The notes under the pieces: model-generated
Told to the model about the DNA's origin: nothing
The model's database searches: none
What the model saw: the letters and a program-made list of their open reading frames with translations, nothing else
Made by a program: the position numbers and the translations under genes
In this document: positions 1-64,000 of the stretch, in pieces
How positions within the stretch are numbered: the first letter of the stretch is position 1
Layout of the letters: every line of letters starts with the position of its first letter
Assembly (NCBI RefSeq): GCF_932294415.1
Contig: NC_065535.1
Span: forward strand, 84,589,862-84,653,861
DNA: 64,000 nucleotides
DNA from: Quercus robur
Lineage: Eukaryota; Streptophyta; Magnoliopsida; Fagales; Fagaceae
Direction of reading: 5' to 3'

Positions 1-755
1 ATAGATTTTAATTTTTATGAACGATCAAATAGAATTGATAACTTAATTAAGTTTGAAGTTTGAACTCCATCCTAGCGCTTTTGTGTTGTTTTCCCTCCCC
101 ATACGATATCTTTTGGAATCCAGTATATTAGCACTCCCATTACCCTACTTTCTTTTTTCTCCCCACGCCTTCTTCACCTCACTTTCAAGGATCACCTCTT
201 TAAGATTATTTTTAGCTGATTTAATTTTTATTATTTTCAAGATCAACTTGCAGACATCTTTATCAAATCACATTCCGAGGGACACTTTCATGATCAAGTT
301 TCCAAACTCAATGATAACTCAAAAAAAAAAAAAAAAAAGGTTTCCGAACTCAATATGTTTTCTCACCCCCCCCCCCCCCCCCCCCTTGAGTTCTAGGGAG
401 ACTATTAGTGTACAAACCCATTGTACCATGCTGGTACTATAATAATATTACTTTAACCAACACTACTATCTCTATCTATATGAAGGCAATCCCTTGAGCA
501 ATTTTACATATATTAATATATCGGTCAGCAAGTCACTTATTGACATGAGTTCCGAATATGACTACTCCTTTAAATCTTATTCTAACTATTAATGTATGGA
601 CAATTTCTACAATAAAAGGACAATAAACAATTGCTTATTATGCTTTCAAGAACTCACATGGAGGTCCTAAAACTTTTGTATTTGTGTAGAGACATTTGAG
701 TTCAAACCTTTTAACATATTGGTGACTTTTGGCTTAAATGTGAGCCAAAAATTAC
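1..755. other. AT-rich non-coding sequence with homopolymer runs
   Basis: I see no gene here. The stretch is AT-rich and holds an A run near 320-337 and a C run near 366-385. The open frame over 53-442 is mostly hydrophobic residues read through these low-complexity tracts and matches no family I know. Confidence 0.6.
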
Positions 756-763
756 AATTCAGC

Positions 764-1089
764 TAGGGATGGAACTACCTTAGGGCTGAGGGGGGCCATG
801 CCCGCCCCCCCCCCCCCCCCCCCCCCAACCTTTGAAAAGAAAATTCCCTAGTACATATATTTGCATAAAAAATATACTTTTGGCTCTAAAATTAATATAC
901 TTGGCCCCTCTCTCCCAAACAATTTACAAGCTAACCCATAAAACAAAAATGAAAAAAAATTATCAAATTATCCCTTGTCTACATTTAGTTAAACATTTGT
1001 ACAATTTACAGATCCAAACACAAGGAGAATCTACAAAATAATTCACATATTCAGATAATAAAAAAAAATATTCTTTGGACATGGTCTAA

Positions 1090-1125
<36 letters not shown>

Positions 1126-1614
1126 TATAACAAATCAATTATAAATCTTAGCAAAACAAATCACAAAAACCCAATAACCTCTATCCAATTTCTATCTCTC
1201 ATTTGAGAGCTTTTTGTCCCTCTCAAGTAACTCCACCCCATAGTTACAGAAACAACTCCTATGCTGCTAATTACTCCATCCACACACCAATTAGTGTCAC
1301 CAGCAACTTGGATTAGTTGGTGTCTTTAACTCAATCCATGAAAAAAATTTATTTTTTTAAAGATCTACTGCTCACTTGGATTAGTTGGTGTCTTTTAAAA
1401 ATTTACTTTAACGATGCATTATTAGCATTAATTTATTCTTGATTATAATATCTATTATTGATTTTTTTTTTTTAAAAAGAAAAAATACAAAAAAATTAAA
1501 AATTAATGCTAATAATACATCGTTGTCAACCTTTAGTATTAATATTCTAACTTTTTAAAATTCTTGAACAAAGAACTTTGGCCTCCTTAAGTTTGAATCC
1601 TGGTTCCGTCCCTG
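764..1614. mobile_element. Non-autonomous hAT-like DNA transposon
   Basis: The left end reads TAGGGATGGAACTA, and the right end, reverse-complemented, reads CAGGGACGGAACCA. Each is followed by a GGCC-containing stretch. The flanks carry an 8-bp target duplication with one mismatch, AATTCAGC (756-763) and AATTCAGT (1615-1622). Eight-base duplications and CAGGG(A/G)CGG-type ends are typical of hAT elements. Inside are a C run (805-826), an AT microsatellite (1103-1128) and a smaller inverted repeat (1408-1432 against 1500-1524). No transposase frame is visible, so mobility would need enzyme supplied elsewhere. Confidence 0.7.
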
Positions 1615-1703
1615 AATTCAGTCGAACAACAAAAGTTCTATACACATAGCTGATCAATGTAATCAAGTTATCATGCTAGATAACATTAAATCTCCTAAGC
1701 CAA

Positions 1704-4700
1704 TCAAGCAGGGAGTGCGAAGTTAAGTCTCCTCAACCACACCGAGTGAAGCACCATGTGAAGGACATCAAATGGCTTAGCCGGCCGGTTTAGCACAAAA
1801 TGCCTTTGCACTTTTATTACATTCTTTTGTAATTTCTTGTACTTCTCATGGGGAATCCCTAGCAAAATCTTCTTAATTTCTCGAATCTTTTCCACTGGAA
1901 TTTGTACTGAAAATCGACCCCAATTGAGGACATCACTAAATGGTAAATGATAACTATCAGAAATTATAACTGGAACACACCCTTTGTATATTGCTTCCAC
2001 AACTCTAGGACTTGCCACTTCGAATCCACTAGGACACAAACAATACTTAGTTTGGGTCATTATTTTGGTGTAATTCGGGCCTTGAGGAAGGTACTCATGG
2101 ACCTGTACATCACTGTCTTTGTCTTTCCAATTCTTGAGTAAGATTTCACGAATGTCTCCATGAGCCTGACCACCAAAGAAGGCGAGGATTGGGCGGTTGT
2201 TTGGGCCGTGGCCCTGAAGAAGTGGGCCAAGTATTCCATTAGGTATGTAAATTTCAGGAATTGAGATGTCTCTAATGGGCTGAAATCCTTCAGAGGTGTT
2301 AGCATTACAATGGGCCCTAATTAAATTCTCGAAGAGTTCATGGTTGGCAACTGAGATATCTGGTCCCTGTATTATGAAAACATATAAGAATATAAATATT
2401 AGAAAACATTGCTTAACTGACAAGCTGGCCAATATGAGGATTCTTGAACTTAGAATATTAAGTGACTTTATTCTCAAAAAAAGAAAGAAAAAGAATATTA
2501 AGTGACTTAGTATAAAAATATAATAACTTCGTTTATACAATTTGCTAATGGTTTGATGCAATAATAATAATATAAATTTCATCAAAATAATAATAATAAT
2601 AATAATATAAATTTTTTGCCATGCATTTAATTGTCTTTTTATGTATTTTTCAAGAAATTATGAAAGCCCTGTATAAGTAGAATTTATATTGTTTCTGGCT
2701 TGAAAGTGTTAGACCACAACTTAGTCTTATGTAAATTTAGCAAATCCAACAAATAATTTTAGTCAGACCTAAAAAAAATTCCAAGCCGATTTCAAAAGAA
2801 ATTAATCATGTACATTTTTTTTTCCATTTAAGTAAAGAGACACTTAAAGGCATTTTCAAACAAAATTACTTTTTTTATTAGAAACAACACATACATATAA
2901 GGGAGAGGGAAAAATGTTCTAATATAAAGGCACATTACAACTCCACTCAAAGACATTTTCAAACAAATTTACTTAATTAGGCTAAAATGTTTACTCAAAA
3001 TTATGCCAAAAACTACTTACTCAACAAAGTTAATTATAGTGGCCATTGAAATTCAATAAATATTGTGGAAGAACTCATTAATCCATGTCTCACAAATTTT
3101 TTAAAATTTTTGAAAAAATGCTATGTTCACAATATTTTCACAACAAATTTTAAGTGTCAGGTTGTTATTAGTTGTTACAAGTAGGTAAAAAAGTAATTTA
3201 AGTTGTAAATTCAAATTAAAATCAATAATAAGTTAATAACTTTCCATCTATAATTTACTATAAAAATTTTGTGAAAATTTTGTGGACGTAACGTTTCTCA
3301 AATTTTTGTGCTTAAAAATCATCCAAATGAAAACCTCAAACTCATCAGCCCCTCCTTACACATTTTTCTTCCCCAACAAAAAACCACACTTGTCTCTCTT
3401 TGGCTTTCACACCAAAAACACTCGACTTACCATGACCTTAATTACTAACAAATTAATCTATACACACGAAGATTGATTTATGAGTAATTTATTTGTTCCA
3501 TTCTTTCCTTTTCTTTGCCTCACATGGGTTATCATTTATTTCCTCCTTTTCTTTATACGACTTCACATGGCTTAATTAAAACTTGATGAAATATTAATTC
3601 TAATAAGTCCACATGGGGAGTATTAATCAATATCATGGGGTTGAACCCACGGCCACGGGACACGGACACCCCATAGAAAATATGGTCAACTCACATAGCT
3701 TTAGCCCTTTGACAAGTGTAACTCAAATAGCTTTAGCATGTTTATATTTTGACTTTACAAACTACAAAACAAGTCTTGCTTCTTGGGAAAAGTAATAGTA
3801 ATAGATACTACAACTCATCATATTTTTAAAAAGAGTAATTTTAAAGTATAAAAAATAAAAATTCACAATTGCAGACCATTTATGTGTACCTAGATTTATT
3901 GTTTTAAAAATTAACTTCCTCCTAGGATACCAAAATTAACTAATAATGCAGTACGATTACAACGGAAAGTACGTACCCAATCGTGACATGAAAGCATGAA
4001 ATGATCAGCACCATTGCTTCTGTTCCAGTAAGGGTGCTTATTTGCAACGACCTTAACGTAGTCCATCACAATCTTTTGCAGACGATCACGATAGAAGTCT
4101 GCGTCTGTGGTGATAGGCATATAAACATAATCAACAATATTGGTTACGCTAATGGGCATGAAAAATACGTGTGCCTCTTCAGGATTGCAAGCCCTGAAGG
4201 GACTTTTATAGCTTTCTATTTCATCTATGAATTGCCCTTCTATGGCGTACGCGTCCTTCAATGGTCCACTGTGGACTAAAGGTTGCTCTCCTTCTCCATA
4301 GGTCCACACCTTGAACCTCTTCATCATCTCTATGTGGCTCCTGATCGATTACATAATATACCAACAAGAATTTTGTTACTCATCCATAATTTTGTTACTG
4401 TGCTTTATTTATTACAAATGTTATACAAATTGATGTGTATTAACTTTTAAACATAAAACAAAAATATATTTAAAAAATTTGTTTATGAAAAATATTCAAT
4501 TTACTACTAATTTTATTACAAAGACTTAAAAATGGTGTGGCAATGAATATGCTTGTTGAGATTTCAACAACATAATAAATAAATGTTTCTCAACATAATA
4601 AAAAAAAATGTTTCAAATTTTTATTTATTTATTTATTTTTTTGTGCTTGATGACACATTAATTTATAAGCTTATGGAACCAAATTTGTAATATCTATATA

Positions 4701-5371
4701 CAATCACTCATTATTGATTTATTATGTTGTAAACGTAAGATCAATCACATTTATTGCAACATTAATTTATTATAATGATTTTAGAGTAAAATTTGTACTA
4801 AATTTAACATTTTTCAAATCGTTAATACTAGCAAACAGTAATAAAGGAAGTTCTGAAATTTTCAAACTTAACTGATGAAAAGCATATGGATTTCTGTAAA
4901 TGGAACCTCTAGGGATAAAGGTCTCTTTCTTCTTGGACATATATCTTCTTGTCCGAATTGCTTCACGTATCGCGGCCCTTGCTTTAGCTAAACCTACTTC
5001 AATTGTCTTTAAGCTATTTTTCTTCAGGTCATAGAATATACATTAACAAAAATAAAAAATAAATTAAATTTCAAAGTACAGCTAGCAATGATTAAACAAC
5101 GAGCAATATCAATCATGAAATTTAAACAAAAAGTTAGCAAAATTTAGATGTTTCTTACTTTGATATTACCAGCCTTATATGTATTGCAATTGGTTGAAAG
5201 AAACACATCTTGGGATACTTGCTGTGGATTTGTGTGGTGGCTTTTTCTAAGATAGGAAGAAGAAAAGAGAGTGGAATAGTCTAAGTTTAAGGAAGAGGAA
5301 AAAAAGAGGAAGAAAAGAATTAGAGAAAATGGAATAAATACAAAAGATATGGAGCAGCTAAAGCCTGCCAT
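1704..5371 (-). CDS. Exostosin-family glycosyltransferase (GT47), copy alpha, intact
   Basis: Predicted type II Golgi membrane glycosyltransferase of plant family GT47 (exostosin domain); the sugar donor and acceptor cannot be told from sequence. Exons on the minus strand: 5159-5371, 4873-5021, 3977-4340 and 1704-2366, all with GT-AG introns, giving 462 aa. The start is the first in-frame ATG. A short cytosolic tail is followed by a hydrophobic anchor (about residues 8-27) and a stem. The exostosin domain runs from about residue 126 to the end, with [26 protein letters not shown] at the exon 3/4 border and [15 protein letters not shown] in exon 4. Exon phases and lengths match copy beta-prime (32,193-34,951), except a shorter exon 1 and an exon 2 that starts 3 bases later. 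The exon 2 acceptor CAG of the paralogues is CTG here and the next AG appears to be used, costing one lysine codon. No stop or frameshift is seen. Confidence 0.85.
2367..3976 (-). other. Intron 3 of GT47 copy alpha
   Basis: This 1.6-kb AT-rich intron is much longer than the matching intron of the beta copies (about 0.64 kb). I found no clear transposon ends in it. The open frames at 3282-3476 and 3613-3795 look like chance frames. Confidence 0.6.
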
Positions 5372-7200
5372 GGCTTCAGTTTTTTTTCTTCTTTGTCTCA
5401 CTCTTATGTAGGGTTTTCTTATCAAGAGAGATGAAGATATATGTGAAAGACCACATATAGGCTGTAAGAGATCGAAGTTGCATTAATGTTGCAAGCTTTA
5501 GTTTAGTTTGCCAACATTTGCTAAATCAAAATTTATATGGGGAAGTGTTTGACTAGTGAAAGGCCATTAGCATGGTCATGTGATTTACATTTAATTACAT
5601 TTGAAATAAAGATCGGTCGTTGATATCGATACTCATTGTATTTAACTATGTTTTTTTTGAGGGATATTTAACTATGTTGATAATTGAGTAAATTCGCAGC
5701 AAATTAATGCCATGGCGACAAAACCAAAAAAACGAATTTCAGCCACGAGTACGGGTGCTACTTCTGGTAGAATAGAAAGTCTTGGTAAAACCTGTTGTAA
5801 AATAGCGAAAGCAGAAGCTCAAATTCAATCAAATATTAGGAATCAAAAAAATTTTACTATATCAAATTTGGAAATTTGGGGTAATACAAATTAGTATAAA
5901 GACACTCTTATAAATCTAAATCTCAAATACATCAAAATAGCTCTTTCTTATAAATCCAAAACCAAGGGGCAATAAAACCTCTTTCACTATTTTAAATTGC
6001 AACCCACAAATTAATATCAAAGAATCAAACTATAAGAGGGCATGCCGAATAGAGAGCTTCTTTCACACACTTACGCCAAAGTCAGTTTCCAAATTGTCAT
6101 AGGAGGAGTTTTAAACCCAAAAAAAAAAAAAAATCTTATTTCAAATAAAATTTTAAATCAAATAGAGACAAGACTTATATAATTGATAGTAACCAAAAAG
6201 AATAAAAATTCCTCTTTTTTTTTTTAATCCAAAACCAACAAGGAGTCAAACTCCTTGATTCAAGCCATATGTCTACAAAACCATGCCAATGTTAACCCCA
6301 CAAGCATATGATCTCGCATGATGGTTGGCTTTACAACCACTCTAAGGAAACCTTATTATATATACCAGAGTTCATGAATCAAGTAACAGCTAAGAAAATT
6401 TCCACAGTGAACTTTCTTTAGTACTAGGAGCCTATAAGATATTGACTTAGTCAAAATCAGTAATCTAAACATGGACGCTACCATGTGTTATCATCGTTGC
6501 TCAATGTAAATAAGGGGTATTTGGTACGCTATTTCAAAAGAAATCATATGTTTTTAAATAACATTACACGTATTTTCATATACTTTTTCACCCACACATA
6601 TTCTCATAAATATTTTCAAATAACAAAACACATGTTTTTAAGTGCACGCACTAAACACTTCCTAAGCTTTTGAGTTTTGACTTTCACATGTAATTGATAA
6701 TTAATTGTCTATATCTCCTTGAGCAGTGAGCAAAGGTGACTGAGATTATGGCTTAAAAACTTTAAAATGCCTCAGCTGGTCGGTTCAGCATTTGCTCTTT
6801 TGTCACCTTTTCTCTGTATCATTTCTTTGGTTATAAACTGAGCTTATGGCTTAAAAAGGGCCAAAAATTCCGTCAAGAACGGCATTTGTTTTTTCAATCA
6901 AACCCCTAGTGATTCGTGAAGAGGGAAATTCTAATGCAAAAAATCCGCTAAGGTATTTCTCCCACTTAATTTAGAAATCTTGTTCGGATCCCCATTGGTC
7001 TATCAAATACTATAATAGAGTTATTTCTAATTACTTCACAATTGTGTTGTAAATCATACTTATAGGGAGGCAAATTAATTTGTTGCCCATAATTTTATAA
7101 TAATAATAATATTACTGCTATGGAATTTCTTTTTATAATAGAGGTATACGCATGGGGGGGGGGGGGGGGGGCGGGGAAGGCATATTATGTGAATTTGATT
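5372..7200. repeat. 5' flank of copy alpha, duplicated at 22.27-23.92 kb
   Basis: Upstream sequence of copy alpha. Several stretches recur in order upstream of copy alpha-prime: around 5,440-5,580, around 5,690-5,790, and 6,850-7,090, which matches 22,937-23,830 once a MITE is removed. This is part of the block duplication. It holds a G run (7,155-7,172). No independent gene is visible; the short frame at 5712-5894 has an A-rich, low-complexity sequence. Confidence 0.65.
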
Positions 7201-9123
7201 AAAAAGTAAAAACTGAGTTAATTAGGGAAAGGAACTCACGTTCCATTCTATTCCCTCCTATTAAACTTTCAAACAAGTTAGGGATAAAATCTTTTCACTC
7301 CATTCTCTCGTATTTTTCTTGTCCAAATACAAACAAGTTGTAAATGATATCATATTATCATATATATTATATAATAAAAGTTGGCTTTATAAGCCATGGT
7401 TGTGCCAAGTGATTTCACTAACTTATAGAATTTTTTTCTAAACTGTTGTTGCATTAAGTAACTTCACCAAAGAACTTCACCTAAGTTTCAGAAATTTAAA
7501 TTCTACTCTAACTAAAAATCTATTATCAAAATTTCAAAGCTTATATATATTCACCAATGCTCTTTCCATAGAATCCCTTTTGCACCCCATGTTTTTATTT
7601 TATTTTTTTCAAGTTGCAACTTAAGCATATGGATTTGTATATGATAGTTTTGATTAAATAAATTTATTTTACTTATTGTTATTTGTTTCTAAATTTGCAT
7701 GTATGGATATTATGTCAAAGGAAGTCTACTATAAAGAAGCAAAACAAGAGACACCCATATAATTAAGTTTTTGGTTTCTCTTTGGTAAGTTTTTTATTTT
7801 ATTTTTAAATTCTCAAGTTTTGAACTATTTTGTGTGTTTTAGGTTTTGGTTATTTTATATATTTAGTTTGTAAGTGTTTACATTTTTTTAATTGACTAAT
7901 ACTACGAAAAATTTGGTTCAAAACATGTTTTCATGTGTTGTAGTGCAATCTCATTCAAAGATACTTTTACTTATTGGTTGTTAAGACTTTATCAATATTT
8001 ATCAATTTTTGTATTTTAAAATTTTGTTTGCACTTTGTGTTAATTTCTTAGTATGCAGAATTCCTCCCATAGATCATATAATTTAAGGTTCCTCTAAACT
8101 TTTTCATTACCAGTTAAGCTAATTGAAACTCATATGTAAGCCTATCTTTAATTAACTTCTTTTTCATTTTTTTTTTTAAGTTGAAATTTGATTTGTTTTT
8201 CATTAATGAATTGGGATTTTGGCTTAATTTTGTTATAAAATATTTTAATCATTACATTTATTAGTCTTTTCATGTGTAATATTAATTTATGTGTTCTTAA
8301 AGGCTAAAACACAATATAATTAGAGACATTACTCAAGTTGTATAAATTAGAGTGTTAACCATTTGAATAAAATCAACACTAAAACAAATTATTTGAATAT
8401 CAAAATAAGACTTAAAAATAAAATTTCTTTTAGGTGTACAAATACAATTGATTTTTTAATCTTAAGTTTGGAATTAATTATTTTAGGATAACTTTATTTA
8501 TGCAAGTATTAGAAAATATTTAATTACTTGAATTCAAATCACCCTCCTCGTTAATAAATAAGAAATTATATAAAAAAAAATTAGAAAAGTTTTTATTGAT
8601 CATTTTAATTAGAGATATTATATATAAGGACAAATATACAAAATTATGCATTTTATATAATAATAATCATTCATTTAGTTAGAAATGAGTTATAAAATTA
8701 TGTAATAATAACTCATTTAGTTATTATTTCTCACAAAAATATATAAGAAAATTAATGACTAAAGCGTGCAACCCACGACACTTTCACTAATATTCTGAAA
8801 ACAAAATCAGTATTGATTTTACATTAATCAAATCTATTAGATGGGTTTATAGTGACATTGTTTTGGCAACCCTTAACATCTTTGTAGGGAAAAAATAACC
8901 TTAACAGAGAGAAGAGGAAGATGATTATTGTCATAAAAAAATTTCTCATATTCCCTACAGTTTCAATTTTTTAGCTACAATTTTTCCCACATTTCCCTAT
9001 ATCTTTATTTTCAATTATATCACTCTTAGATCCCACAATTAAATTTTAAAAAAATTGACTTAAATATTCAATCCAGTAAAAATTACTGATTTTGAAAATT
9101 TTAAGACAATAGAATCACCGGTA
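7201..9123. other. AT-rich intergenic sequence
   Basis: About 1.9 kb of very AT-rich DNA with no gene that I can support. The stretch near 8,760-8,790 has a GC-richer motif of a kind seen at transposon ends, but I could not define boundaries. Confidence 0.6.
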
Positions 9124-9132
9124 CAAGTTTCA

Positions 9133-9516
9133 TGGGGTAAATGAATATTTGTCCTTAATTTACAAACTATGTAGTAAAATGCCCATATTTTGAAATTATT
9201 TAGTAAAATACCCTTGTTTTTTAAACTCAATTTTAACAAAATTGAGTTATGTGTAAAACTCGATATCCTCAAAATCAAGATATATGTATATTTTTAAGTG
9301 GAACACAACATTATTAATGTCGAGTTTCACTTAAATTTTCAAAAAAATTTAAGTGGTAAAATATACATAGAACTCTATATTGCTAATGTCGAGTTCCACT
9401 TGTAACTTGATTTTGTCAAAATCGAGTTTAGAAAACAAGGGTGTTTTACTAAGTAGTTTCAAAAAATGACATTTTACTGCATAATTTGTAAATTAGAGAA
9501 ATATGTCCATTTCCCC
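9133..9516. mobile_element. MULE-type MITE with long inverted repeats
   Basis: A 384-bp foldback element. The two arms, about 140 bp each, are imperfect reverse complements and share AATTTACAAA, TAGTAAAA and ACCCTTGTTTT blocks. It is flanked by a perfect 9-bp target duplication, CAAGTTTCA, at 9124-9132 and 9517-9525. Nine-base duplications with long terminal inverted repeats point to the Mutator superfamily. There is no coding capacity. Confidence 0.8.
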
Positions 9517-9539
9517 CAAGTTTCACTCTCAACTAATAA

Positions 9540-10197
9540 GGGCTTGTAACACCAGTTGAACATAATTACAATTCAAACCTTGGGGACAGCCCTCACGATC
9601 TTGCTCAAATTCGAAGTCATCGTCGAATCCTTTCCGGAACCGAAACCAATCGACCTCCCATAGTCGTCGAACGTGGGTGCCCACGTCGAAGACTTCGGCG
9701 CGGTGCCCCAAGCCCCGTACGGCTCCACCTTGCCACCTTCATCGCGAATCGAATCGTAGTGTGGAGACTCCTCCGATCGCTTCCCATACGGATTGGACCC
9801 CAAATCGGATCGGCTCCGACCAAACCCTCCGTACCTGTCGTCGAAATACCCACCGGCGTAGTTGAATTTCATTGGAGATTTGGGTTTTTTTTTTTTTTTT
9901 TTCCTGTTGTGGACTGGTGGTGGTGGTGTTGTGGACTGGTGGTGGTGGTTGTGGGTGGGGCTGATGGTAGAGTGGTTGTGGAGCTGTGGTTGGTGATGTG
10001 GTTGTTTTTTTTTTTTGTGGTAGGATATATTATTTTATTGTAATGGTTATATTATTTTATTGTGATGTATATATTATTTTATTGTGTTGAAAGCTAAAAT
10101 AGATCCACTGCTGTAGTATGTGTGTAGGTAAAATAGATAAAGTGACTTTTTGTATAGCTAAATAGCTAAAATTTTGCCTCCACTGCTGTGAATGCTC
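9540..10197. mobile_element. Candidate gene-capturing (Pack-type) TIR element carrying a FREE1 fragment
   Basis: The right end, read inward on the minus strand, is GAGCATTCACAGCAGTGG, with TTA just outside it (10198-10200). The same terminus appears at the element at 11,872. The body has GT-rich simple sequence (9,905-9,990) and A/T runs, and carries a protein-coding fragment at 9,579-9,872. The left end is uncertain: GGGCTTGTAACACCAGTTG near 9,541 resembles the right terminus, but its flank reads TAA rather than TTA. A three-base TTA/TAA target is typical of PIF/Harbinger-type elements. The family assignment is an inference. Confidence 0.5.
9579..9872 (-). pseudogene. FREE1: Captured fragment of FREE1/FYVE1 (ESCRT component)
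   Basis: The minus-strand reading gives 98 codons closely resembling the middle of the plant-specific ESCRT protein FREE1/FYVE1, just before its FYVE domain. Diagnostic stretches are GRSRSDLGSNPYGKRSEES, GGKVEPYGAWGTAPKSS, FDDYGRSIGF and SKIVRAVPK. The reading stops making sense right after AVPK, where CCCAAG|GTTTGA looks like an intron donor. The piece therefore seems to have been copied from genomic DNA with the start of an intron attached. It lacks the FYVE zinc finger and the C terminus, so it is a fragment and not a gene. It sits inside the candidate transposon at 9,540-10,197. The match is from memory of the Arabidopsis protein and should be aligned. Confidence 0.75.
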
Positions 10198-10441
10198 TTA
10201 CCATATATTTGTTTTACATTTCATATAAAATAACAAAATTTTTAAGTGGAAAAATATACCAAAATTAGTAGATTATAAAATGGAACACCAAAAGTGGAAC
10301 AAAATATTTGTCTTTTGAAATTATGGTAGGTATATATGGGAAACATTATGGTTCTACCAAAAGTGAAAAGTGAGCATAACTTGTGAATTCCAAGAGGACT
10401 TATTTCTCTCTCTCTCTCTCATCAATAAGATTAATTTATTT

Positions 10442-10792
10442 GTAGCCAAAAATTACAACCTTACTCATTAATTTTTTTATTAAAGGTGAATTTTGACAAA
10501 TTCACCATTAGATTACATCTTTTTCTTATATCATCCATGCTTACAAAATTTCAAATAAATTAAAGATTAATAACCATGTCATCAATAATTATTTAAATTC
10601 CAAGTTTTTGTAGTTTAAAATTATGTATAAAATATAAGCTTATAGATCATATAGTAAATAATATCCGATTGATACAAAATTTGACATGTGTATTAAAAGC
10701 ATAAAAAACATGAAATTCAATGGTTAGATTTTCAAAATATATAATGATGTTTATTTTATTATGTAAGGTTATAATTTTAGGTTACAACCAAT
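10442..10792. mobile_element. MITE, same family as the 18.7-19.6 kb cluster
   Basis: Imperfect inverted ends: about 30 bases starting GTAGCCAAAAATTACAACC on the left, and the complement of GTAACCTAAAATTATAACC on the right. The interior shares long stretches, such as AAGTTTTTGTAGTTTAAAAT, with the elements at 18,745-19,575, in the orientation of the second one. No coding sequence. Confidence 0.5.
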
Positions 10793-10984
10793 TTTGTAAC
10801 TAAATTTTGTCCTTAATTTACCCCTCACACACTTATTTTTTTGGAGAGATAGTTTCAACTTATAGTATTTATTCTTTATGGTAGCTTTTTATCGTTAGAG
10901 TAAGACACCAATTCAATTTTTGGTATAGGGCGGAATCAAACACTAGATCTCTTATTTGATGACAAAAAAAATTTATCAATTGAT

Positions 10985-11600
10985 CAAGCAACCAAATATT
11001 GCATCCAAATTCTCCTTATGGGATAGATCAAGCAATGCTATTGAGTCATGCATATGAGACTGTTGGCATATTTAGTGAGTTATGAAAAGCTAAAACATTT
11101 CTCCCCACTAATATTCACTCAAAAAACAATAAGGAATTGAAAAGTTAGTCTCCATTCCAAATCTCATTACTGGATCAGTTCCTTTACTTCAGATAAAATG
11201 GGTGTATGAATATGTTAGTAGTAGATACGATAAAAATTATTAAATCTTCAAAAAGAAAATTGTATGCTTCTATACCATCTATTTAATGGAATGAAACTCC
11301 ACCTAATAATCACAACTAAGCATGGCTTTAATTATGCGCACTCTTCACACAGTAAAAATCCACATTTTACGATCCCCATTTTAGGCGGATAAGAAAAAGT
11401 TTTTCAGGTGAAGATTACATAGGGATTCCATAAGATTATCTTCCTCAATCCCGAAGGAATAATAAGCGGTTTCAACACATTATGTTATGCATGTGATCTC
11501 GAATTGTAGCGAGTCTTGGATCACTAAACAAAATAAAAACCCCCAGCTCTAATAAATTGCTTCAAATACAAGTTTCACTTTTACAGAATTTAATTAATTA
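10985..11600. repeat. 3' flank of pseudogene beta, duplicated at 31.38-32.0 kb
   Basis: Sequence from about 11,015 (CTTATGGGATAGATCAAGCA) to 11,582 recurs in the same order at about 31,405-31,990 downstream of copy beta-prime, with small indels. This supports block duplication over more than the gene itself. No gene is seen. Confidence 0.75.
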
Positions 11601-11871
11601 ATTATTATTTTTTTTTTTTTTTGGAATGGTCTAGCAAGATATAGTAGCACTATGGTGTTCAGTGTCAGTTTGGGAACAACTACTTAACTTTTTGCTGAGA
11701 GTATGTGAAAGTGCGCTAAAATATACTTATATTTGGAAAATGTAAGGAAAAAAAAAAAGATTTTAAAAAGTTGTACATAAAAATTAAAAACTAAAAGTTA
11801 AATTTATAAGCTCAATATTGATAACCTTGATACTACTGCTTGAAGTTTTTTCGTGAAATTCAGCCCCCTTA

Positions 11872-12737
11872 GAGCATTCACATAGATGGTGCTAAAAAAT
11901 ATAGCTTTTAGCTCCTAAAAAAACTATTTTATCTATTTTATTTTACAATTTCACAACTTACTCAACATCAATGCTCTTATTTTTCATAACAAAGCTAAAC
12001 ATTATTCATTTATTTATTATTTTCTCTCTCTCTCTCTCTTCTTCTTTGTCTCTTCTCCCTCACTTCAACCCAAAGCCACCACACCCACAACCCCATAGCA
12101 ATCAACACCACCACAGCACCACGTCTCCCTCTCTTCAACCCACAACCACCACACGTACTACCCCAAAGCAATCACCACCACCACAGCACCGCATCTCCCT
12201 CTCTTCAACCCATAGCCACAAAACCCACAATCCAAAATCAATCACCACCACCACAATCACCAACAGATCGAAGCCCACAAACCCACTGATCGGAAACCCA
12301 CAAAACCCAACAACCCAAACAACCATTGCACTAGCACTACATGTTCGGTTCTCAACCGCCACCGCATAGGCATGCCGCTGACCACTAATCACTCTCTATG
12401 CATTTTTTTAATAGAGAGTTTAAGTTAGAGAAGAACAAGAGAGGAGGAGAAGAAGAGAGCAAATTGGAGAGAAGAAAGAGAGAGAAACAGAGGAAAAAGA
12501 AGGAGAAGAAGGAAGAGAGAAACAAGATTATTTTTTAAGAAAAGAAGAGAGAGAACAAAATTAAAAAAAAATATTTTTTATAACTTTGGAGTTACAGTAA
12601 GCTGTCATTTTTGAAAGTTTACTGTAACTTTGATGCTAAAAGTTTTAACTTTAGCACCATCAATGGAGTATGCATTTTGTTATTTGTGGTGCTAAAAATA
12701 ACTTTTTAGCAATATGACAGCATCATTGTGAATGCTT
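11872..12737. mobile_element. 866-bp non-autonomous TIR element (TTA target, PIF/Harbinger-like)
   Basis: The ends GAGCATTCACA and TGTGAATGCTT form an inverted repeat with one terminal mismatch. TTA lies on both sides (11869-11871 and 12738-12740). The interior has a CT microsatellite, two tandem copies of a roughly 76-bp CCACAACCACC-rich unit (about 12,070-12,215) and a GA-rich right arm. The Thr/Pro-rich open frame here is a by-product of these repeats. The matching position in the beta-prime flank (about 31,990) lacks the element, so it probably arrived after the block duplicated. Confidence 0.65.
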
Positions 12738-13241
12738 TTAGAAGTCTGTAATGTTTGTTATATTTTGAACAAAGGGACTTGTGGGTCTGAAAAAGTCTGC
12801 TTTTTTATTGAGCTCCAAGATTTAAACGCGCATGATTGCTTTCTACTTTTATATCAAGATATCAATGAGTTTTTTAGGTGTATGCATGATTCGAACTTAG
12901 ATCCCTAATTTAAAGATAAGAGACGTTATCAATTCACTACTCATGTCAAACTTTATAAGGGTAATTTATGACTAGGCTTATGTTTGAATGAGGTTCTTTT
13001 TCTAGCTTATTTTTGTTTATTTGTTTAGGCATAACTTTTTAAAATTTTACTTTTCTTTTCTAAGTACAACCGTAATTCTACGCAATATTTTTATTGTTAA
13101 TAAATGGGCACCAAAAATTACATTTCACTGAACAACTAAAAGTTACATAGTTGGCCAATGTGATCGAATTGCTAGTCCAGATTCTCAAAAAAAAAAAAAA
13201 AAAAATTGCTAGGCTAACTAAGATTATGTATCCCCATCCAA

Positions 13242-16200
13242 TTAAGTAGGAAGAGCAAAATTTAGTCTCCTCAACCACACTGAGTGAAGCACCATGTGAA
13301 TAACATCAAATGGCTTAGCAGGCCTATTTAGCACAAAATGCTTTGGACTTTCAATACCTTTTTTTGCAGTTTTAAGTACTTCTCATAGGGTATCCCTTGT
13401 AATATTGTCTTGATCTCAGGTATCCTCTCCACTGGAATTTGTATAGAAAATCGGCTCCAATTAAGGACATCACTAAAAGGTAAATAATAACTATCAGAAA
13501 TTATCACAGGGACACATCACATGTAAATTGCTTCCACAATTCTAGGACTTGCCACTTCAAATCCACCAGGGCATAAGCAATACTAGGCCTGGCCCATTAC
13601 TTTGGTGTAATTGCGGCCTTTTGGGAGGTACTCATGGACTTGTACATCACAATCTTTGTCCTTCCAATGCTTGAGTAGGATTTTTCGAATTTGTCCACGG
13701 TCTCGACTGCCAAAGAAGGCAAGGATTGGACGGTTGTTTGGGGCTTGGCCTTGGTGAGGTGGGCCAAGTGTTCCAAACCGTAAGTAAATTTCAGGTATTG
13801 AGACATCTCTTGAAGGTCGGAATTCTTCAGAGGTATTGGCATTGCAGAGGACCTTCATGAAGTTCTTGAAGAGCTGAGGATTGAAATCTGACACATCTAG
13901 TGCCTGAATTATGAAATAGGAATTTCAACATTAGAAGAACATTACTTGACTAACAATCTAGTCAATATTGAGGAGGCTTGAACTTAGCAAGTTTTAGTTA
14001 TTTTAGGGTTTTTATTTTGGCTACAAGAAAAAAAAAGAGTTTACTAGACACAAGATGGATACCAACTCTTTTTTTTTCCCCTCTATTTTTTTGCAATAAA
14101 TAAGTTCAAAGATGTAAATTTTTAAATAATTTTTTTTCACAAACTGATAAGATGATATGTTATAATAAGTACTAATAAAAGTATCATTTGTAGGCTTATA
14201 TAAAAGTGATATTGCTTCAATATCAACTTATCACCTCAAAAATTAATCATGAAAAATTTGATGTTCCAAGAATTATTGTACACACTTTAAAGTAAAATGT
14301 ATATTGTAATCCCTAACACGAAAAAAGATTTAGTAAATTCATCATTTGGCCTTAGCTTAGCATGTGTATTTTGACATTCATGAAAAGCCTTACTTCTTCT
14401 TGAGAATGCAATGTATATATACAGAAACAATAGATACGTGATCTTCAAAAAATCAAAAAGCTTCATGTGCCCCCAAGATACCATACTTAATTAGCAAAAG
14501 ATAGACGATCATCACTAAGAAAACAATGATCTTAACGTACGTACCCAATCATGACATGGGAGCATGAAATGGTCAGCACCACTGCTTCTGTTCCAATAAG
14601 GGTGCTTATCTGCTACGATCTTAATGCAGTCAATTACAATCCTTTGCAGTCGATCACGATAGTAGTCAGTTTGCGTGGTGATAGGCATATAAACATATTT
14701 GACAATGTTGAATATGCTAAAGGGCATGGAAAATACGTGTGCCTCTTCGGGATGGCTAGCCCTGAAGGGGCTTTTATCCCTTTCTATTTCATCGATGAAT
14801 TGCCCTTCAATGGCGTATACGTGGTTCAGTGGCCCATCGTGGACCAAAGGTTGCTCTCCTTCATTGTAGGTCCACACCTTGAACCTCTTCACCATCTCTA
14901 TGTGGCTCCTGAAGTGATTACATATAAATAAACTTTGTTACTAATCCATATATTTTTTTGCACATGAATTTATATTTCTTTTTTTTTGATAGGCATGAAT
15001 TTATATTTCATTCAGAAAGAATTGACTCATTGAATCATTGAAAACCCAAAGTACAATTATAAGGTAACATTAATATCTGGATCATAGTAAAAGTAGACAA
15101 CGGCTTATATGTCTTGAATTGTTTGGAAACAAGAGATATATAGATGTGTCTTTCGAAGACTTACCAAAGAATAGTACAGAGAAAATGTCAATTGGAAATG
15201 AATTCATCTCTTGTTTTATGTTAAATAATAAATATTACACTATATACTGTCAGATACTAAAGATAAAATCTTAATTGTGATGTGGATTAAAGTAACTTGA
15301 ATGTCGTAAACTTAATTGATGAAAAGCATATGAATTTCTGTAAATAGATCCTCTAGGGATAAATCTCTCTTCCTTCTCACTTGTATTGTGATGCTCCAAT
15401 TTGATTGATTGTGTCAGTGTGTGAGTGTGTGATAAGTCCCACGTCGGGTATTTATTGGGTAGATCTGGGCTCTATTAACAATTGCAAGATGTCTCAATTG
15501 TGACTAGTCCTTTTGAGATATAGCGCAGATGTGGCTAGCGCTTTTCCTTGGGTCGTTACATATGGTATCAGAGCCGGCCCGGTAATCTCATGTGAGCTCA
15601 GAGACATTACCCCACAAAGTGGGCCTTAACGAGGACATTAGGGATTTTAATGTGGGAGATTGTGATGTTCCAATTTGATTGATTGTGTGAGTATGTGGGT
15701 ATGTGATGAGTCCCATATCGGATATTTACTAGATAGATCTGAGCTTTATTAACAACTGTAAGGAGTCTCAATTGTGACTAGTCCTTTTGAGGTATAGTGC
15801 AGATGCGGCTAGCTCTTTTCCTTGAGTCGTTACATGTATAAATCCTTGACTGAATCGCTTCACAAATTGCAGCCCTTGATTTAGCTAAATCTTCTTCAAT
15901 TTTCTTTACACTAGTTTTCTTCTGTTCAGAGCAAAAATATTAACCACAAAATTCAATGGTATAATCATTATATTACAAACAAGTGAACAAAGATAACTTC
16001 ACTCGAAGAACTATAATTGCTCTTACTTTGGTACTACTAGCCTTGTGAGTATTGCTTTTATTCATAGCATAATTTGAAAACTATCTTGGGAAAATTAGGG
16101 TTGTGTCCTTGGTTTGTCTAAGATTGGATGGGGTGAAAAAAGAATAAAAGTGATTGGAATGGTACTCTACGGTTAAGGCAGAAGAGGAGAAGAAAGAAGG

Positions 16201-16271
16201 AGAAGGAGATGGATAAGAAAAGATGGAAGTAACACTAAGAATATGGAGTTGCAGCTGAAGCCTACAGTCAT
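13242..16271 (-). pseudogene. GT47/exostosin glycosyltransferase pseudogene, copy beta
   Basis: Four-exon relative of copy beta-prime (32,193-34,951). Exon remnants: 16,027-16,271, 15,317-15,921, 14,545-14,908 and 13,242-13,903. Lesions compared with beta-prime: exon 1 lost one base in the membrane-anchor region, giving a TAA at 16,173-16,175, plus 9 bases in two further small gaps. Exon 2 is split by a TRIM retrotransposon (15,387-15,834), and its donor reads AT in place of GT. Exon 4 has a lysine codon changed to TAG (about 13,583) and a glycine codon changed to TGA (about 13,516), plus a one-base deletion in the CAAAGGCATTTTG stretch (about 13,342). Exon 3 is still fully open and exon 2 without the TRIM is exactly 152 nt, so decay is recent enough to keep the structure. 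No functional enzyme is expected. Confidence 0.9.
15387..15834 (+). mobile_element. TRIM retrotransposon inside exon 2 of pseudogene beta
   Basis: Complete 448-bp terminal-repeat retrotransposon in miniature. Two 174-bp direct LTRs (15,387-15,560 and 15,661-15,834) both begin TGTGATG and end GTTACA. The primer binding site TGGTATCAGAGC (15,563-15,574) matches the 3' end of initiator methionine tRNA. A purine tract ends at 15,659. The target duplication TGTAT is perfect (15,382-15,386 and 15,835-15,839). There is no coding capacity. The LTRs differ at about two dozen sites, mostly transitions, so the insertion is not recent. Strand follows from the binding-site orientation and is opposite to the host gene. 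Confidence 0.95.
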
Positions 16272-17343
16272 GGTTTCAGCTCTTTTGTCTCACTTTTCTG
16301 GGGGAGAGAGGAAGATATGAGGAAGATCATATATGAACTAGAGGAGAAGTTGCATGCAAGCTTTTTGTTATCTTCTGTTATAGAGAGGAAGATTTTGACT
16401 TGTAAATGACCTCCAGCATAGTCATGTGGCTTGCATTTAATTACATTTGAATAAAAGAGTACTGGTCACTGATATCGATAATCAAAATATGTTAAGCATT
16501 GATGAGTTTAACTTAGCCTATAACAAAAATGGTTAGCGCTATGGTGGAATCGTGTAAAAAAAAAAAAAAAAAAAAACCCCATATTGCTATCATGATGTTT
16601 GTTATTGGACCTAAATAAAACTAGGTGGTTTTATCTAGAAGACAATTTCATACCATATAAATCAATACGATCGGTATTTACCATGCCGGAACCTTGGTTA
16701 GTATAAAAACACTAGCATTTCGTACCGGTTTAAATATCGGTTGTATCGGAGCTGTTTCAACCATACTAAGATATATATCGAATTCCAACTAATTAATGGA
16801 TGTTGGACCGGTACCAAAATTACACACCAAATACTTCTTTCTTTCCCCTCACACCTAGTCATACTTACTTCCTTCCTTCATGTCTAACTCCTCTTTACCT
16901 TAATGACGAAGACATGCTGTTTGGTGGAAAATGGTGATGCCAGTGAACATCCAACAAGCTATGACTCCTTGAAAAGGGGCTAAAAGTCTAAAGCTTCTTA
17001 TCATACTCACGGATGTCCTTAATGCAATGGTTAACAATCTATTTTAGAAAAGTTTTGACACCACTTTTATGGGAAATAGAAAAAACTATCAATATATTAA
17101 TTACTTTTTTTTTCTCATAAAAACTTTCTTTAAATGAATTATAAATCATTGCGCTAAGGACATTCATTAGTATTTCTCTTAAAAGAAAGATAGGGTTTGA
17201 GGTGAAACTAAGAGAGAGAGAGTTGTGATGGAGGTGAAAAAAGTCTTGAAAAATAAAGAAATATTTCATAGTGAAGTGATAAGTTTAATCATGTGAAGAT
17301 GAGGGCGTGTTGGAAATTGTAATGACATTGTTAGTTGTAGGTC
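16272..17343. other. 5' flank of pseudogene beta and AT-rich spacer
   Basis: Up to about 16,610 this matches the 5' flank of copy beta-prime (34,952-35,320), including CCCATATTGCTATCATGATGTT. Beyond that comes AT-rich spacer with a stretch rich in CGGTA/TACCGG motifs (16,660-16,820) that may be an old transposon piece. No gene seen; the frame at 17,039-17,269 has no recognisable domain. Confidence 0.55.
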
Positions 17344-17346
17344 TTA

Positions 17347-18254
17347 GAGCAATCGCACCAATCCGTGCAAAATAGAAAAAGTTGCAAATTTTACACATTT
17401 TTGCTCAAAAACTACCCACATCAGTCTGTCTAAAACACTGTTTATATGCAAAATTATATGCACGGTTACTGTAGTTTTGTATATGATTTTTTTTCTCTCT
17501 CCTCTCCCTTGCCTTGTCAGACTCTCTCTCACCCAGTCTTCAATGCCAAGAAGAAGAAGAAGAAGCCGAAGCCGACCACCAACATCCATCCACCATCACA
17601 ACTAACCAACCACCACCACAACCAACCCATTACAACATCAATTTAATCCAAACACAATCAACCCAAAATTAATGAAAATCATCACAAACCCAACTTAAAA
17701 TCAACTCAAAATAAAACACAATAGAAAACCCTTTTGGAAAAATACAAATCAACTCAAAATCCAAGCTTGCCGCCGCCATGAGAGAGTGTGTGAGTGTATT
17801 GAGCCATGAAGGCTTGGTAGAGAGATTTTTTTCCAGATTTGAAGAGAGCACCAATTTGATAGAGAGAGAGGGGGAGAAAGGGAAAGATTTTTTTTTTTTT
17901 TTTTTAGAAATGAAAAAGAAGAAGAAAGAAAGAAAGAATAGCAAAAGAATAAGAAAAAGAAGAAAGAAAGAAGATGCTGAAGAAGAAAAATTGTAGAAGA
18001 AGAAAGTAGAAAGAAGAATGAGAAAAAGAAAGAGAGAGTGTTTAGAGAAGTGGTGTTTGGTAAGGTGGTGGGGCCGTGTATGTGTAAGGGAAATAATAAT
18101 AAAAAATGTGAAAAAGTATTATTTTAATAAAAGATAGTGTATAATAGATAATCTAATGCGGATGTTTTTGCAAATTGAGTGTGTAAAATAGAAAAAAAGT
18201 AGATTTTTAGCGTAAAATAGAATAAAACTTTTACACTTATTGATGCGGTTGCTC
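17347..18254. mobile_element. 908-bp non-autonomous TIR element (TTA target, PIF/Harbinger-like)
   Basis: The left end is GAGCAATCGCACCAATC. The right end, reverse-complemented, is GAGCAACCGCATCAATA. TTA lies on both sides (17344-17346 and 18255-18257). The interior contains CCACCA-rich and GAA-rich simple sequence and no transposase. It is a relative by structure, not by close sequence, of the element at 11,872-12,737. Confidence 0.7.
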
Positions 18255-18744
18255 TTACTTGTGTGATTTGGATTAGAAAAAGAAAAAAAATAATATTAAT
18301 AGAGGTGGGAGGGAAGAGGCATCAGACCTATGGGTTGTGTTGCATGAAAAAAGAAAAGAAAAGAAAATTAAATGGAGGTTATACAATCATATAAACGAGG
18401 AAAGAAGGAAAAATAAAGGCAATGAATGCTGGGCTAGTATGGAATGGAAAAATAATAATTAAACTATAGTTTTTGGCTTAATAATTACTAAAAGAAAAAT
18501 AATACAAGTATACTAAAAGTTTATTTGGAATAGATTGATATATTTTATTTAAATTATTTTTTTATATCTCAATAAACATAATAAAATAATTTTCTAAAAA
18601 AATATAATAAAATAACTATTATTATATTTTATTATATATATTTATAAAAATTAGACTTAAAAAAAAAAGATTTAGAATTAGGAATTTAAGATGTCCAAAA
18701 TTTTACTTTAGGGGGTCAAAACAAAAAAAGAAATTATATATATA

Positions 18745-19124
18745 GGGTTGAGTTCATGTTACACTTGGTGTAACTCTAAGCAATGTTATACCATCCAATA
18801 ACCTATTATAAAATTCATATTTTGAAAATCCTACCGTTGGATTACATGTTCTATATGTTCTTAATATTCATGTCAATTGGATGTTATTTATCATTTAATC
18901 CATAACTCATCTTTTATGCATTATTATAAACTACAAAATTTTGAATTTATACAATTGATTGATGACATGATTATTGATCTTTGATCACCTTGAAATTTTA
19001 CAAGTATGAAGAATATATAAAGATAATGTAATCCAATGGTCAATTTGTCAACATTCGCATCCAATTAAAAAATATTGAGTGGTGTAACATTACTTAGAGT
19101 TACACCAGATGTAACTTAAACCCA

Positions 19125-19128
<4 letters not shown>
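18745..19128. mobile_element. MITE with GGGTTGAGTTC termini, TA-flanked
   Basis: A 384-bp element. The left end GGGTTGAGTTCATGTTACAC pairs with the complement of the right end (GGGTTGGGTTTAAGTTACAT). The paired region extends through TGGTGTAACTCTAAG. Both ends abut TATA. The TA flank fits a Tc1/Mariner-Stowaway type, although a TA target inside a TA-rich tract is weak evidence. No coding sequence. Confidence 0.65.
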
Positions 19129-19149
<21 letters not shown>

Positions 19150-19163
<14 letters not shown>

Positions 19164-19575
19164 TGATGGATTTGTCAAAATTTGCATCCAATTAAAAAAT
19201 ATTGAGTGGTGTAACATTGTTTAGAATTACACCAAGTGTAACTTGAACCCAACCCTATATATATTTATATTGGATTACATTATCTTTATATATTCTCCAT
19301 ACTTGCATAATTTCAAGGTGATCAAAGATCAATAGTTATGTCATCTATCAATTATATAAATTTAAGTTTTTGTAGTTTAAAATAATGCATAAAAGATGAA
19401 TTTATGGACCAAATGATGAATAATATTTGATAAATATGAAAATTGGCATGCATGTTTAGAACAAATAGAATATGTAATCCAACAGTGGAATTGTCAAAAT
19501 ATAAATTCATTAACAAGTTATTGGGTGGAAAATTATATGAGATGGGTTCAAGTTACACCTGGTGTAACTCATCAA
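19150..19575. mobile_element. Second, rearranged copy of the 18.7-kb MITE
   Basis: 19,155-19,257 repeats the right end of the neighbouring MITE, including CAACCCTATATATA. 19,268-19,570 is an inverted copy of its interior, ending with a terminus-like GGGTTCAAGTTACACCTGG. Together they form a head-to-head arrangement separated by TA repeats. Confidence 0.6.
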
Positions 19576-19675
19576 ACTTACACATTTTTTATACCGTAAA
19601 TTTCTAAGAAATCTAATGGTTAAAAAAAATCATTATATGCTATTATTTTCCACCTTATCACCTAATTAATACTAG

Positions 19676-19679
<4 letters not shown>

Positions 19680-19771
<92 letters not shown>
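19680..19771. repeat. (TC)n microsatellite, about 45 units
   Basis: About 90 bases of uninterrupted TC dinucleotides. Such long perfect tracts are usually length-variable between individuals. Confidence 0.98.
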
Positions 19772-19772
<1 letters not shown>

Positions 19773-20089
19773 TATTTATTACTTTCCACTAGATAATATT
19801 TTCTTCAACACAATCTAACAAAAAAAATTGCAAAAATAATCTCATTTTCATTGATTTCACGAAACTACCCAAAATAAGAGTCAAATAACTCTCAATTTGC
19901 TCCTTAAAATAAATAAATAAAGGAAATTAAAAATACTTCAAATCTAAGCCTATCATACACTAAACAATCAAACCTCCCATTTCGTCAACAAGCAGTTAAA
20001 AGGTAGATCTTCTACCTTCACTAGCTGCTTCAATGCGGTCTAACCAAAAAAGAAAAATTGTTTATATTTGAAAGGACTAGATTTGAGTT

Positions 20090-21640
20090 CCCAGCCCACT
20101 ATGTGGATTGACTTAGGCCCAAAAAGCCCAAAAATAATGAATTTGTAGAGAATGAGTTGGAAAATTGGGCTTTAGTTAATCAAACGAACACTGGGAGGGA
20201 TTCAGATGATAAGAGAATGAAAACAAAAAGGGTTGTATTGAAGAAAAATCGTTCTCGGCAAAGTCTGAGGAGGTCTGTTCTTATATATTATTCTCAAGTC
20301 TGATTACAAGTTTGGTTCTGGAATGCTATATTGTTTTTTCCATCCCTTCATCTCATTGCCTCCCTCTTCTTTTATACTCTCTTCACTTTTCATCTTCACA
20401 TTCCACCTGTTTGCTAGATGGTTAGTGCTGGTACTTGTCCTATCAGTACCTCTCATAAGTCCTCATGTAATAGCTGTAAGGCTGAAATACACTGTTCAGG
20501 TATCACTTCTACATTAATGCGACCAAGGAGTTAGCTGTAGTGCATTTAATGCGGAGGTAGCAATTTCTCCCTAGATATTTTGGGGCTCTTCCTTATCTGA
20601 TATTTTTGCAATGCTTCTTGTTGTCAAACCATCTTCCAGGACCTCGGCCTAGTTTGACCGAGGACATTTTCATCCTCGGCACACTCTCCAGAGCTATTAT
20701 GACCAAATCCCACCTTTCTATTTTTCAACACAGTCTCTTCTGACGAAGGCCTCTCCTCCTCGGGCGGGTCCTTGTCCTCGGCTTGGGCCACAAGCCTAAT
20801 ATACAGGTAGATAATGAATCTCAGAGCCCAAGGGCATTACAATAGCCTCTCAAAGTTCTTCTTTCTGGCTCCTCGAGAAGAAAGGAGGATTTCGATGTCT
20901 TTACATCAGCTCCGTGCTCATTTCGCTCTTCCTCTGATTGTAAAGACGTCTTTTTGACTACCCAAGACACGCTCCTGGCACTGCAGTGTTCGAGACACGT
21001 CCTTATTAAATTCTTGTGGCTTTTTGTCCCCCACATTCTACGGCATGATGCAAATCCTATGGTTGAGGGCTTTGATGGGAATCGAGCGGGAATTTTTCCG
21101 CTCTCTGCTCTCTCCTTTGTATAAATACCGCTCAAATCAAACCCTCTTTTTTACTTTTAGCATGCACTTAGCTTTAACACACATACACTGAATGTACCAA
21201 ACTTCCCTTTTCATTCGTGATCTTTACAAATACTAAAAGTCTATCCGAGGAGATCCTCCTTATTTCTGTAAGTCTTCACAAATCTCTACACTCAGTTTTT
21301 CCATATATTTTTCTGTTTTTCATACATTTCTTCTTCTCGGCCCTTTTTTCTCCCTCCAACCTTTCAAGTTCCCTTCAAGCCCTTATAGAAATGGGTAGGT
21401 TTAAGTGTCTAGAAGACTCCGAGGAGGGGATAGAGAACTTTAGGGCTCGTTACAGGATTCCCCCAAGAGTAGGCATTAGGTACTATGAAGAGGGGCAATG
21501 GCATGAAGATAGGTGAGAGGAAGAGGCAGTAATCCCCATGATTGCCTTTATAGAAGGTGAGATGAGAATCCCCAAGGGCACTCTAAAACGGTACACCGAT
21601 ATTGAGCGATAGTGATATATATCGTTCCCCAAGCTAAACC
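20090..21640 (+). mobile_element. LTR-retrotransposon remnant with leader and gag-like frame start
   Basis: A GC-richer island with features of a retroelement promoter and leader: CCTCGGCCTAGTTTGACCGAGG-type repeats (about 20,640-20,780), a TATAAATACC box near 21,120 and a pyrimidine-rich leader. An ATG at 21,391 opens a frame containing FRARYRIPPRVGIRYYEEGQW, a stop at about 21,514, then AVIPMIAFIEGEMRIPKGT in the same frame. I recall this pattern from uncharacterised plant retroelement proteins; the exact family is uncertain. LTR borders and target duplications were not found, so this is a fragment. Confidence 0.45.
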
Positions 21641-21791
21641 GAAACAGCCTCCAATCCAAAATTGACTCCTTAAGTTTTACACAATCAAACAGTACTCTTT
21701 TTGAGATCATGAGATGAGTGAGCAAAAAATAAGGATTTTTTCTATGAAGTACAAAGAGAAAAGGCAAAAGGTTTTCTCTCTAAATAGCATA
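21640..21791. repeat. Right end of duplicated block (copy 1), matching 36.08-36.21 kb
   Basis: The stretch up to GGTTTTCTCTCTAAATAGCATA matches 36,080-36,210, including TTTTTTCTATGAAGTACAA. It then switches within AGCATA to exon 2 of copy alpha-prime. This looks like the head-to-tail junction of the block duplication. A dispersed repeat is the alternative explanation. Confidence 0.55.
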
Positions 21792-22267
21792 TAGATTTCT
21801 GTAAATGGAACCTCTCTAAAGATAAAGATCTCTTTCTTCCAGGACATATATATCTTCTTCTCCAAACTGCTTCACGTATCACGGCCCTTGCTTTAGCTAA
21901 GCCTACTTCAATTATCTTTAAGCTATTTTTCTTCTGGTCAGCTTTTACGTTAACCAAAAAAAAATTCAAAATACAACTAGCAACGATCAAACAACGAGCA
22001 ATAGCAATCATAAAATTTTAAACAAAAACTTAGCAAAATTTAGATGTTTCTTACTTTGATATTACCAGCCTTATGTGTATTGGGATTGGTTGAAAGAAGC
22101 CCATCTTTGGATACTTGTTATGGGTTTGTGTGGTGGCTGTTTCTAAGATAGGAAGGGGTAAAGAGAGTGGAATAGTCTATGATTAAGGAAAAGGAAAAGA
22201 AGAGGAAGAAAAGAATTAGAGAAAATGGAATAATTACAAAAGATATGGAGCAGCTGAAGCCTGCCAT
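21786..22267 (-). pseudogene. Truncated GT47/exostosin gene, copy alpha-prime (exons 1-2 only)
   Basis: Exon 1 (22,055-22,267) is 213 nt, the same as in copy alpha, and begins [10 protein letters not shown] with the hydrophobic anchor. Codon 50, glutamine in alpha, is TAA. Exon 2 (21,786-21,933) keeps the CAG acceptor lost in alpha but has two 2-base insertions (after the AGAAGATATAT stretch and in the TTTATC-TTTAGAGAGG stretch). It ends abruptly at AGCATA, just short of the normal exon end. Exons 3 and 4, which carry the exostosin domain, are absent, and other sequence follows. The 5' flank has a 38-base T run (22,279-22,316) where alpha has 8. No product is expected. Confidence 0.9.
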
Positions 22268-22273
22268 GGCTTC

Positions 22274-22316
<43 letters not shown>

Positions 22317-24200
22317 CAATCTTATGTAGGATTTTCTTTTAAAGAGAGATGAAAATATATGGGAAATACCATATATAGGCTGCAAGAGAAGTTGCATTAA
22401 TGTTGCAAGCTTTAGCTTGCCAACATTTGCTAATCAAAATTTATATGGGGAAGTGTTTGACAATCACATGTGATATGATTATGCTAATTGAGTAATAATT
22501 ATATAACATTATTGGAGTACCATAAATTCATTCTTCTCACATAGTAGTGGACCATATTAATTAAATTTATGATACTCCTAAAGTATATAGTAGTTTTCCA
22601 TGCTAATGGCCTTTCACTAGTCAAACACTTTCTCATATGAACTTTGACTATTGAAATGCCTTTTTGCATACTCATGTGATTTAGTACAATTTTACATTTT
22701 AATTACATTTGAAATAAAGAGCAGTCACTCATATCGATAATCATTGTATTTAACTATGTTGATAATAGAGTAAATTTGCAGCATGCAAATTAATGCCTGG
22801 CAACAAAACCAAAAAAAAAAAAAAAAAAAACGAATTTCCTCCACAAGAGTATGGGTGCTACTTTTGGTAGAATAGAAAGTAAAAATCATGCCAATGTACG
22901 TTCACGCAATAAGTGTAAGATCCCACATTTTTATGGCTTGAAAAGGGCCAAAAATTCCATCAAGAATGAGAGAAATTATAAGGTTCTCATGGTGGATAAA
23001 TGATATGGTCTACCATTTCATTAAAAGACTCACACTTGTTTAAAATTACTGAGTTAGAAATTTTTTTAAACAGAAACTGATTAGTGACTCAGCAACTTTA
23101 AACAAGTGGGAGTCTTTTAGTGGAATAGTAGACAAGTGATGTGATCTAACAGAGGATTATATAATTTCTCCAAAAATGGCATTTTATTTTCAATCAATCC
23201 CTAATTAGTGATTCGTGAACAGGGAAATCCTAATGCCAACAAATCCGCTAAGGTATTTCTCCCCCTTCTAATTTTAAAATTGGAATAAGTTCAAAAAAGA
23301 GAAAGAATAAAAGTGGATTCACTTTTAGTGAAACATTTTATTTTATTTTATTTTATTTTTTGAGAAGGCACTTTTTGTGAAACTTGAAACTCAAGCTTAA
23401 GGCCTAGGCTTGAATTAAAATAAAATTTTCAATTTAATTTAAAATTATTTAAAAGAGAATGAGAATAGAAATGTAGATTGATGGATAGGTCAACAATATC
23501 ATACAAAATACTTAAATTAAAAACAAAACACTATACTGGGATTAGAAATGTAGTTAGAAATTATTGTATTACTTATTATTACTATCTTAACTGCAACGAA
23601 AATTTTCATAATTTTATTTCGAGTTGAGAGCACTTTTTTTTTTCTTTTTCCGGTGTCGTTCCTTTCTTCCCTTTGATCGAAAAATAGAATTGAGTAAATA
23701 AAAAATACAAAGGAGGTTCAAGTTTTTCGGATCCCCATTGGGCTATCAAACATGTCATAGGTGATACTAGAGTTGTTTTTTATTATTTCACTGATTGGGT
23801 TGTAAATCATACTTATAGGGAGGCAAATTTTGTTGCCCATAATTTTATAATAATTTTATTATTATGGATTTTTTTAATATAAAGTAGAGGTATAGGCATT
23901 TTAGAGGCATATTATGGAGATTTTAGTTAAAATTAATTAATGCTCCATTTTTGAAGTAAAATATTTTCAAATGTAAAATATTTTAAACATAAAAAGATTT
24001 TACCGATCTGTTTGTTTTAAAGTAATACATTTTCAGTAAAATGTTTTTAGGCATTTGATATGACAAGTAAATTTTTTCAAGCAAACCACCATATTGGTGG
24101 TTCAGCCACCAAACTGGTGGTTCAACCACCAAAGTCATTGGTGTAAGAGGTGCAATGATCTAATCTCCAAACCTAGCAATTGAAATGGTGGCGTTGAATA
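22268..24200. repeat. 5' flank of copy alpha-prime, block-duplicated, with insertions
   Basis: Collinear with 5,372-7,200 upstream of copy alpha. It differs by an inverted-repeat insertion around 22,456-22,631, a MITE at 22,969-23,174 and a divergent right end. 23,920-24,200 is AT-rich with no gene seen. Confidence 0.65.
22969..23174. mobile_element. 206-bp palindromic MITE absent from the alpha flank
   Basis: The arms are near-complete reverse complements, sharing GAGAAATTATA ends and AAAAGACTCNCACTTGTTTAAA. AATG lies on both sides (22,965-22,968 and 23,175-23,178). Copy alpha has the uninterrupted site TCAAGAACGGCATTTG, so the insertion postdates the block duplication. Confidence 0.75.
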
Positions 24201-25084
24201 TTTAGAATTATATACATTCTTGAACAAATGTGTATGTCAAATATATAGAATTGTGTGTATTCTCTAAAAATATTATATAAATTGAATATACAAAATTGTG
24301 TACATTATTTGAAATTATATATGAGGAGTATACAAAATTTTGTACATTTTTTTGAAAAATTTTGTTCCTCAAATATATAAATTATATACATTTTTTTGAA
24401 ATTGTGTACGTTAGATATACAGAATCATCTCCATTCTTTAAAACCAATGTACATTGAATATACTGAATTGTGTATATTGAATTGTGTACATTCCTTGAAT
24501 TTGTGTTCATTTTTTTTTATAGGAGTTGTGTTCATTGAATATACAAAATTGTGTACATTTTTTGAATTTGTGTACGTTGAATGTACATAATTGTGTACAT
24601 TATTTGAAGAGCTATGTATGTTGAATATACATAATTTTGTATAATCTTTAAAATTGTGTACGTTGTATATACATAATTATGTTCATATTTTAGAAATTGT
24701 GTACAATGACTATATAGAATTGTGTACATTCTTTGAAAATTTATGTATGCTGAATATATAAAATTGTGTATGTTGAATATACATAATTGTATTCATTCTT
24801 TAGAAAATTGTGTGCATTAAATATATAAAATTGTGTACATTCTTTTAAAAGTTATGTACGCTAAATATATAAAATTATGTATATTATTTAAAATTGTGTA
24901 CGCTAAATATTTAGAATTGTACATGTACGTTATTTAAAATTATGTACATTGAATATACAAAATAGAGTATATACTTTGAAAATTTATGTACATTGAATAT
25001 ATAAAATTGTGTATATTTTTTAAAATTGTGTACATTGAATATACTGAATTGTGTACATTATTTGAAATTATGTACTGTGAATAT

Positions 25085-26648
25085 TGTGGACGCAAAGGAG
25101 TCAGAGGAGTCACCACCTAGTTTTTGCAATGGCCTAAGAACCATATATATAGCATCCTCTCGTGGGAGGACTTTTTAATCTTACTATTAGAGATATGGGT
25201 TCGGAGTTAAGATACGGTCTTAGGAAGGTGTTAGACACCCAAAACCGTCCAATCCTAAAATTGGCTTCCCATCATTGTGTCTTATGTCTTAACCCTATTA
25301 AAGGCACATTCAATATTGTTATTTAACTCAGACACATACTAACATTCCTTTAACAATCAATATGGCATCAATCATCCCAAAAGACCTAATCATACGTCTA
25401 TCATGCTTACAAACAAAGACCTACCATTCATCTAATCATGGAATCACATATCAAAGGTCCTAGCATTCATCTAGCATGGTATCAAAGCATTCATCACATC
25501 ACCAACCTTAATAATACATCTAAGCATGCTTTATCACAAGCTCCATGTTATTCATCCAAGGCAACAATTATGACAAAAACACAAATATAGAAAGATCTAA
25601 GCAACATGTGATTGTATCTATACATTGGAAATACTCATCTAAACATGCATGTTCATATACATTATCAAAGCAAGATCATATCACAAATGCATGAACATTA
25701 CAAATGCATGATTTACCCTTACTTACCTTGCAACAACTCAGTACTTGTGGCATCATGCATGAGCATGTGAATGCATGTTCATAGCATTAAAGCAATAAAA
25801 CCCTAATTATAACATGTGAAAGCAAACAAACAAATAACATGTGAAACAGAGACTTTGAAAGCATAAAAACATGGAAAAAGAAGCTAAACAAGACAAACAT
25901 GTAAAGGCAGAATAAAAAACAGATAAATAAAATTAGAGTTTCTAGGCAAGTTCATACGCATGCATGAACAAGGCTGTGTGTGCATAAGCAAGCCTGCGTG
26001 CGCAAGCAAGATTATGCGTACACAAGTTTCTATCCAAAAACTCTTCAAACTTGATTTTTGACTATTCCCCTTAGTCAAATCTATTCATAATTAAATAAAT
26101 GGTGATTAATAATCTTAAACTCAAAGATCAAGGTAAAAAAAGGCCCTAATCAAAAGAAAATTGACTTGAGGGTGTTTTGTGAAAAACTCTCTCTTTGATT
26201 CACTATTTCTAGTGAATCTTAGTGTTTTCTCGTGGAACTTTTGTATATTTTAAAAATATACCATGTAAGGCTACTTATAGTGTGAAAGAGAGGGTTTGGA
26301 ACGACTCCCAGACGATGTGGGATTCGTTCCAAACCTTAACATAAATACAAAAAACTTACCTTGTAGAGTTTTTAGAAATTGCTATGTGTGAGCAAGATCG
26401 GGCCTACATATGCATGCAAGAAGTTGCATATGCAAGCTGATTCTTGCGTTCGTATAGCGAAAGTTTCTTTTGGCCTTATTTTTCAAAAATAGGTTTATTT
26501 GCTCATTAAAAGTTATATTTTTAATTTTAACACTTCGCAAGTCAATTTAACTTTTGATTGGGTCCTAAATCAACCTTAGGTCTTAGAATTCAACATCATT
26601 GGAGAATGGGGGCCCAAGTCATAAGGGATACAAAATGCGGTGTCTACA
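25085..26648 (-). mobile_element. Solo LTR (Gypsy-like), 1,564 bp
   Basis: Begins TGTGGACGC and ends GTGTCTACA on the plus strand, with a perfect 5-bp duplication AATAT (25,080-25,084 and 26,649-26,653). Removing it restores a normal minisatellite unit. No PBS or coding region is seen, so it is a solo LTR left by recombination. It shares the TGTTAG-CAC and GTC(A/G)CCAC blocks with the LTR at 52,720. Strand is inferred from the usual TGTAGACACC start of such LTRs. Confidence 0.9.
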
Positions 26649-27224
26649 AATATACATAATTGTCTACATTCTTTGAAATTGTGTAACTTGAATATACATA
26701 ATTTTCTACATTCTTTGGAATTGTGTGTGTTGAATATACATAATTGTATTTATTCTTTGAAAAATTGTGTAGATTGAATAGACAAAATAGTGTACAATCT
26801 TTGGAATTGTGTATATTGAATATGTAAAATTGTGTTCATTTATATGAAAAATTGTATACATTAAATATACAAAACTGTGTATACTCTTTAAAGTTATGTA
26901 TGTTGAATATACAAAATTGTGTACATTTTTTTAAAAGTTGTGTATGTTAATTATTCAGAATTGCATACATTATTTGAAAATTTGTGTACATTAAATATAC
27001 ATAAATGTGTACAATCTTTGAAATAGTGTACGTTGAATATATAAAATTTTGTAAGTTTTTTGAAAATACAGAATTTTGAACATTCTTTGAAATTGTGTAT
27101 ATTCTATAATAAAAAAAATTATACATTAAATATAAAGAATTGTGTACAATCTTTGAAGTTGTGTATGTTGAATATATAAAATTTTGTAAATTCTTTGAAA
27201 ATACAAAATTTTGAACATTCTTTA

Positions 27225-28081
27225 TGATAGTTTTTAGACCCCTTAAAACACAATTGATTTAACCTAGGTAATTAGCCAAGTTGTTACTTAGTCCAATTTA
27301 ACAAATCTAGGTTATCACAATCACAAAGATCATATCATGCTAAGCAGCGGAAAGATAAATAACACAAGATATGATCACCCAGGAAACCAAACCAGTAAAA
27401 ACCTGGGGAGGATTTGACCTAGCTATCCTCAAGGTAAACTTGAATCCACTATCTTGAAAGAATCGAAGTTCATACAATAAGACTTACAAGGCCCCACGCT
27501 CGACTTCTTATTGCTACCAACCAGTAGAACTTACTGACACGACCACGTGCAAGCTCCGAATCCACAGACTCCTTCTTTCTTGGATTCACCACCAGATACA
27601 AGCACACCCGCTTGTGTTTTCTTTAAGCTTCAATGGAAGCAACCGAGTTGATCATCAAGGTGTAGATAAAATCTTCTCCTTGAAAACCCTAAGTTTGTGT
27701 AAAGGAAAGCTCCTCTAGATCTCACAAGAGATTTACACAAACCGCAATATGAGCAACACTAAAACGTGGCTAGGGTTTGCCTTTTATACTTGGGACAAAT
27801 TAGAAAACCCTAAAACGTTTTAAACAACTAGGACTGAGTTGGAAATCTGCAGAAAAAAACATTCTGCCCGAGATTCGATCGATCGAGCCTAAGCTTCAAT
27901 CGATCGAGCCAGGCCGAAATGCATTAATCTTTTCTGCATTAGCTCGATTCCAACTTTACATAAAATACACAACTTTGAGCAAGACAAAAACACTTCTAAA
28001 CACATTATTTTGATCATGGTTTGCCAACAATACATATTAGAGTTCTAAATACATAAATACCTAAGTCTTTAGAACCTGACA
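27225..28081 (-). mobile_element. Solo LTR, 857 bp, probably Copia-like
   Basis: Begins TGATAGTTTTTAGACC and ends GAACCTGACA. Flanks CTTTA (27,220-27,224) and CTTTG (28,082-28,086) are a target duplication with one change. Removing it restores CATTCTTTGAAATTGTG, the minisatellite unit. A TATA-like GTATAAAAGG on the minus strand (about 27,784) and TCGATCGA repeats (about 27,877-27,907) lie inside. Orientation is inferred from the TATA position. Confidence 0.8.
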
Positions 28082-28299
28082 CTTTGAAATTGTGTATATT
28101 CTATAAAAAAAAAAAGTTGTATACATTAAATATAAAGAATTATGTACATTGCATATACAAATTTCTTACATTCTTTGAAAAGTTTTGTACATTCTTTGAA
28201 ATCATGTATGTTGAATATAGAAAATTGTGTACATTCTTTAAAAAATTGTGTACGTTGAATCTACATAATGATGAAAATTTGTGCATCTCTCTAAATTAA

Positions 28300-28640
28300 C
28301 CTGCTTTAGAGATAGGGTTAGATGCAAAGTTTGCTGTACATCTATTAAAGGAGGAGGGAAATCTAAATTGTAATGATTTCATTGTGGCTGACTGCAAAGA
28401 ATGGCTTAAAAGAATTCTGCTATTCAAAATTCATTACTATTATAGAGAAGTTAACAAGTGTGCAGATGCACTTACTAGGAGGGGAGGGTTTTATCTAAGG
28501 ATTTTTGTTGTTTTCTCTAAAATCCATAAGCAGATGCATATTTGCTACTTAGTTTAGACTCTCCTAGGACTTTGTATGATTGTAATATTTGTTTTAGTTT
28601 GTTCATTGTTTAGTCATTGAAATTTCTATTTTTACCAAAA
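28300..28640 (+). pseudogene. LINE remnant: C-terminal RNase H domain
   Basis: The frame 28,300-28,557 reads ALEIGLDAKFAVHLLKEEG, then VADCKEWLKRIL and YYREVNKCADALTRRG, ending in TAG. This is the C-terminal part of the RNase H domain (RVT_3 type) of plant non-LTR retrotransposons, with the usual REANxxADxLAR motif slightly changed. An AT-rich tail ending in TTTCTATTTTTACCAAAATAAG follows, like the 3' ends of such elements. Everything upstream of the domain is missing: it starts beside the minisatellite. Confidence 0.75.
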
Positions 28641-28755
28641 TAAGAAAAGGCAAGTGAAATTATCAACTTTTATCCTTAGAGAATAAATAATAATAGAGCA
28701 ATCTTATAAACATAAGAAATTTCACAATAGTTGAGTTGAAAAACCTTTATTAATA

Positions 28756-29767
28756 GGCAAAAATACACTTCTGGTCCTTACATTTTGGACCAATTCTCAT
28801 TTTGGTACCTACTTTTTGGTCGCACCTATTTCAGTCCCTAAAATCGAAAATTGTTTCTATTTTAGTTCCTGCTGTTATCTCAGTAACGAGAAAAGCAGAC
28901 GTAACAAACAAAGTGCACTACAGCTAAACTTCACCATTAAAATAATATTTTCCTAATCCTATGAGTTACTAGCCCCCATGCCTGGTCAACTTCCCACCAC
29001 CAAAATGACCCATGTGACCTTATCATCAACCACCCACATGTGTGGGAGGTTAGAAATAAAATCCCAAAATAAAAAAAAAAAAACCTAAATCCCTATTCTC
29101 ACCATCCAATTTAAGCTCACAATTCTCACTCATTTACCTAAAAAAAACCAAAATCCCATAAAGGAAGCACCAAAATCATTGAACTACAATACCGAAACCC
29201 CAAAATCCCAATCGAAAAATAGAAATCATTTAATCGAGGATTTGAAATAAAAGAAACACTATGATTTGAAGAAGCCATCCACTGGGAACAAAAATTTCCA
29301 AATCGAAATGAATAAACAATTCATACTCTAGGACATTAAAGTGAGATTCAGAGGTGCCATCCACTAGGTATCCCATTTAAAAAGGTAAAAAAAAAAAAAA
29401 AAAAAAGTTTTCTCACTCTCTCTCTCTCTCTCTAACTTTTTGTCTGTACTCATTCACTAGGAACCACTCATTTATATTATTTCTTGCTATGCTTTTACAT
29501 AATTGGTATTTGTATAATGTTTTTTGACCGTTTGTTGGTGCCTTTCTGTTTGCTATTTATGGGTCAAAGTTGTCCATGCGTTCCTTGCTAGCATGAGAAA
29601 GTGACTAAAATATTGGGTTGCTTTACACTATGTAAAATATTTTTTTGACTATCTATTTTATATTATTTACAGATTCTTGGGTAATATATTATGTCATGTC
29701 CTGTTGTTCATTCACTAAAACTGTTTATTGGCCTTTGGTTTTTTTTTTTTTTTTTTTTTTAAATGTT

Positions 29768-29817
<50 letters not shown>

Positions 29818-31114
29818 TTAGCAGGCTATTATAAAATGCCTAGGGTGAATCGAGAAGGTGCATTATTCCACCTGATTGTGGATGATGATGATGATGCAAT
29901 GTTCACGACAAACTTGGTAAATGGTCATAAAGAGATTCATGTATTTGTTTAGCATCTAGTAGATGAGCCTATTCTATTTGATGAAGCTGGAGAGGAGGAG
30001 GAGGTTGAACTTGATCCCATGCATTGAGGTAGAAGTAGAGTCTATGGATGTAAAGCCTTAGTGATTAAGTGAACCTAAAGATGATTTTTATTATGGGTAT
30101 TTTGATAATCATGATGGTGATGGTGATGGTGATGGTGATTTGTAATCAGACTCAACTCTCACACATAAAACAAAGCCCAACAAACAGTTTTAATGAATAA
30201 ATAACAAGACAAGACATAATATACTACCCAAGAATCTGTAAATAATATAAAACGAATAGTCAAAAAAATATTTTGCATAATGTAAAGCAACCCAATATTT
30301 ACTTGCTAACAGGGAAAACATGGATCACCTTAACCCGTGAATAGCAAACAAAAAGGCACCAACAAACAGTCAAACAACATTTTACAAATACCAAATATGT
30401 AAAGCATAACAAGAAAAACTGTAAATGAGTGGTTCCTAAAGAATGAGTACAAATAGAAAGTTAGAGAGAGTGAGAAAACTTACATTTGAAAATTGAATAC
30501 TAGTGGATGGCACCTCTGAATCTCACTTCAATGTCCTAGAGTCTGAATCATTTATTCCTTTCAATTTGGGCATTTTCATTCCCAGTGGATGGCTTCTTTC
30601 AAATCACAGTGTTCCTTCCATTTCAGATCCTCAATTAAACCATTTTCATTTTTTCGATAAGGATTTTGGGGTTTCGATATTGTAGTTTAATGATTTTGAT
30701 GCTTCCTTTCAAGGATTTTGGTTTTTTAGGTAAATGAGTGAGAAGTGTAAGCTCAAATTGAATGGTGAGAATGGGATTTAGGGTTTTGTTTGTTATCTGA
30801 TTTGGGATTTTTTTTTTGACCTAACACACATGTGGGTGGTTGATGATAAGGTCACATGGGTCGTTTTTGTGGTGGGAAGCTAACCAGGCATGTGGGCTAA
30901 TGATATGTAGGATTAGTAAATTATTTTTTTAATGGTGAAGCATGACAATAGGGTACTCCGTTTGCCACGTTTTCTTTTCCTGTTACTAAGATGATGACAA
31001 GGACCAAAATAGAAATGGTTTTCAATTTTCAGGGACTAAAATAGGTGCAAATAGAAAGTAGAGACCAAAATGAGAACTAGTCCAAAATGTAAGGATCAAA
31101 TATATATTTTTGCC
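28756..31114. mobile_element. Mutator-like element with terminal inverted repeats near 0.95 kb
   Basis: The termini GGCAAAAATACACTTCTGGTCC (left) and its imperfect complement (right) begin two arms that match over about 28,756-29,735 and 30,150-31,114. Both contain the TGACCNATGTGACCTTATCATC block and the TGGATGGC block. Flanks TTATTAATA (28,747-28,755) and TTATTGATT (31,115-31,123) fit a 9-bp duplication with two mismatches. The central 0.4 kb has a TA microsatellite, then an acidic frame (29,850-30,090: DDDDDAMF, GEEEEVELDPMH) broken by stops, which may be the decayed start of a transposase gene. That last point is inference. Confidence 0.8.
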
Positions 31115-32192
31115 TTATTGATTCTTATACGGGTTCACCATTAACATCACATTTTTATTTATTGCTAATAATCTACCACATCGGCCAGGTGTGAAATTTT
31201 TTGTCCATAAATTTTTTTTTTTTGGGAATAATTAGTAGTTTGTACACCATTTACCTTTCTCTCTTAAAAAGAAGAAGAAGAAAAAAAAAACAATGTTGTT
31301 TGTAACTTTGTATGCATTATTAGACACGTTTGAGGTTAGTGAGGGATTTTTTTTTTTTTGGTTTCTTACGGCAAATGGGAGGGGAGGTATTGCAGCCAAA
31401 TAATTCTTATGGGATAGATCAAGCAATTCTACTGAGTCATATAAGACTATTGGTATGATTAGTGTGTTATGAAAAGCTAAAACGTCTTTTCCCACTAATA
31501 TTCACTAAAAAAAAATTAGGGAATTGAAAGGTTAGTCTCTATTGATTCCAAAGCTCATTGCTGGACGGTTTCTCTTCTCAGTTTATCTGAGGTAAAGGAT
31601 CTAATAGATATATGGTTATATTAGTAGTAAATATGATAAAAATTATTAAATCTTCGAAAAGAAAATTGCTTGTTTCTGTACCATCCATTTTTATGGAATG
31701 AAAGTCCACTTAATCACAACTAATCATGGTCTCCCAGCAAAAATCCACATGTAACGATCCCCATTTTAGGTGGATAAGAAAAAGTTTTTCAGGTGAAGAT
31801 CGTAGTATAGGGATTCCATAAGATTAATTATCTTCTCCAATCCCAAAGGAATCATCAGCGGTTTGAACACGTTGTTTTTTGCATGTACGTCTCAGTCTGT
31901 AGCGAGTCTTGGATCACTAAATTTCTTGACCAAAATTAAAATAAAATCCCTGGCTCTGATAAATTGCTTCAAGTACAAGTTTCACTTTTTAAAACTTTTC
32001 TTTTCTAGGTACAAGTTGCTAGGCTAACTAGGGTTATGTATCCCCAGCCAATTAAGTAGGTTTAGCAAAATTCACTGAACAACAAAAAGTTACATAGCTG
32101 GCCAGTGTGATCAAGTTGCTAAGCTAGATTCTAAACCAAAAAAAAAAAAAAAAAGGTTGCTAGGGTAACTAAGATTATGTATCCCCAGCCAA
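31115..32192. repeat. 3' flank of copy beta-prime, duplicated at 10.99-11.6 kb
   Basis: 31,400-31,990 matches 11,010-11,582. 32,000-32,190 repeats a GCTAGGCTAACTAGGGTTATGTATCCCC-like segment twice. No gene is seen. Confidence 0.65.
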
Positions 32193-34951
32193 TTAAGTAG
32201 GAAGCGCAAAATTTAGTCTCTTCAACCACACTGAGTGAAGCACCATGTGAATGACATCAAATGGCTTAGCAGGCCTATTTAGCACAAAATGCCTTTGCAC
32301 TTTCAATACCTGCTTTTGCAGTTTTAAGTACTTCTCATAGGGTATCCCTTGTAATATTGTCTTGATCTCAGGTATCCTCTCCACTGGAATTTGTATAGAA
32401 AATTGGCTCCAATTAAGGACATCACTAAAAGGCAGATAATAACTATCAGAAATGATCACAGGGACGCATCCCATGTAAATTGCTTCCACAATTCTAGGAC
32501 TTGCCACTTCAAATCCACTAGGGCATAAGCAATACTTGGTCTGGCCCATTATTTTGGTGTAATTGGGGCCTTTTGGGAGGTATTCATGGACCTGTACATC
32601 ACTATCTTTGTCCTTCCAATGCTTGAGTAGGAATTTTCGAATTTGTCCATGCTCTCGACCACCAAAGAAGGCAAGGATTGGGCGATTGTTTGCGGGTTGG
32701 CCTTGGTGAGGAGGGCCAAGTGTTCCAAATTCTAGGTAAATTTCGGGTATTGAAACATCTCTTGTGGGTCGGAATCCTTCTGAGGTATTGGCATTGCAGA
32801 GGACCTTCATGAAGTTCTTGAAGAGCTGAGGATTGTCATCTGACACATCTGGTGCCTGAATTATGAAATAAGAATTTGAACATTTGAAGAATCTAGCCAA
32901 TATTGAGGAGGCTTGAAGCGTGAAGTTAGCAAGGTTTTTTTTTTTTCCTCCTCCTCCCCGGGTGCTAATAAAAGTGGTATCACTTGTAGATCTATGTAAA
33001 AATAATATTACCCCCTGAAGTTATATTATGTTTGCATCAACAATTCATTCATTCATATTTTCTATTAAGTGCTATATAAACTTATCACACATATTTAATT
33101 TATCTAATAAAATAATGTCATGTCACATTATGAAAATGACATGATATTATTTTATTAGACGAACTAAATATGTACGTGTGATAAGTTTATATAGCACTTA
33201 ACAGAAAATATGGACAAATAGAGTATTGTTGATGCAAATGAAATATAATTTCAGGGGTAAAATCTAAAAATTCCTAAATTTTAGAGGTTTAGTTTTCACT
33301 TTAGCCTAAAATGTATATTATAGGCTCTAACATGGAAAATGACGTAGTCAATTCATCATTTGGCCTTAGCATATATGTATATTTTGACATTGAAAAGCCT
33401 TGTTTCTTAGGAATGGCAATGTATAGTGCTAATAAATATGTGATCTTCTTCAAAATAAGAAAAGCTATGTGCCCCAAAGAAAACAACAAGTTTAACGTAC
33501 CCAATCGTGACATGAAAGCATAAAATGGTCAGCACCACTGCTTCTGTTCCAATAAGAATGCTTTTCTGCTACGAACTTGATGTAGTCAATTACAATCTTT
33601 TGCAGCCGATCACGATAGAAGTCAGTTTTTTTGGTGATAGGCATGTAAACAAATCTGACAATGTTGGCTATGCTAAAGGGCATGAAAAATACGTGTGCCT
33701 CTTCGGGATGGCTAGCCCTGAAGGGGCTTTTATCCCTTTCTATTTCATCGATGAATTGCCCTTCTATGGCGTAGATGTGGTTCAGTGGCCCACTATGGAT
33801 CAAAGGTTGCTCCCCTTCATTGTAGGTCCATACCTTGAACCTCTTCACCATCTCTATGTGGCTCCTGGAGTGATTACGTATAAATAAACTTTGTTACTAA
33901 TCTTTATACATTTTTGTCTTTTATGAATGATTGTATATTTTGAACATCAATTTATATTTTATTTAGGGGTCTAATTAACAGGTATCCTTAGAATATAAGC
34001 TAATGGACTATTTTAAGTAAGTTTTAATATTATTTTTATAGGAAATATAAAAAAACTGTTTAAAAAAATCAATTACTTTTTTCCTTTTCCCATAAAAAAG
34101 TTTCTAAAAATGTTTTTTAAACCAATATCCTCAAAACATCAATTAACATTTCTCTTTATTTGGGAGGAATAGAATCATTGAATGCCCAATGTACAATTAT
34201 AAGGTAACATTAATGTCTGGAATATTGTAAAAGTAGACAATATCTTGAATTGTTTGGAAACGAGAGAGAGATATATAAATGTATCATTCGAAGATTACCA
34301 AAGAATATTACAGAGAAAATATTAATTTGAAATGAAATCATCTCATGTTTTATATTAAATATTACAGTATATACTGTCACATACTGAAAATAAAATCTTA
34401 ATAGTGATGTGGATTAAAGTAACTTGAATGCTATAAACTTAACTGATGAAAAGCATATGGATTTCTGTAAATGGATCCTCTAGGGATAAATGTCTCTTCC
34501 TTCTCACTTGTATAGTCCCTCGACTGAATCGCTTCCTGAATTGCTGCCCTTGCTTTAGCTAAATCTTCTTCAATTCTCTTTACACTAGTTTTCTTCTGTT
34601 CATAGCAAAAATGTCAACAAAAAAATTCAATGGTGATCATTATATTACAAACAATTGAACAAAGATAACTTCACTCAAAGAACTATAATTGCTTACTTTG
34701 GTGCTGCTAGCCTTGTGAGTACTGCTTTTATACATAGAATAATTTGAGAGAAAACCATCTTGGGAAACTCGCATTGGGGTTGTGTTTTTGGTTTTTCTAA
34801 GATTAAATGGGGTGAAAGAAGAATAAAAGTGAGTGGAATGGTACTCTTCGTTTAAGGCGGAAGAGGAGAAGAAGAGAAGGAGAAGGAGAAGGATAAGAAA
34901 AGATGGAAGTAACACTAAAGATATGGAGCTGCAGCTGAAGCCTGAATTCAT
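32193..34951 (-). CDS. Exostosin-family glycosyltransferase (GT47), copy beta-prime, intact
   Basis: Predicted Golgi type II membrane glycosyltransferase of family GT47; substrate not deducible. Exons on the minus strand: 34,697-34,951 (85 codons), 34,444-34,595, 33,501-33,864 and 32,193-32,855. Splice sites are GT-AG and phases consistent, giving 477 aa. Residues 9-30 form the membrane anchor, followed by a Ser/Thr-rich stem. Exon 2 encodes a basic helical stretch ([13 protein letters not shown]) and [16 protein letters not shown]. The exostosin domain runs from about residue 140: [41 protein letters not shown] (about 246-257), RPILAFFGG, then [19 protein letters not shown] with CVPVIISD. 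This C-terminal part is the usual nucleotide-sugar-binding half. It is the intact counterpart of pseudogene beta, and nothing is truncated. Relatives in Arabidopsis are annotated only as probable glycosyltransferases. Confidence 0.9.
33012..33257. mobile_element. Foldback MITE in intron 3 of beta-prime
   Basis: About 245 bp that folds nearly end to end. The left arm starts CCCCTGAAGTTATATTATG and the right arm ends CATAATTTCAGGGG-like; both share TTAAGTGCTATATAAACTTATCACAC. The loop is only a few bases, near 33,130. Pseudogene beta has no such hairpin in its equivalent intron, so it is a later insertion. Target duplication unclear. Confidence 0.8.
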
Positions 34952-36080
34952 GGTTTCAGCTCTTTTCTCTCACTTTTCTGCGGGAGAGAGAAAGATATGG
35001 GGGAAGATCATATGTGATCTAGGGGAGAAGTTGCATGCAAGCCTTTTGTAATCTTCTGCTACATCCAAATTTATAGAGAGGAAGATTTTGACTAGTAAAT
35101 GACCCCCAGCATAGTCATGTGACTTGCATTTAATTACATTTGAGTAAAAGACTGGTCACTGCTATCGATAATCACAATATGTTAAGCACTGATGAGCTTT
35201 TAACAGCCAAAACAAAAAAAAGTTGGCCACTTGGCCCTATATATGGGCGCTATCGGTGGAATAGTGTACCAAAAAATCCCATATTGCTATCATGATGTTC
35301 GTCACTGGAACTAAATAAAGGTCTGGGGGAAAAAGAAAACTGAGTTATATAAATCAATTAGAACTTGATTGTGCTGAAGTTCACTATAGTAAACCTTTTG
35401 GAACTACATGGTCGCGAATGATGGTTAGCTTTGATATATACTCTTGAGAAAATTTATAATTGTACTGTCTCTGTAAATCAAGCAACAGCTGACCATCATT
35501 CTTATGAGGAGCACGTATAATTTTAATTACGAGTTGTAATATTGCTAATAGAAAAAAAATTTGTTTTGACCCACTTGTTTTTTAATTTTTGATAACCTTA
35601 GATTTTTCATTAAAAATAAATTAACTACAAGGTTTTTTGCAACCCATATTTGTTAATTATGTAGCAAAATTATTAATTAATTATCAACTTATCTCAAATA
35701 TTATGTGATGTATGATATAACCAAGAAATGCATGCACCAAATCATAAAGTAAGAAAATAAGAAAACAATAGTTTAGATTTTGGACAAAGTGAAAAATCGA
35801 TGAAACAACTCTTCAAAGAAAAAAAACACTGTGGGGCAAAGACAATCCTACAGAAAAGCCACTACGAAGAAATAGTTAAAAATATATTGTATACATTAAA
35901 TATACAGATACTTTTGTAACCTAGACCCTTTATGTAACCTCCGATAATGACCTTTTTGACTTTCTACTGCAATAGTCCCAAAATCTCTGAAATCTTTTTA
36001 TGGTAATTTAATCCACGTGAACCAAAACCTCTAGCACACCCAAGGCACCTCCTTGTTGATTTCGTGTATAGGGAACCTCA
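34952..36080. other. 5' flank of beta-prime and AT-rich spacer
   Basis: Up to about 35,320 this matches the 5' flank of pseudogene beta. A minus-strand CATATATAG box near 35,237-35,245 could be a TATA box, some 290 bases before the start codon; this is inference. 35,400-35,490 resembles 6,300-6,400 upstream of copy alpha. The rest shows no gene. Confidence 0.55.
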
Positions 36081-36210
36081 TTGGAATAAAACTAAGTGCT
36101 TTCACAAAATAAAACACTCTCTGGCATAATAAGATGACTGAGCAAAGAATGAGGTTTTTTCTATGAAGTACAAGAAGAAAAGGCCGAAGGTTTTCTCTCT
36201 ACATAGCATA
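36080..36210. repeat. Right end of duplicated block (copy 2)
   Basis: Matches 21,650-21,791, with TTTTTTCTATGAAGTACAA and GGTTTTCTCTCT(A)CATAGCATA. The match ends at AGCATA (36,205-36,210), the same hexamer at which 21,786-21,791 switches into exon 2 of alpha-prime. Confidence 0.55.
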
Positions 36211-36307
36211 GATTATGGTATCCTTTTCTCTGTTTAGGCTCAAGAAGAAAAGATATGTTTAGCTCTGGTATATCTTCTGAAAGTTCAAATAGTGTATAAA
36301 ACACTCT

Positions 36308-37350
36308 TGAACGTTTAGACCCCCAATAACAAAAATATCAATTCAAGCTTTGTGACAAACAATAAGTGTGCGGAATATGAACACAAGCTATAAACAGAAT
36401 TGGTAAACAATCTAAGCCAATTAAAATCACATCCACAACAGAAAATAAAAGGCAAAGATTAAGGGAAGAGAGATACAAACACAAGGACAACACAACGATG
36501 TGTTATCGAAAAGGAAACCGAAGCCCTCGGCGTAAAACCTCTCCGTCGCCCTCCAAGTGGTAAATAATCCACTAGAAAATGTAGTTGGGATACATGAACA
36601 GCAATAGACCTTCCAAACTTAATCTACCCAGTGTACCTAAACCCTCCAAGCTTCTTGCTCCAACGAGATTGTGCCGAACCTATTTCTTTTCTAGCTTCCC
36701 AGATTCCGCAACTTGACCATAGCATCAACCAATGTGAAATTGGTTCCTTTCTAACTGCTTTCCAGAACACCAAACAGCCCTCTCACAGTAATGGATATGG
36801 TGAGAAAAGGTTTTGGTAAAAGGCCTCTCAAAGATTTAACAATGGAGAGGAAGAGAGTAGAGGAATTTGAAGAGTCTCTTATGTGAAGATTGTGGATGAA
36901 TTAATCTTATTTTGCTCTAGGGTTTCTCTCTCAAAATTCTCTCTGAAAGCTCTCTTTCTTTCGTGGGTATAAGGGGTATTTATACTGAGGTGAGAATGAA
37001 ATGTGAAGAGTTAGGTTTTTCAAAACAAAGCTGACTCGCGGCTTGACTGAGTCGCGAGATCCAGCCGCTAGATAACTGAACAGCCAGTTGTCCTATTTTA
37101 TCCTGTAGTGTTCCAGCTAGTATGACGCTTCAACTTCTAGCATGCCTGACACGTGCAGCTTTTGGCGGCTTGCAGCCGCGAGTCACCCGCGAGATCCAGT
37201 CGTGAATCTCTGTTTTTCTTGCACACTCTTTAGCATTTCTTCACACTATCTCACTCACTACCCTTACAAGAATCTCACCTAAATACAGGGTTACTAATTA
37301 CTGAAATACAAGCAAATTTAGCATGGAATAAAGCTAATAAGATGGTTGAT
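36308..37350 (-). mobile_element. LTR-like sequence, boundaries partly defined
   Basis: Begins TGAACGTTTAGACCCCC, like the start of the LTR at 27,225 (TGATAGTTTTTAGACCCC). It contains TGTTATCGAAAAGG and AAAGATTTAACAATGG blocks shared with 49,730-50,090, and a minus-strand TATAAATACCCC near 36,978. The far end and target duplication were not found. Confidence 0.5.
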
Positions 37351-39160
37351 TAAATTCAACCTTACATCTTCCTTTCATTGCCTTTGAAAGTTATGTTTCA
37401 AATAGTTTATGTAGAGTAAGATTTTGCTTAAATATGGCTAAACCCTAGTACAAACCACCCCCTCCCCCCTTTTTTATTAATTAGGAACTCGAATTGTGAC
37501 TATTCGCTCAATCAAATTAAATTGATTCTAGCTTGAGCAAGATTCTCAGACTCAACATAGTTATGCCAACTTCAAATAGCTATATCACTCGATCATTTTG
37601 TTATCTATGAATAGCTTCTAACTCATACTCAACTTTAACACAATTTGTTGATACAACCCAAATTTAACACTTAGATTTGCTAACAAATCTATGAACCTAC
37701 ACGCTCATTAATGCATGATTGAGAATATTAATAACCCTTCTTTAGTCCTAATGCTTTCACAAGATAACAGACAAATGACCCTGAGCATAATAAGGACATA
37801 ATAACCAGGTAAGGTGAAGCTTACGGTGCATGAAAATAATAATAATAATAATAAATTGGTTTTGAGGTAAGTGTTTGATCAGAAACTCCTTGAGTCTGCT
37901 GCGCTTTGATTTCACAAACTTCTTGAGACTGCTGCAGTTTGATTGATATGCAAGCTATATGATGCTAAAAGTCCAACCAGATCATGAAGAAACCCTATAG
38001 TTTACGTCAAGATGCTTTGGAAATTGTAATAAGCATTGGCATTGGCATTTTGCAATGGGGATTTTCAACTTTTTTTTTTCTCTTTGCCGCCCGGGGGGAG
38101 GGGATTGTTGCCACTTCGCAGCCTAACAGGTGATGAGTCGACCGGTTCGAGTAAACAGTGTCAGTGATACGTAGACTTTTGACCATTTGAGTAATTTACA
38201 TGCAAGTAAAAAAATATAGTTGTCATATTTGGTATGATAGATTTCAAAAGGACAAACGCTTACTATAAGCTTATGATTTTATTCTCAGAAAATAATTTTG
38301 AAGGAATAAAAGCTTTGATGACATGCTTTCATTATCATTAATTAGCTAAGAGATTTTTTTTTTTTTTTTTTAGATAAGCGTTGTTAGCTAGAGTCGAAGA
38401 ACACAAAAAAAATCGACAAATTCGTTTGAATGTTTTTAGAAAACACAATATTTTCAAAAATATTACAGATTTAGTAAAAGCTTTCCCCAATATGTTCCCA
38501 CACTAGTATTTTTTCATTTCTTTTACCTTTTTTTTTTCTTTTTCTTTTTTTTTTTCATCCATGAAGCAGTTGATTTAAATATTTTAGCCAACACTTCGAT
38601 GTTGCCCGCAAGGAATTCATTCGTGTAAGTACCCAATAAGTGTGATGCATGATGGTTACACATGCCCGAAGATTAGTCAGATACTTTAAAATGTTGGACA
38701 CTTATGTCAACAAAAACACACATATACACACAATACTATGAAGCTATTTCAGCTTTATTTTAACAGTTTTTATAAATTTTTTGTGCATACAGCAAAATAA
38801 ATTTTAGAAACATATTTTTTTGTTGAATGATGATAAAGTTTTCCCTAAATCAAGAATAGCTTGAAAACATAAAAGAAACTCCCTTAATTGAAGACAGTAC
38901 ATCTCTCAAAATGATCTGAAATTGATTCTCCGAAATATTTTCCCTAATTAAAGAAATTCCTATTATAAATTCTAGGAACTTCAATTGTTTTTGAGGGGTG
39001 TTGGATGATTATATTTCTAATATAGGACTCCATAGTCATCCAATGATCAAGATCAATGTTGACCTAATAGAAAAAGGAGACCAATTAATGTATAATGCCT
39101 AGCAACGATCGCAAGAAACTATATATCAAGCCTAGTTATGGTAGCATGGACCAAAATCAT
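37351..39160. other. AT-rich intergenic sequence
   Basis: No gene is seen. It contains a GCCGCCCGGGGGGAGGGG patch (38,086-38,103), T runs near 38,350 and 38,530, and an (AAT) tract near 37,830-37,853. Confidence 0.55.
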
Positions 39161-39164
39161 CAAA

Positions 39165-39345
39165 CCATGTGATGAACCTCAAAAGGTTGATATTGTTATG
39201 GCAGTGAAATAAGCACTGATTCTCACTCTTAAGATGAGTTGGAAGAAAATTTTGGTTGAAAGAGATGCCTCACTGGTAATGGACCCTCTAAAGAAACGTG
39301 GAGTTGAAGTAACCACCATGTATTATAAAGTCATATGTAGTCAAC
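39165..39345 (+). pseudogene. RNase H-like fragment of a retroelement
   Basis: The plus-strand frame reads DIVMAVK, a stop, then ALILTLKMSWKKILVERDAS followed by LVMDPLKKRG. This resembles the middle of an RVT_3-type RNase H domain (ALALR-W-KKVLVEGDS-LVVDAL). It is short, has a stop and no neighbours of the same element, so it is a relic at best. Confidence 0.4.
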
Positions 39346-39669
39346 AGAAGAAGTTGTAAAACAAAAGGATTTTTTTTCTTGTCTTTGTATCTTTTTTTAG
39401 AGTTAATACGTTGGGTAATTTTGTCGCACATGAGCTAGGTCATATAGGCCTAAAAATCATTGTATTCGAGTTTATTTAACCCTTCTCTCTTTTCTGCAAG
39501 GCCATAGTCCTACTACATTATTCAAACAAAGAGTAAAACTGTTCAATAGTCAAAAGGAAGAAAGCGGACAGAATTTTGCATATAAGCTCTAAATTAAGAA
39601 AAAGCCAACCAAAGAAGAACAAGATTCTCATATTACAGTAGGAAAATATAAGGTCATTCTAGGCCTGAT

Positions 39670-39703
<34 letters not shown>

Positions 39704-40104
39704 GGAATGCCCAATTTATGAGAGTTTTTTTCCTTCTATAAAAAGAAAATTGTGAGGGTTTTTTTATGAATATATACAAATGTAAGCACCTTTTTTTTTT
39801 TTTGTTAAAGATCAAAGGCATTGCAAGTTTCAGCAATGGTTCAATTTCAACAATGGTCTAGCTACGTACAGTACGACATGTAGTTTAGACTAAGCTTCTA
39901 TCTTCTGTTATACTACAAGTCGTTAGCTCTTAATTAGTTAGAGAGTAGTCACGTGTCATCTTGTAATTCATTGATTTAATATTTTGTTAGATAGTTAGTT
40001 TCAGGCGGTTACTTAGATGAATTAGTTAGTTTTCTTTGCTTCTTCTATATATGTTTTGTCATTCTCATCATTCATTCTATATATGTTTTGTCTATACTAT
40101 ATTA
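39346..40104. other. AT-rich intergenic sequence with TA microsatellite
   Basis: A (TA)n tract at 39,671-39,701 and T runs. I see no gene; the frame at 40,036-40,260 begins here and runs into the Helitron. Confidence 0.55.
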
Positions 40105-40430
40105 TCTATACTATTATTTAAGGGGCTTCCTCTGTTTGGATTCCTTATTTTTTTAGTTCAAAAATGCCTCACACCCCTATATTTAAGTAGAGATAAAATT
40201 AAAGGACAATCCGGTAAAAATGCAACTCTAACTCCCACTAAAATATTGCCTAAAAAATAGGACAACTCTCTTATTAATTTTCAAATTAATTTATTCCCTT
40301 ATAAATTAGATTTTCAAAATAAAAATTATATATATAAAAATGCTACCCTACACAGTATTTTTTTCTACAAAATAAGACCACAAAAAAAAAAAGCCTCATC
40401 GCACGCGCGAAGCGCGTGTGATGAGGCTAG
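40105..40430 (+). mobile_element. Small non-autonomous Helitron
   Basis: 326 bp. Starts TCTATACTATTATTTAAGGG after A (40,104). Ends in a strong hairpin, GCCTCATCGCACGCGC-GAA-GCGCGTGTGATGAGGC, and then CTAG before T (40,431). The 5' TC, 3' hairpin plus CTRR, and insertion between A and T without target duplication are the Helitron signature. No coding capacity. Confidence 0.9.
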
Positions 40431-40508
40431 TTATTGTTTAAGCAACTTCCCTTTTTTGGGATACAAATTTTAATATTTTTAAACAAAATTAAAGGACAAT
40501 CCAATAAA

Positions 40509-40545
<37 letters not shown>

Positions 40546-40550
40546 AACTC
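40431..40550 (+). mobile_element. 5' part of a second Helitron copy, head to tail
   Basis: Directly after CTAG the sequence restarts with TTGTTTAAGCAACTTCCC, similar to the first copy's TATTTAAGGGGCTTCCTC. AAATTAAAGGACAATCC then follows, also present in the first copy (40,197-40,213). It fades into a TA microsatellite (40,516-40,543). Confidence 0.6.
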
Positions 40551-40707
40551 CTAAATGTGGGATTACCAAATCATAGCACTCTCCTAATTGGTTGAGCTTC
40601 AAATGTATTCAATTTGTTTCTTTCTCAGTTCCTCTCTATTCAATTTCATTCTACTCTATACCATCGTCATTATTTTTTCTTAATTCAATATCCAAGGAAA
40701 AAAAAAA

Positions 40708-41946
40708 GGGTAAAATATCATTTTCATCCCTAAACTATTATAAAAGTTTGTTTTTCGTCCCTAAACTTTTAGAAGTTTTATTTTCATCCCTAAACTTTGC
40801 AAAGCGTTCTGATTTTCGTCCTTCTGTCTATTTCTGTTAGTTTTTTGTCTTATGTGTCTTGACAGAGTGCTGATGTGGTATCTGATTTGGACTAATTTAT
40901 TTTATTTAAAAAATATGGACACGTGGCAAAGACTTATTGGCTTACATTGGAACATTTTTTTAAAAAGGCCAAAATCACCCCCCACCAAAACTCTAAGGAG
41001 TCGTTTGGTAACGTTGTTTTAACAACGTTGTTTATATTTTTTGGAAATACAAGTGGGTGAAAAAATGTGTAAAAATGCGTATAATATTGTTTAAAAACTG
41101 AAAACATGTTGTTAAACTCCTATACTAAACGGCCCCTAAGTCTCAGGCATGCCGGCGTTAACCCAGAATCCTTAAACCATGAAAACCCACCACCCTCACT
41201 CATTGAAAACCTTAAACCGGCGTCCCTAATCACCATTAGTTTCTGCCGTTGTCGAAGTTACATAGTGCTTAGTGCTTACCATGTGCCGCAAGCCAACCAA
41301 ATTTATTAAAGCCACTCAAATACAACACGTAGTTCGTCAATGTGTGATGGAGTCTTCAACAATAGACACTAGGGACCAGTAAATCAGTTTATATAAGATA
41401 TCCAATGGAGTCTTCATAATAGCACAACAACCCCAATAAACCCATACCCATCAAGTTATAGAAACAGTATATATACATTCAATAAAGCTATAAAGTAACA
41501 AATAAACAAATTTTACCTTATAAGGGAGTGATTAAACGTCTAGGACATTGAAGTTATTTTGCTAATTTTGGTCGCCGATTGGGCTGTTGTTGTCGGGGCC
41601 AAGGTTTCACAGTGAAAAAGGTTTCACGAATGGAAGGAGTGAAGGTCCAGGGAGTGAAAGGTGATTTTGGCCTCTCTCTTCTTCTTTTTTTTTTTCTTTT
41701 TTTCCACTTAAGCCAATAAGTCATTGCCATGTGTACATATTTTTTAAAATAAAATAAATTAGTCCAAATCATATACCACATCAGCACCTTGTCAAGACAC
41801 ATAAGACAAGAACTAACGGAAACAGGCAGAGGGACGAAAATCACAACGTTTTGCAAAGTTTAGGGACAAAAATAAAATTTTTAAAAGTTCAGGGATGAAA
41901 AACGAACTTTTGTGATAGTTTAGGGACGAAAATGATATTTTACACC
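40708..41946. mobile_element. Mutator-like element with inverted repeats of about 250 bp
   Basis: The arms GGGTAAAATATCATTTTCATCC and the complement of GGACGAAAATGATATTTTACACC pair over about 40,708-40,965 and 41,700-41,946. They include three TCCCTAAACTTT-type repeats and a GACACATAAGACAA block. Flanks are A-rich runs, compatible with a 9-bp duplication but uninformative. A smaller element with GTCGTTTGGTAACG / complement-of-TATACTAAACGGCCCC ends is nested at about 40,997-41,140. No transposase is seen; the interior (41,140-41,690) has no recognised gene fragment. Confidence 0.75.
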
Positions 41947-43588
41947 AAAAAAAATCTCTACTTACAGAAACAAAAAAGTAGAAAACATCATATTCATCAA
42001 GTTTTTCTAATTGCTCATGGTCAATAGGTATGTACATCACTCTTTTCTAATTTGGGTTTTTTTTTTTTTAATATATATTTATTTTAAGAAATCAACAGTC
42101 TTCTAACAAAATTTTATCATCGGTATTGATCACTCAATCAACCATATTGTACTCAACACTCCACATGTCAAACTGAAATTTTCTGATTTAAACTTTGAAA
42201 AAACATTGCAAATACTTGAATTACAGAAAGTTTTTAAAATCTACTTGAAAATTTTTCTTTGAAAAAGATATAAAAGAAAACCAAAAATCCTTTAAAAAAA
42301 AATTGCCTCTAAAAAAAATATTGTCTAAACTTGTGAAAAAAAGTGCGGATAATTCTCACAAAATGTATAAACCCTCTCCTCCCCTCCAAATTCTCACAAA
42401 AAACAATAAACGAAAAATAAAATAAAACCTTCCAACTAGGTCAAATTGAACCGATTCATTATTTTGCTCATTTTAGTATCATAGTTTACAATAAAAAATA
42501 GAGAATTGTGAAAGTCAGTGGAAGAGTCAGGATTTCAACTTAGGAAAGGCAAGATTTAAAGAAAATATTAAACAAAAATAACCTAAAAGAAAAAAATCAA
42601 TATCAATAACCAAATGAATAAAAAGTTGTAGACAATTGTAATTGTCATACAAAATTTATAAATGTAAATGTAAACTATAATTTATTTTTCATTGGAAGTT
42701 TAATTTATTGAATAGCCTTTGACCTTCTTTTTTTTTTTTCATATTTTGAAATTGTTGCATAGTCACTAACAAACAAAGTAAAAAATTAATCTAAATACAT
42801 GTTTCTCAAAAAAAATATATATATCTAAATACCTAAAGTTTAAATATCTAATTTGATTCTTTAAATTCAATTGAGAAAATAAATCAATCTAAATATGTTA
42901 AGAATATAGCAATAACCTGTAAAATTGTATACAAGTATATATGTGAAAGTGACAGACAATCAATCATAGTTTACCACATAAAATAGTTGTGAAAAATATG
43001 TATAGTATTAATTGAGGTTGTAGAATAACTCAAATGGTTATGAATATAAATATATATTTTTTGGAGTTAAACACTAAAGTGCAGTGTATGGTAATTATCA
43101 AATTGACAACCTAGACAATTAAAAGCTTAAAAAAGAGAAGTTATATTACTATGGTAACTGTTAAGTGGCGTGAAGAACTGTAAAGCTTTCCTCTTTTTAT
43201 TTTTGGGTGTCAAAGCTGTTTTTCTATAACAAGACAAGCTACTCTTTTTTTCTTTTCTTTTTTCCCTATGTCAAGCATAGCATTTAAGAAAGGAACATAG
43301 ATGCTATAATATCCATGGGACTTTTCAGAAGGACTTTTGAGGACTGAACGGAAGATAAACTTTTAGTAAAATTTAGAAATCAAAATAGTATTTTACCTTA
43401 TATTATTGAAAAAAAATTAATGTACAAAATTTAATTGACAAATAGAGTGCTAAGCCAAAGGTCTTGTAGTTAAATTGGCACCAGCATGTTGTAATTATTT
43501 CTCAAAGAAAAAAAAAAAGTGCTAATATTTTTATGCAGCCAAGGCTAATATTGTCAAACCAAATTAAACCTCGTGGCAATAGTGAGAG

Positions 43589-43620
<32 letters not shown>

Positions 43621-44440
43621 CTTTAAAAGGACAGTTATAGAAGAGGCCGAATCCTAATAGGACTCAGTGAAGTAATAATAATTTGTCAATTTTGGTGTTC
43701 TTATTATTAATTAATTAATATATTATAGTTTTGTTGGATATTTCCATATATACTATGCCTCTTTTCGATATTTTGTAACTAAATTGCCTGTTCTTACAAT
43801 TGCAAAAAAATGTGCAATAAAATCTAGCGTACAAACAATACTCTTTAGCTAATAAGCATTGCTTCGTTGGTTTCGAAACCACCTGATTTACATTTTGAGT
43901 GGTATAGTTGTGGATTTGTGAGGGAGAGGAGTATTCAGGTTCGGGTTTGAGTAGGTGTTTTGTTAGTTTTTAATATGGGTTGTTGACTAGGGTTTGGTAG
44001 TGGCTATTTCAGGTGTTCGACTGTAGTTTGTTGTTTGTTTGGTGGCTCGTGTGGTATATTGGATTTTAGGAAGTCTATGGTGGAGGCCTACTCTAGTTTA
44101 ATTGGTATGTTTGTTTGTTGGATCATGAGGCGGGGTTTGTGGTAGATTGCTTTGGACAATAATGATGGTGGCTGTCCTTTACAGGTTTGCTGACGGTATT
44201 TGTGAAATTGCAAGTTGGACCCCAAATGACGACCCTTTTTTTTTTTTTTTAAGAACAAAATGGGTGAGCGAGGGTGGTCATTGTGGCAGATCTCATGGTC
44301 ATGACCATTAAGGCACTCACCCGCTAGAAAATGTTGAACTGAGCTATAAATACTACTGTCTGGGGTGACAACAGACTTCACCCTAGCCCCAAATGACTTA
44401 TCTACCAATTTTAATTAGTTGATTCAATTATGAATCCAAG
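41947..44440. other. AT-rich intergenic sequence
   Basis: About 2.5 kb with no gene seen. It holds A runs (43,508-43,518; 43,590-43,618) and a G/T-rich patch (43,880-44,060). The minus-strand frame at 44,088-44,408 has no recognisable domain. Confidence 0.55.
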
Positions 44441-45120
44441 GTAGTTAATTTGCGTAATGTTCAAATCAAAATTAAAAGTAAAACACATATAAACACAAAC
44501 ATATAAAAGAGATAAGAATTTGTTCACAAAATGTGAAAACAAAAATACCTATTAAGGAAAAACACTTCAGGGACAAAACCCCCCACAAGGTAAATTTTGC
44601 TATAAGAAGTTGTTGTGGATTTGTGTTACAACCTGTACTCACAGAACATCGTCATATATGTTGACAAACTACGTACCTGAACTCCTCACTCTTGCTAGTT
44701 ACTACAGAGTCTGTCTTGTTTCTTTTGTGTGATCCGTTTTGCAAACAACCATCACTTGTAAGCCAATCCTTTGGCAACTCCAAGAGCTTCTTGAAGATTT
44801 TGAAGTCATTTCTTTGTTTTCAATGAACAAAGTCCAATACACATATGTGGGCAATCAAGGTGGTTGGATCAAATTAAGAACCTCTCTAGGATATTTAATG
44901 TAGAGGTTGCAAAGACAATTGAAATATCCTCAACTTTAATATTTATTTTTGCAGCCGTCTTTATTTCCGGAGATTAGGGTTAAATTTTGGCTTTTATACG
45001 TGAAGGGGCTAGGGTTGAGGTGGTCACAAAACTGCTTTTGAAGGTAAAATTGTGACCTCCATAAATGTATCTTGCAAAGGGCATGTTTATTTTTGTGGTT
45101 GGAAACCGTACTTCAAAGTT
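44441..45120 (-). mobile_element. Possible LTR fragment
   Basis: Composition and motifs resemble the other LTRs on the minus strand: a TATAAAAGCC box (about 44,991), CCCTAATC leader-like sequence and GAACTCCTCACTCTTGC blocks. No ends were defined. The remainder to 45,539 is AT-rich with no gene. Confidence 0.3.
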
Positions 45121-45539
45121 CAGGTTTTTATAACTTCATTCTTTTTTTTTTTTTAAAGTGCAATTTTTTTTTTAAATGATCAAAAATACTTATTTTCAAA
45201 ATATTAAAAAATGGTACCGAGTACCAACATAGACGCTAGTTACTTTATTGACCTACACAGGCAACACTTTTTGGGAGCATAATCATAAATTTAATTCATT
45301 TTTATGTATCTAAATTTCTACAAATCATGATTTCATAAAGAAGAAAAAAAAATTCAGATCTAAATTTAATTCAGATCTTTAATAACAGTATATTCTCCTT
45401 ATAAACCAAATTACATATGCACCCACAAATTTTTTTTTTTTTTTTGATAAATATGCACTCACAATTTGATGATATAATGTCCCTATCTACATGAATCAAG
45501 GCATAAACCGAAGTTATGGTCACATATAACATAGGTGTA

Positions 45540-48500
45540 CTACATAATCCTTTCACAGTTGAGTGTGTATTGGGAATCCAAGATAACAAGAGTGGCACCA
45601 TAGTGAGCCAATGCACCCATGACCACGAAAACATGAAAGATTTGATGACTATGCCCTGCCAAATCGAACCAACCGGGCTTCCACCTCTCTGGAATTCGAG
45701 TAACATAAATAAATGTCCCTGTCAAATAAGATGTGGCCATGGCCAACTCATATGTTAGGGTAGTATTGCGCTGAGGATTACCCCAGTTGATAATAAGAGC
45801 ATGGATTGTAGGGACAATGCCAAATAACCCCATGGATGAGAACAAAAAAGCTCGAAATCCACGATATTTGCTACTTGAAAGTGAAGGAGAAAGCATTGTA
45901 ACAACAGTGAATATGCCCATTGCCGTGATACCACCAAGGTAGACAAATTGCCAAAGAGGGTCACATTCGAATATGTAGTAAATTGGAGGAAAAAAGGAGG
46001 TGATGATCATAATGGTTATTCCAACATAGTCTATTCGCAATAACATGAGGTTTAAGTGGTGAGAGTGACAAGAAAATAGGTGGCAAACACTGCTTGAGAG
46101 GAGGCAAAACATCGAGCCACTCAAGAAGACAAAGAATGGCCACCGTGATGCGGTGGCAATATCCATTTCTGGAGATGTTACATGCTTCAAATCAATGAGT
46201 TTTGTTGTCTCCTGCAAGATTAGTGTTATTAATGTTTGTTTCTTCAAATCAACCAAAATAAATTGGGATGTATTTTAAGTAAAATAGCTTGGAGTGATTT
46301 GATTTGATCATAAGGTAACTTACTACAATGAAATCTTTGGAATTATGAGAAATATTTGTTTCAGCACTATTAAGCATAGACCTGCAAGAACATTACAAAG
46401 GGAATGTGTATATATAATGAGGGACGTGTGATTTCAACTTGATACAAGGATAAATTTTAATCAAGGATGAATATATATGATAAAATTATTGCAAATTTTA
46501 CTGTAAAAAAATTCAAACATAAATAAATGCCTTTATCTAAAAAAAAAAAAATTATTATTACTTTTGAGATTAATGACACATAAGTAAAATTTATGTAGCA
46601 TCATGATTAATTGGCATCAAAAGAGTGCCATAAATAATCATAAATTCTTAGTTGTTGAAAGGAGATTTTCCTAGCATCTAGGTAGGACCTAGGAAAAGGA
46701 TTTGTCCATTTCCTTCATATGGGGCCCACTCTTTATGCAAGAGAAAACAATGCTCTCAAACTACCCAATAAATTTTCATTTAAGTATTTATAACTTATAG
46801 TTACGTTTGGGATTTATTTATTTTTCTAAAACTGAAAACTTTTTACTGAAAGTATTTTAGATCAATGTAGAAACTAGTTGAAATAGTACAGTAAAACCTA
46901 CGAATAGTACCAAAAAGTATAGTGTAACCCATAAATAGTAGTAAAAATAATCTTTGTCAAACGGACACTACATATGCAATAATCTTTGCCAAACAAACAC
47001 CACATATGCAAGCACTTTTCTGCTCATTGAAACCTCGATTTGATAAATATCTAACTTTCTCTATACCTCTGTTTAGTGGGCCTTGACTAGTGAACAAAAA
47101 ATTAGTTGTGCCTACATTTCCCATCAGATTAGTTTATATTCAATCCTGAATCGACAAGTATAGTTCCATCCACATTAAGGATTAGTTAAAAAGCTTTCGA
47201 ACTTGCAAAGCATTCATATCCAGCTTAAATAGCATAATCCCACAAATTTGGCCAATAAACTCCAAAAAAATACATCCACATCAATATGTTATAGTTCTTG
47301 TCCAAATTTAAGACTTAAGAGGCACTATAACTTATGCAAAACATTTTTTTTATTAGTTGCTATGTGTGAAGAGAGTGAAATAATTAAAACATAAGAAATT
47401 TTTTTATTTTAAATAGAATATAAAATAAATAATCAGATGTAAAGTATTTTGAAATGAAGTTAACTAAAATAAGAAATGTAGATTTTTATTCTAAAATAAA
47501 TAGTTATAATATTTGAGTTGAGGTGAATGATCTAGAGGCAATATATGTGACAAAAGATCAAACAATCTAAAACAAAATGATTAACTAATAAGTACACAAC
47601 ATTTTTCAAAACAAAATTTTTACAATATTAAGTTGTCAAGTTATTAATAGTAGACAATAAAATAATATTCCTAACAATGTCATATGAAATAAAAAACGAT
47701 TTATCAATTTTAACATATTGTGTAAAAACATGTTGCACATGTTTGACTGCTAGTTAATTGGCACCACCGCATGTGGTTTTGATTCTACAGGCCGCTCTGT
47801 CGTCTATGAATTAAAATTTCAAATTAAATTTGCTCCAACTGTAACTGTTGAAAACTTTGAATCTTTGATCCAAACCTACTAAAATAATGCAATACTTTAT
47901 TTATAATCAGTATATGTCAGGGGATATTCCCATCAAAGATTCAAATTGCACTATATTTTTAAATCCAGACCCCCAAAAAAAAAAGAAGGTTTTCCTATTG
48001 TTTATCTTTTCTTGAAGCTAAAAGAAAAATCAATATTTAAGTCCCCACAAGTAAAAATTTTCAAAAAGAAATCTTCAGCAAACCTGGTAAAGAAGCCAAG
48101 AAGATCAACAACCTGAGGCACTTCCATCAAATTCGCCAGAGTCAATCCCAAAAATAAAATGAACCCAAGTAAATGCCTGAAAATACGTAAATTGTGAACT
48201 AAATTAAACTAATAATTAAGCACAAACCCTGAAAATAAACATCAAAGTTCATGCATAGACAAATAAGAGAAATGAATTAATTAATTCTATGTTTTTTTTT
48301 AAAAAAATAATAATAAACCAAAGATAAAAACTTTAGACATACGTCCAAACATTGAGAGTTTCATTATGCCAACGAAAAATGCTGAAGAGAGCTTCCTTGA
48401 GAGGCCAATTGGATCTGTAGTAATTGTGTATGAACTCATTGTCCTTCATGTAATCTGGCAACTCCCAAAACGACACCAGAGCAAACCGTTTTGTTTTTTC

Positions 48501-48665
48501 ACGGTCTTCATGATGATGATGATGATGATCTTTTTTCTTATTCTTGTTCTTCTTTGTGTCATGAGGAAATGAGTTGTTGATGATGGTGGCCTCGTTGTTG
48601 TGGTGGGTTTGATCCATTGCTTCTTTTCCTTTTCTTTTCCACACACCTCCTTCAATGAAACTCAT
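45540..48665 (-). CDS. Heptahelical transmembrane protein (HHP, PAQR/AdipoR family)
   Basis: Plant homologue of adiponectin/progestin receptors: a seven-helix membrane protein with a cytosolic N terminus, linked in Arabidopsis to sugar and hormone responses. Exons on the minus strand: 48,343-48,665, 48,084-48,176, 46,324-46,381 and 45,540-46,211, with GT-AG introns, giving 381 aa. The start is the first in-frame ATG; upstream in-frame codons lack an ATG. Residues 1-60 are polar, with a six-histidine run (47-52) coded by a CAT repeat. Then come [20 protein letters not shown] and [18 protein letters not shown], the family hallmark. Exons 2-4 hold the helices. Putative metal ligands are in [14 protein letters not shown] (about 192-205), with D in RIDYVGI and the HxxxH of [10 protein letters not shown] near the C terminus. 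No defect is visible. Which HHP subtype it is cannot be settled here. Confidence 0.9.
46382..48083 (-). other. Intron 2 of the HHP gene
   Basis: This 1.7-kb AT-rich intron has a TTTGGGATTTATTT...GTCAAACGGACACTAC stretch (46,800-46,975) that may be an old hAT-type MITE. Nothing else is recognised. Confidence 0.5.
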
Positions 48666-48912
48666 TGTCCGTGCAGTGGCCAAAGGATGTGGGGAAGGGG
48701 CATGAAAATATAAGAGATGGTTTTCAAGTTTCAACTTTTTTGAGCCCAAGTTTCAACTTTAAAGTCTTTTTATGAAAGTTGTAATAGAAGCATATGCTCT
48801 CTCTCTCTCTCTCTCTATTTGTTTGTGTGAGTTATTGGAGAAGTCACAAGTCACAACTACCAACTGCCAAATATAAAGACTCTCTCTCTCTCTCTCTCTC
48901 TCTCTCTAATCT
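48666..48912 (-). promoter_or_regulatory. GA-repeat leader/promoter region of the HHP gene
   Basis: Two CT tracts on the plus strand (48,798-48,815 and 48,881-48,907) are GA repeats on the gene's sense strand, 130-245 bases before the start codon. Such tracts are common in plant leaders and core promoters and can bind BBR/BPC factors. No TATA box stands out. The role is inferred from position. Confidence 0.45.
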
Positions 48913-49450
48913 CTATGGGGTTGGCCAACTCTTGCAGCTCTAGCAGTAGTGGTTGGTTAGCTGCTTAAAATTAATTAGTGTCATTTTCTGGTCAACATGT
49001 AGAATAAGAAGAAGATCAATTTAGAGATTCATAATCTAACGATTAACCACCAAGTTTCATTAATTGAAAACTTTTTAGGGGGGAAATTGTTGGCATTAAT
49101 TGGTGAATTTTTTTTTTTTTTTTTTTTTTTTTGAGAAAATGGTGAAAGTTTTTTTTGTGTTTCCAGTTTCCACATTTGTGTCATATCGCTATGATGCGTG
49201 AAGTGTGCAACGGGTTACTTAAATTTATCCTAGAAGCAACACATATATAGTACACAATGAGACAAAAAACATTTCCTTTAATCTTGGTACGTTTTCGAAC
49301 AAAATAAGAACGTGGCAACATCTCATTAGTTGTCATGTATTGGTATAGCTTATAATTTGCATCAAAATCTCTTTCACACTAAATATGCTTTTTTTTTTTT
49401 TTTTTTTGAAAGGTTCACACTAAATATGCTTAATACAATGGTTAATTGAC
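48913..49450. other. Upstream spacer of the HHP gene
   Basis: AT-rich, with T runs at 49,109-49,132 and 49,390-49,407. No gene is seen. Confidence 0.5.
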
Positions 49451-50491
49451 TGATTGAAGATATAACAACCTTGCAAACCGTGAGAACTCATTTATTCCCA
49501 ATTGATCCCCGCGGCTTTAATTATGAGAAACACAATCAAGTTCAAGTAAGATAATGATTGTCAATTAAATCCCAAGTTATGATTACGACTAATGCTAATT
49601 TTAAGCTAATCTAACAATTTACAGCCTAATTGTGTATATGATTAGCCAATTACATTTGCAAGCATGGATTAATATGAAAATCAACACAACCACAGTAAAT
49701 AAAGGCACAATAACACGTACACTAATGTGTTATCGAAGAGAAAAACTCGAGAATTGGATGAAAAAAACCTCTCTATGGCCTCATTGCTGAAAACAAATCA
49801 CCAGAGTAGATAGGTGTAATACAATTTACTTACAAAACCCTCCAAATAATGTGGCAAAATTGTACTCAAGCCCTCTAAACTCCTACTCACAACTGACTTG
49901 TAAGTCCTTTTTCTACTCTAGCTTTCGAATCTGCAATTTTTCTCCAATTACAACTTCAAGCCACCATGGTTGATTCTATGGGGCTCTAATGATTCCCAAA
50001 ACTCCAATCAACACTCACAACTCAAAGGTAGTGGTGGGTGTGATGGAGATAATCTCCTTCCAAAGATTTGACAATGGTAGAGTGAGAAGGTAGAGAAATT
50101 CAATGGTGTTTGGCTCTCGATTTTTCTAGGTTTCTATCAACCTTCACATGGGAATTCAAGTTTAATTTCTTGGGAAATGAGGAATATCGAGGCGAGGTAA
50201 AGCCGTAAAGGCTGGAATGGGAGGTAAGATCATAACATAATTTACTCTAGTTCTGACAACTTTGGTCGACCGAGTGTCCCGTGAGATTACTGCCTCAACA
50301 ACCTATCAAAATCTTCTCACAAGCCATTTCGCTACACATCTTCAATTTCACTCGATCAAAATTCTAGCTTGAGCAACTTCAGTTTTAGCACTTTAAACAT
50401 CCACCAAATTAAGCATTTACCCACAAAGTACAAATTACTAGATAAATGAATGTTTAATTACAAGAAAATTTTGACACAGAATATGCTAACA
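49451..50491 (-). mobile_element. LTR-like sequence related to the one at 36.3-37.4 kb
   Basis: On the minus strand it starts TGTTAGCATATTCTGTGTC (50,491 down), a typical LTR start. It shares TGTTATCGAAGAG, CTACTCACA, AAAGATTTGACAATGG and TTCTAGCTTGAGCA with 36,308-37,560. The other end is uncertain (TGATTGAAG at 49,451 is one option) and no target duplication was found. Confidence 0.5.
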
Positions 50492-52719
50492 CTATAAAGA
50501 TAATTGGTTTACATTCTTGATTACTATCTCTTTATGATGCCATGTAATATAATTGAAATTGATTTCCCAAATACATTTAATAAGTATTATATATGGGACA
50601 TAATATAATTTCTTATAAAATGCATTGCATATTGCATTGCATATCACGTGGAACATTGGTTAGTTTTATTAAATCCAAACTTTATTTAAAAAAATAATAT
50701 ATAAAAAATTAAACCCAAACTTGGATTAGAATCTGGTCCCTAATGGACAAATTTTTAATAATAGAAACAAAATAGTCACTTATCTACCTTTACCTAAAGT
50801 GTAATTTTGTTCTTATTGGTAACTTGATCCCTTTAAATTTTCATAAAACTGTCACTTAAATATGACTTGTCTTAATTGGCTCTTTCTTCTTCTTCTTCTT
50901 TTCTTAAGTGGTAAGATTGATTGATATTATAGTAAGTCAAAAAACCAATTAAAATATGTTAAAGAGGGTTTTTTTTTTTTTTGGCACCTGGTGTCCAAGA
51001 CTTTGTCCTAACTAATCTTGAGGGTGCATAAGCCCTTGGCAAAGAGTTTCCCACAAGTGCACCTCAGGTAATTCAAGGGGTGATTAAATTCTCCCAATCT
51101 GATGGCTCCAAAAAATCTGTTAAAAGTTTTATAGTTCAATTGATTGATATTTTCATTCTTTTTCTATCGTTGATATCTAAGATTTAAATCTCCACAATCT
51201 CAACTATAGACTTATTAAAGAAAAATGACTATTTAAAAATTTGAATAATTTCTACATAATTGTCAATCGAATACAGCTCAACTGATGCTTTATAGTTTAT
51301 CCTCTCATTCCCATGATGATGAAATAAAGTGTGAAATCTTAGTTTCAAAGCTCAATGAATGAATGCATATGAAATTTAAATCCAAAAATTCCATATAAAT
51401 CATATATCAATTTGACCATTAAATTTCACATTATTTACTATCAATAATTTCACTGCAAGAAATTGGATTTGGCATATCTACCGAAACAGCACAATCTTCA
51501 TTAGTAATCATATTTACTTCCCATCGTAATCCGTGAAGAATGACAGATCATAAATGGGTAGTTGCAAAATTTATCTCAGTTTTTGGTACGAGTAGTCCAG
51601 CTGTTTCTTATCCGATTTTTTTGGTTTGATTGGTGGAGTCGAGTCGACAAGACCATTTCTATTATGTGTCACTGTTGTTGTACATTACGGTATTTATTGA
51701 TCAACTACGACACATGGTTGCGCTTAAGAAACGTCAAAACGAAACGTAAACACCAAGCACAAATACATTGCACTGAAAAGAAAACTTTATTGAAGAGAAA
51801 ATGATGGAGGAGGCCTTACCATCTCCTTCCATGAGGAATTGAAAGAGCAATAGCAACGTAACAAACTAAATTCTGTGTTAAAAAAATTGGAGACGCCTGG
51901 GCAGTGGATTGACCAGATTCGATGTGGACATGTAATAAATTTTGACACATGGTTGCATTGTATGGGCCTATCAAGTCCAATTCATAGGATATTCAACCCA
52001 AGTTATGTCCCTAAAAAATTTATACACTAAAACGCTAAGTTTATTCCATTGTAAATTGTTTTACAAAAAACATTTTCATCAGCATATTTTGTTTGTTTCA
52101 TTGTAAATTTTGGTAAATTTGAAACACACTTGACAGTAAATTTTTTTGTAAAATGTTGTAAAACTTTTATTAAAAAATTATAATAAATAAATACATAAAG
52201 ACCATGAGAAAAATGAAATTTTTTTTTTTTTTTCAAACAGACTCATATATATATATATATATATATATAATATGACTATCAAGATCAAAAGAAATCAAAG
52301 ACTGAATTAATCACCAAAAATTCATGAAAGCAAAGAAATCAACGACAATAAAAAAACCAAAAATAAAATTCCAAGTATAAACTTCTATTAAGAAGTGCAT
52401 TTCTCCAACAAAGGCACCACCATATTCTACTATTTATATCTCTTGTAGCCTTTCTTCAATCCTTCTCCCATTCTCTCCTTGTAACCATAAAATCTTTCAA
52501 TCTTCAATTCTCACTTTCAAGCTTTATTACAAGTGTTCAAATTTTCAATAAGTACATTCATTTAAGAAATACTCTTAGAAACCTTTTAATAGGAAAGGAA
52601 AAAAATAACTGATTTTTCTTACATTTTTTTTTATTTCCATAAAAGTAGAATCAAAATTTTCATAAAATAGTTCATTAACAAATATTTTAAAGGTACTCGT
52701 TAACCAGACTTATATATAT
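50492..52719. other. AT-rich intergenic sequence
   Basis: No gene that I can support. A stretch at 50,980-51,125 (GGCACCTGGTGTCCAAG onward) looks like a dispersed repeat. A TA microsatellite lies at 52,239-52,268. The open frame at 51,562-51,804 has no known domain. Confidence 0.55.
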
Positions 52720-54638
52720 TGTGAGAAACCGCGCCCCCCGACCCGTTTTATAGGATGTTGGGCCAAACCCACGTGAATGGGTGGAGTCGTGTTATTGTCT
52801 TTCAAAATGAAGGTTCGACTAGTTATATTTTCCCCTTTAAATTAAGGGTTTTACAATGAAGTCGCCACTTATTTAATTATTGGGATAAATAAGAAAACCA
52901 AAATTGAAAAATTTCTCATTTTATTAATTTTCAATTGAATTTACATTGATCATAGGAAAACTACATGGTTTTGGTCCTAGATACAATTTAAGATAAAGTA
53001 CATAGCTTTGTTTCCTAGTTACAATCTAGAAATTGAAAATTACAAGGATAAACATTGGTCTATCAACCTTTGATCTAAGTTTGGAAGCTATGTTACAAGG
53101 TGGGAAGGTGTTAGGCACTCACCTTGCACGGTGAAACTGGTCTTCTAGACTATGGTGGCCAACATTCATATCATATCATCCAATATGTTATTAATCAATT
53201 TGCATGTTGAATTTAAAGTGTGTGCATGTGATAAACCCTAATTCAATTTATTAAGAATTTCATTTGGATTGAAAAATAAATTCTAGTGAATGTGTGTGGA
53301 TTGTGATATCCTAGATTCAAGGATTTGAAATAATTATCAAACAAACATGTTTTTCATATTTTTTATAAGGATTTAAGATTAAAACTAGTGTTATGCATGA
53401 ACATGTAATGAACAATAAAAAACATTTGAAGAACACATAAGAACATTCAAACATACTCAAGAGAATTCAAATAGTTACCATCTTGCTTTAATCCTAAATT
53501 TTCATCATGGCAACACAAAAAAAAAATTAGGGAAAGAAATTATACCTTCATGCAAGATCCATATGGTGAAGGAGGTGACTCTTAGTAAAAATCCTAAGGG
53601 TGGAGGACAAGAAGAGTTAGGTGAGGAAAAGTGAGTCTCACTCGATACCTTGAGTCTCAAAAAGACCAAGATATGACAAGACTACTCAATTTCACTAAAA
53701 CTCAAGAGAGGGGAAGAGAAGGGGTTTTTTCATGTGTCTTGGAATGAAGGAGAGGGGGGGCTTATATAGTAGTGGTGGAGGAAATATGAATGGAATGCCA
53801 TTTAATGAGGATTGACAAAGAATCATGAACCTAGACCTCATTTTAGCCTTTGGAGAAATCTGGTGCATTAAATGTGGAGATTGGTGAGAGTGGAGAGTAA
53901 GCAAAGTTCAGTTTTCTCGTAGCTATTATAACAGTCTGTAGAGCCAACTTCAAAAAAAATCATATTTTACTTAATTCTGATTGGAATTGTCTCGTTCTTG
54001 TGCTCAAATTGAAGCCCCGGATGTCTAATTTCTGGGAAAATTAAACGCATTTACAGATTCAAAATATTCTAAGAGATATCAATGAAATGGTGAGCAGAGG
54101 TCATTTGTTAGAAAACAATTTCAACATGATTAGCATTAATACGTCTCAAATTAGTTTCCAATTAACATTAATAGGCTCCAATCACTCCCATTTCAGACCT
54201 AATTAGTTCCAAATTTATCCTAATTAAAAGATAATTGCACAAATTACTCATTGAATGATTAATGTTTAACTATCTAGTTAATTAGATGTGTGCAACCCTA
54301 CCATAAAATATAGTCCTAACCAATCAAATTATGACACATCATCGATCTCAAATTGATTATACTTATAACCAATTAAAATCAATTGTTCATAATCACATAT
54401 AATCGGACTCAATTAGTGATAATGCATCTCAGCCATTAAAACTTGATTTGATAATAACATTCAATCTAATGGTTCGATTAGGGTTATAACCAGTCGATTT
54501 AATTGTTAAAACATCAAGATCATTTTGCTGAAATGAGATTAAGGACTTAATGACCAAAATCAAGATGCATATTTCCAAGGCGAAATTATCTTTTTACCCT
54601 CCATGTGAGGTTAAATGCAGATTGCAAAATGGGGTGTT

Positions 54639-54642
<4 letters not shown>
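52720..54642 (-). mobile_element. Solo LTR (Gypsy-like), 1,923 bp, in a TA microsatellite
   Basis: Starts TGTGAGAAACCGCGCC and ends GGGGTGTTAACA on the plus strand. The flanks TATAT (52,715-52,719) and TATAT (54,643-54,647) agree with a 5-bp duplication, but the target is a TA repeat, so this is weak on its own. It shares AAGGTGTTAG-CAC and GTCGCCAC blocks with the LTR at 25,085. Read on the minus strand, it starts TGTTAACACCCC, the usual start for such LTRs. The short frames inside are not genes. Confidence 0.8.
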
Positions 54643-54678
<36 letters not shown>

Positions 54679-54864
54679 CACCACATTTTGTGTTTCACTC
54701 TACGTTCCACCAATCACAATTTGTCATTTTTTTTTTTTTTTTCATTTTAAACTTTGGCTATTTTCTAAGGAAAGTTAAACAAATACATAGCAAGTTGTGA
54801 CTGGTGGAACATAATGTGGAATACAAAAAATGGTATAGAGGATTTATATTTATATACACACACA

Positions 54865-55293
54865 CTAGCTTCTAAGCATGCGCTTAAAGACTTTTCTATT
54901 TTTTTAGATAAAGGTTAATAATTTGCATCTATTATAAGCATGTGTACACCCTTCCTTAGGCTCAATGCTTATAAGGTAAGGGTGGGAGGCGTCTCTCCTC
55001 GATGTGGGATTGAACAAATCTATGAGGGTGGCATCGGTCATCGGCCCATTCCCAAAGCGGACAATACCTGATTGGGGAAAGATTCGTTTCTCCCACAAGT
55101 AGTAACTGTAATTTCTTTTTTGAATGTGAAGGAAAAAAATCTTAAATTTTGGGAATTCTCTTTTTGAATTTAAAATGAAATTTGTTATTTAACATTTATG
55201 ACCCTATTTCTAAATAAAGTTATCCTTCATTAATGAGGATATTTTTAAATCACATAAAAATCCAGTTAAAAGAGGAGAATCCTCTTATATATA
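54865..55293 (-). mobile_element. Helitron-like unit 1 (minus strand)
   Basis: The 3' end CTAG (plus 54,865-54,868) is preceded on the minus strand by a GC-richer AGCGCATGC motif. The 5' end near 55,293 reads TATATATAAGAGGATTC. It aligns with unit 2 over its whole length except for an extra segment of about 150 bp (54,938-55,098) containing CGATGTGGGATTG. Confidence 0.6.
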
Positions 55294-55630
55294 CTAGCCT
55301 CTAAATACGTGCACACGCTCGTGCTCAAAGGCTTTTTTATTTTTTGAGTAAAGGTTAATAATTTGCATCTATTATAATTTAGATTTTTTTTTTTCAAATA
55401 AATAAAATGGATAAACTTTAGAGATAAGCAGTAACTATAATTTCTTTTTTAAAGGTGAAGGGGAAAAAATCCTAAATTTTAAGAATTCTCTTTTTGAATT
55501 CATAATGAAATTTATTATTTGATATTTATGACCTTATTTCTAAATGAAATTACTCTTCATTAATGAGAGTATTTTTGAACTACATAAAAATTTAGTTGAA
55601 AAATTAGAATCCTCTTATATAAAGTATAGA
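55294..55630 (-). mobile_element. Helitron unit 2 (minus strand)
   Basis: On the minus strand it starts TCTATACTTTATATAAGAGG (from 55,630), like the Helitron at 40,105, and ends with a GC-rich GAGCACGAGCGTGTGCACG motif and GAGGCTAG followed by T. About 337 bp. It lies head to tail with unit 1. Confidence 0.7.
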
Positions 55631-55790
55631 CTAACATCATCATGCGGTCCACATGTGCGACGAGGCTCTTTTTTTTTAGTTTAATGTAATTTTTCAATTT
55701 TAATTTATTTATTGTTAGTGAGGTTACACAGGAAGAAATTTTTTGTAAACTAAAATTTAAGATTTGAAATTGAGTAAACTGCTAGTTTAG
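55631..55790 (-). mobile_element. 3' end of a third Helitron unit
   Basis: On the minus strand GCCTCGTCGCACATGTGGACC, CGCATGATGATG and TTAG end exactly where unit 2 begins. GCCTC(G/A)TCGCAC matches the hairpin of the 40.1-kb Helitron. The final CTAG has become TTAG. The 5' end is not identified. Confidence 0.5.
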
Positions 55791-55911
55791 TATTTGCTAC
55801 TTTTTAGGAAAAAAAATGTTTCAAACATGCGTGAGATATATTGGGGATATTTGCAGACTAACATTGTGAAGGGATAGAATATAGTAAGTTAATATGGGTT
55901 TGAAAAATCAT

Positions 55912-56745
55912 TGCAAACTAGCATCTCGAGTTTTAGAAACTCAAGTTCCATATAAATCTCGAGGCTTAAAGACTCGCTTCTTGCTTGCTGAGTTGGACAT
56001 GTTAATGTCACATAGATCTTGAGTTTTTAAGAGTCAAGTTTAAAAAAAAAATGAATCTCAAGTTTTTTACACTCGATTTCAAACAGAGATCAAAAAACGT
56101 ACAACCCAGAAAAAGAAGAAAGAACCCGAAGAAAGAAAGAACCCAAAAAAAAAAAAAAAAAAAAACCAGAAGAAAGAAGGAAACCCAGAAGAAAGAAAGA
56201 AAGAAGAAGAAGATCCACAGCAAAGAAGAAGACCCACGGCACACACAAATCGAATCTCCATCAAGCACATCCCAATCGTCGACCTACGGTACAATTCACG
56301 ATCTCCATCACCGAGCAAATGATCTAAACAAATTACACACAACTCTTAAAAATGTGAATGATTTGAAAGAAAAAGCTATGGAAGAGAGATGAACAAGATT
56401 GAGAATTTTTGTTGATTTTTCAACCAAAATTGCCTCAGCTGGTCTAATGCCTATGTGGGCATTGCTTGCTTTTTGTTGTCTTGGTTGTATTGAAAAGGGT
56501 CTTGTTGCTTTTTGGGTTTTGAAGGGTTGAACATCTGCTAGAGATTGGTGGGTTGGTTCTTGATTAGAGCTTCTTCTTTCTAAAGTCAAGTACGTTTGTG
56601 GGGATGTATTTTGTAGCTACGCACTGGAACTCGAGTCTTAGAGACTCAAGTTCCACGTGGAATTGATAGCTCTGGAACTCGAATTGTTAAAACTCGATTT
56701 GCTATTGAACTCGAGTTTTAAAAACTCGAGATGCTAGTTTTCCAC
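55912..56745. mobile_element. Inverted-repeat element rich in CTCGAG palindromes
   Basis: AAACTAGCATCTCGAGTTTT at the left pairs with its complement at the right (AAAACTCGAGATGCTAGTTTT). Several further CTCGAG/ACTCGA palindromic repeats lie inside both arms. The interior has a GAAAGAAAGAACCC-type purine tract (56,105-56,215) and unrecognised sequence. The flanks share TTTTTAGGAAAAAAA (about 55,800 and 56,832). Superfamily not assigned. Confidence 0.5.
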
Positions 56746-57264
56746 TTACTTTCACAACTTGTCAACTAACAAAATTCTTCTAATAATAAGGTTAAATGGA
56801 AAAAAAATTCGAGATATATTTAAATAGAGAGTATGCTAATTTTTAGGAAAAAAAGTTTCTCTGATAGTTTTTTTTTTTTTTTAATTACAATTTTAACATT
56901 ATTTTTTATTTTTTATGAAGAAAGATTATCTAATTAGATTAGGGGTATTCTGACATTTTTTGAAGGCATAACTAACTTTCTGAATCTTCTTAATATATAA
57001 AGATATATATATACACGCGCGCGCACGCGGGAGTACTAATCATCTATTAAATGTTTACTAGATCTCACGCTAATCAAATACGTACTATATACTATTCAAT
57101 CCAAAAATTCACACTAATCAGATATGAGTACTATATACTATTCAATCTAGAAATTCATCTTTTACGTATATTTTTAAAATATTAAAACTTAAAATTAAAA
57201 CATTTGATAAATGATATAGTTATTAAAACATTTGACTTTTGGTAAATTACTTTTAAAATCTTAG

Positions 57265-57505
57265 ATTTTTTTTTTTTTTTTTTGAGAAGAAAGATAATGC
57301 GTATTATGATTAAGGCTATTAGAATCAGCCTAAAGTACAAAAACAACATTAGGTGAAACATCTTTCATCCAAATTACCATACAGGAAGAATGAATAGTTT
57401 GTACCATGCTAGTGATCTATGTCCACTTTGTAAGGCATCGATGAGAATCTAAGAGCCCCCTTCCAGTACAACCCAATCCATACCAATTTCTTTTGAATAT
57501 GATTT
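57265..57505 (-). pseudogene. LINE remnant with poly(A) tail
   Basis: The minus-strand frame from 57,505 reads KEIGMDWVVLEGGS, a stop, then ILIDALQSGHRSLAWYK, resembling the RNase H domain of plant LINEs. An AT-rich 3' region follows, then a run of As (T run 57,265-57,283 on the plus strand), the expected tail. The 5' part is missing. Confidence 0.6.
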
Positions 57506-58673
57506 GCTTAAATTTTGAACATTCAAAATGTTTTATTTAAACCTCAATGTTTGAATTAAATTTCATTTAAATCAATTGAAAATGTGAAGTTTAATGGTTG
57601 TTAATACAAAAAAGTGATAGAAGGTTTAAACAAAAAAATTTTAGAAACTTTGGGGCTTAAATGATATATTTTGAAATTTTAATGTTTAAATAAAATATAC
57701 ACAAAGACTCTTTTAAGGTTTAGAAGATATTTTACCGTTTAACTTAGGGTTGAACACAGTTCGGTGCGGCCGATGTTGGAGGTAGTTTTTGAGCTATGCC
57801 AACATTGTCAGAATCCTTCAAACGTAAACTGTCATGTTGCGTTTTTGGATTGAAATTCCAACGATATTGATTGCGATTTTCGTTAGTATAATGGTCGGTT
57901 ACTCCAACCATCAACAAGAAAAAGGAGAACAAAAAGTTTACACAGCAACACAACTCAACCATGAAGAGAGAGAGAGAATATAGATTTCAGATCTCAAATG
58001 AGAGAGAGATTCTCAAATTGAAAGATGCATAAGCTTACGTCTTTGTAAACGTTATTGCCTGACCCTAATGAATCGCTCCCAAATATTTTTTTTCTATATA
58101 CTCTCTCCTGTCATGTCCACCTCAAGGGATGTGAAATCCATTGCCCATGCCTCACCCTTTGAAGAAAAGAAAACATAAATATATTCTTTATCTATAACGA
58201 AGGAAAATGACCGTTCAAGAAAAACATATAATCTTGTCACAATCAACTTCCTACAACCAATCTTATATACCTGTGTGTTTCAAATTAACTAAATGTTCTG
58301 GATTCGTATGTTGCTCATACTGATCCTTGGAAGGTATTTATTTCCACCAATGCAGACAGATTGCACACACAGCACCCAAGCAGAACAAAGAGAAGCAATG
58401 CGGCAACAAAGCAAGAAATGAGAGAGAGAAAGAGAGAGAGAGGTTCATCCCAGAAACTCAGGTGCCATTGATACATAGAAAGTTGCAAGTTGCAACAGCT
58501 ATACAAACAAGAGAAAATTTGGCTTCTTATTCCAAAACTCACAAGCCACTGAAAGCTTTACTTTGAAGAGAACAAATAAAAGATGATGAATATTGCCTTG
58601 ATGTTATATGAATAAACCTCTAAAAAATACATCAAGGCAATTAAGAGAGCGCGGTTGTAAAACTTGTAAATTT
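57506..58673. other. Region downstream of the sucrose-phosphate synthase gene
   Basis: The part next to 58,673 should hold the SPS 3' untranslated region; no strong polyadenylation signal stands out. GA tracts lie at 57,966-57,979 and 58,419-58,442. The minus-strand frames at 57,744-57,962 and 58,315-58,542 have no recognisable domain. Confidence 0.5.
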
Positions 58674-61600
58674 CTAACCCTTGAGAAATCCTAATTTCTC
58701 CAAGGAAGCCCGGATATCATCACTACCAGACTCTTCATTTGTCTGAACAATGTTGGGGCTTTCAGATGGCAAGACATCCGAAAGTGGGTACGTTCTGTTA
58801 GCATGAAGTTGATTGGTGGCACTGCTACAAACACCCTTTAATATTACACTTGCGTGCAGTCCAACAAGCAATCCTTCGTAATCTGTGTCACCACATTCTC
58901 CAACAAAAACAACCATCTTCGACAACTCTACACCCCAACGAATATACAAATACCTGAAGAAAATGTGACAAATGATTAAATTTATGAAGAATAATATAGA
59001 AAGGGGGTGGTTACAGAAAATGACACATGCAGTTAAGATATTCTGCAAGTTTCAGGCATGTTTACATGTTATAGAGAACCATTAGTACAACTTCATACCT
59101 CTGCCATCATCATCAAATGTAAAGTCTAGTTCCATCATTCAATAGATGTCCCCAAAGATCTTTAACCACGTTGATTCAACCAAGAGGGAACAGATCACAT
59201 TTACCAGTTTAATTTGACCAACCAATTTGCTAATTCACCTTTTTATTGTAAATGAAAGCAATTGTATAATTACTTACAAAAAGAAGTTTTAGAATGTTGA
59301 AAAATGTGGACGTTGTTTGACATTGAAAATAGATACAAATTAATTGTAAACTGTTCACTCCCACATAGCATCGACCTCTTACACCATTTGAAGCTTTTAG
59401 TAACTATTACATGTTTGCAATGCATTATTTATGTAACAATGTAGCAATTGTTATATTGGCACGAGAATCAATGAGATCCTGTAATTATGTTGGACGCCAG
59501 AAGGCACTTAATTCAGCCAAAATTCTTGAACATCCACAAAAATAATATTCCAAAGAAGATGAAGAAAGAGAGGTTTTTTTTTCCCCATTAGATGAAGAGG
59601 GAGAACGTTACCAAACTAAGTAAAAAATTTAGCTAAAATCATATGCCACTGATATAATAAGCACGAAAACTATACCGTAGGGCTTGGGAACGAGATGCCA
59701 GCACTGGAATTACATTAAGCCTGGTTCCATTTTGACAATAAACAACATGGCAACGCAGAGCCTGAATTCTGAGCAATTTCCTAAGCTCTTTAAGAGGGGG
59801 TACCTGCAAAGATAATATAAAAAGAAAGTAAAGATGATTTTTCAGTGTATACCCAATAGTATTGCACCTAATATGTGTGAAACAATGGAAGTAATTAAGT
59901 ATAATAAATCTGAGAAAACAGATTCACCCTCAATTCGACTAGACTATAATAGTCATTTCATGCAGATATCAAAAGTCATTCCCCCAACGAGTAAAGAAAT
60001 ATTTACCATTCCTGGCTTTTGCACTTTAAAAGCATAACAGTAGTTGGTTGAGAGTTGTTCAGCTGAAGTAACAAGCTGTTCCCCATTCTCAGCCTTCTTA
60101 TCAGTAATTGAAGATGCCCAACGAACCAAAGTCTTCCTCAAGCCCTCTCCACCCCAACGGTATTCAATATGTGAGTGGTAGTAAAAGTCAGCCACAAAGG
60201 GGCCATCATCTGGATTAAGAGATGAATAGTAGAGATCACTGCCACTGTTGCAAATAAAAGCATCAAAATCATGAGGGCTCAATCCCCCTGACACCAGAAA
60301 AGAGTGTATCTCAGATATGGTCAAGGACGTAGACAATATGAACCCCACAGATCCTTCACTCCTTTCCTTTTCTGCAGCTTCCAAAATCTTTCTGGTGGTT
60401 TCAAGTAGACCTGTATCAGTATCACAATCCACAGCAATGACAAAGAGATGTTTTCTCCTCCTCAATGCTGGAAATTTACCAGCGTGATCTGCTTTCTCTG
60501 TGGACCCAGCCTTTCGTGCATCCTTTGAAATGCCCTTTGACCAATTCAAAACAGCATTCTCTAATTTACTCTTTCTATCAACAGCATTACCTTCGGAATC
60601 TAAGGAATTATCATTTCCACTAGCTCCACTCTTTTCTCCATCCAATGAAAATCTTAGGTTCAAAGATATATCCTGTATGTCTCTCAAGGAATCCCCTGGA
60701 GACTCATTTTCTGATTCATCTTCATCATCATTTCTCTGCCACTGTGGATGCCTTGGTTTGCAACTGGTTATTCGAGATAGGTAAGTCTTGCAATGCTCTG
60801 GCCATGAAAATAGGTGAATATTCTTTAACCCATTCTGTCGACATCTTGCCCAAAGCTGCTTATCTGCAACAAGCTTTAGAAGAGCATCTGCAATGGACTG
60901 CTGATCATGGGGATCAATGAGAAGACCATTATCAAGTACCTGCAAAGACATATCCATCAGATTTGGAGAACCACAGTGAAACTCTTCCATTTATGACCAT
61001 TAGATATACAATCTTCTGACCAATTTATTACAACCAATGAGTAAGCTTACCCGATGTATATCAACTGGACCTCCATTTTTTGTCGCAACCATAGGCAAAC
61101 CATAAGCTGTTGCCTGTGGGGTCAAAAGATAAGAGCAGAACTTATATTTTTTTTTTTTTTTTTGAATAACAATTGATCTGTGAAACATAAACTCTTCAAA
61201 AGTACGAAACAAGCACCTCAAGTAGAGTAAGCCCAAATGGCTCGATGAAAGCTGGATTAATGAAAACCCCCTGCAATAAAATTGGATCAGAATGAAAATG
61301 TGACGACAAAATATCCTGCACATACATCTCCAAAAGTGCATGTGTGCTCAAAAAGGAAACATCCATAGACATCTTAACATGTATAATTAATTGAATACCA
61401 AAAGCAATTGAGAACAACATATTTATGAACAAAAATAAATGTTACAATGACAGCACTAATTAACTAAATTGATGAACACTAAGAAAGATGGTAATATTAA
61501 ATTATTTATATTGCTAGATTCCAAAATGGTACACATTATATAGAAATACAAGCGTATGGTGCCACGCACATTAGCAGTATTGAACTATCTCCAACAACAT

Positions 61601-63716
61601 GCCATTTTCCTAATTAAAGCTAGAGTGTTATCTGATACAGAAACTAGAATTACCTTTGTCTTTGCTGCTAGACGATATATGTCAGGAACATCGGACTGTT
61701 TGTGGTGTTTGGGATACGCAACTTGCCCATAGAGATCAAATTTGTCAATAAGCTTAAGCACTGAGAGGAGAACAGAAGAATTTGTGCCTGACATTTCATC
61801 AATTCCATCTCGATTACCCATAATTAGTGTCTGCATTGTACAGAGAAAAAGTAAAAGTATGATCAAAGGCAGGTGCATAAAATCCAATTTAGTGTCCATT
61901 TGAGATCAACTTTTTTTGATAATTTAGCAAGTCAACACAATCAAGAACACGTCTTTATTAAACAAGTGTCATGACATGCTTCAACATACAAGATTAGCAA
62001 GCTCTCTTAGTGCACGGCATTCTCCAAATGCTTTGACTAAAGTCGTGATGTTCTTTTTGGGATCTGGTCTAGCAAGAGCCAGTATCATGGGCTTACGAGG
62101 GTTGGAAAAGAAGCGCATTATCTGCAAAATACCAAGTTTAATGCGCACCAGTTCAGAAACCAAATAAAACAGGAGAACATAACATCTGGCATTAATCATA
62201 CTATGTTAAGCAGAATATCCCAAGAAATTTATTGGCTTCAGTCTAGGGCACATCAAAGTAAGTGTATAGGGAATAATTTGAACCTCGGACCAGATATGTG
62301 GGTCTGGAGAAGCAGAATGTTCTTCATTTCCTTCTGATTCACCATCCACATCACCATCTTGTGGAATAATATGATTAAACTCCATTCCAGGAGGAATTAC
62401 CTGCAGAGAGCAAAAATTATAAAATATATTAATAAATAAGCAAGAAATTACCTAGAGAACCCAGCAATAACATAACAGGAACAGGAAACCATTTATTTAT
62501 AGAGTTTTAAAACACGGCAAAAACAAGCTAGGTTCACATGTAGTTCACAAACTAAATCTTATTTTCCAAATAAAATTATTATTAAAAAAATAAAATAATA
62601 AAAAAAAAAGACCTTCCAATTTGAATTTTTCTGGTTTAACTAAGAATCAATTTGCTCAGGTTTGTTTCTTTTAAGTCAATCACTCCAAAGATAGCTCAAG
62701 ATCTATGATCGGAAGCTAGAAAACAGGTCAGGCCTCTTGCGTTTTGACATTTATGATATTGTAATCAATTAAAGAAACTACAGTTTCCACAAGGATATAA
62801 GAAAATGCCCCATTACTTACCAACATGCGAGGCATGAACCTGCCATAACAGCTTACATTACGCCTGATCCTTGCTCGTAGTTTACGCTCCAGAACTGGAT
62901 CAAACCCATCATACAAACGCCATTGCTCCTCTATTTCTTGTCTGGTGCTAGTTATGACAATTTCAGAAGAATCAAGAGATAATTCCTCAGCCTCTATCCG
63001 ACGCATAATTTTGTATGTCATATTTATTTCATCCCTAGTTTGGCGGCCTTGCGTTAAAAGTTGTTCTAACTTGTCTCGACCAAGTGAGTGGCCAGTAAAG
63101 AGCATTGGTACATTTAAAGCACCAGACAGAAGAGCAGCAGAGTCACCTGCATCTGCATAATGCCCATGGATGGCAACAGGCCAGATTGACTGCGCACCAC
63201 CTATTTGCTCACCCAAAACTTTGGACATCTGTATTATGTGATTAAGCGCACCATCAACAAATTCAGGGATATAAGGCCACAGAAGTTCTTTGGGAATATA
63301 CTTATCTTTCGGTCCAAATGGAATCCGAATAATATAGGAACCACTGCTCTCCCCCAAGTCATCCATGAAACCTTCTGAGTTTCTTGGTGTCAGCATCTCT
63401 GTGGGTTCACCGTAACTCCAATCTACTTCTGGGGAAGATACTTGTCTAGTCAACAAATCAACCCGATACACCCCTGGCATTGCGCCCAAGGCCCTTGCAA
63501 GTTCCACAACATACTTAACCTACAAGAACAGAAACCTAGATCATTTGGGTATCTACATAAGCAACTATATAAGATGTACAATTTAACAGCAAAAGAAGAA
63601 CTATCATTTTATTAGGATTTGATTGATCAGAATTTCTACAGCAAAATATTACCTGACCACCAGTATCAGAATCACGACCAAGCTCCATATTTTCACCCCG
63701 GATAAGACCGTGAAGG
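58674..63716 (-). CDS. SPS: Sucrose-phosphate synthase (SPS), 3' part, truncated by the window end
   Basis: Cytosolic enzyme that makes sucrose-6-phosphate from UDP-glucose and fructose-6-phosphate, the control step of sucrose synthesis. Ten exons are visible on the minus strand: 63,653-63,716, 62,821-63,519, 62,284-62,400, 61,990-62,121, 61,654-61,830, 61,217-61,270, 61,051-61,113, 60,007-60,939, 59,676-59,803 and 58,674-58,953. All join in frame, giving 881 aa of a protein usually near 1,050 aa. The N terminus lies beyond 64,000. Motifs: [20 protein letters not shown] (donor/acceptor site), [38 protein letters not shown] (the E-x7-E of GT4 enzymes), [12 protein letters not shown], then a linker and the C-terminal phosphatase-like domain ([11 protein letters not shown]). 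The sequence fits the SPS1F/2F (family A) type. [15 protein letters not shown] resembles the 14-3-3 site region of spinach SPS. No lesions are seen. Confidence 0.95.
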
Positions 63717-64000
63717 CTGCACAGATAGTGATTGTTAAAAATAATTAATACCATCATGCATACAATAGAGGAATCAAAGTTTGTATACACTATACACCAA
63801 CATTGAACAACACATTCACATCAATTATCATTACAACATGTTTAATATACTTTAATTCCCATAACCAGTGACTCAACTGAGGTCTATGATAGTTACAATT
63901 CAATCATTAGGTACATAAATCAAAAGTTGGAAGCAATTTATTGAATACAATGTGGTACAGCAAGACCAACTATTCGATTCAAAATCCCACTGAAGACCAA
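63717..64000 (-). other. SPS intron running off the window
   Basis: AT-rich intron upstream of the exon at 63,716, entered through a TGTGCAG acceptor. No coding sequence is seen before the window ends. Confidence 0.7.

Follow-up and report, generated by a model that had tools for sequence, protein, structure and literature searches.

The GT47 cluster and its neighbourhood

The window, that is, the whole stretch of 64,000 nucleotides analysed here (G000:C2:84589862-84653861), contains four related GT47 (exostosin, PF03016) copies. Each of them is on the minus strand, and they follow one another as the preliminary description had it: an intact alpha, a beta pseudogene, an alpha-prime fragment and an intact beta-prime. 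A fifth copy, gamma, lies intact just left of the window, and the cluster comprises three intact GT47 genes and two relics. The genes, the relics and the parts of them needed below are as follows.

1704..5371, minus strand: alpha, intact GT47 gene of 462 aa; exons 5371-5159, 5021-4873, 4340-3977 and 2366-1704
13242..16271, minus strand: beta, pseudogene, recognised from exon alignments and the lesion count against beta-prime
15387..15834, minus strand as read: TRIM-like insert of 448 bp in beta exon 2
21786..22267, minus strand: alpha-prime, exons 1-2 only, cut off within exon 2; identified by comparison with alpha, with which it groups (100/99)
22268..23899, minus strand: alpha-prime 5' flank, with segments collinear with alpha's 5372-7153
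32193..34951, minus strand: beta-prime, intact GT47 gene of 476 aa; exons 34951-34697, 34592-34444, 33864-33501 and 32855-32193
G000:C2:84579035-84583934 (window -10826 to -5927; L012, L013): gamma, open GT47 gene of 470 residues

Alpha and beta-prime had both been described as intact, and each was found to consist of four open exons with GT-AG borders (462 and 476 codons). All three intact genes belong to the GT47 family, with PF03016 scores of 193.4 bits for alpha, 204.5 for beta-prime and 201.7 for gamma at a cut-off of 33.4. In alpha, the domain covers residues 127-410, and since exon 3 begins at residue 121, the whole domain is encoded by exons 3-4. Beta-prime additionally matches the sequences of the solved exostosins 1 and 2 at residues 338-439 (E about 1e-14). 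Judging from what is known of the family, we take the three products to be, probably, Golgi glycosyltransferases for cell-wall sugars or polysaccharides. A dispersed repeat is located directly downstream of alpha, at 1300-1615.

A PF03016 search of the whole genome (785.7 Mb, 42 contigs) resulted in 111 exon-level matches, including those of alpha, beta and beta-prime. Matches were also found on an exon pair about 10 kb left of the window, and C5 carries a second tandem GT47 pair (G000:C5:72456000-72475400; L015, L016) that groups with gamma (87/87).

To the right of the cluster, an HlyIII-type gene (PF03006) is located at 45540-46274, and 62728-63519 matches PF00862, the sucrose-synthase GT-B domain, with 29.5 bits. 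No Pfam family matched 59953-60990, and the open frames within 59953-63519 were taken for exons of a sucrose-phosphate synthase. With its HlyIII-type gene and PF00862 exon right of the GT47 cluster, the window resembles the Arabidopsis neighbourhood At5g20260-At5g20280, in which the GT47 gene At5g20260 adjoins HHP1 (At5g20270) and SPS1F (At5g20280). Unlike the cluster described here, Arabidopsis presumably has a single GT47 gene at the place of At5g20260. Among the titles and abstract openings searched, no description of this locus was found, and none that mentions At5g20260 together with exostosin.

The array itself is an ordinary tandem cluster, and its main interest lies in the breakpoint. 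Tandem arrangements of GT47 genes also occur in cotton, where a survey of four species reports tandem pairs numbering 4, 3, 6 and 5, respectively (PMC6749837). The present case differs from such pairs in that it concerns a block of two diverged paralogues with a probable breakpoint inside an exon.

Evidence for a block duplication

A single duplication of an alpha-beta block had been proposed for this locus. For the collinearity test, 4501-21785 was compared with 21786-36700 on the plus strand, which yielded 21 matches. Nine of them share one order across 4881-21785 and 21786-36204 and define the two block copies listed here, together with a repeat in the tail of copy 1; no strand is assigned to these features.

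4881..21785: block copy 1, 16,905 bp, from nine collinear segments
21786..36204: block copy 2, about 14.4 kb, from nine collinear segments
20062..21581: about 1.5 kb of dispersed repeat within the copy 1 tail (at least 48 genome matches; 40 of 4063 candidates scored)

The block sizes of 16.9 and 14.4 kb reported before agree with the boundaries at 4881, 21785/21786 and 36204-36210. Position 4881, from which the duplicated range had been counted, is indeed a boundary of the block, but it cuts through the alpha gene (1704-5371). Four of the collinear segments connect alpha with alpha-prime (within 4881-7153 and 21786-23899, 71-83% identity) and four connect beta with beta-prime (within 10997-16619 and 31388-35319, 76-85% identity). 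The ninth is the tail, 21675-21785 against 36100-36204, with 80% identity, and all nine sum to about 5.0 kb of the 16.9 kb of copy 1. The 12 matches outside the chain comprise cross-paralogue matches (63-74%), short ones and a single off-order match of 72% (17039-17180 with 34008-34156). For exons 1-2, the cross matches of alpha with beta-prime and of beta with alpha-prime are 63-71% identical. Between the intervals 7154-10996 and 23900-31387, no mutual match was detected with nhmmer at E up to 0.01.

The trees agree with this order. A tree built from 5 DNA rows spanning exons 1 and 2 and intron 1 joins alpha to alpha-prime with 100/99 and beta to beta-prime with 98/98. A protein tree of exons 3-4, with 18 rows, unites beta and beta-prime (97/92), has alpha as their sister (100/99) and places gamma with the two C5 genes (87/87). 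The preliminary description had made its proposal depend on two points, and on both of them the outcome was favourable: each prime copy groups with its namesake in the trees, and collinearity is present in the flanks.

Noncoding K80, calculated with columns of less than 50% local identity left out, is 0.152 (0.114-0.205) for alpha/alpha-prime and 0.182 (0.150-0.214) for beta/beta-prime, so the ranges overlap; the tail has a value of 0.184 (0.114-0.270). Single segments spread from 0.113 to 0.175 in the alpha pair and from 0.112 to 0.294 in the beta pair. The dS of alpha/alpha-prime in exons 1-2 is 0.063, based on small counts (5.0/82), and that of beta/beta-prime across all exons is 0.156 (43.2/307). 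Since alpha and beta-prime differ by a dS of 0.583 compared to the 0.156 of beta/beta-prime, the alpha-beta split predates the block copy, and the split of gamma is still older (dS 1.3-1.5). Based on the collinearity, the tree topology and the overlapping divergence of both pairs, a head-to-tail tandem duplication of one alpha-beta block is well supported, as had been proposed.

The two relics and repeat X

Beta was confirmed to be broken, with lesions in exons 1, 2 and 4. Compared to beta-prime, its exon 1 contains three frameshifting deletions; a premature stop considered for this exon was rejected, as no stop occurs in beta-prime's frame. Exon 2 is interrupted by the 448-bp insert, exon 3 is without gap or stop, and exon 4 has a one-base deletion and two premature stops. 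The gaps at exon edges in these alignments are an artefact of where the exons were cut. The insert, which beta-prime does not carry, has two 174-bp terminal direct repeats that are 87% alike, TG...CA ends and the word ATACA flanking it on both sides. TRIM elements are defined by short terminal direct repeats, TG...CA ends, a 5-bp target duplication and small size, and judged by this anatomy the insert can be called TRIM-like. Next to the repeat, TRIM elements also carry a primer site that pairs with a tRNA, and a tRNA-Met-like stretch was spotted here by eye only. Dating the insert by its terminal repeats was rejected: with transitions exceeding transversions 6.7 to 1, their K80 of 0.148 does not order the insertion relative to the duplication.

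The substitutions were polarised within each pair. With alpha as outgroup, beta accounts for 34 nonsynonymous changes against 13 synonymous ones and beta-prime for 20 of each, from 449 codons with 17 ambiguous sites. With beta-prime as outgroup (118 codons, 4 ambiguous sites), alpha-prime has 18 and 4 and alpha 3 and 2. Under neutrality, 3.2-3.5 nonsynonymous changes would be expected for each synonymous one, and by this measure beta-prime (20:20) looks constrained and alpha-prime (18:4), which is near neutral, unconstrained. For beta, exons 1-2 (13:2) are close to the neutral ratio or above it and exons 3-4 (21:11) lie in between, which would fit a gene that died some time after the duplication.

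Alpha-prime retains only its 5' side and exons 1-2. Alpha-prime had been described as broken, and compared to alpha both of these exons are: exon 1 carries a premature stop, and exon 2 has two insertions of 2 bp each. The resemblance claimed for exons and both flanks of the copies holds for the exons and for the 5' flank of alpha-prime, but its 3' flank and its exons 3-4 are absent. A search with alpha's 1-4872 found no match in 16600-21785 (nhmmer, E up to 0.1). Genome-wide, at least 44 matches were obtained with alpha exon 4 (40 of 264 candidates scored), and the best among the matches listed after alpha itself are beta-prime with 80%, beta with 79% and the next with 72%. The remaining strong matches of this query fall on 1300-1646 downstream of alpha, which is mostly dispersed repeat. 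A run of 41 T (plus strand) lies directly upstream of the alpha-prime start codon, at 22276-22316. That alpha-prime is still transcribed and influences alpha through a non-coding decoy RNA is a far-fetched idea.

At its truncated end, alpha-prime is joined to a repeat, termed X, and the features of this junction are listed without strand.

21675..21785: repeat X tract abutting exon 2 of alpha-prime; copy 1 may have its right end here (80% with 36100-36204)
21786..21791: AGCATA, 6-bp microhomology common to alpha exon 2, the X of beta-prime's flank and the junction
36100..36210: X copy lying 5' of beta-prime; copy 2 may have its right end here

At 21785/21786, the homology of alpha-prime with alpha gives way to the X tract, with an overlap of only 6 bp. 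The X copy in beta-prime's flank is oriented like the junction tract and sits where copy 2 is expected to end. In one nhmmer alignment, X crosses the junction into alpha-prime exon 2 (21678-21863), which was taken for an over-extension. Nothing in copy 1 matched 35320-36099 with an E better than 3.5, which indicates that the tail has been rearranged. Nested in X is a dispersed repeat of about 1.09 kb (36278-37366), with at least 42 matches including the query itself (40 of 8135 candidates scored).

The use of X as a unique tract proving the breakpoint was rejected, since X is an old dispersed family, found at 4 places with the beta-prime version as query and at 16 with the L039 version, and its tree does not favour the pair. 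In this tree (14 rows, with two C5 members of the 16 places left out), the junction tract falls together with L047 (87/89), apart from beta-prime's flank. Forcing the two together costs 4.9 log-likelihood units and is not rejected (p-AU 0.20). By pairwise score, beta-prime's flank and L039 are tied for the junction tract (64 each), and the junction tract is best for beta-prime's flank (64 vs 59). The four-taxon site patterns, at 5 to 2 to 0, favour the junction tract with beta-prime's flank. In three members, namely beta-prime's flank, L039 and L040, the X sequence extends further than this junction. The likeness of L045 to X fades within a few bases of this point, so that some X copies may naturally end there.

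Origin of the truncated copy

The end of alpha-prime, inside exon 2, coincides with the junction between the two copies, so the fragment was most likely truncated from the outset. The tandem pair of alpha and beta would have been copied once as a head-to-tail block, with one putative breakpoint inside alpha exon 2 and the other in the repeat about 1.25 kb upstream of the beta-prime start codon, and the ends would have been joined via the 6 bp AGCATA. Such a microhomology suggests end joining or template switching, and not crossing-over between GT47 genes. Unequal crossing-over between alpha and beta was rejected, as the sequence next to alpha-prime exon 2 at the junction is that of a repeat instead of a GT47 gene. 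Alpha-prime would thus have lacked exons 3-4, and with them the catalytic domain, from the start, and no second full-length alpha would ever have existed. Both copies of beta would have been complete; one of them, beta, would have decayed through frameshifts, stops and the TRIM-like insert, and beta-prime would have been kept under selection. With moderate confidence, we regard the end of alpha-prime as the duplication breakpoint, its exons 3-4 as never present and beta as the only complete gene that was lost. The confidence is held at this level by the old, dispersed nature of X, by the X tree and by the fact that a later deletion would leave the same sequence. For the complementary loss in the preliminary description, this means that the end state of one functional gene per lineage stands, but that the process was probably a different one, given that alpha-prime ends at the junction.

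Alternatively, a larger block with complete alpha and beta genes may have been duplicated, and a later deletion at the junction may have removed the 3' half of alpha-prime, which would make the loss truly reciprocal. We consider this a serious but clearly less probable history. A deletion through microhomology would explain the junction equally well, and the tail of copy 1 is visibly rearranged. However, one extra event is required, no trace of alpha-prime's exons 3-4 or of its 3' flank turned up in 16600-21785 (E up to 0.1), and no remnant of its exon 4 was found elsewhere among the 40 of 264 candidates scored. Moreover, alpha-prime is without sign of past constraint (18:4), a count from exons 1-2 with little power. 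A rather unlikely explanation is the truncation of alpha-prime by a separate insertion or rearrangement that brought in another X member, with the likeness to beta-prime's flank being coincidental. Against this, X was detected at only 4 to 16 places in 786 Mb, yet one of these, oriented alike, is where copy 2 should end, and the junction tract is the top-scoring match of beta-prime's flank. X also extends beyond the junction point in that flank, L039 and L040, but L045 fades near it, as alpha-prime's tract does, and the grouping of the tract with L047 (87/89) instead of beta-prime's flank fits an unrelated member. Two independent single-gene events that duplicated alpha and beta separately could account for the alpha-beta intervals 7154-10996 and 23900-31387 not matching. 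Nevertheless, with the alternating order, flanks collinear on both sides of the interval and overlapping divergence, a second event is unneeded, and such a history is extremely improbable.

Partial, truncated tandem duplicates with microhomology junctions are a known kind of rearrangement. A duplication with its breakpoint in alpha exon 2 would resemble them in the short shared word at the junction and in having no long homology there; it differs in being old and overwritten by repeats, with a mechanism that we infer. Reading the end of alpha-prime as a breakpoint can turn a 'reciprocal loss' into one copy truncated at birth and the other lost later. Counts of gene losses after tandem duplication would be inflated if partial copies made by a breakpoint are scored as losses.

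Two further repeats were observed between alpha-prime and beta-prime. A diverged minisatellite with units of about 42-44 bp occupies 24180-25084, 26649-27202 and 28082-28280, and the self comparison gave no copy 1 match for it. An inverted repeat seen in copy 2 only (28755-29741 / 30167-31115) has arms of nearly 1 kb that are 81% alike and is possibly a mobile element.
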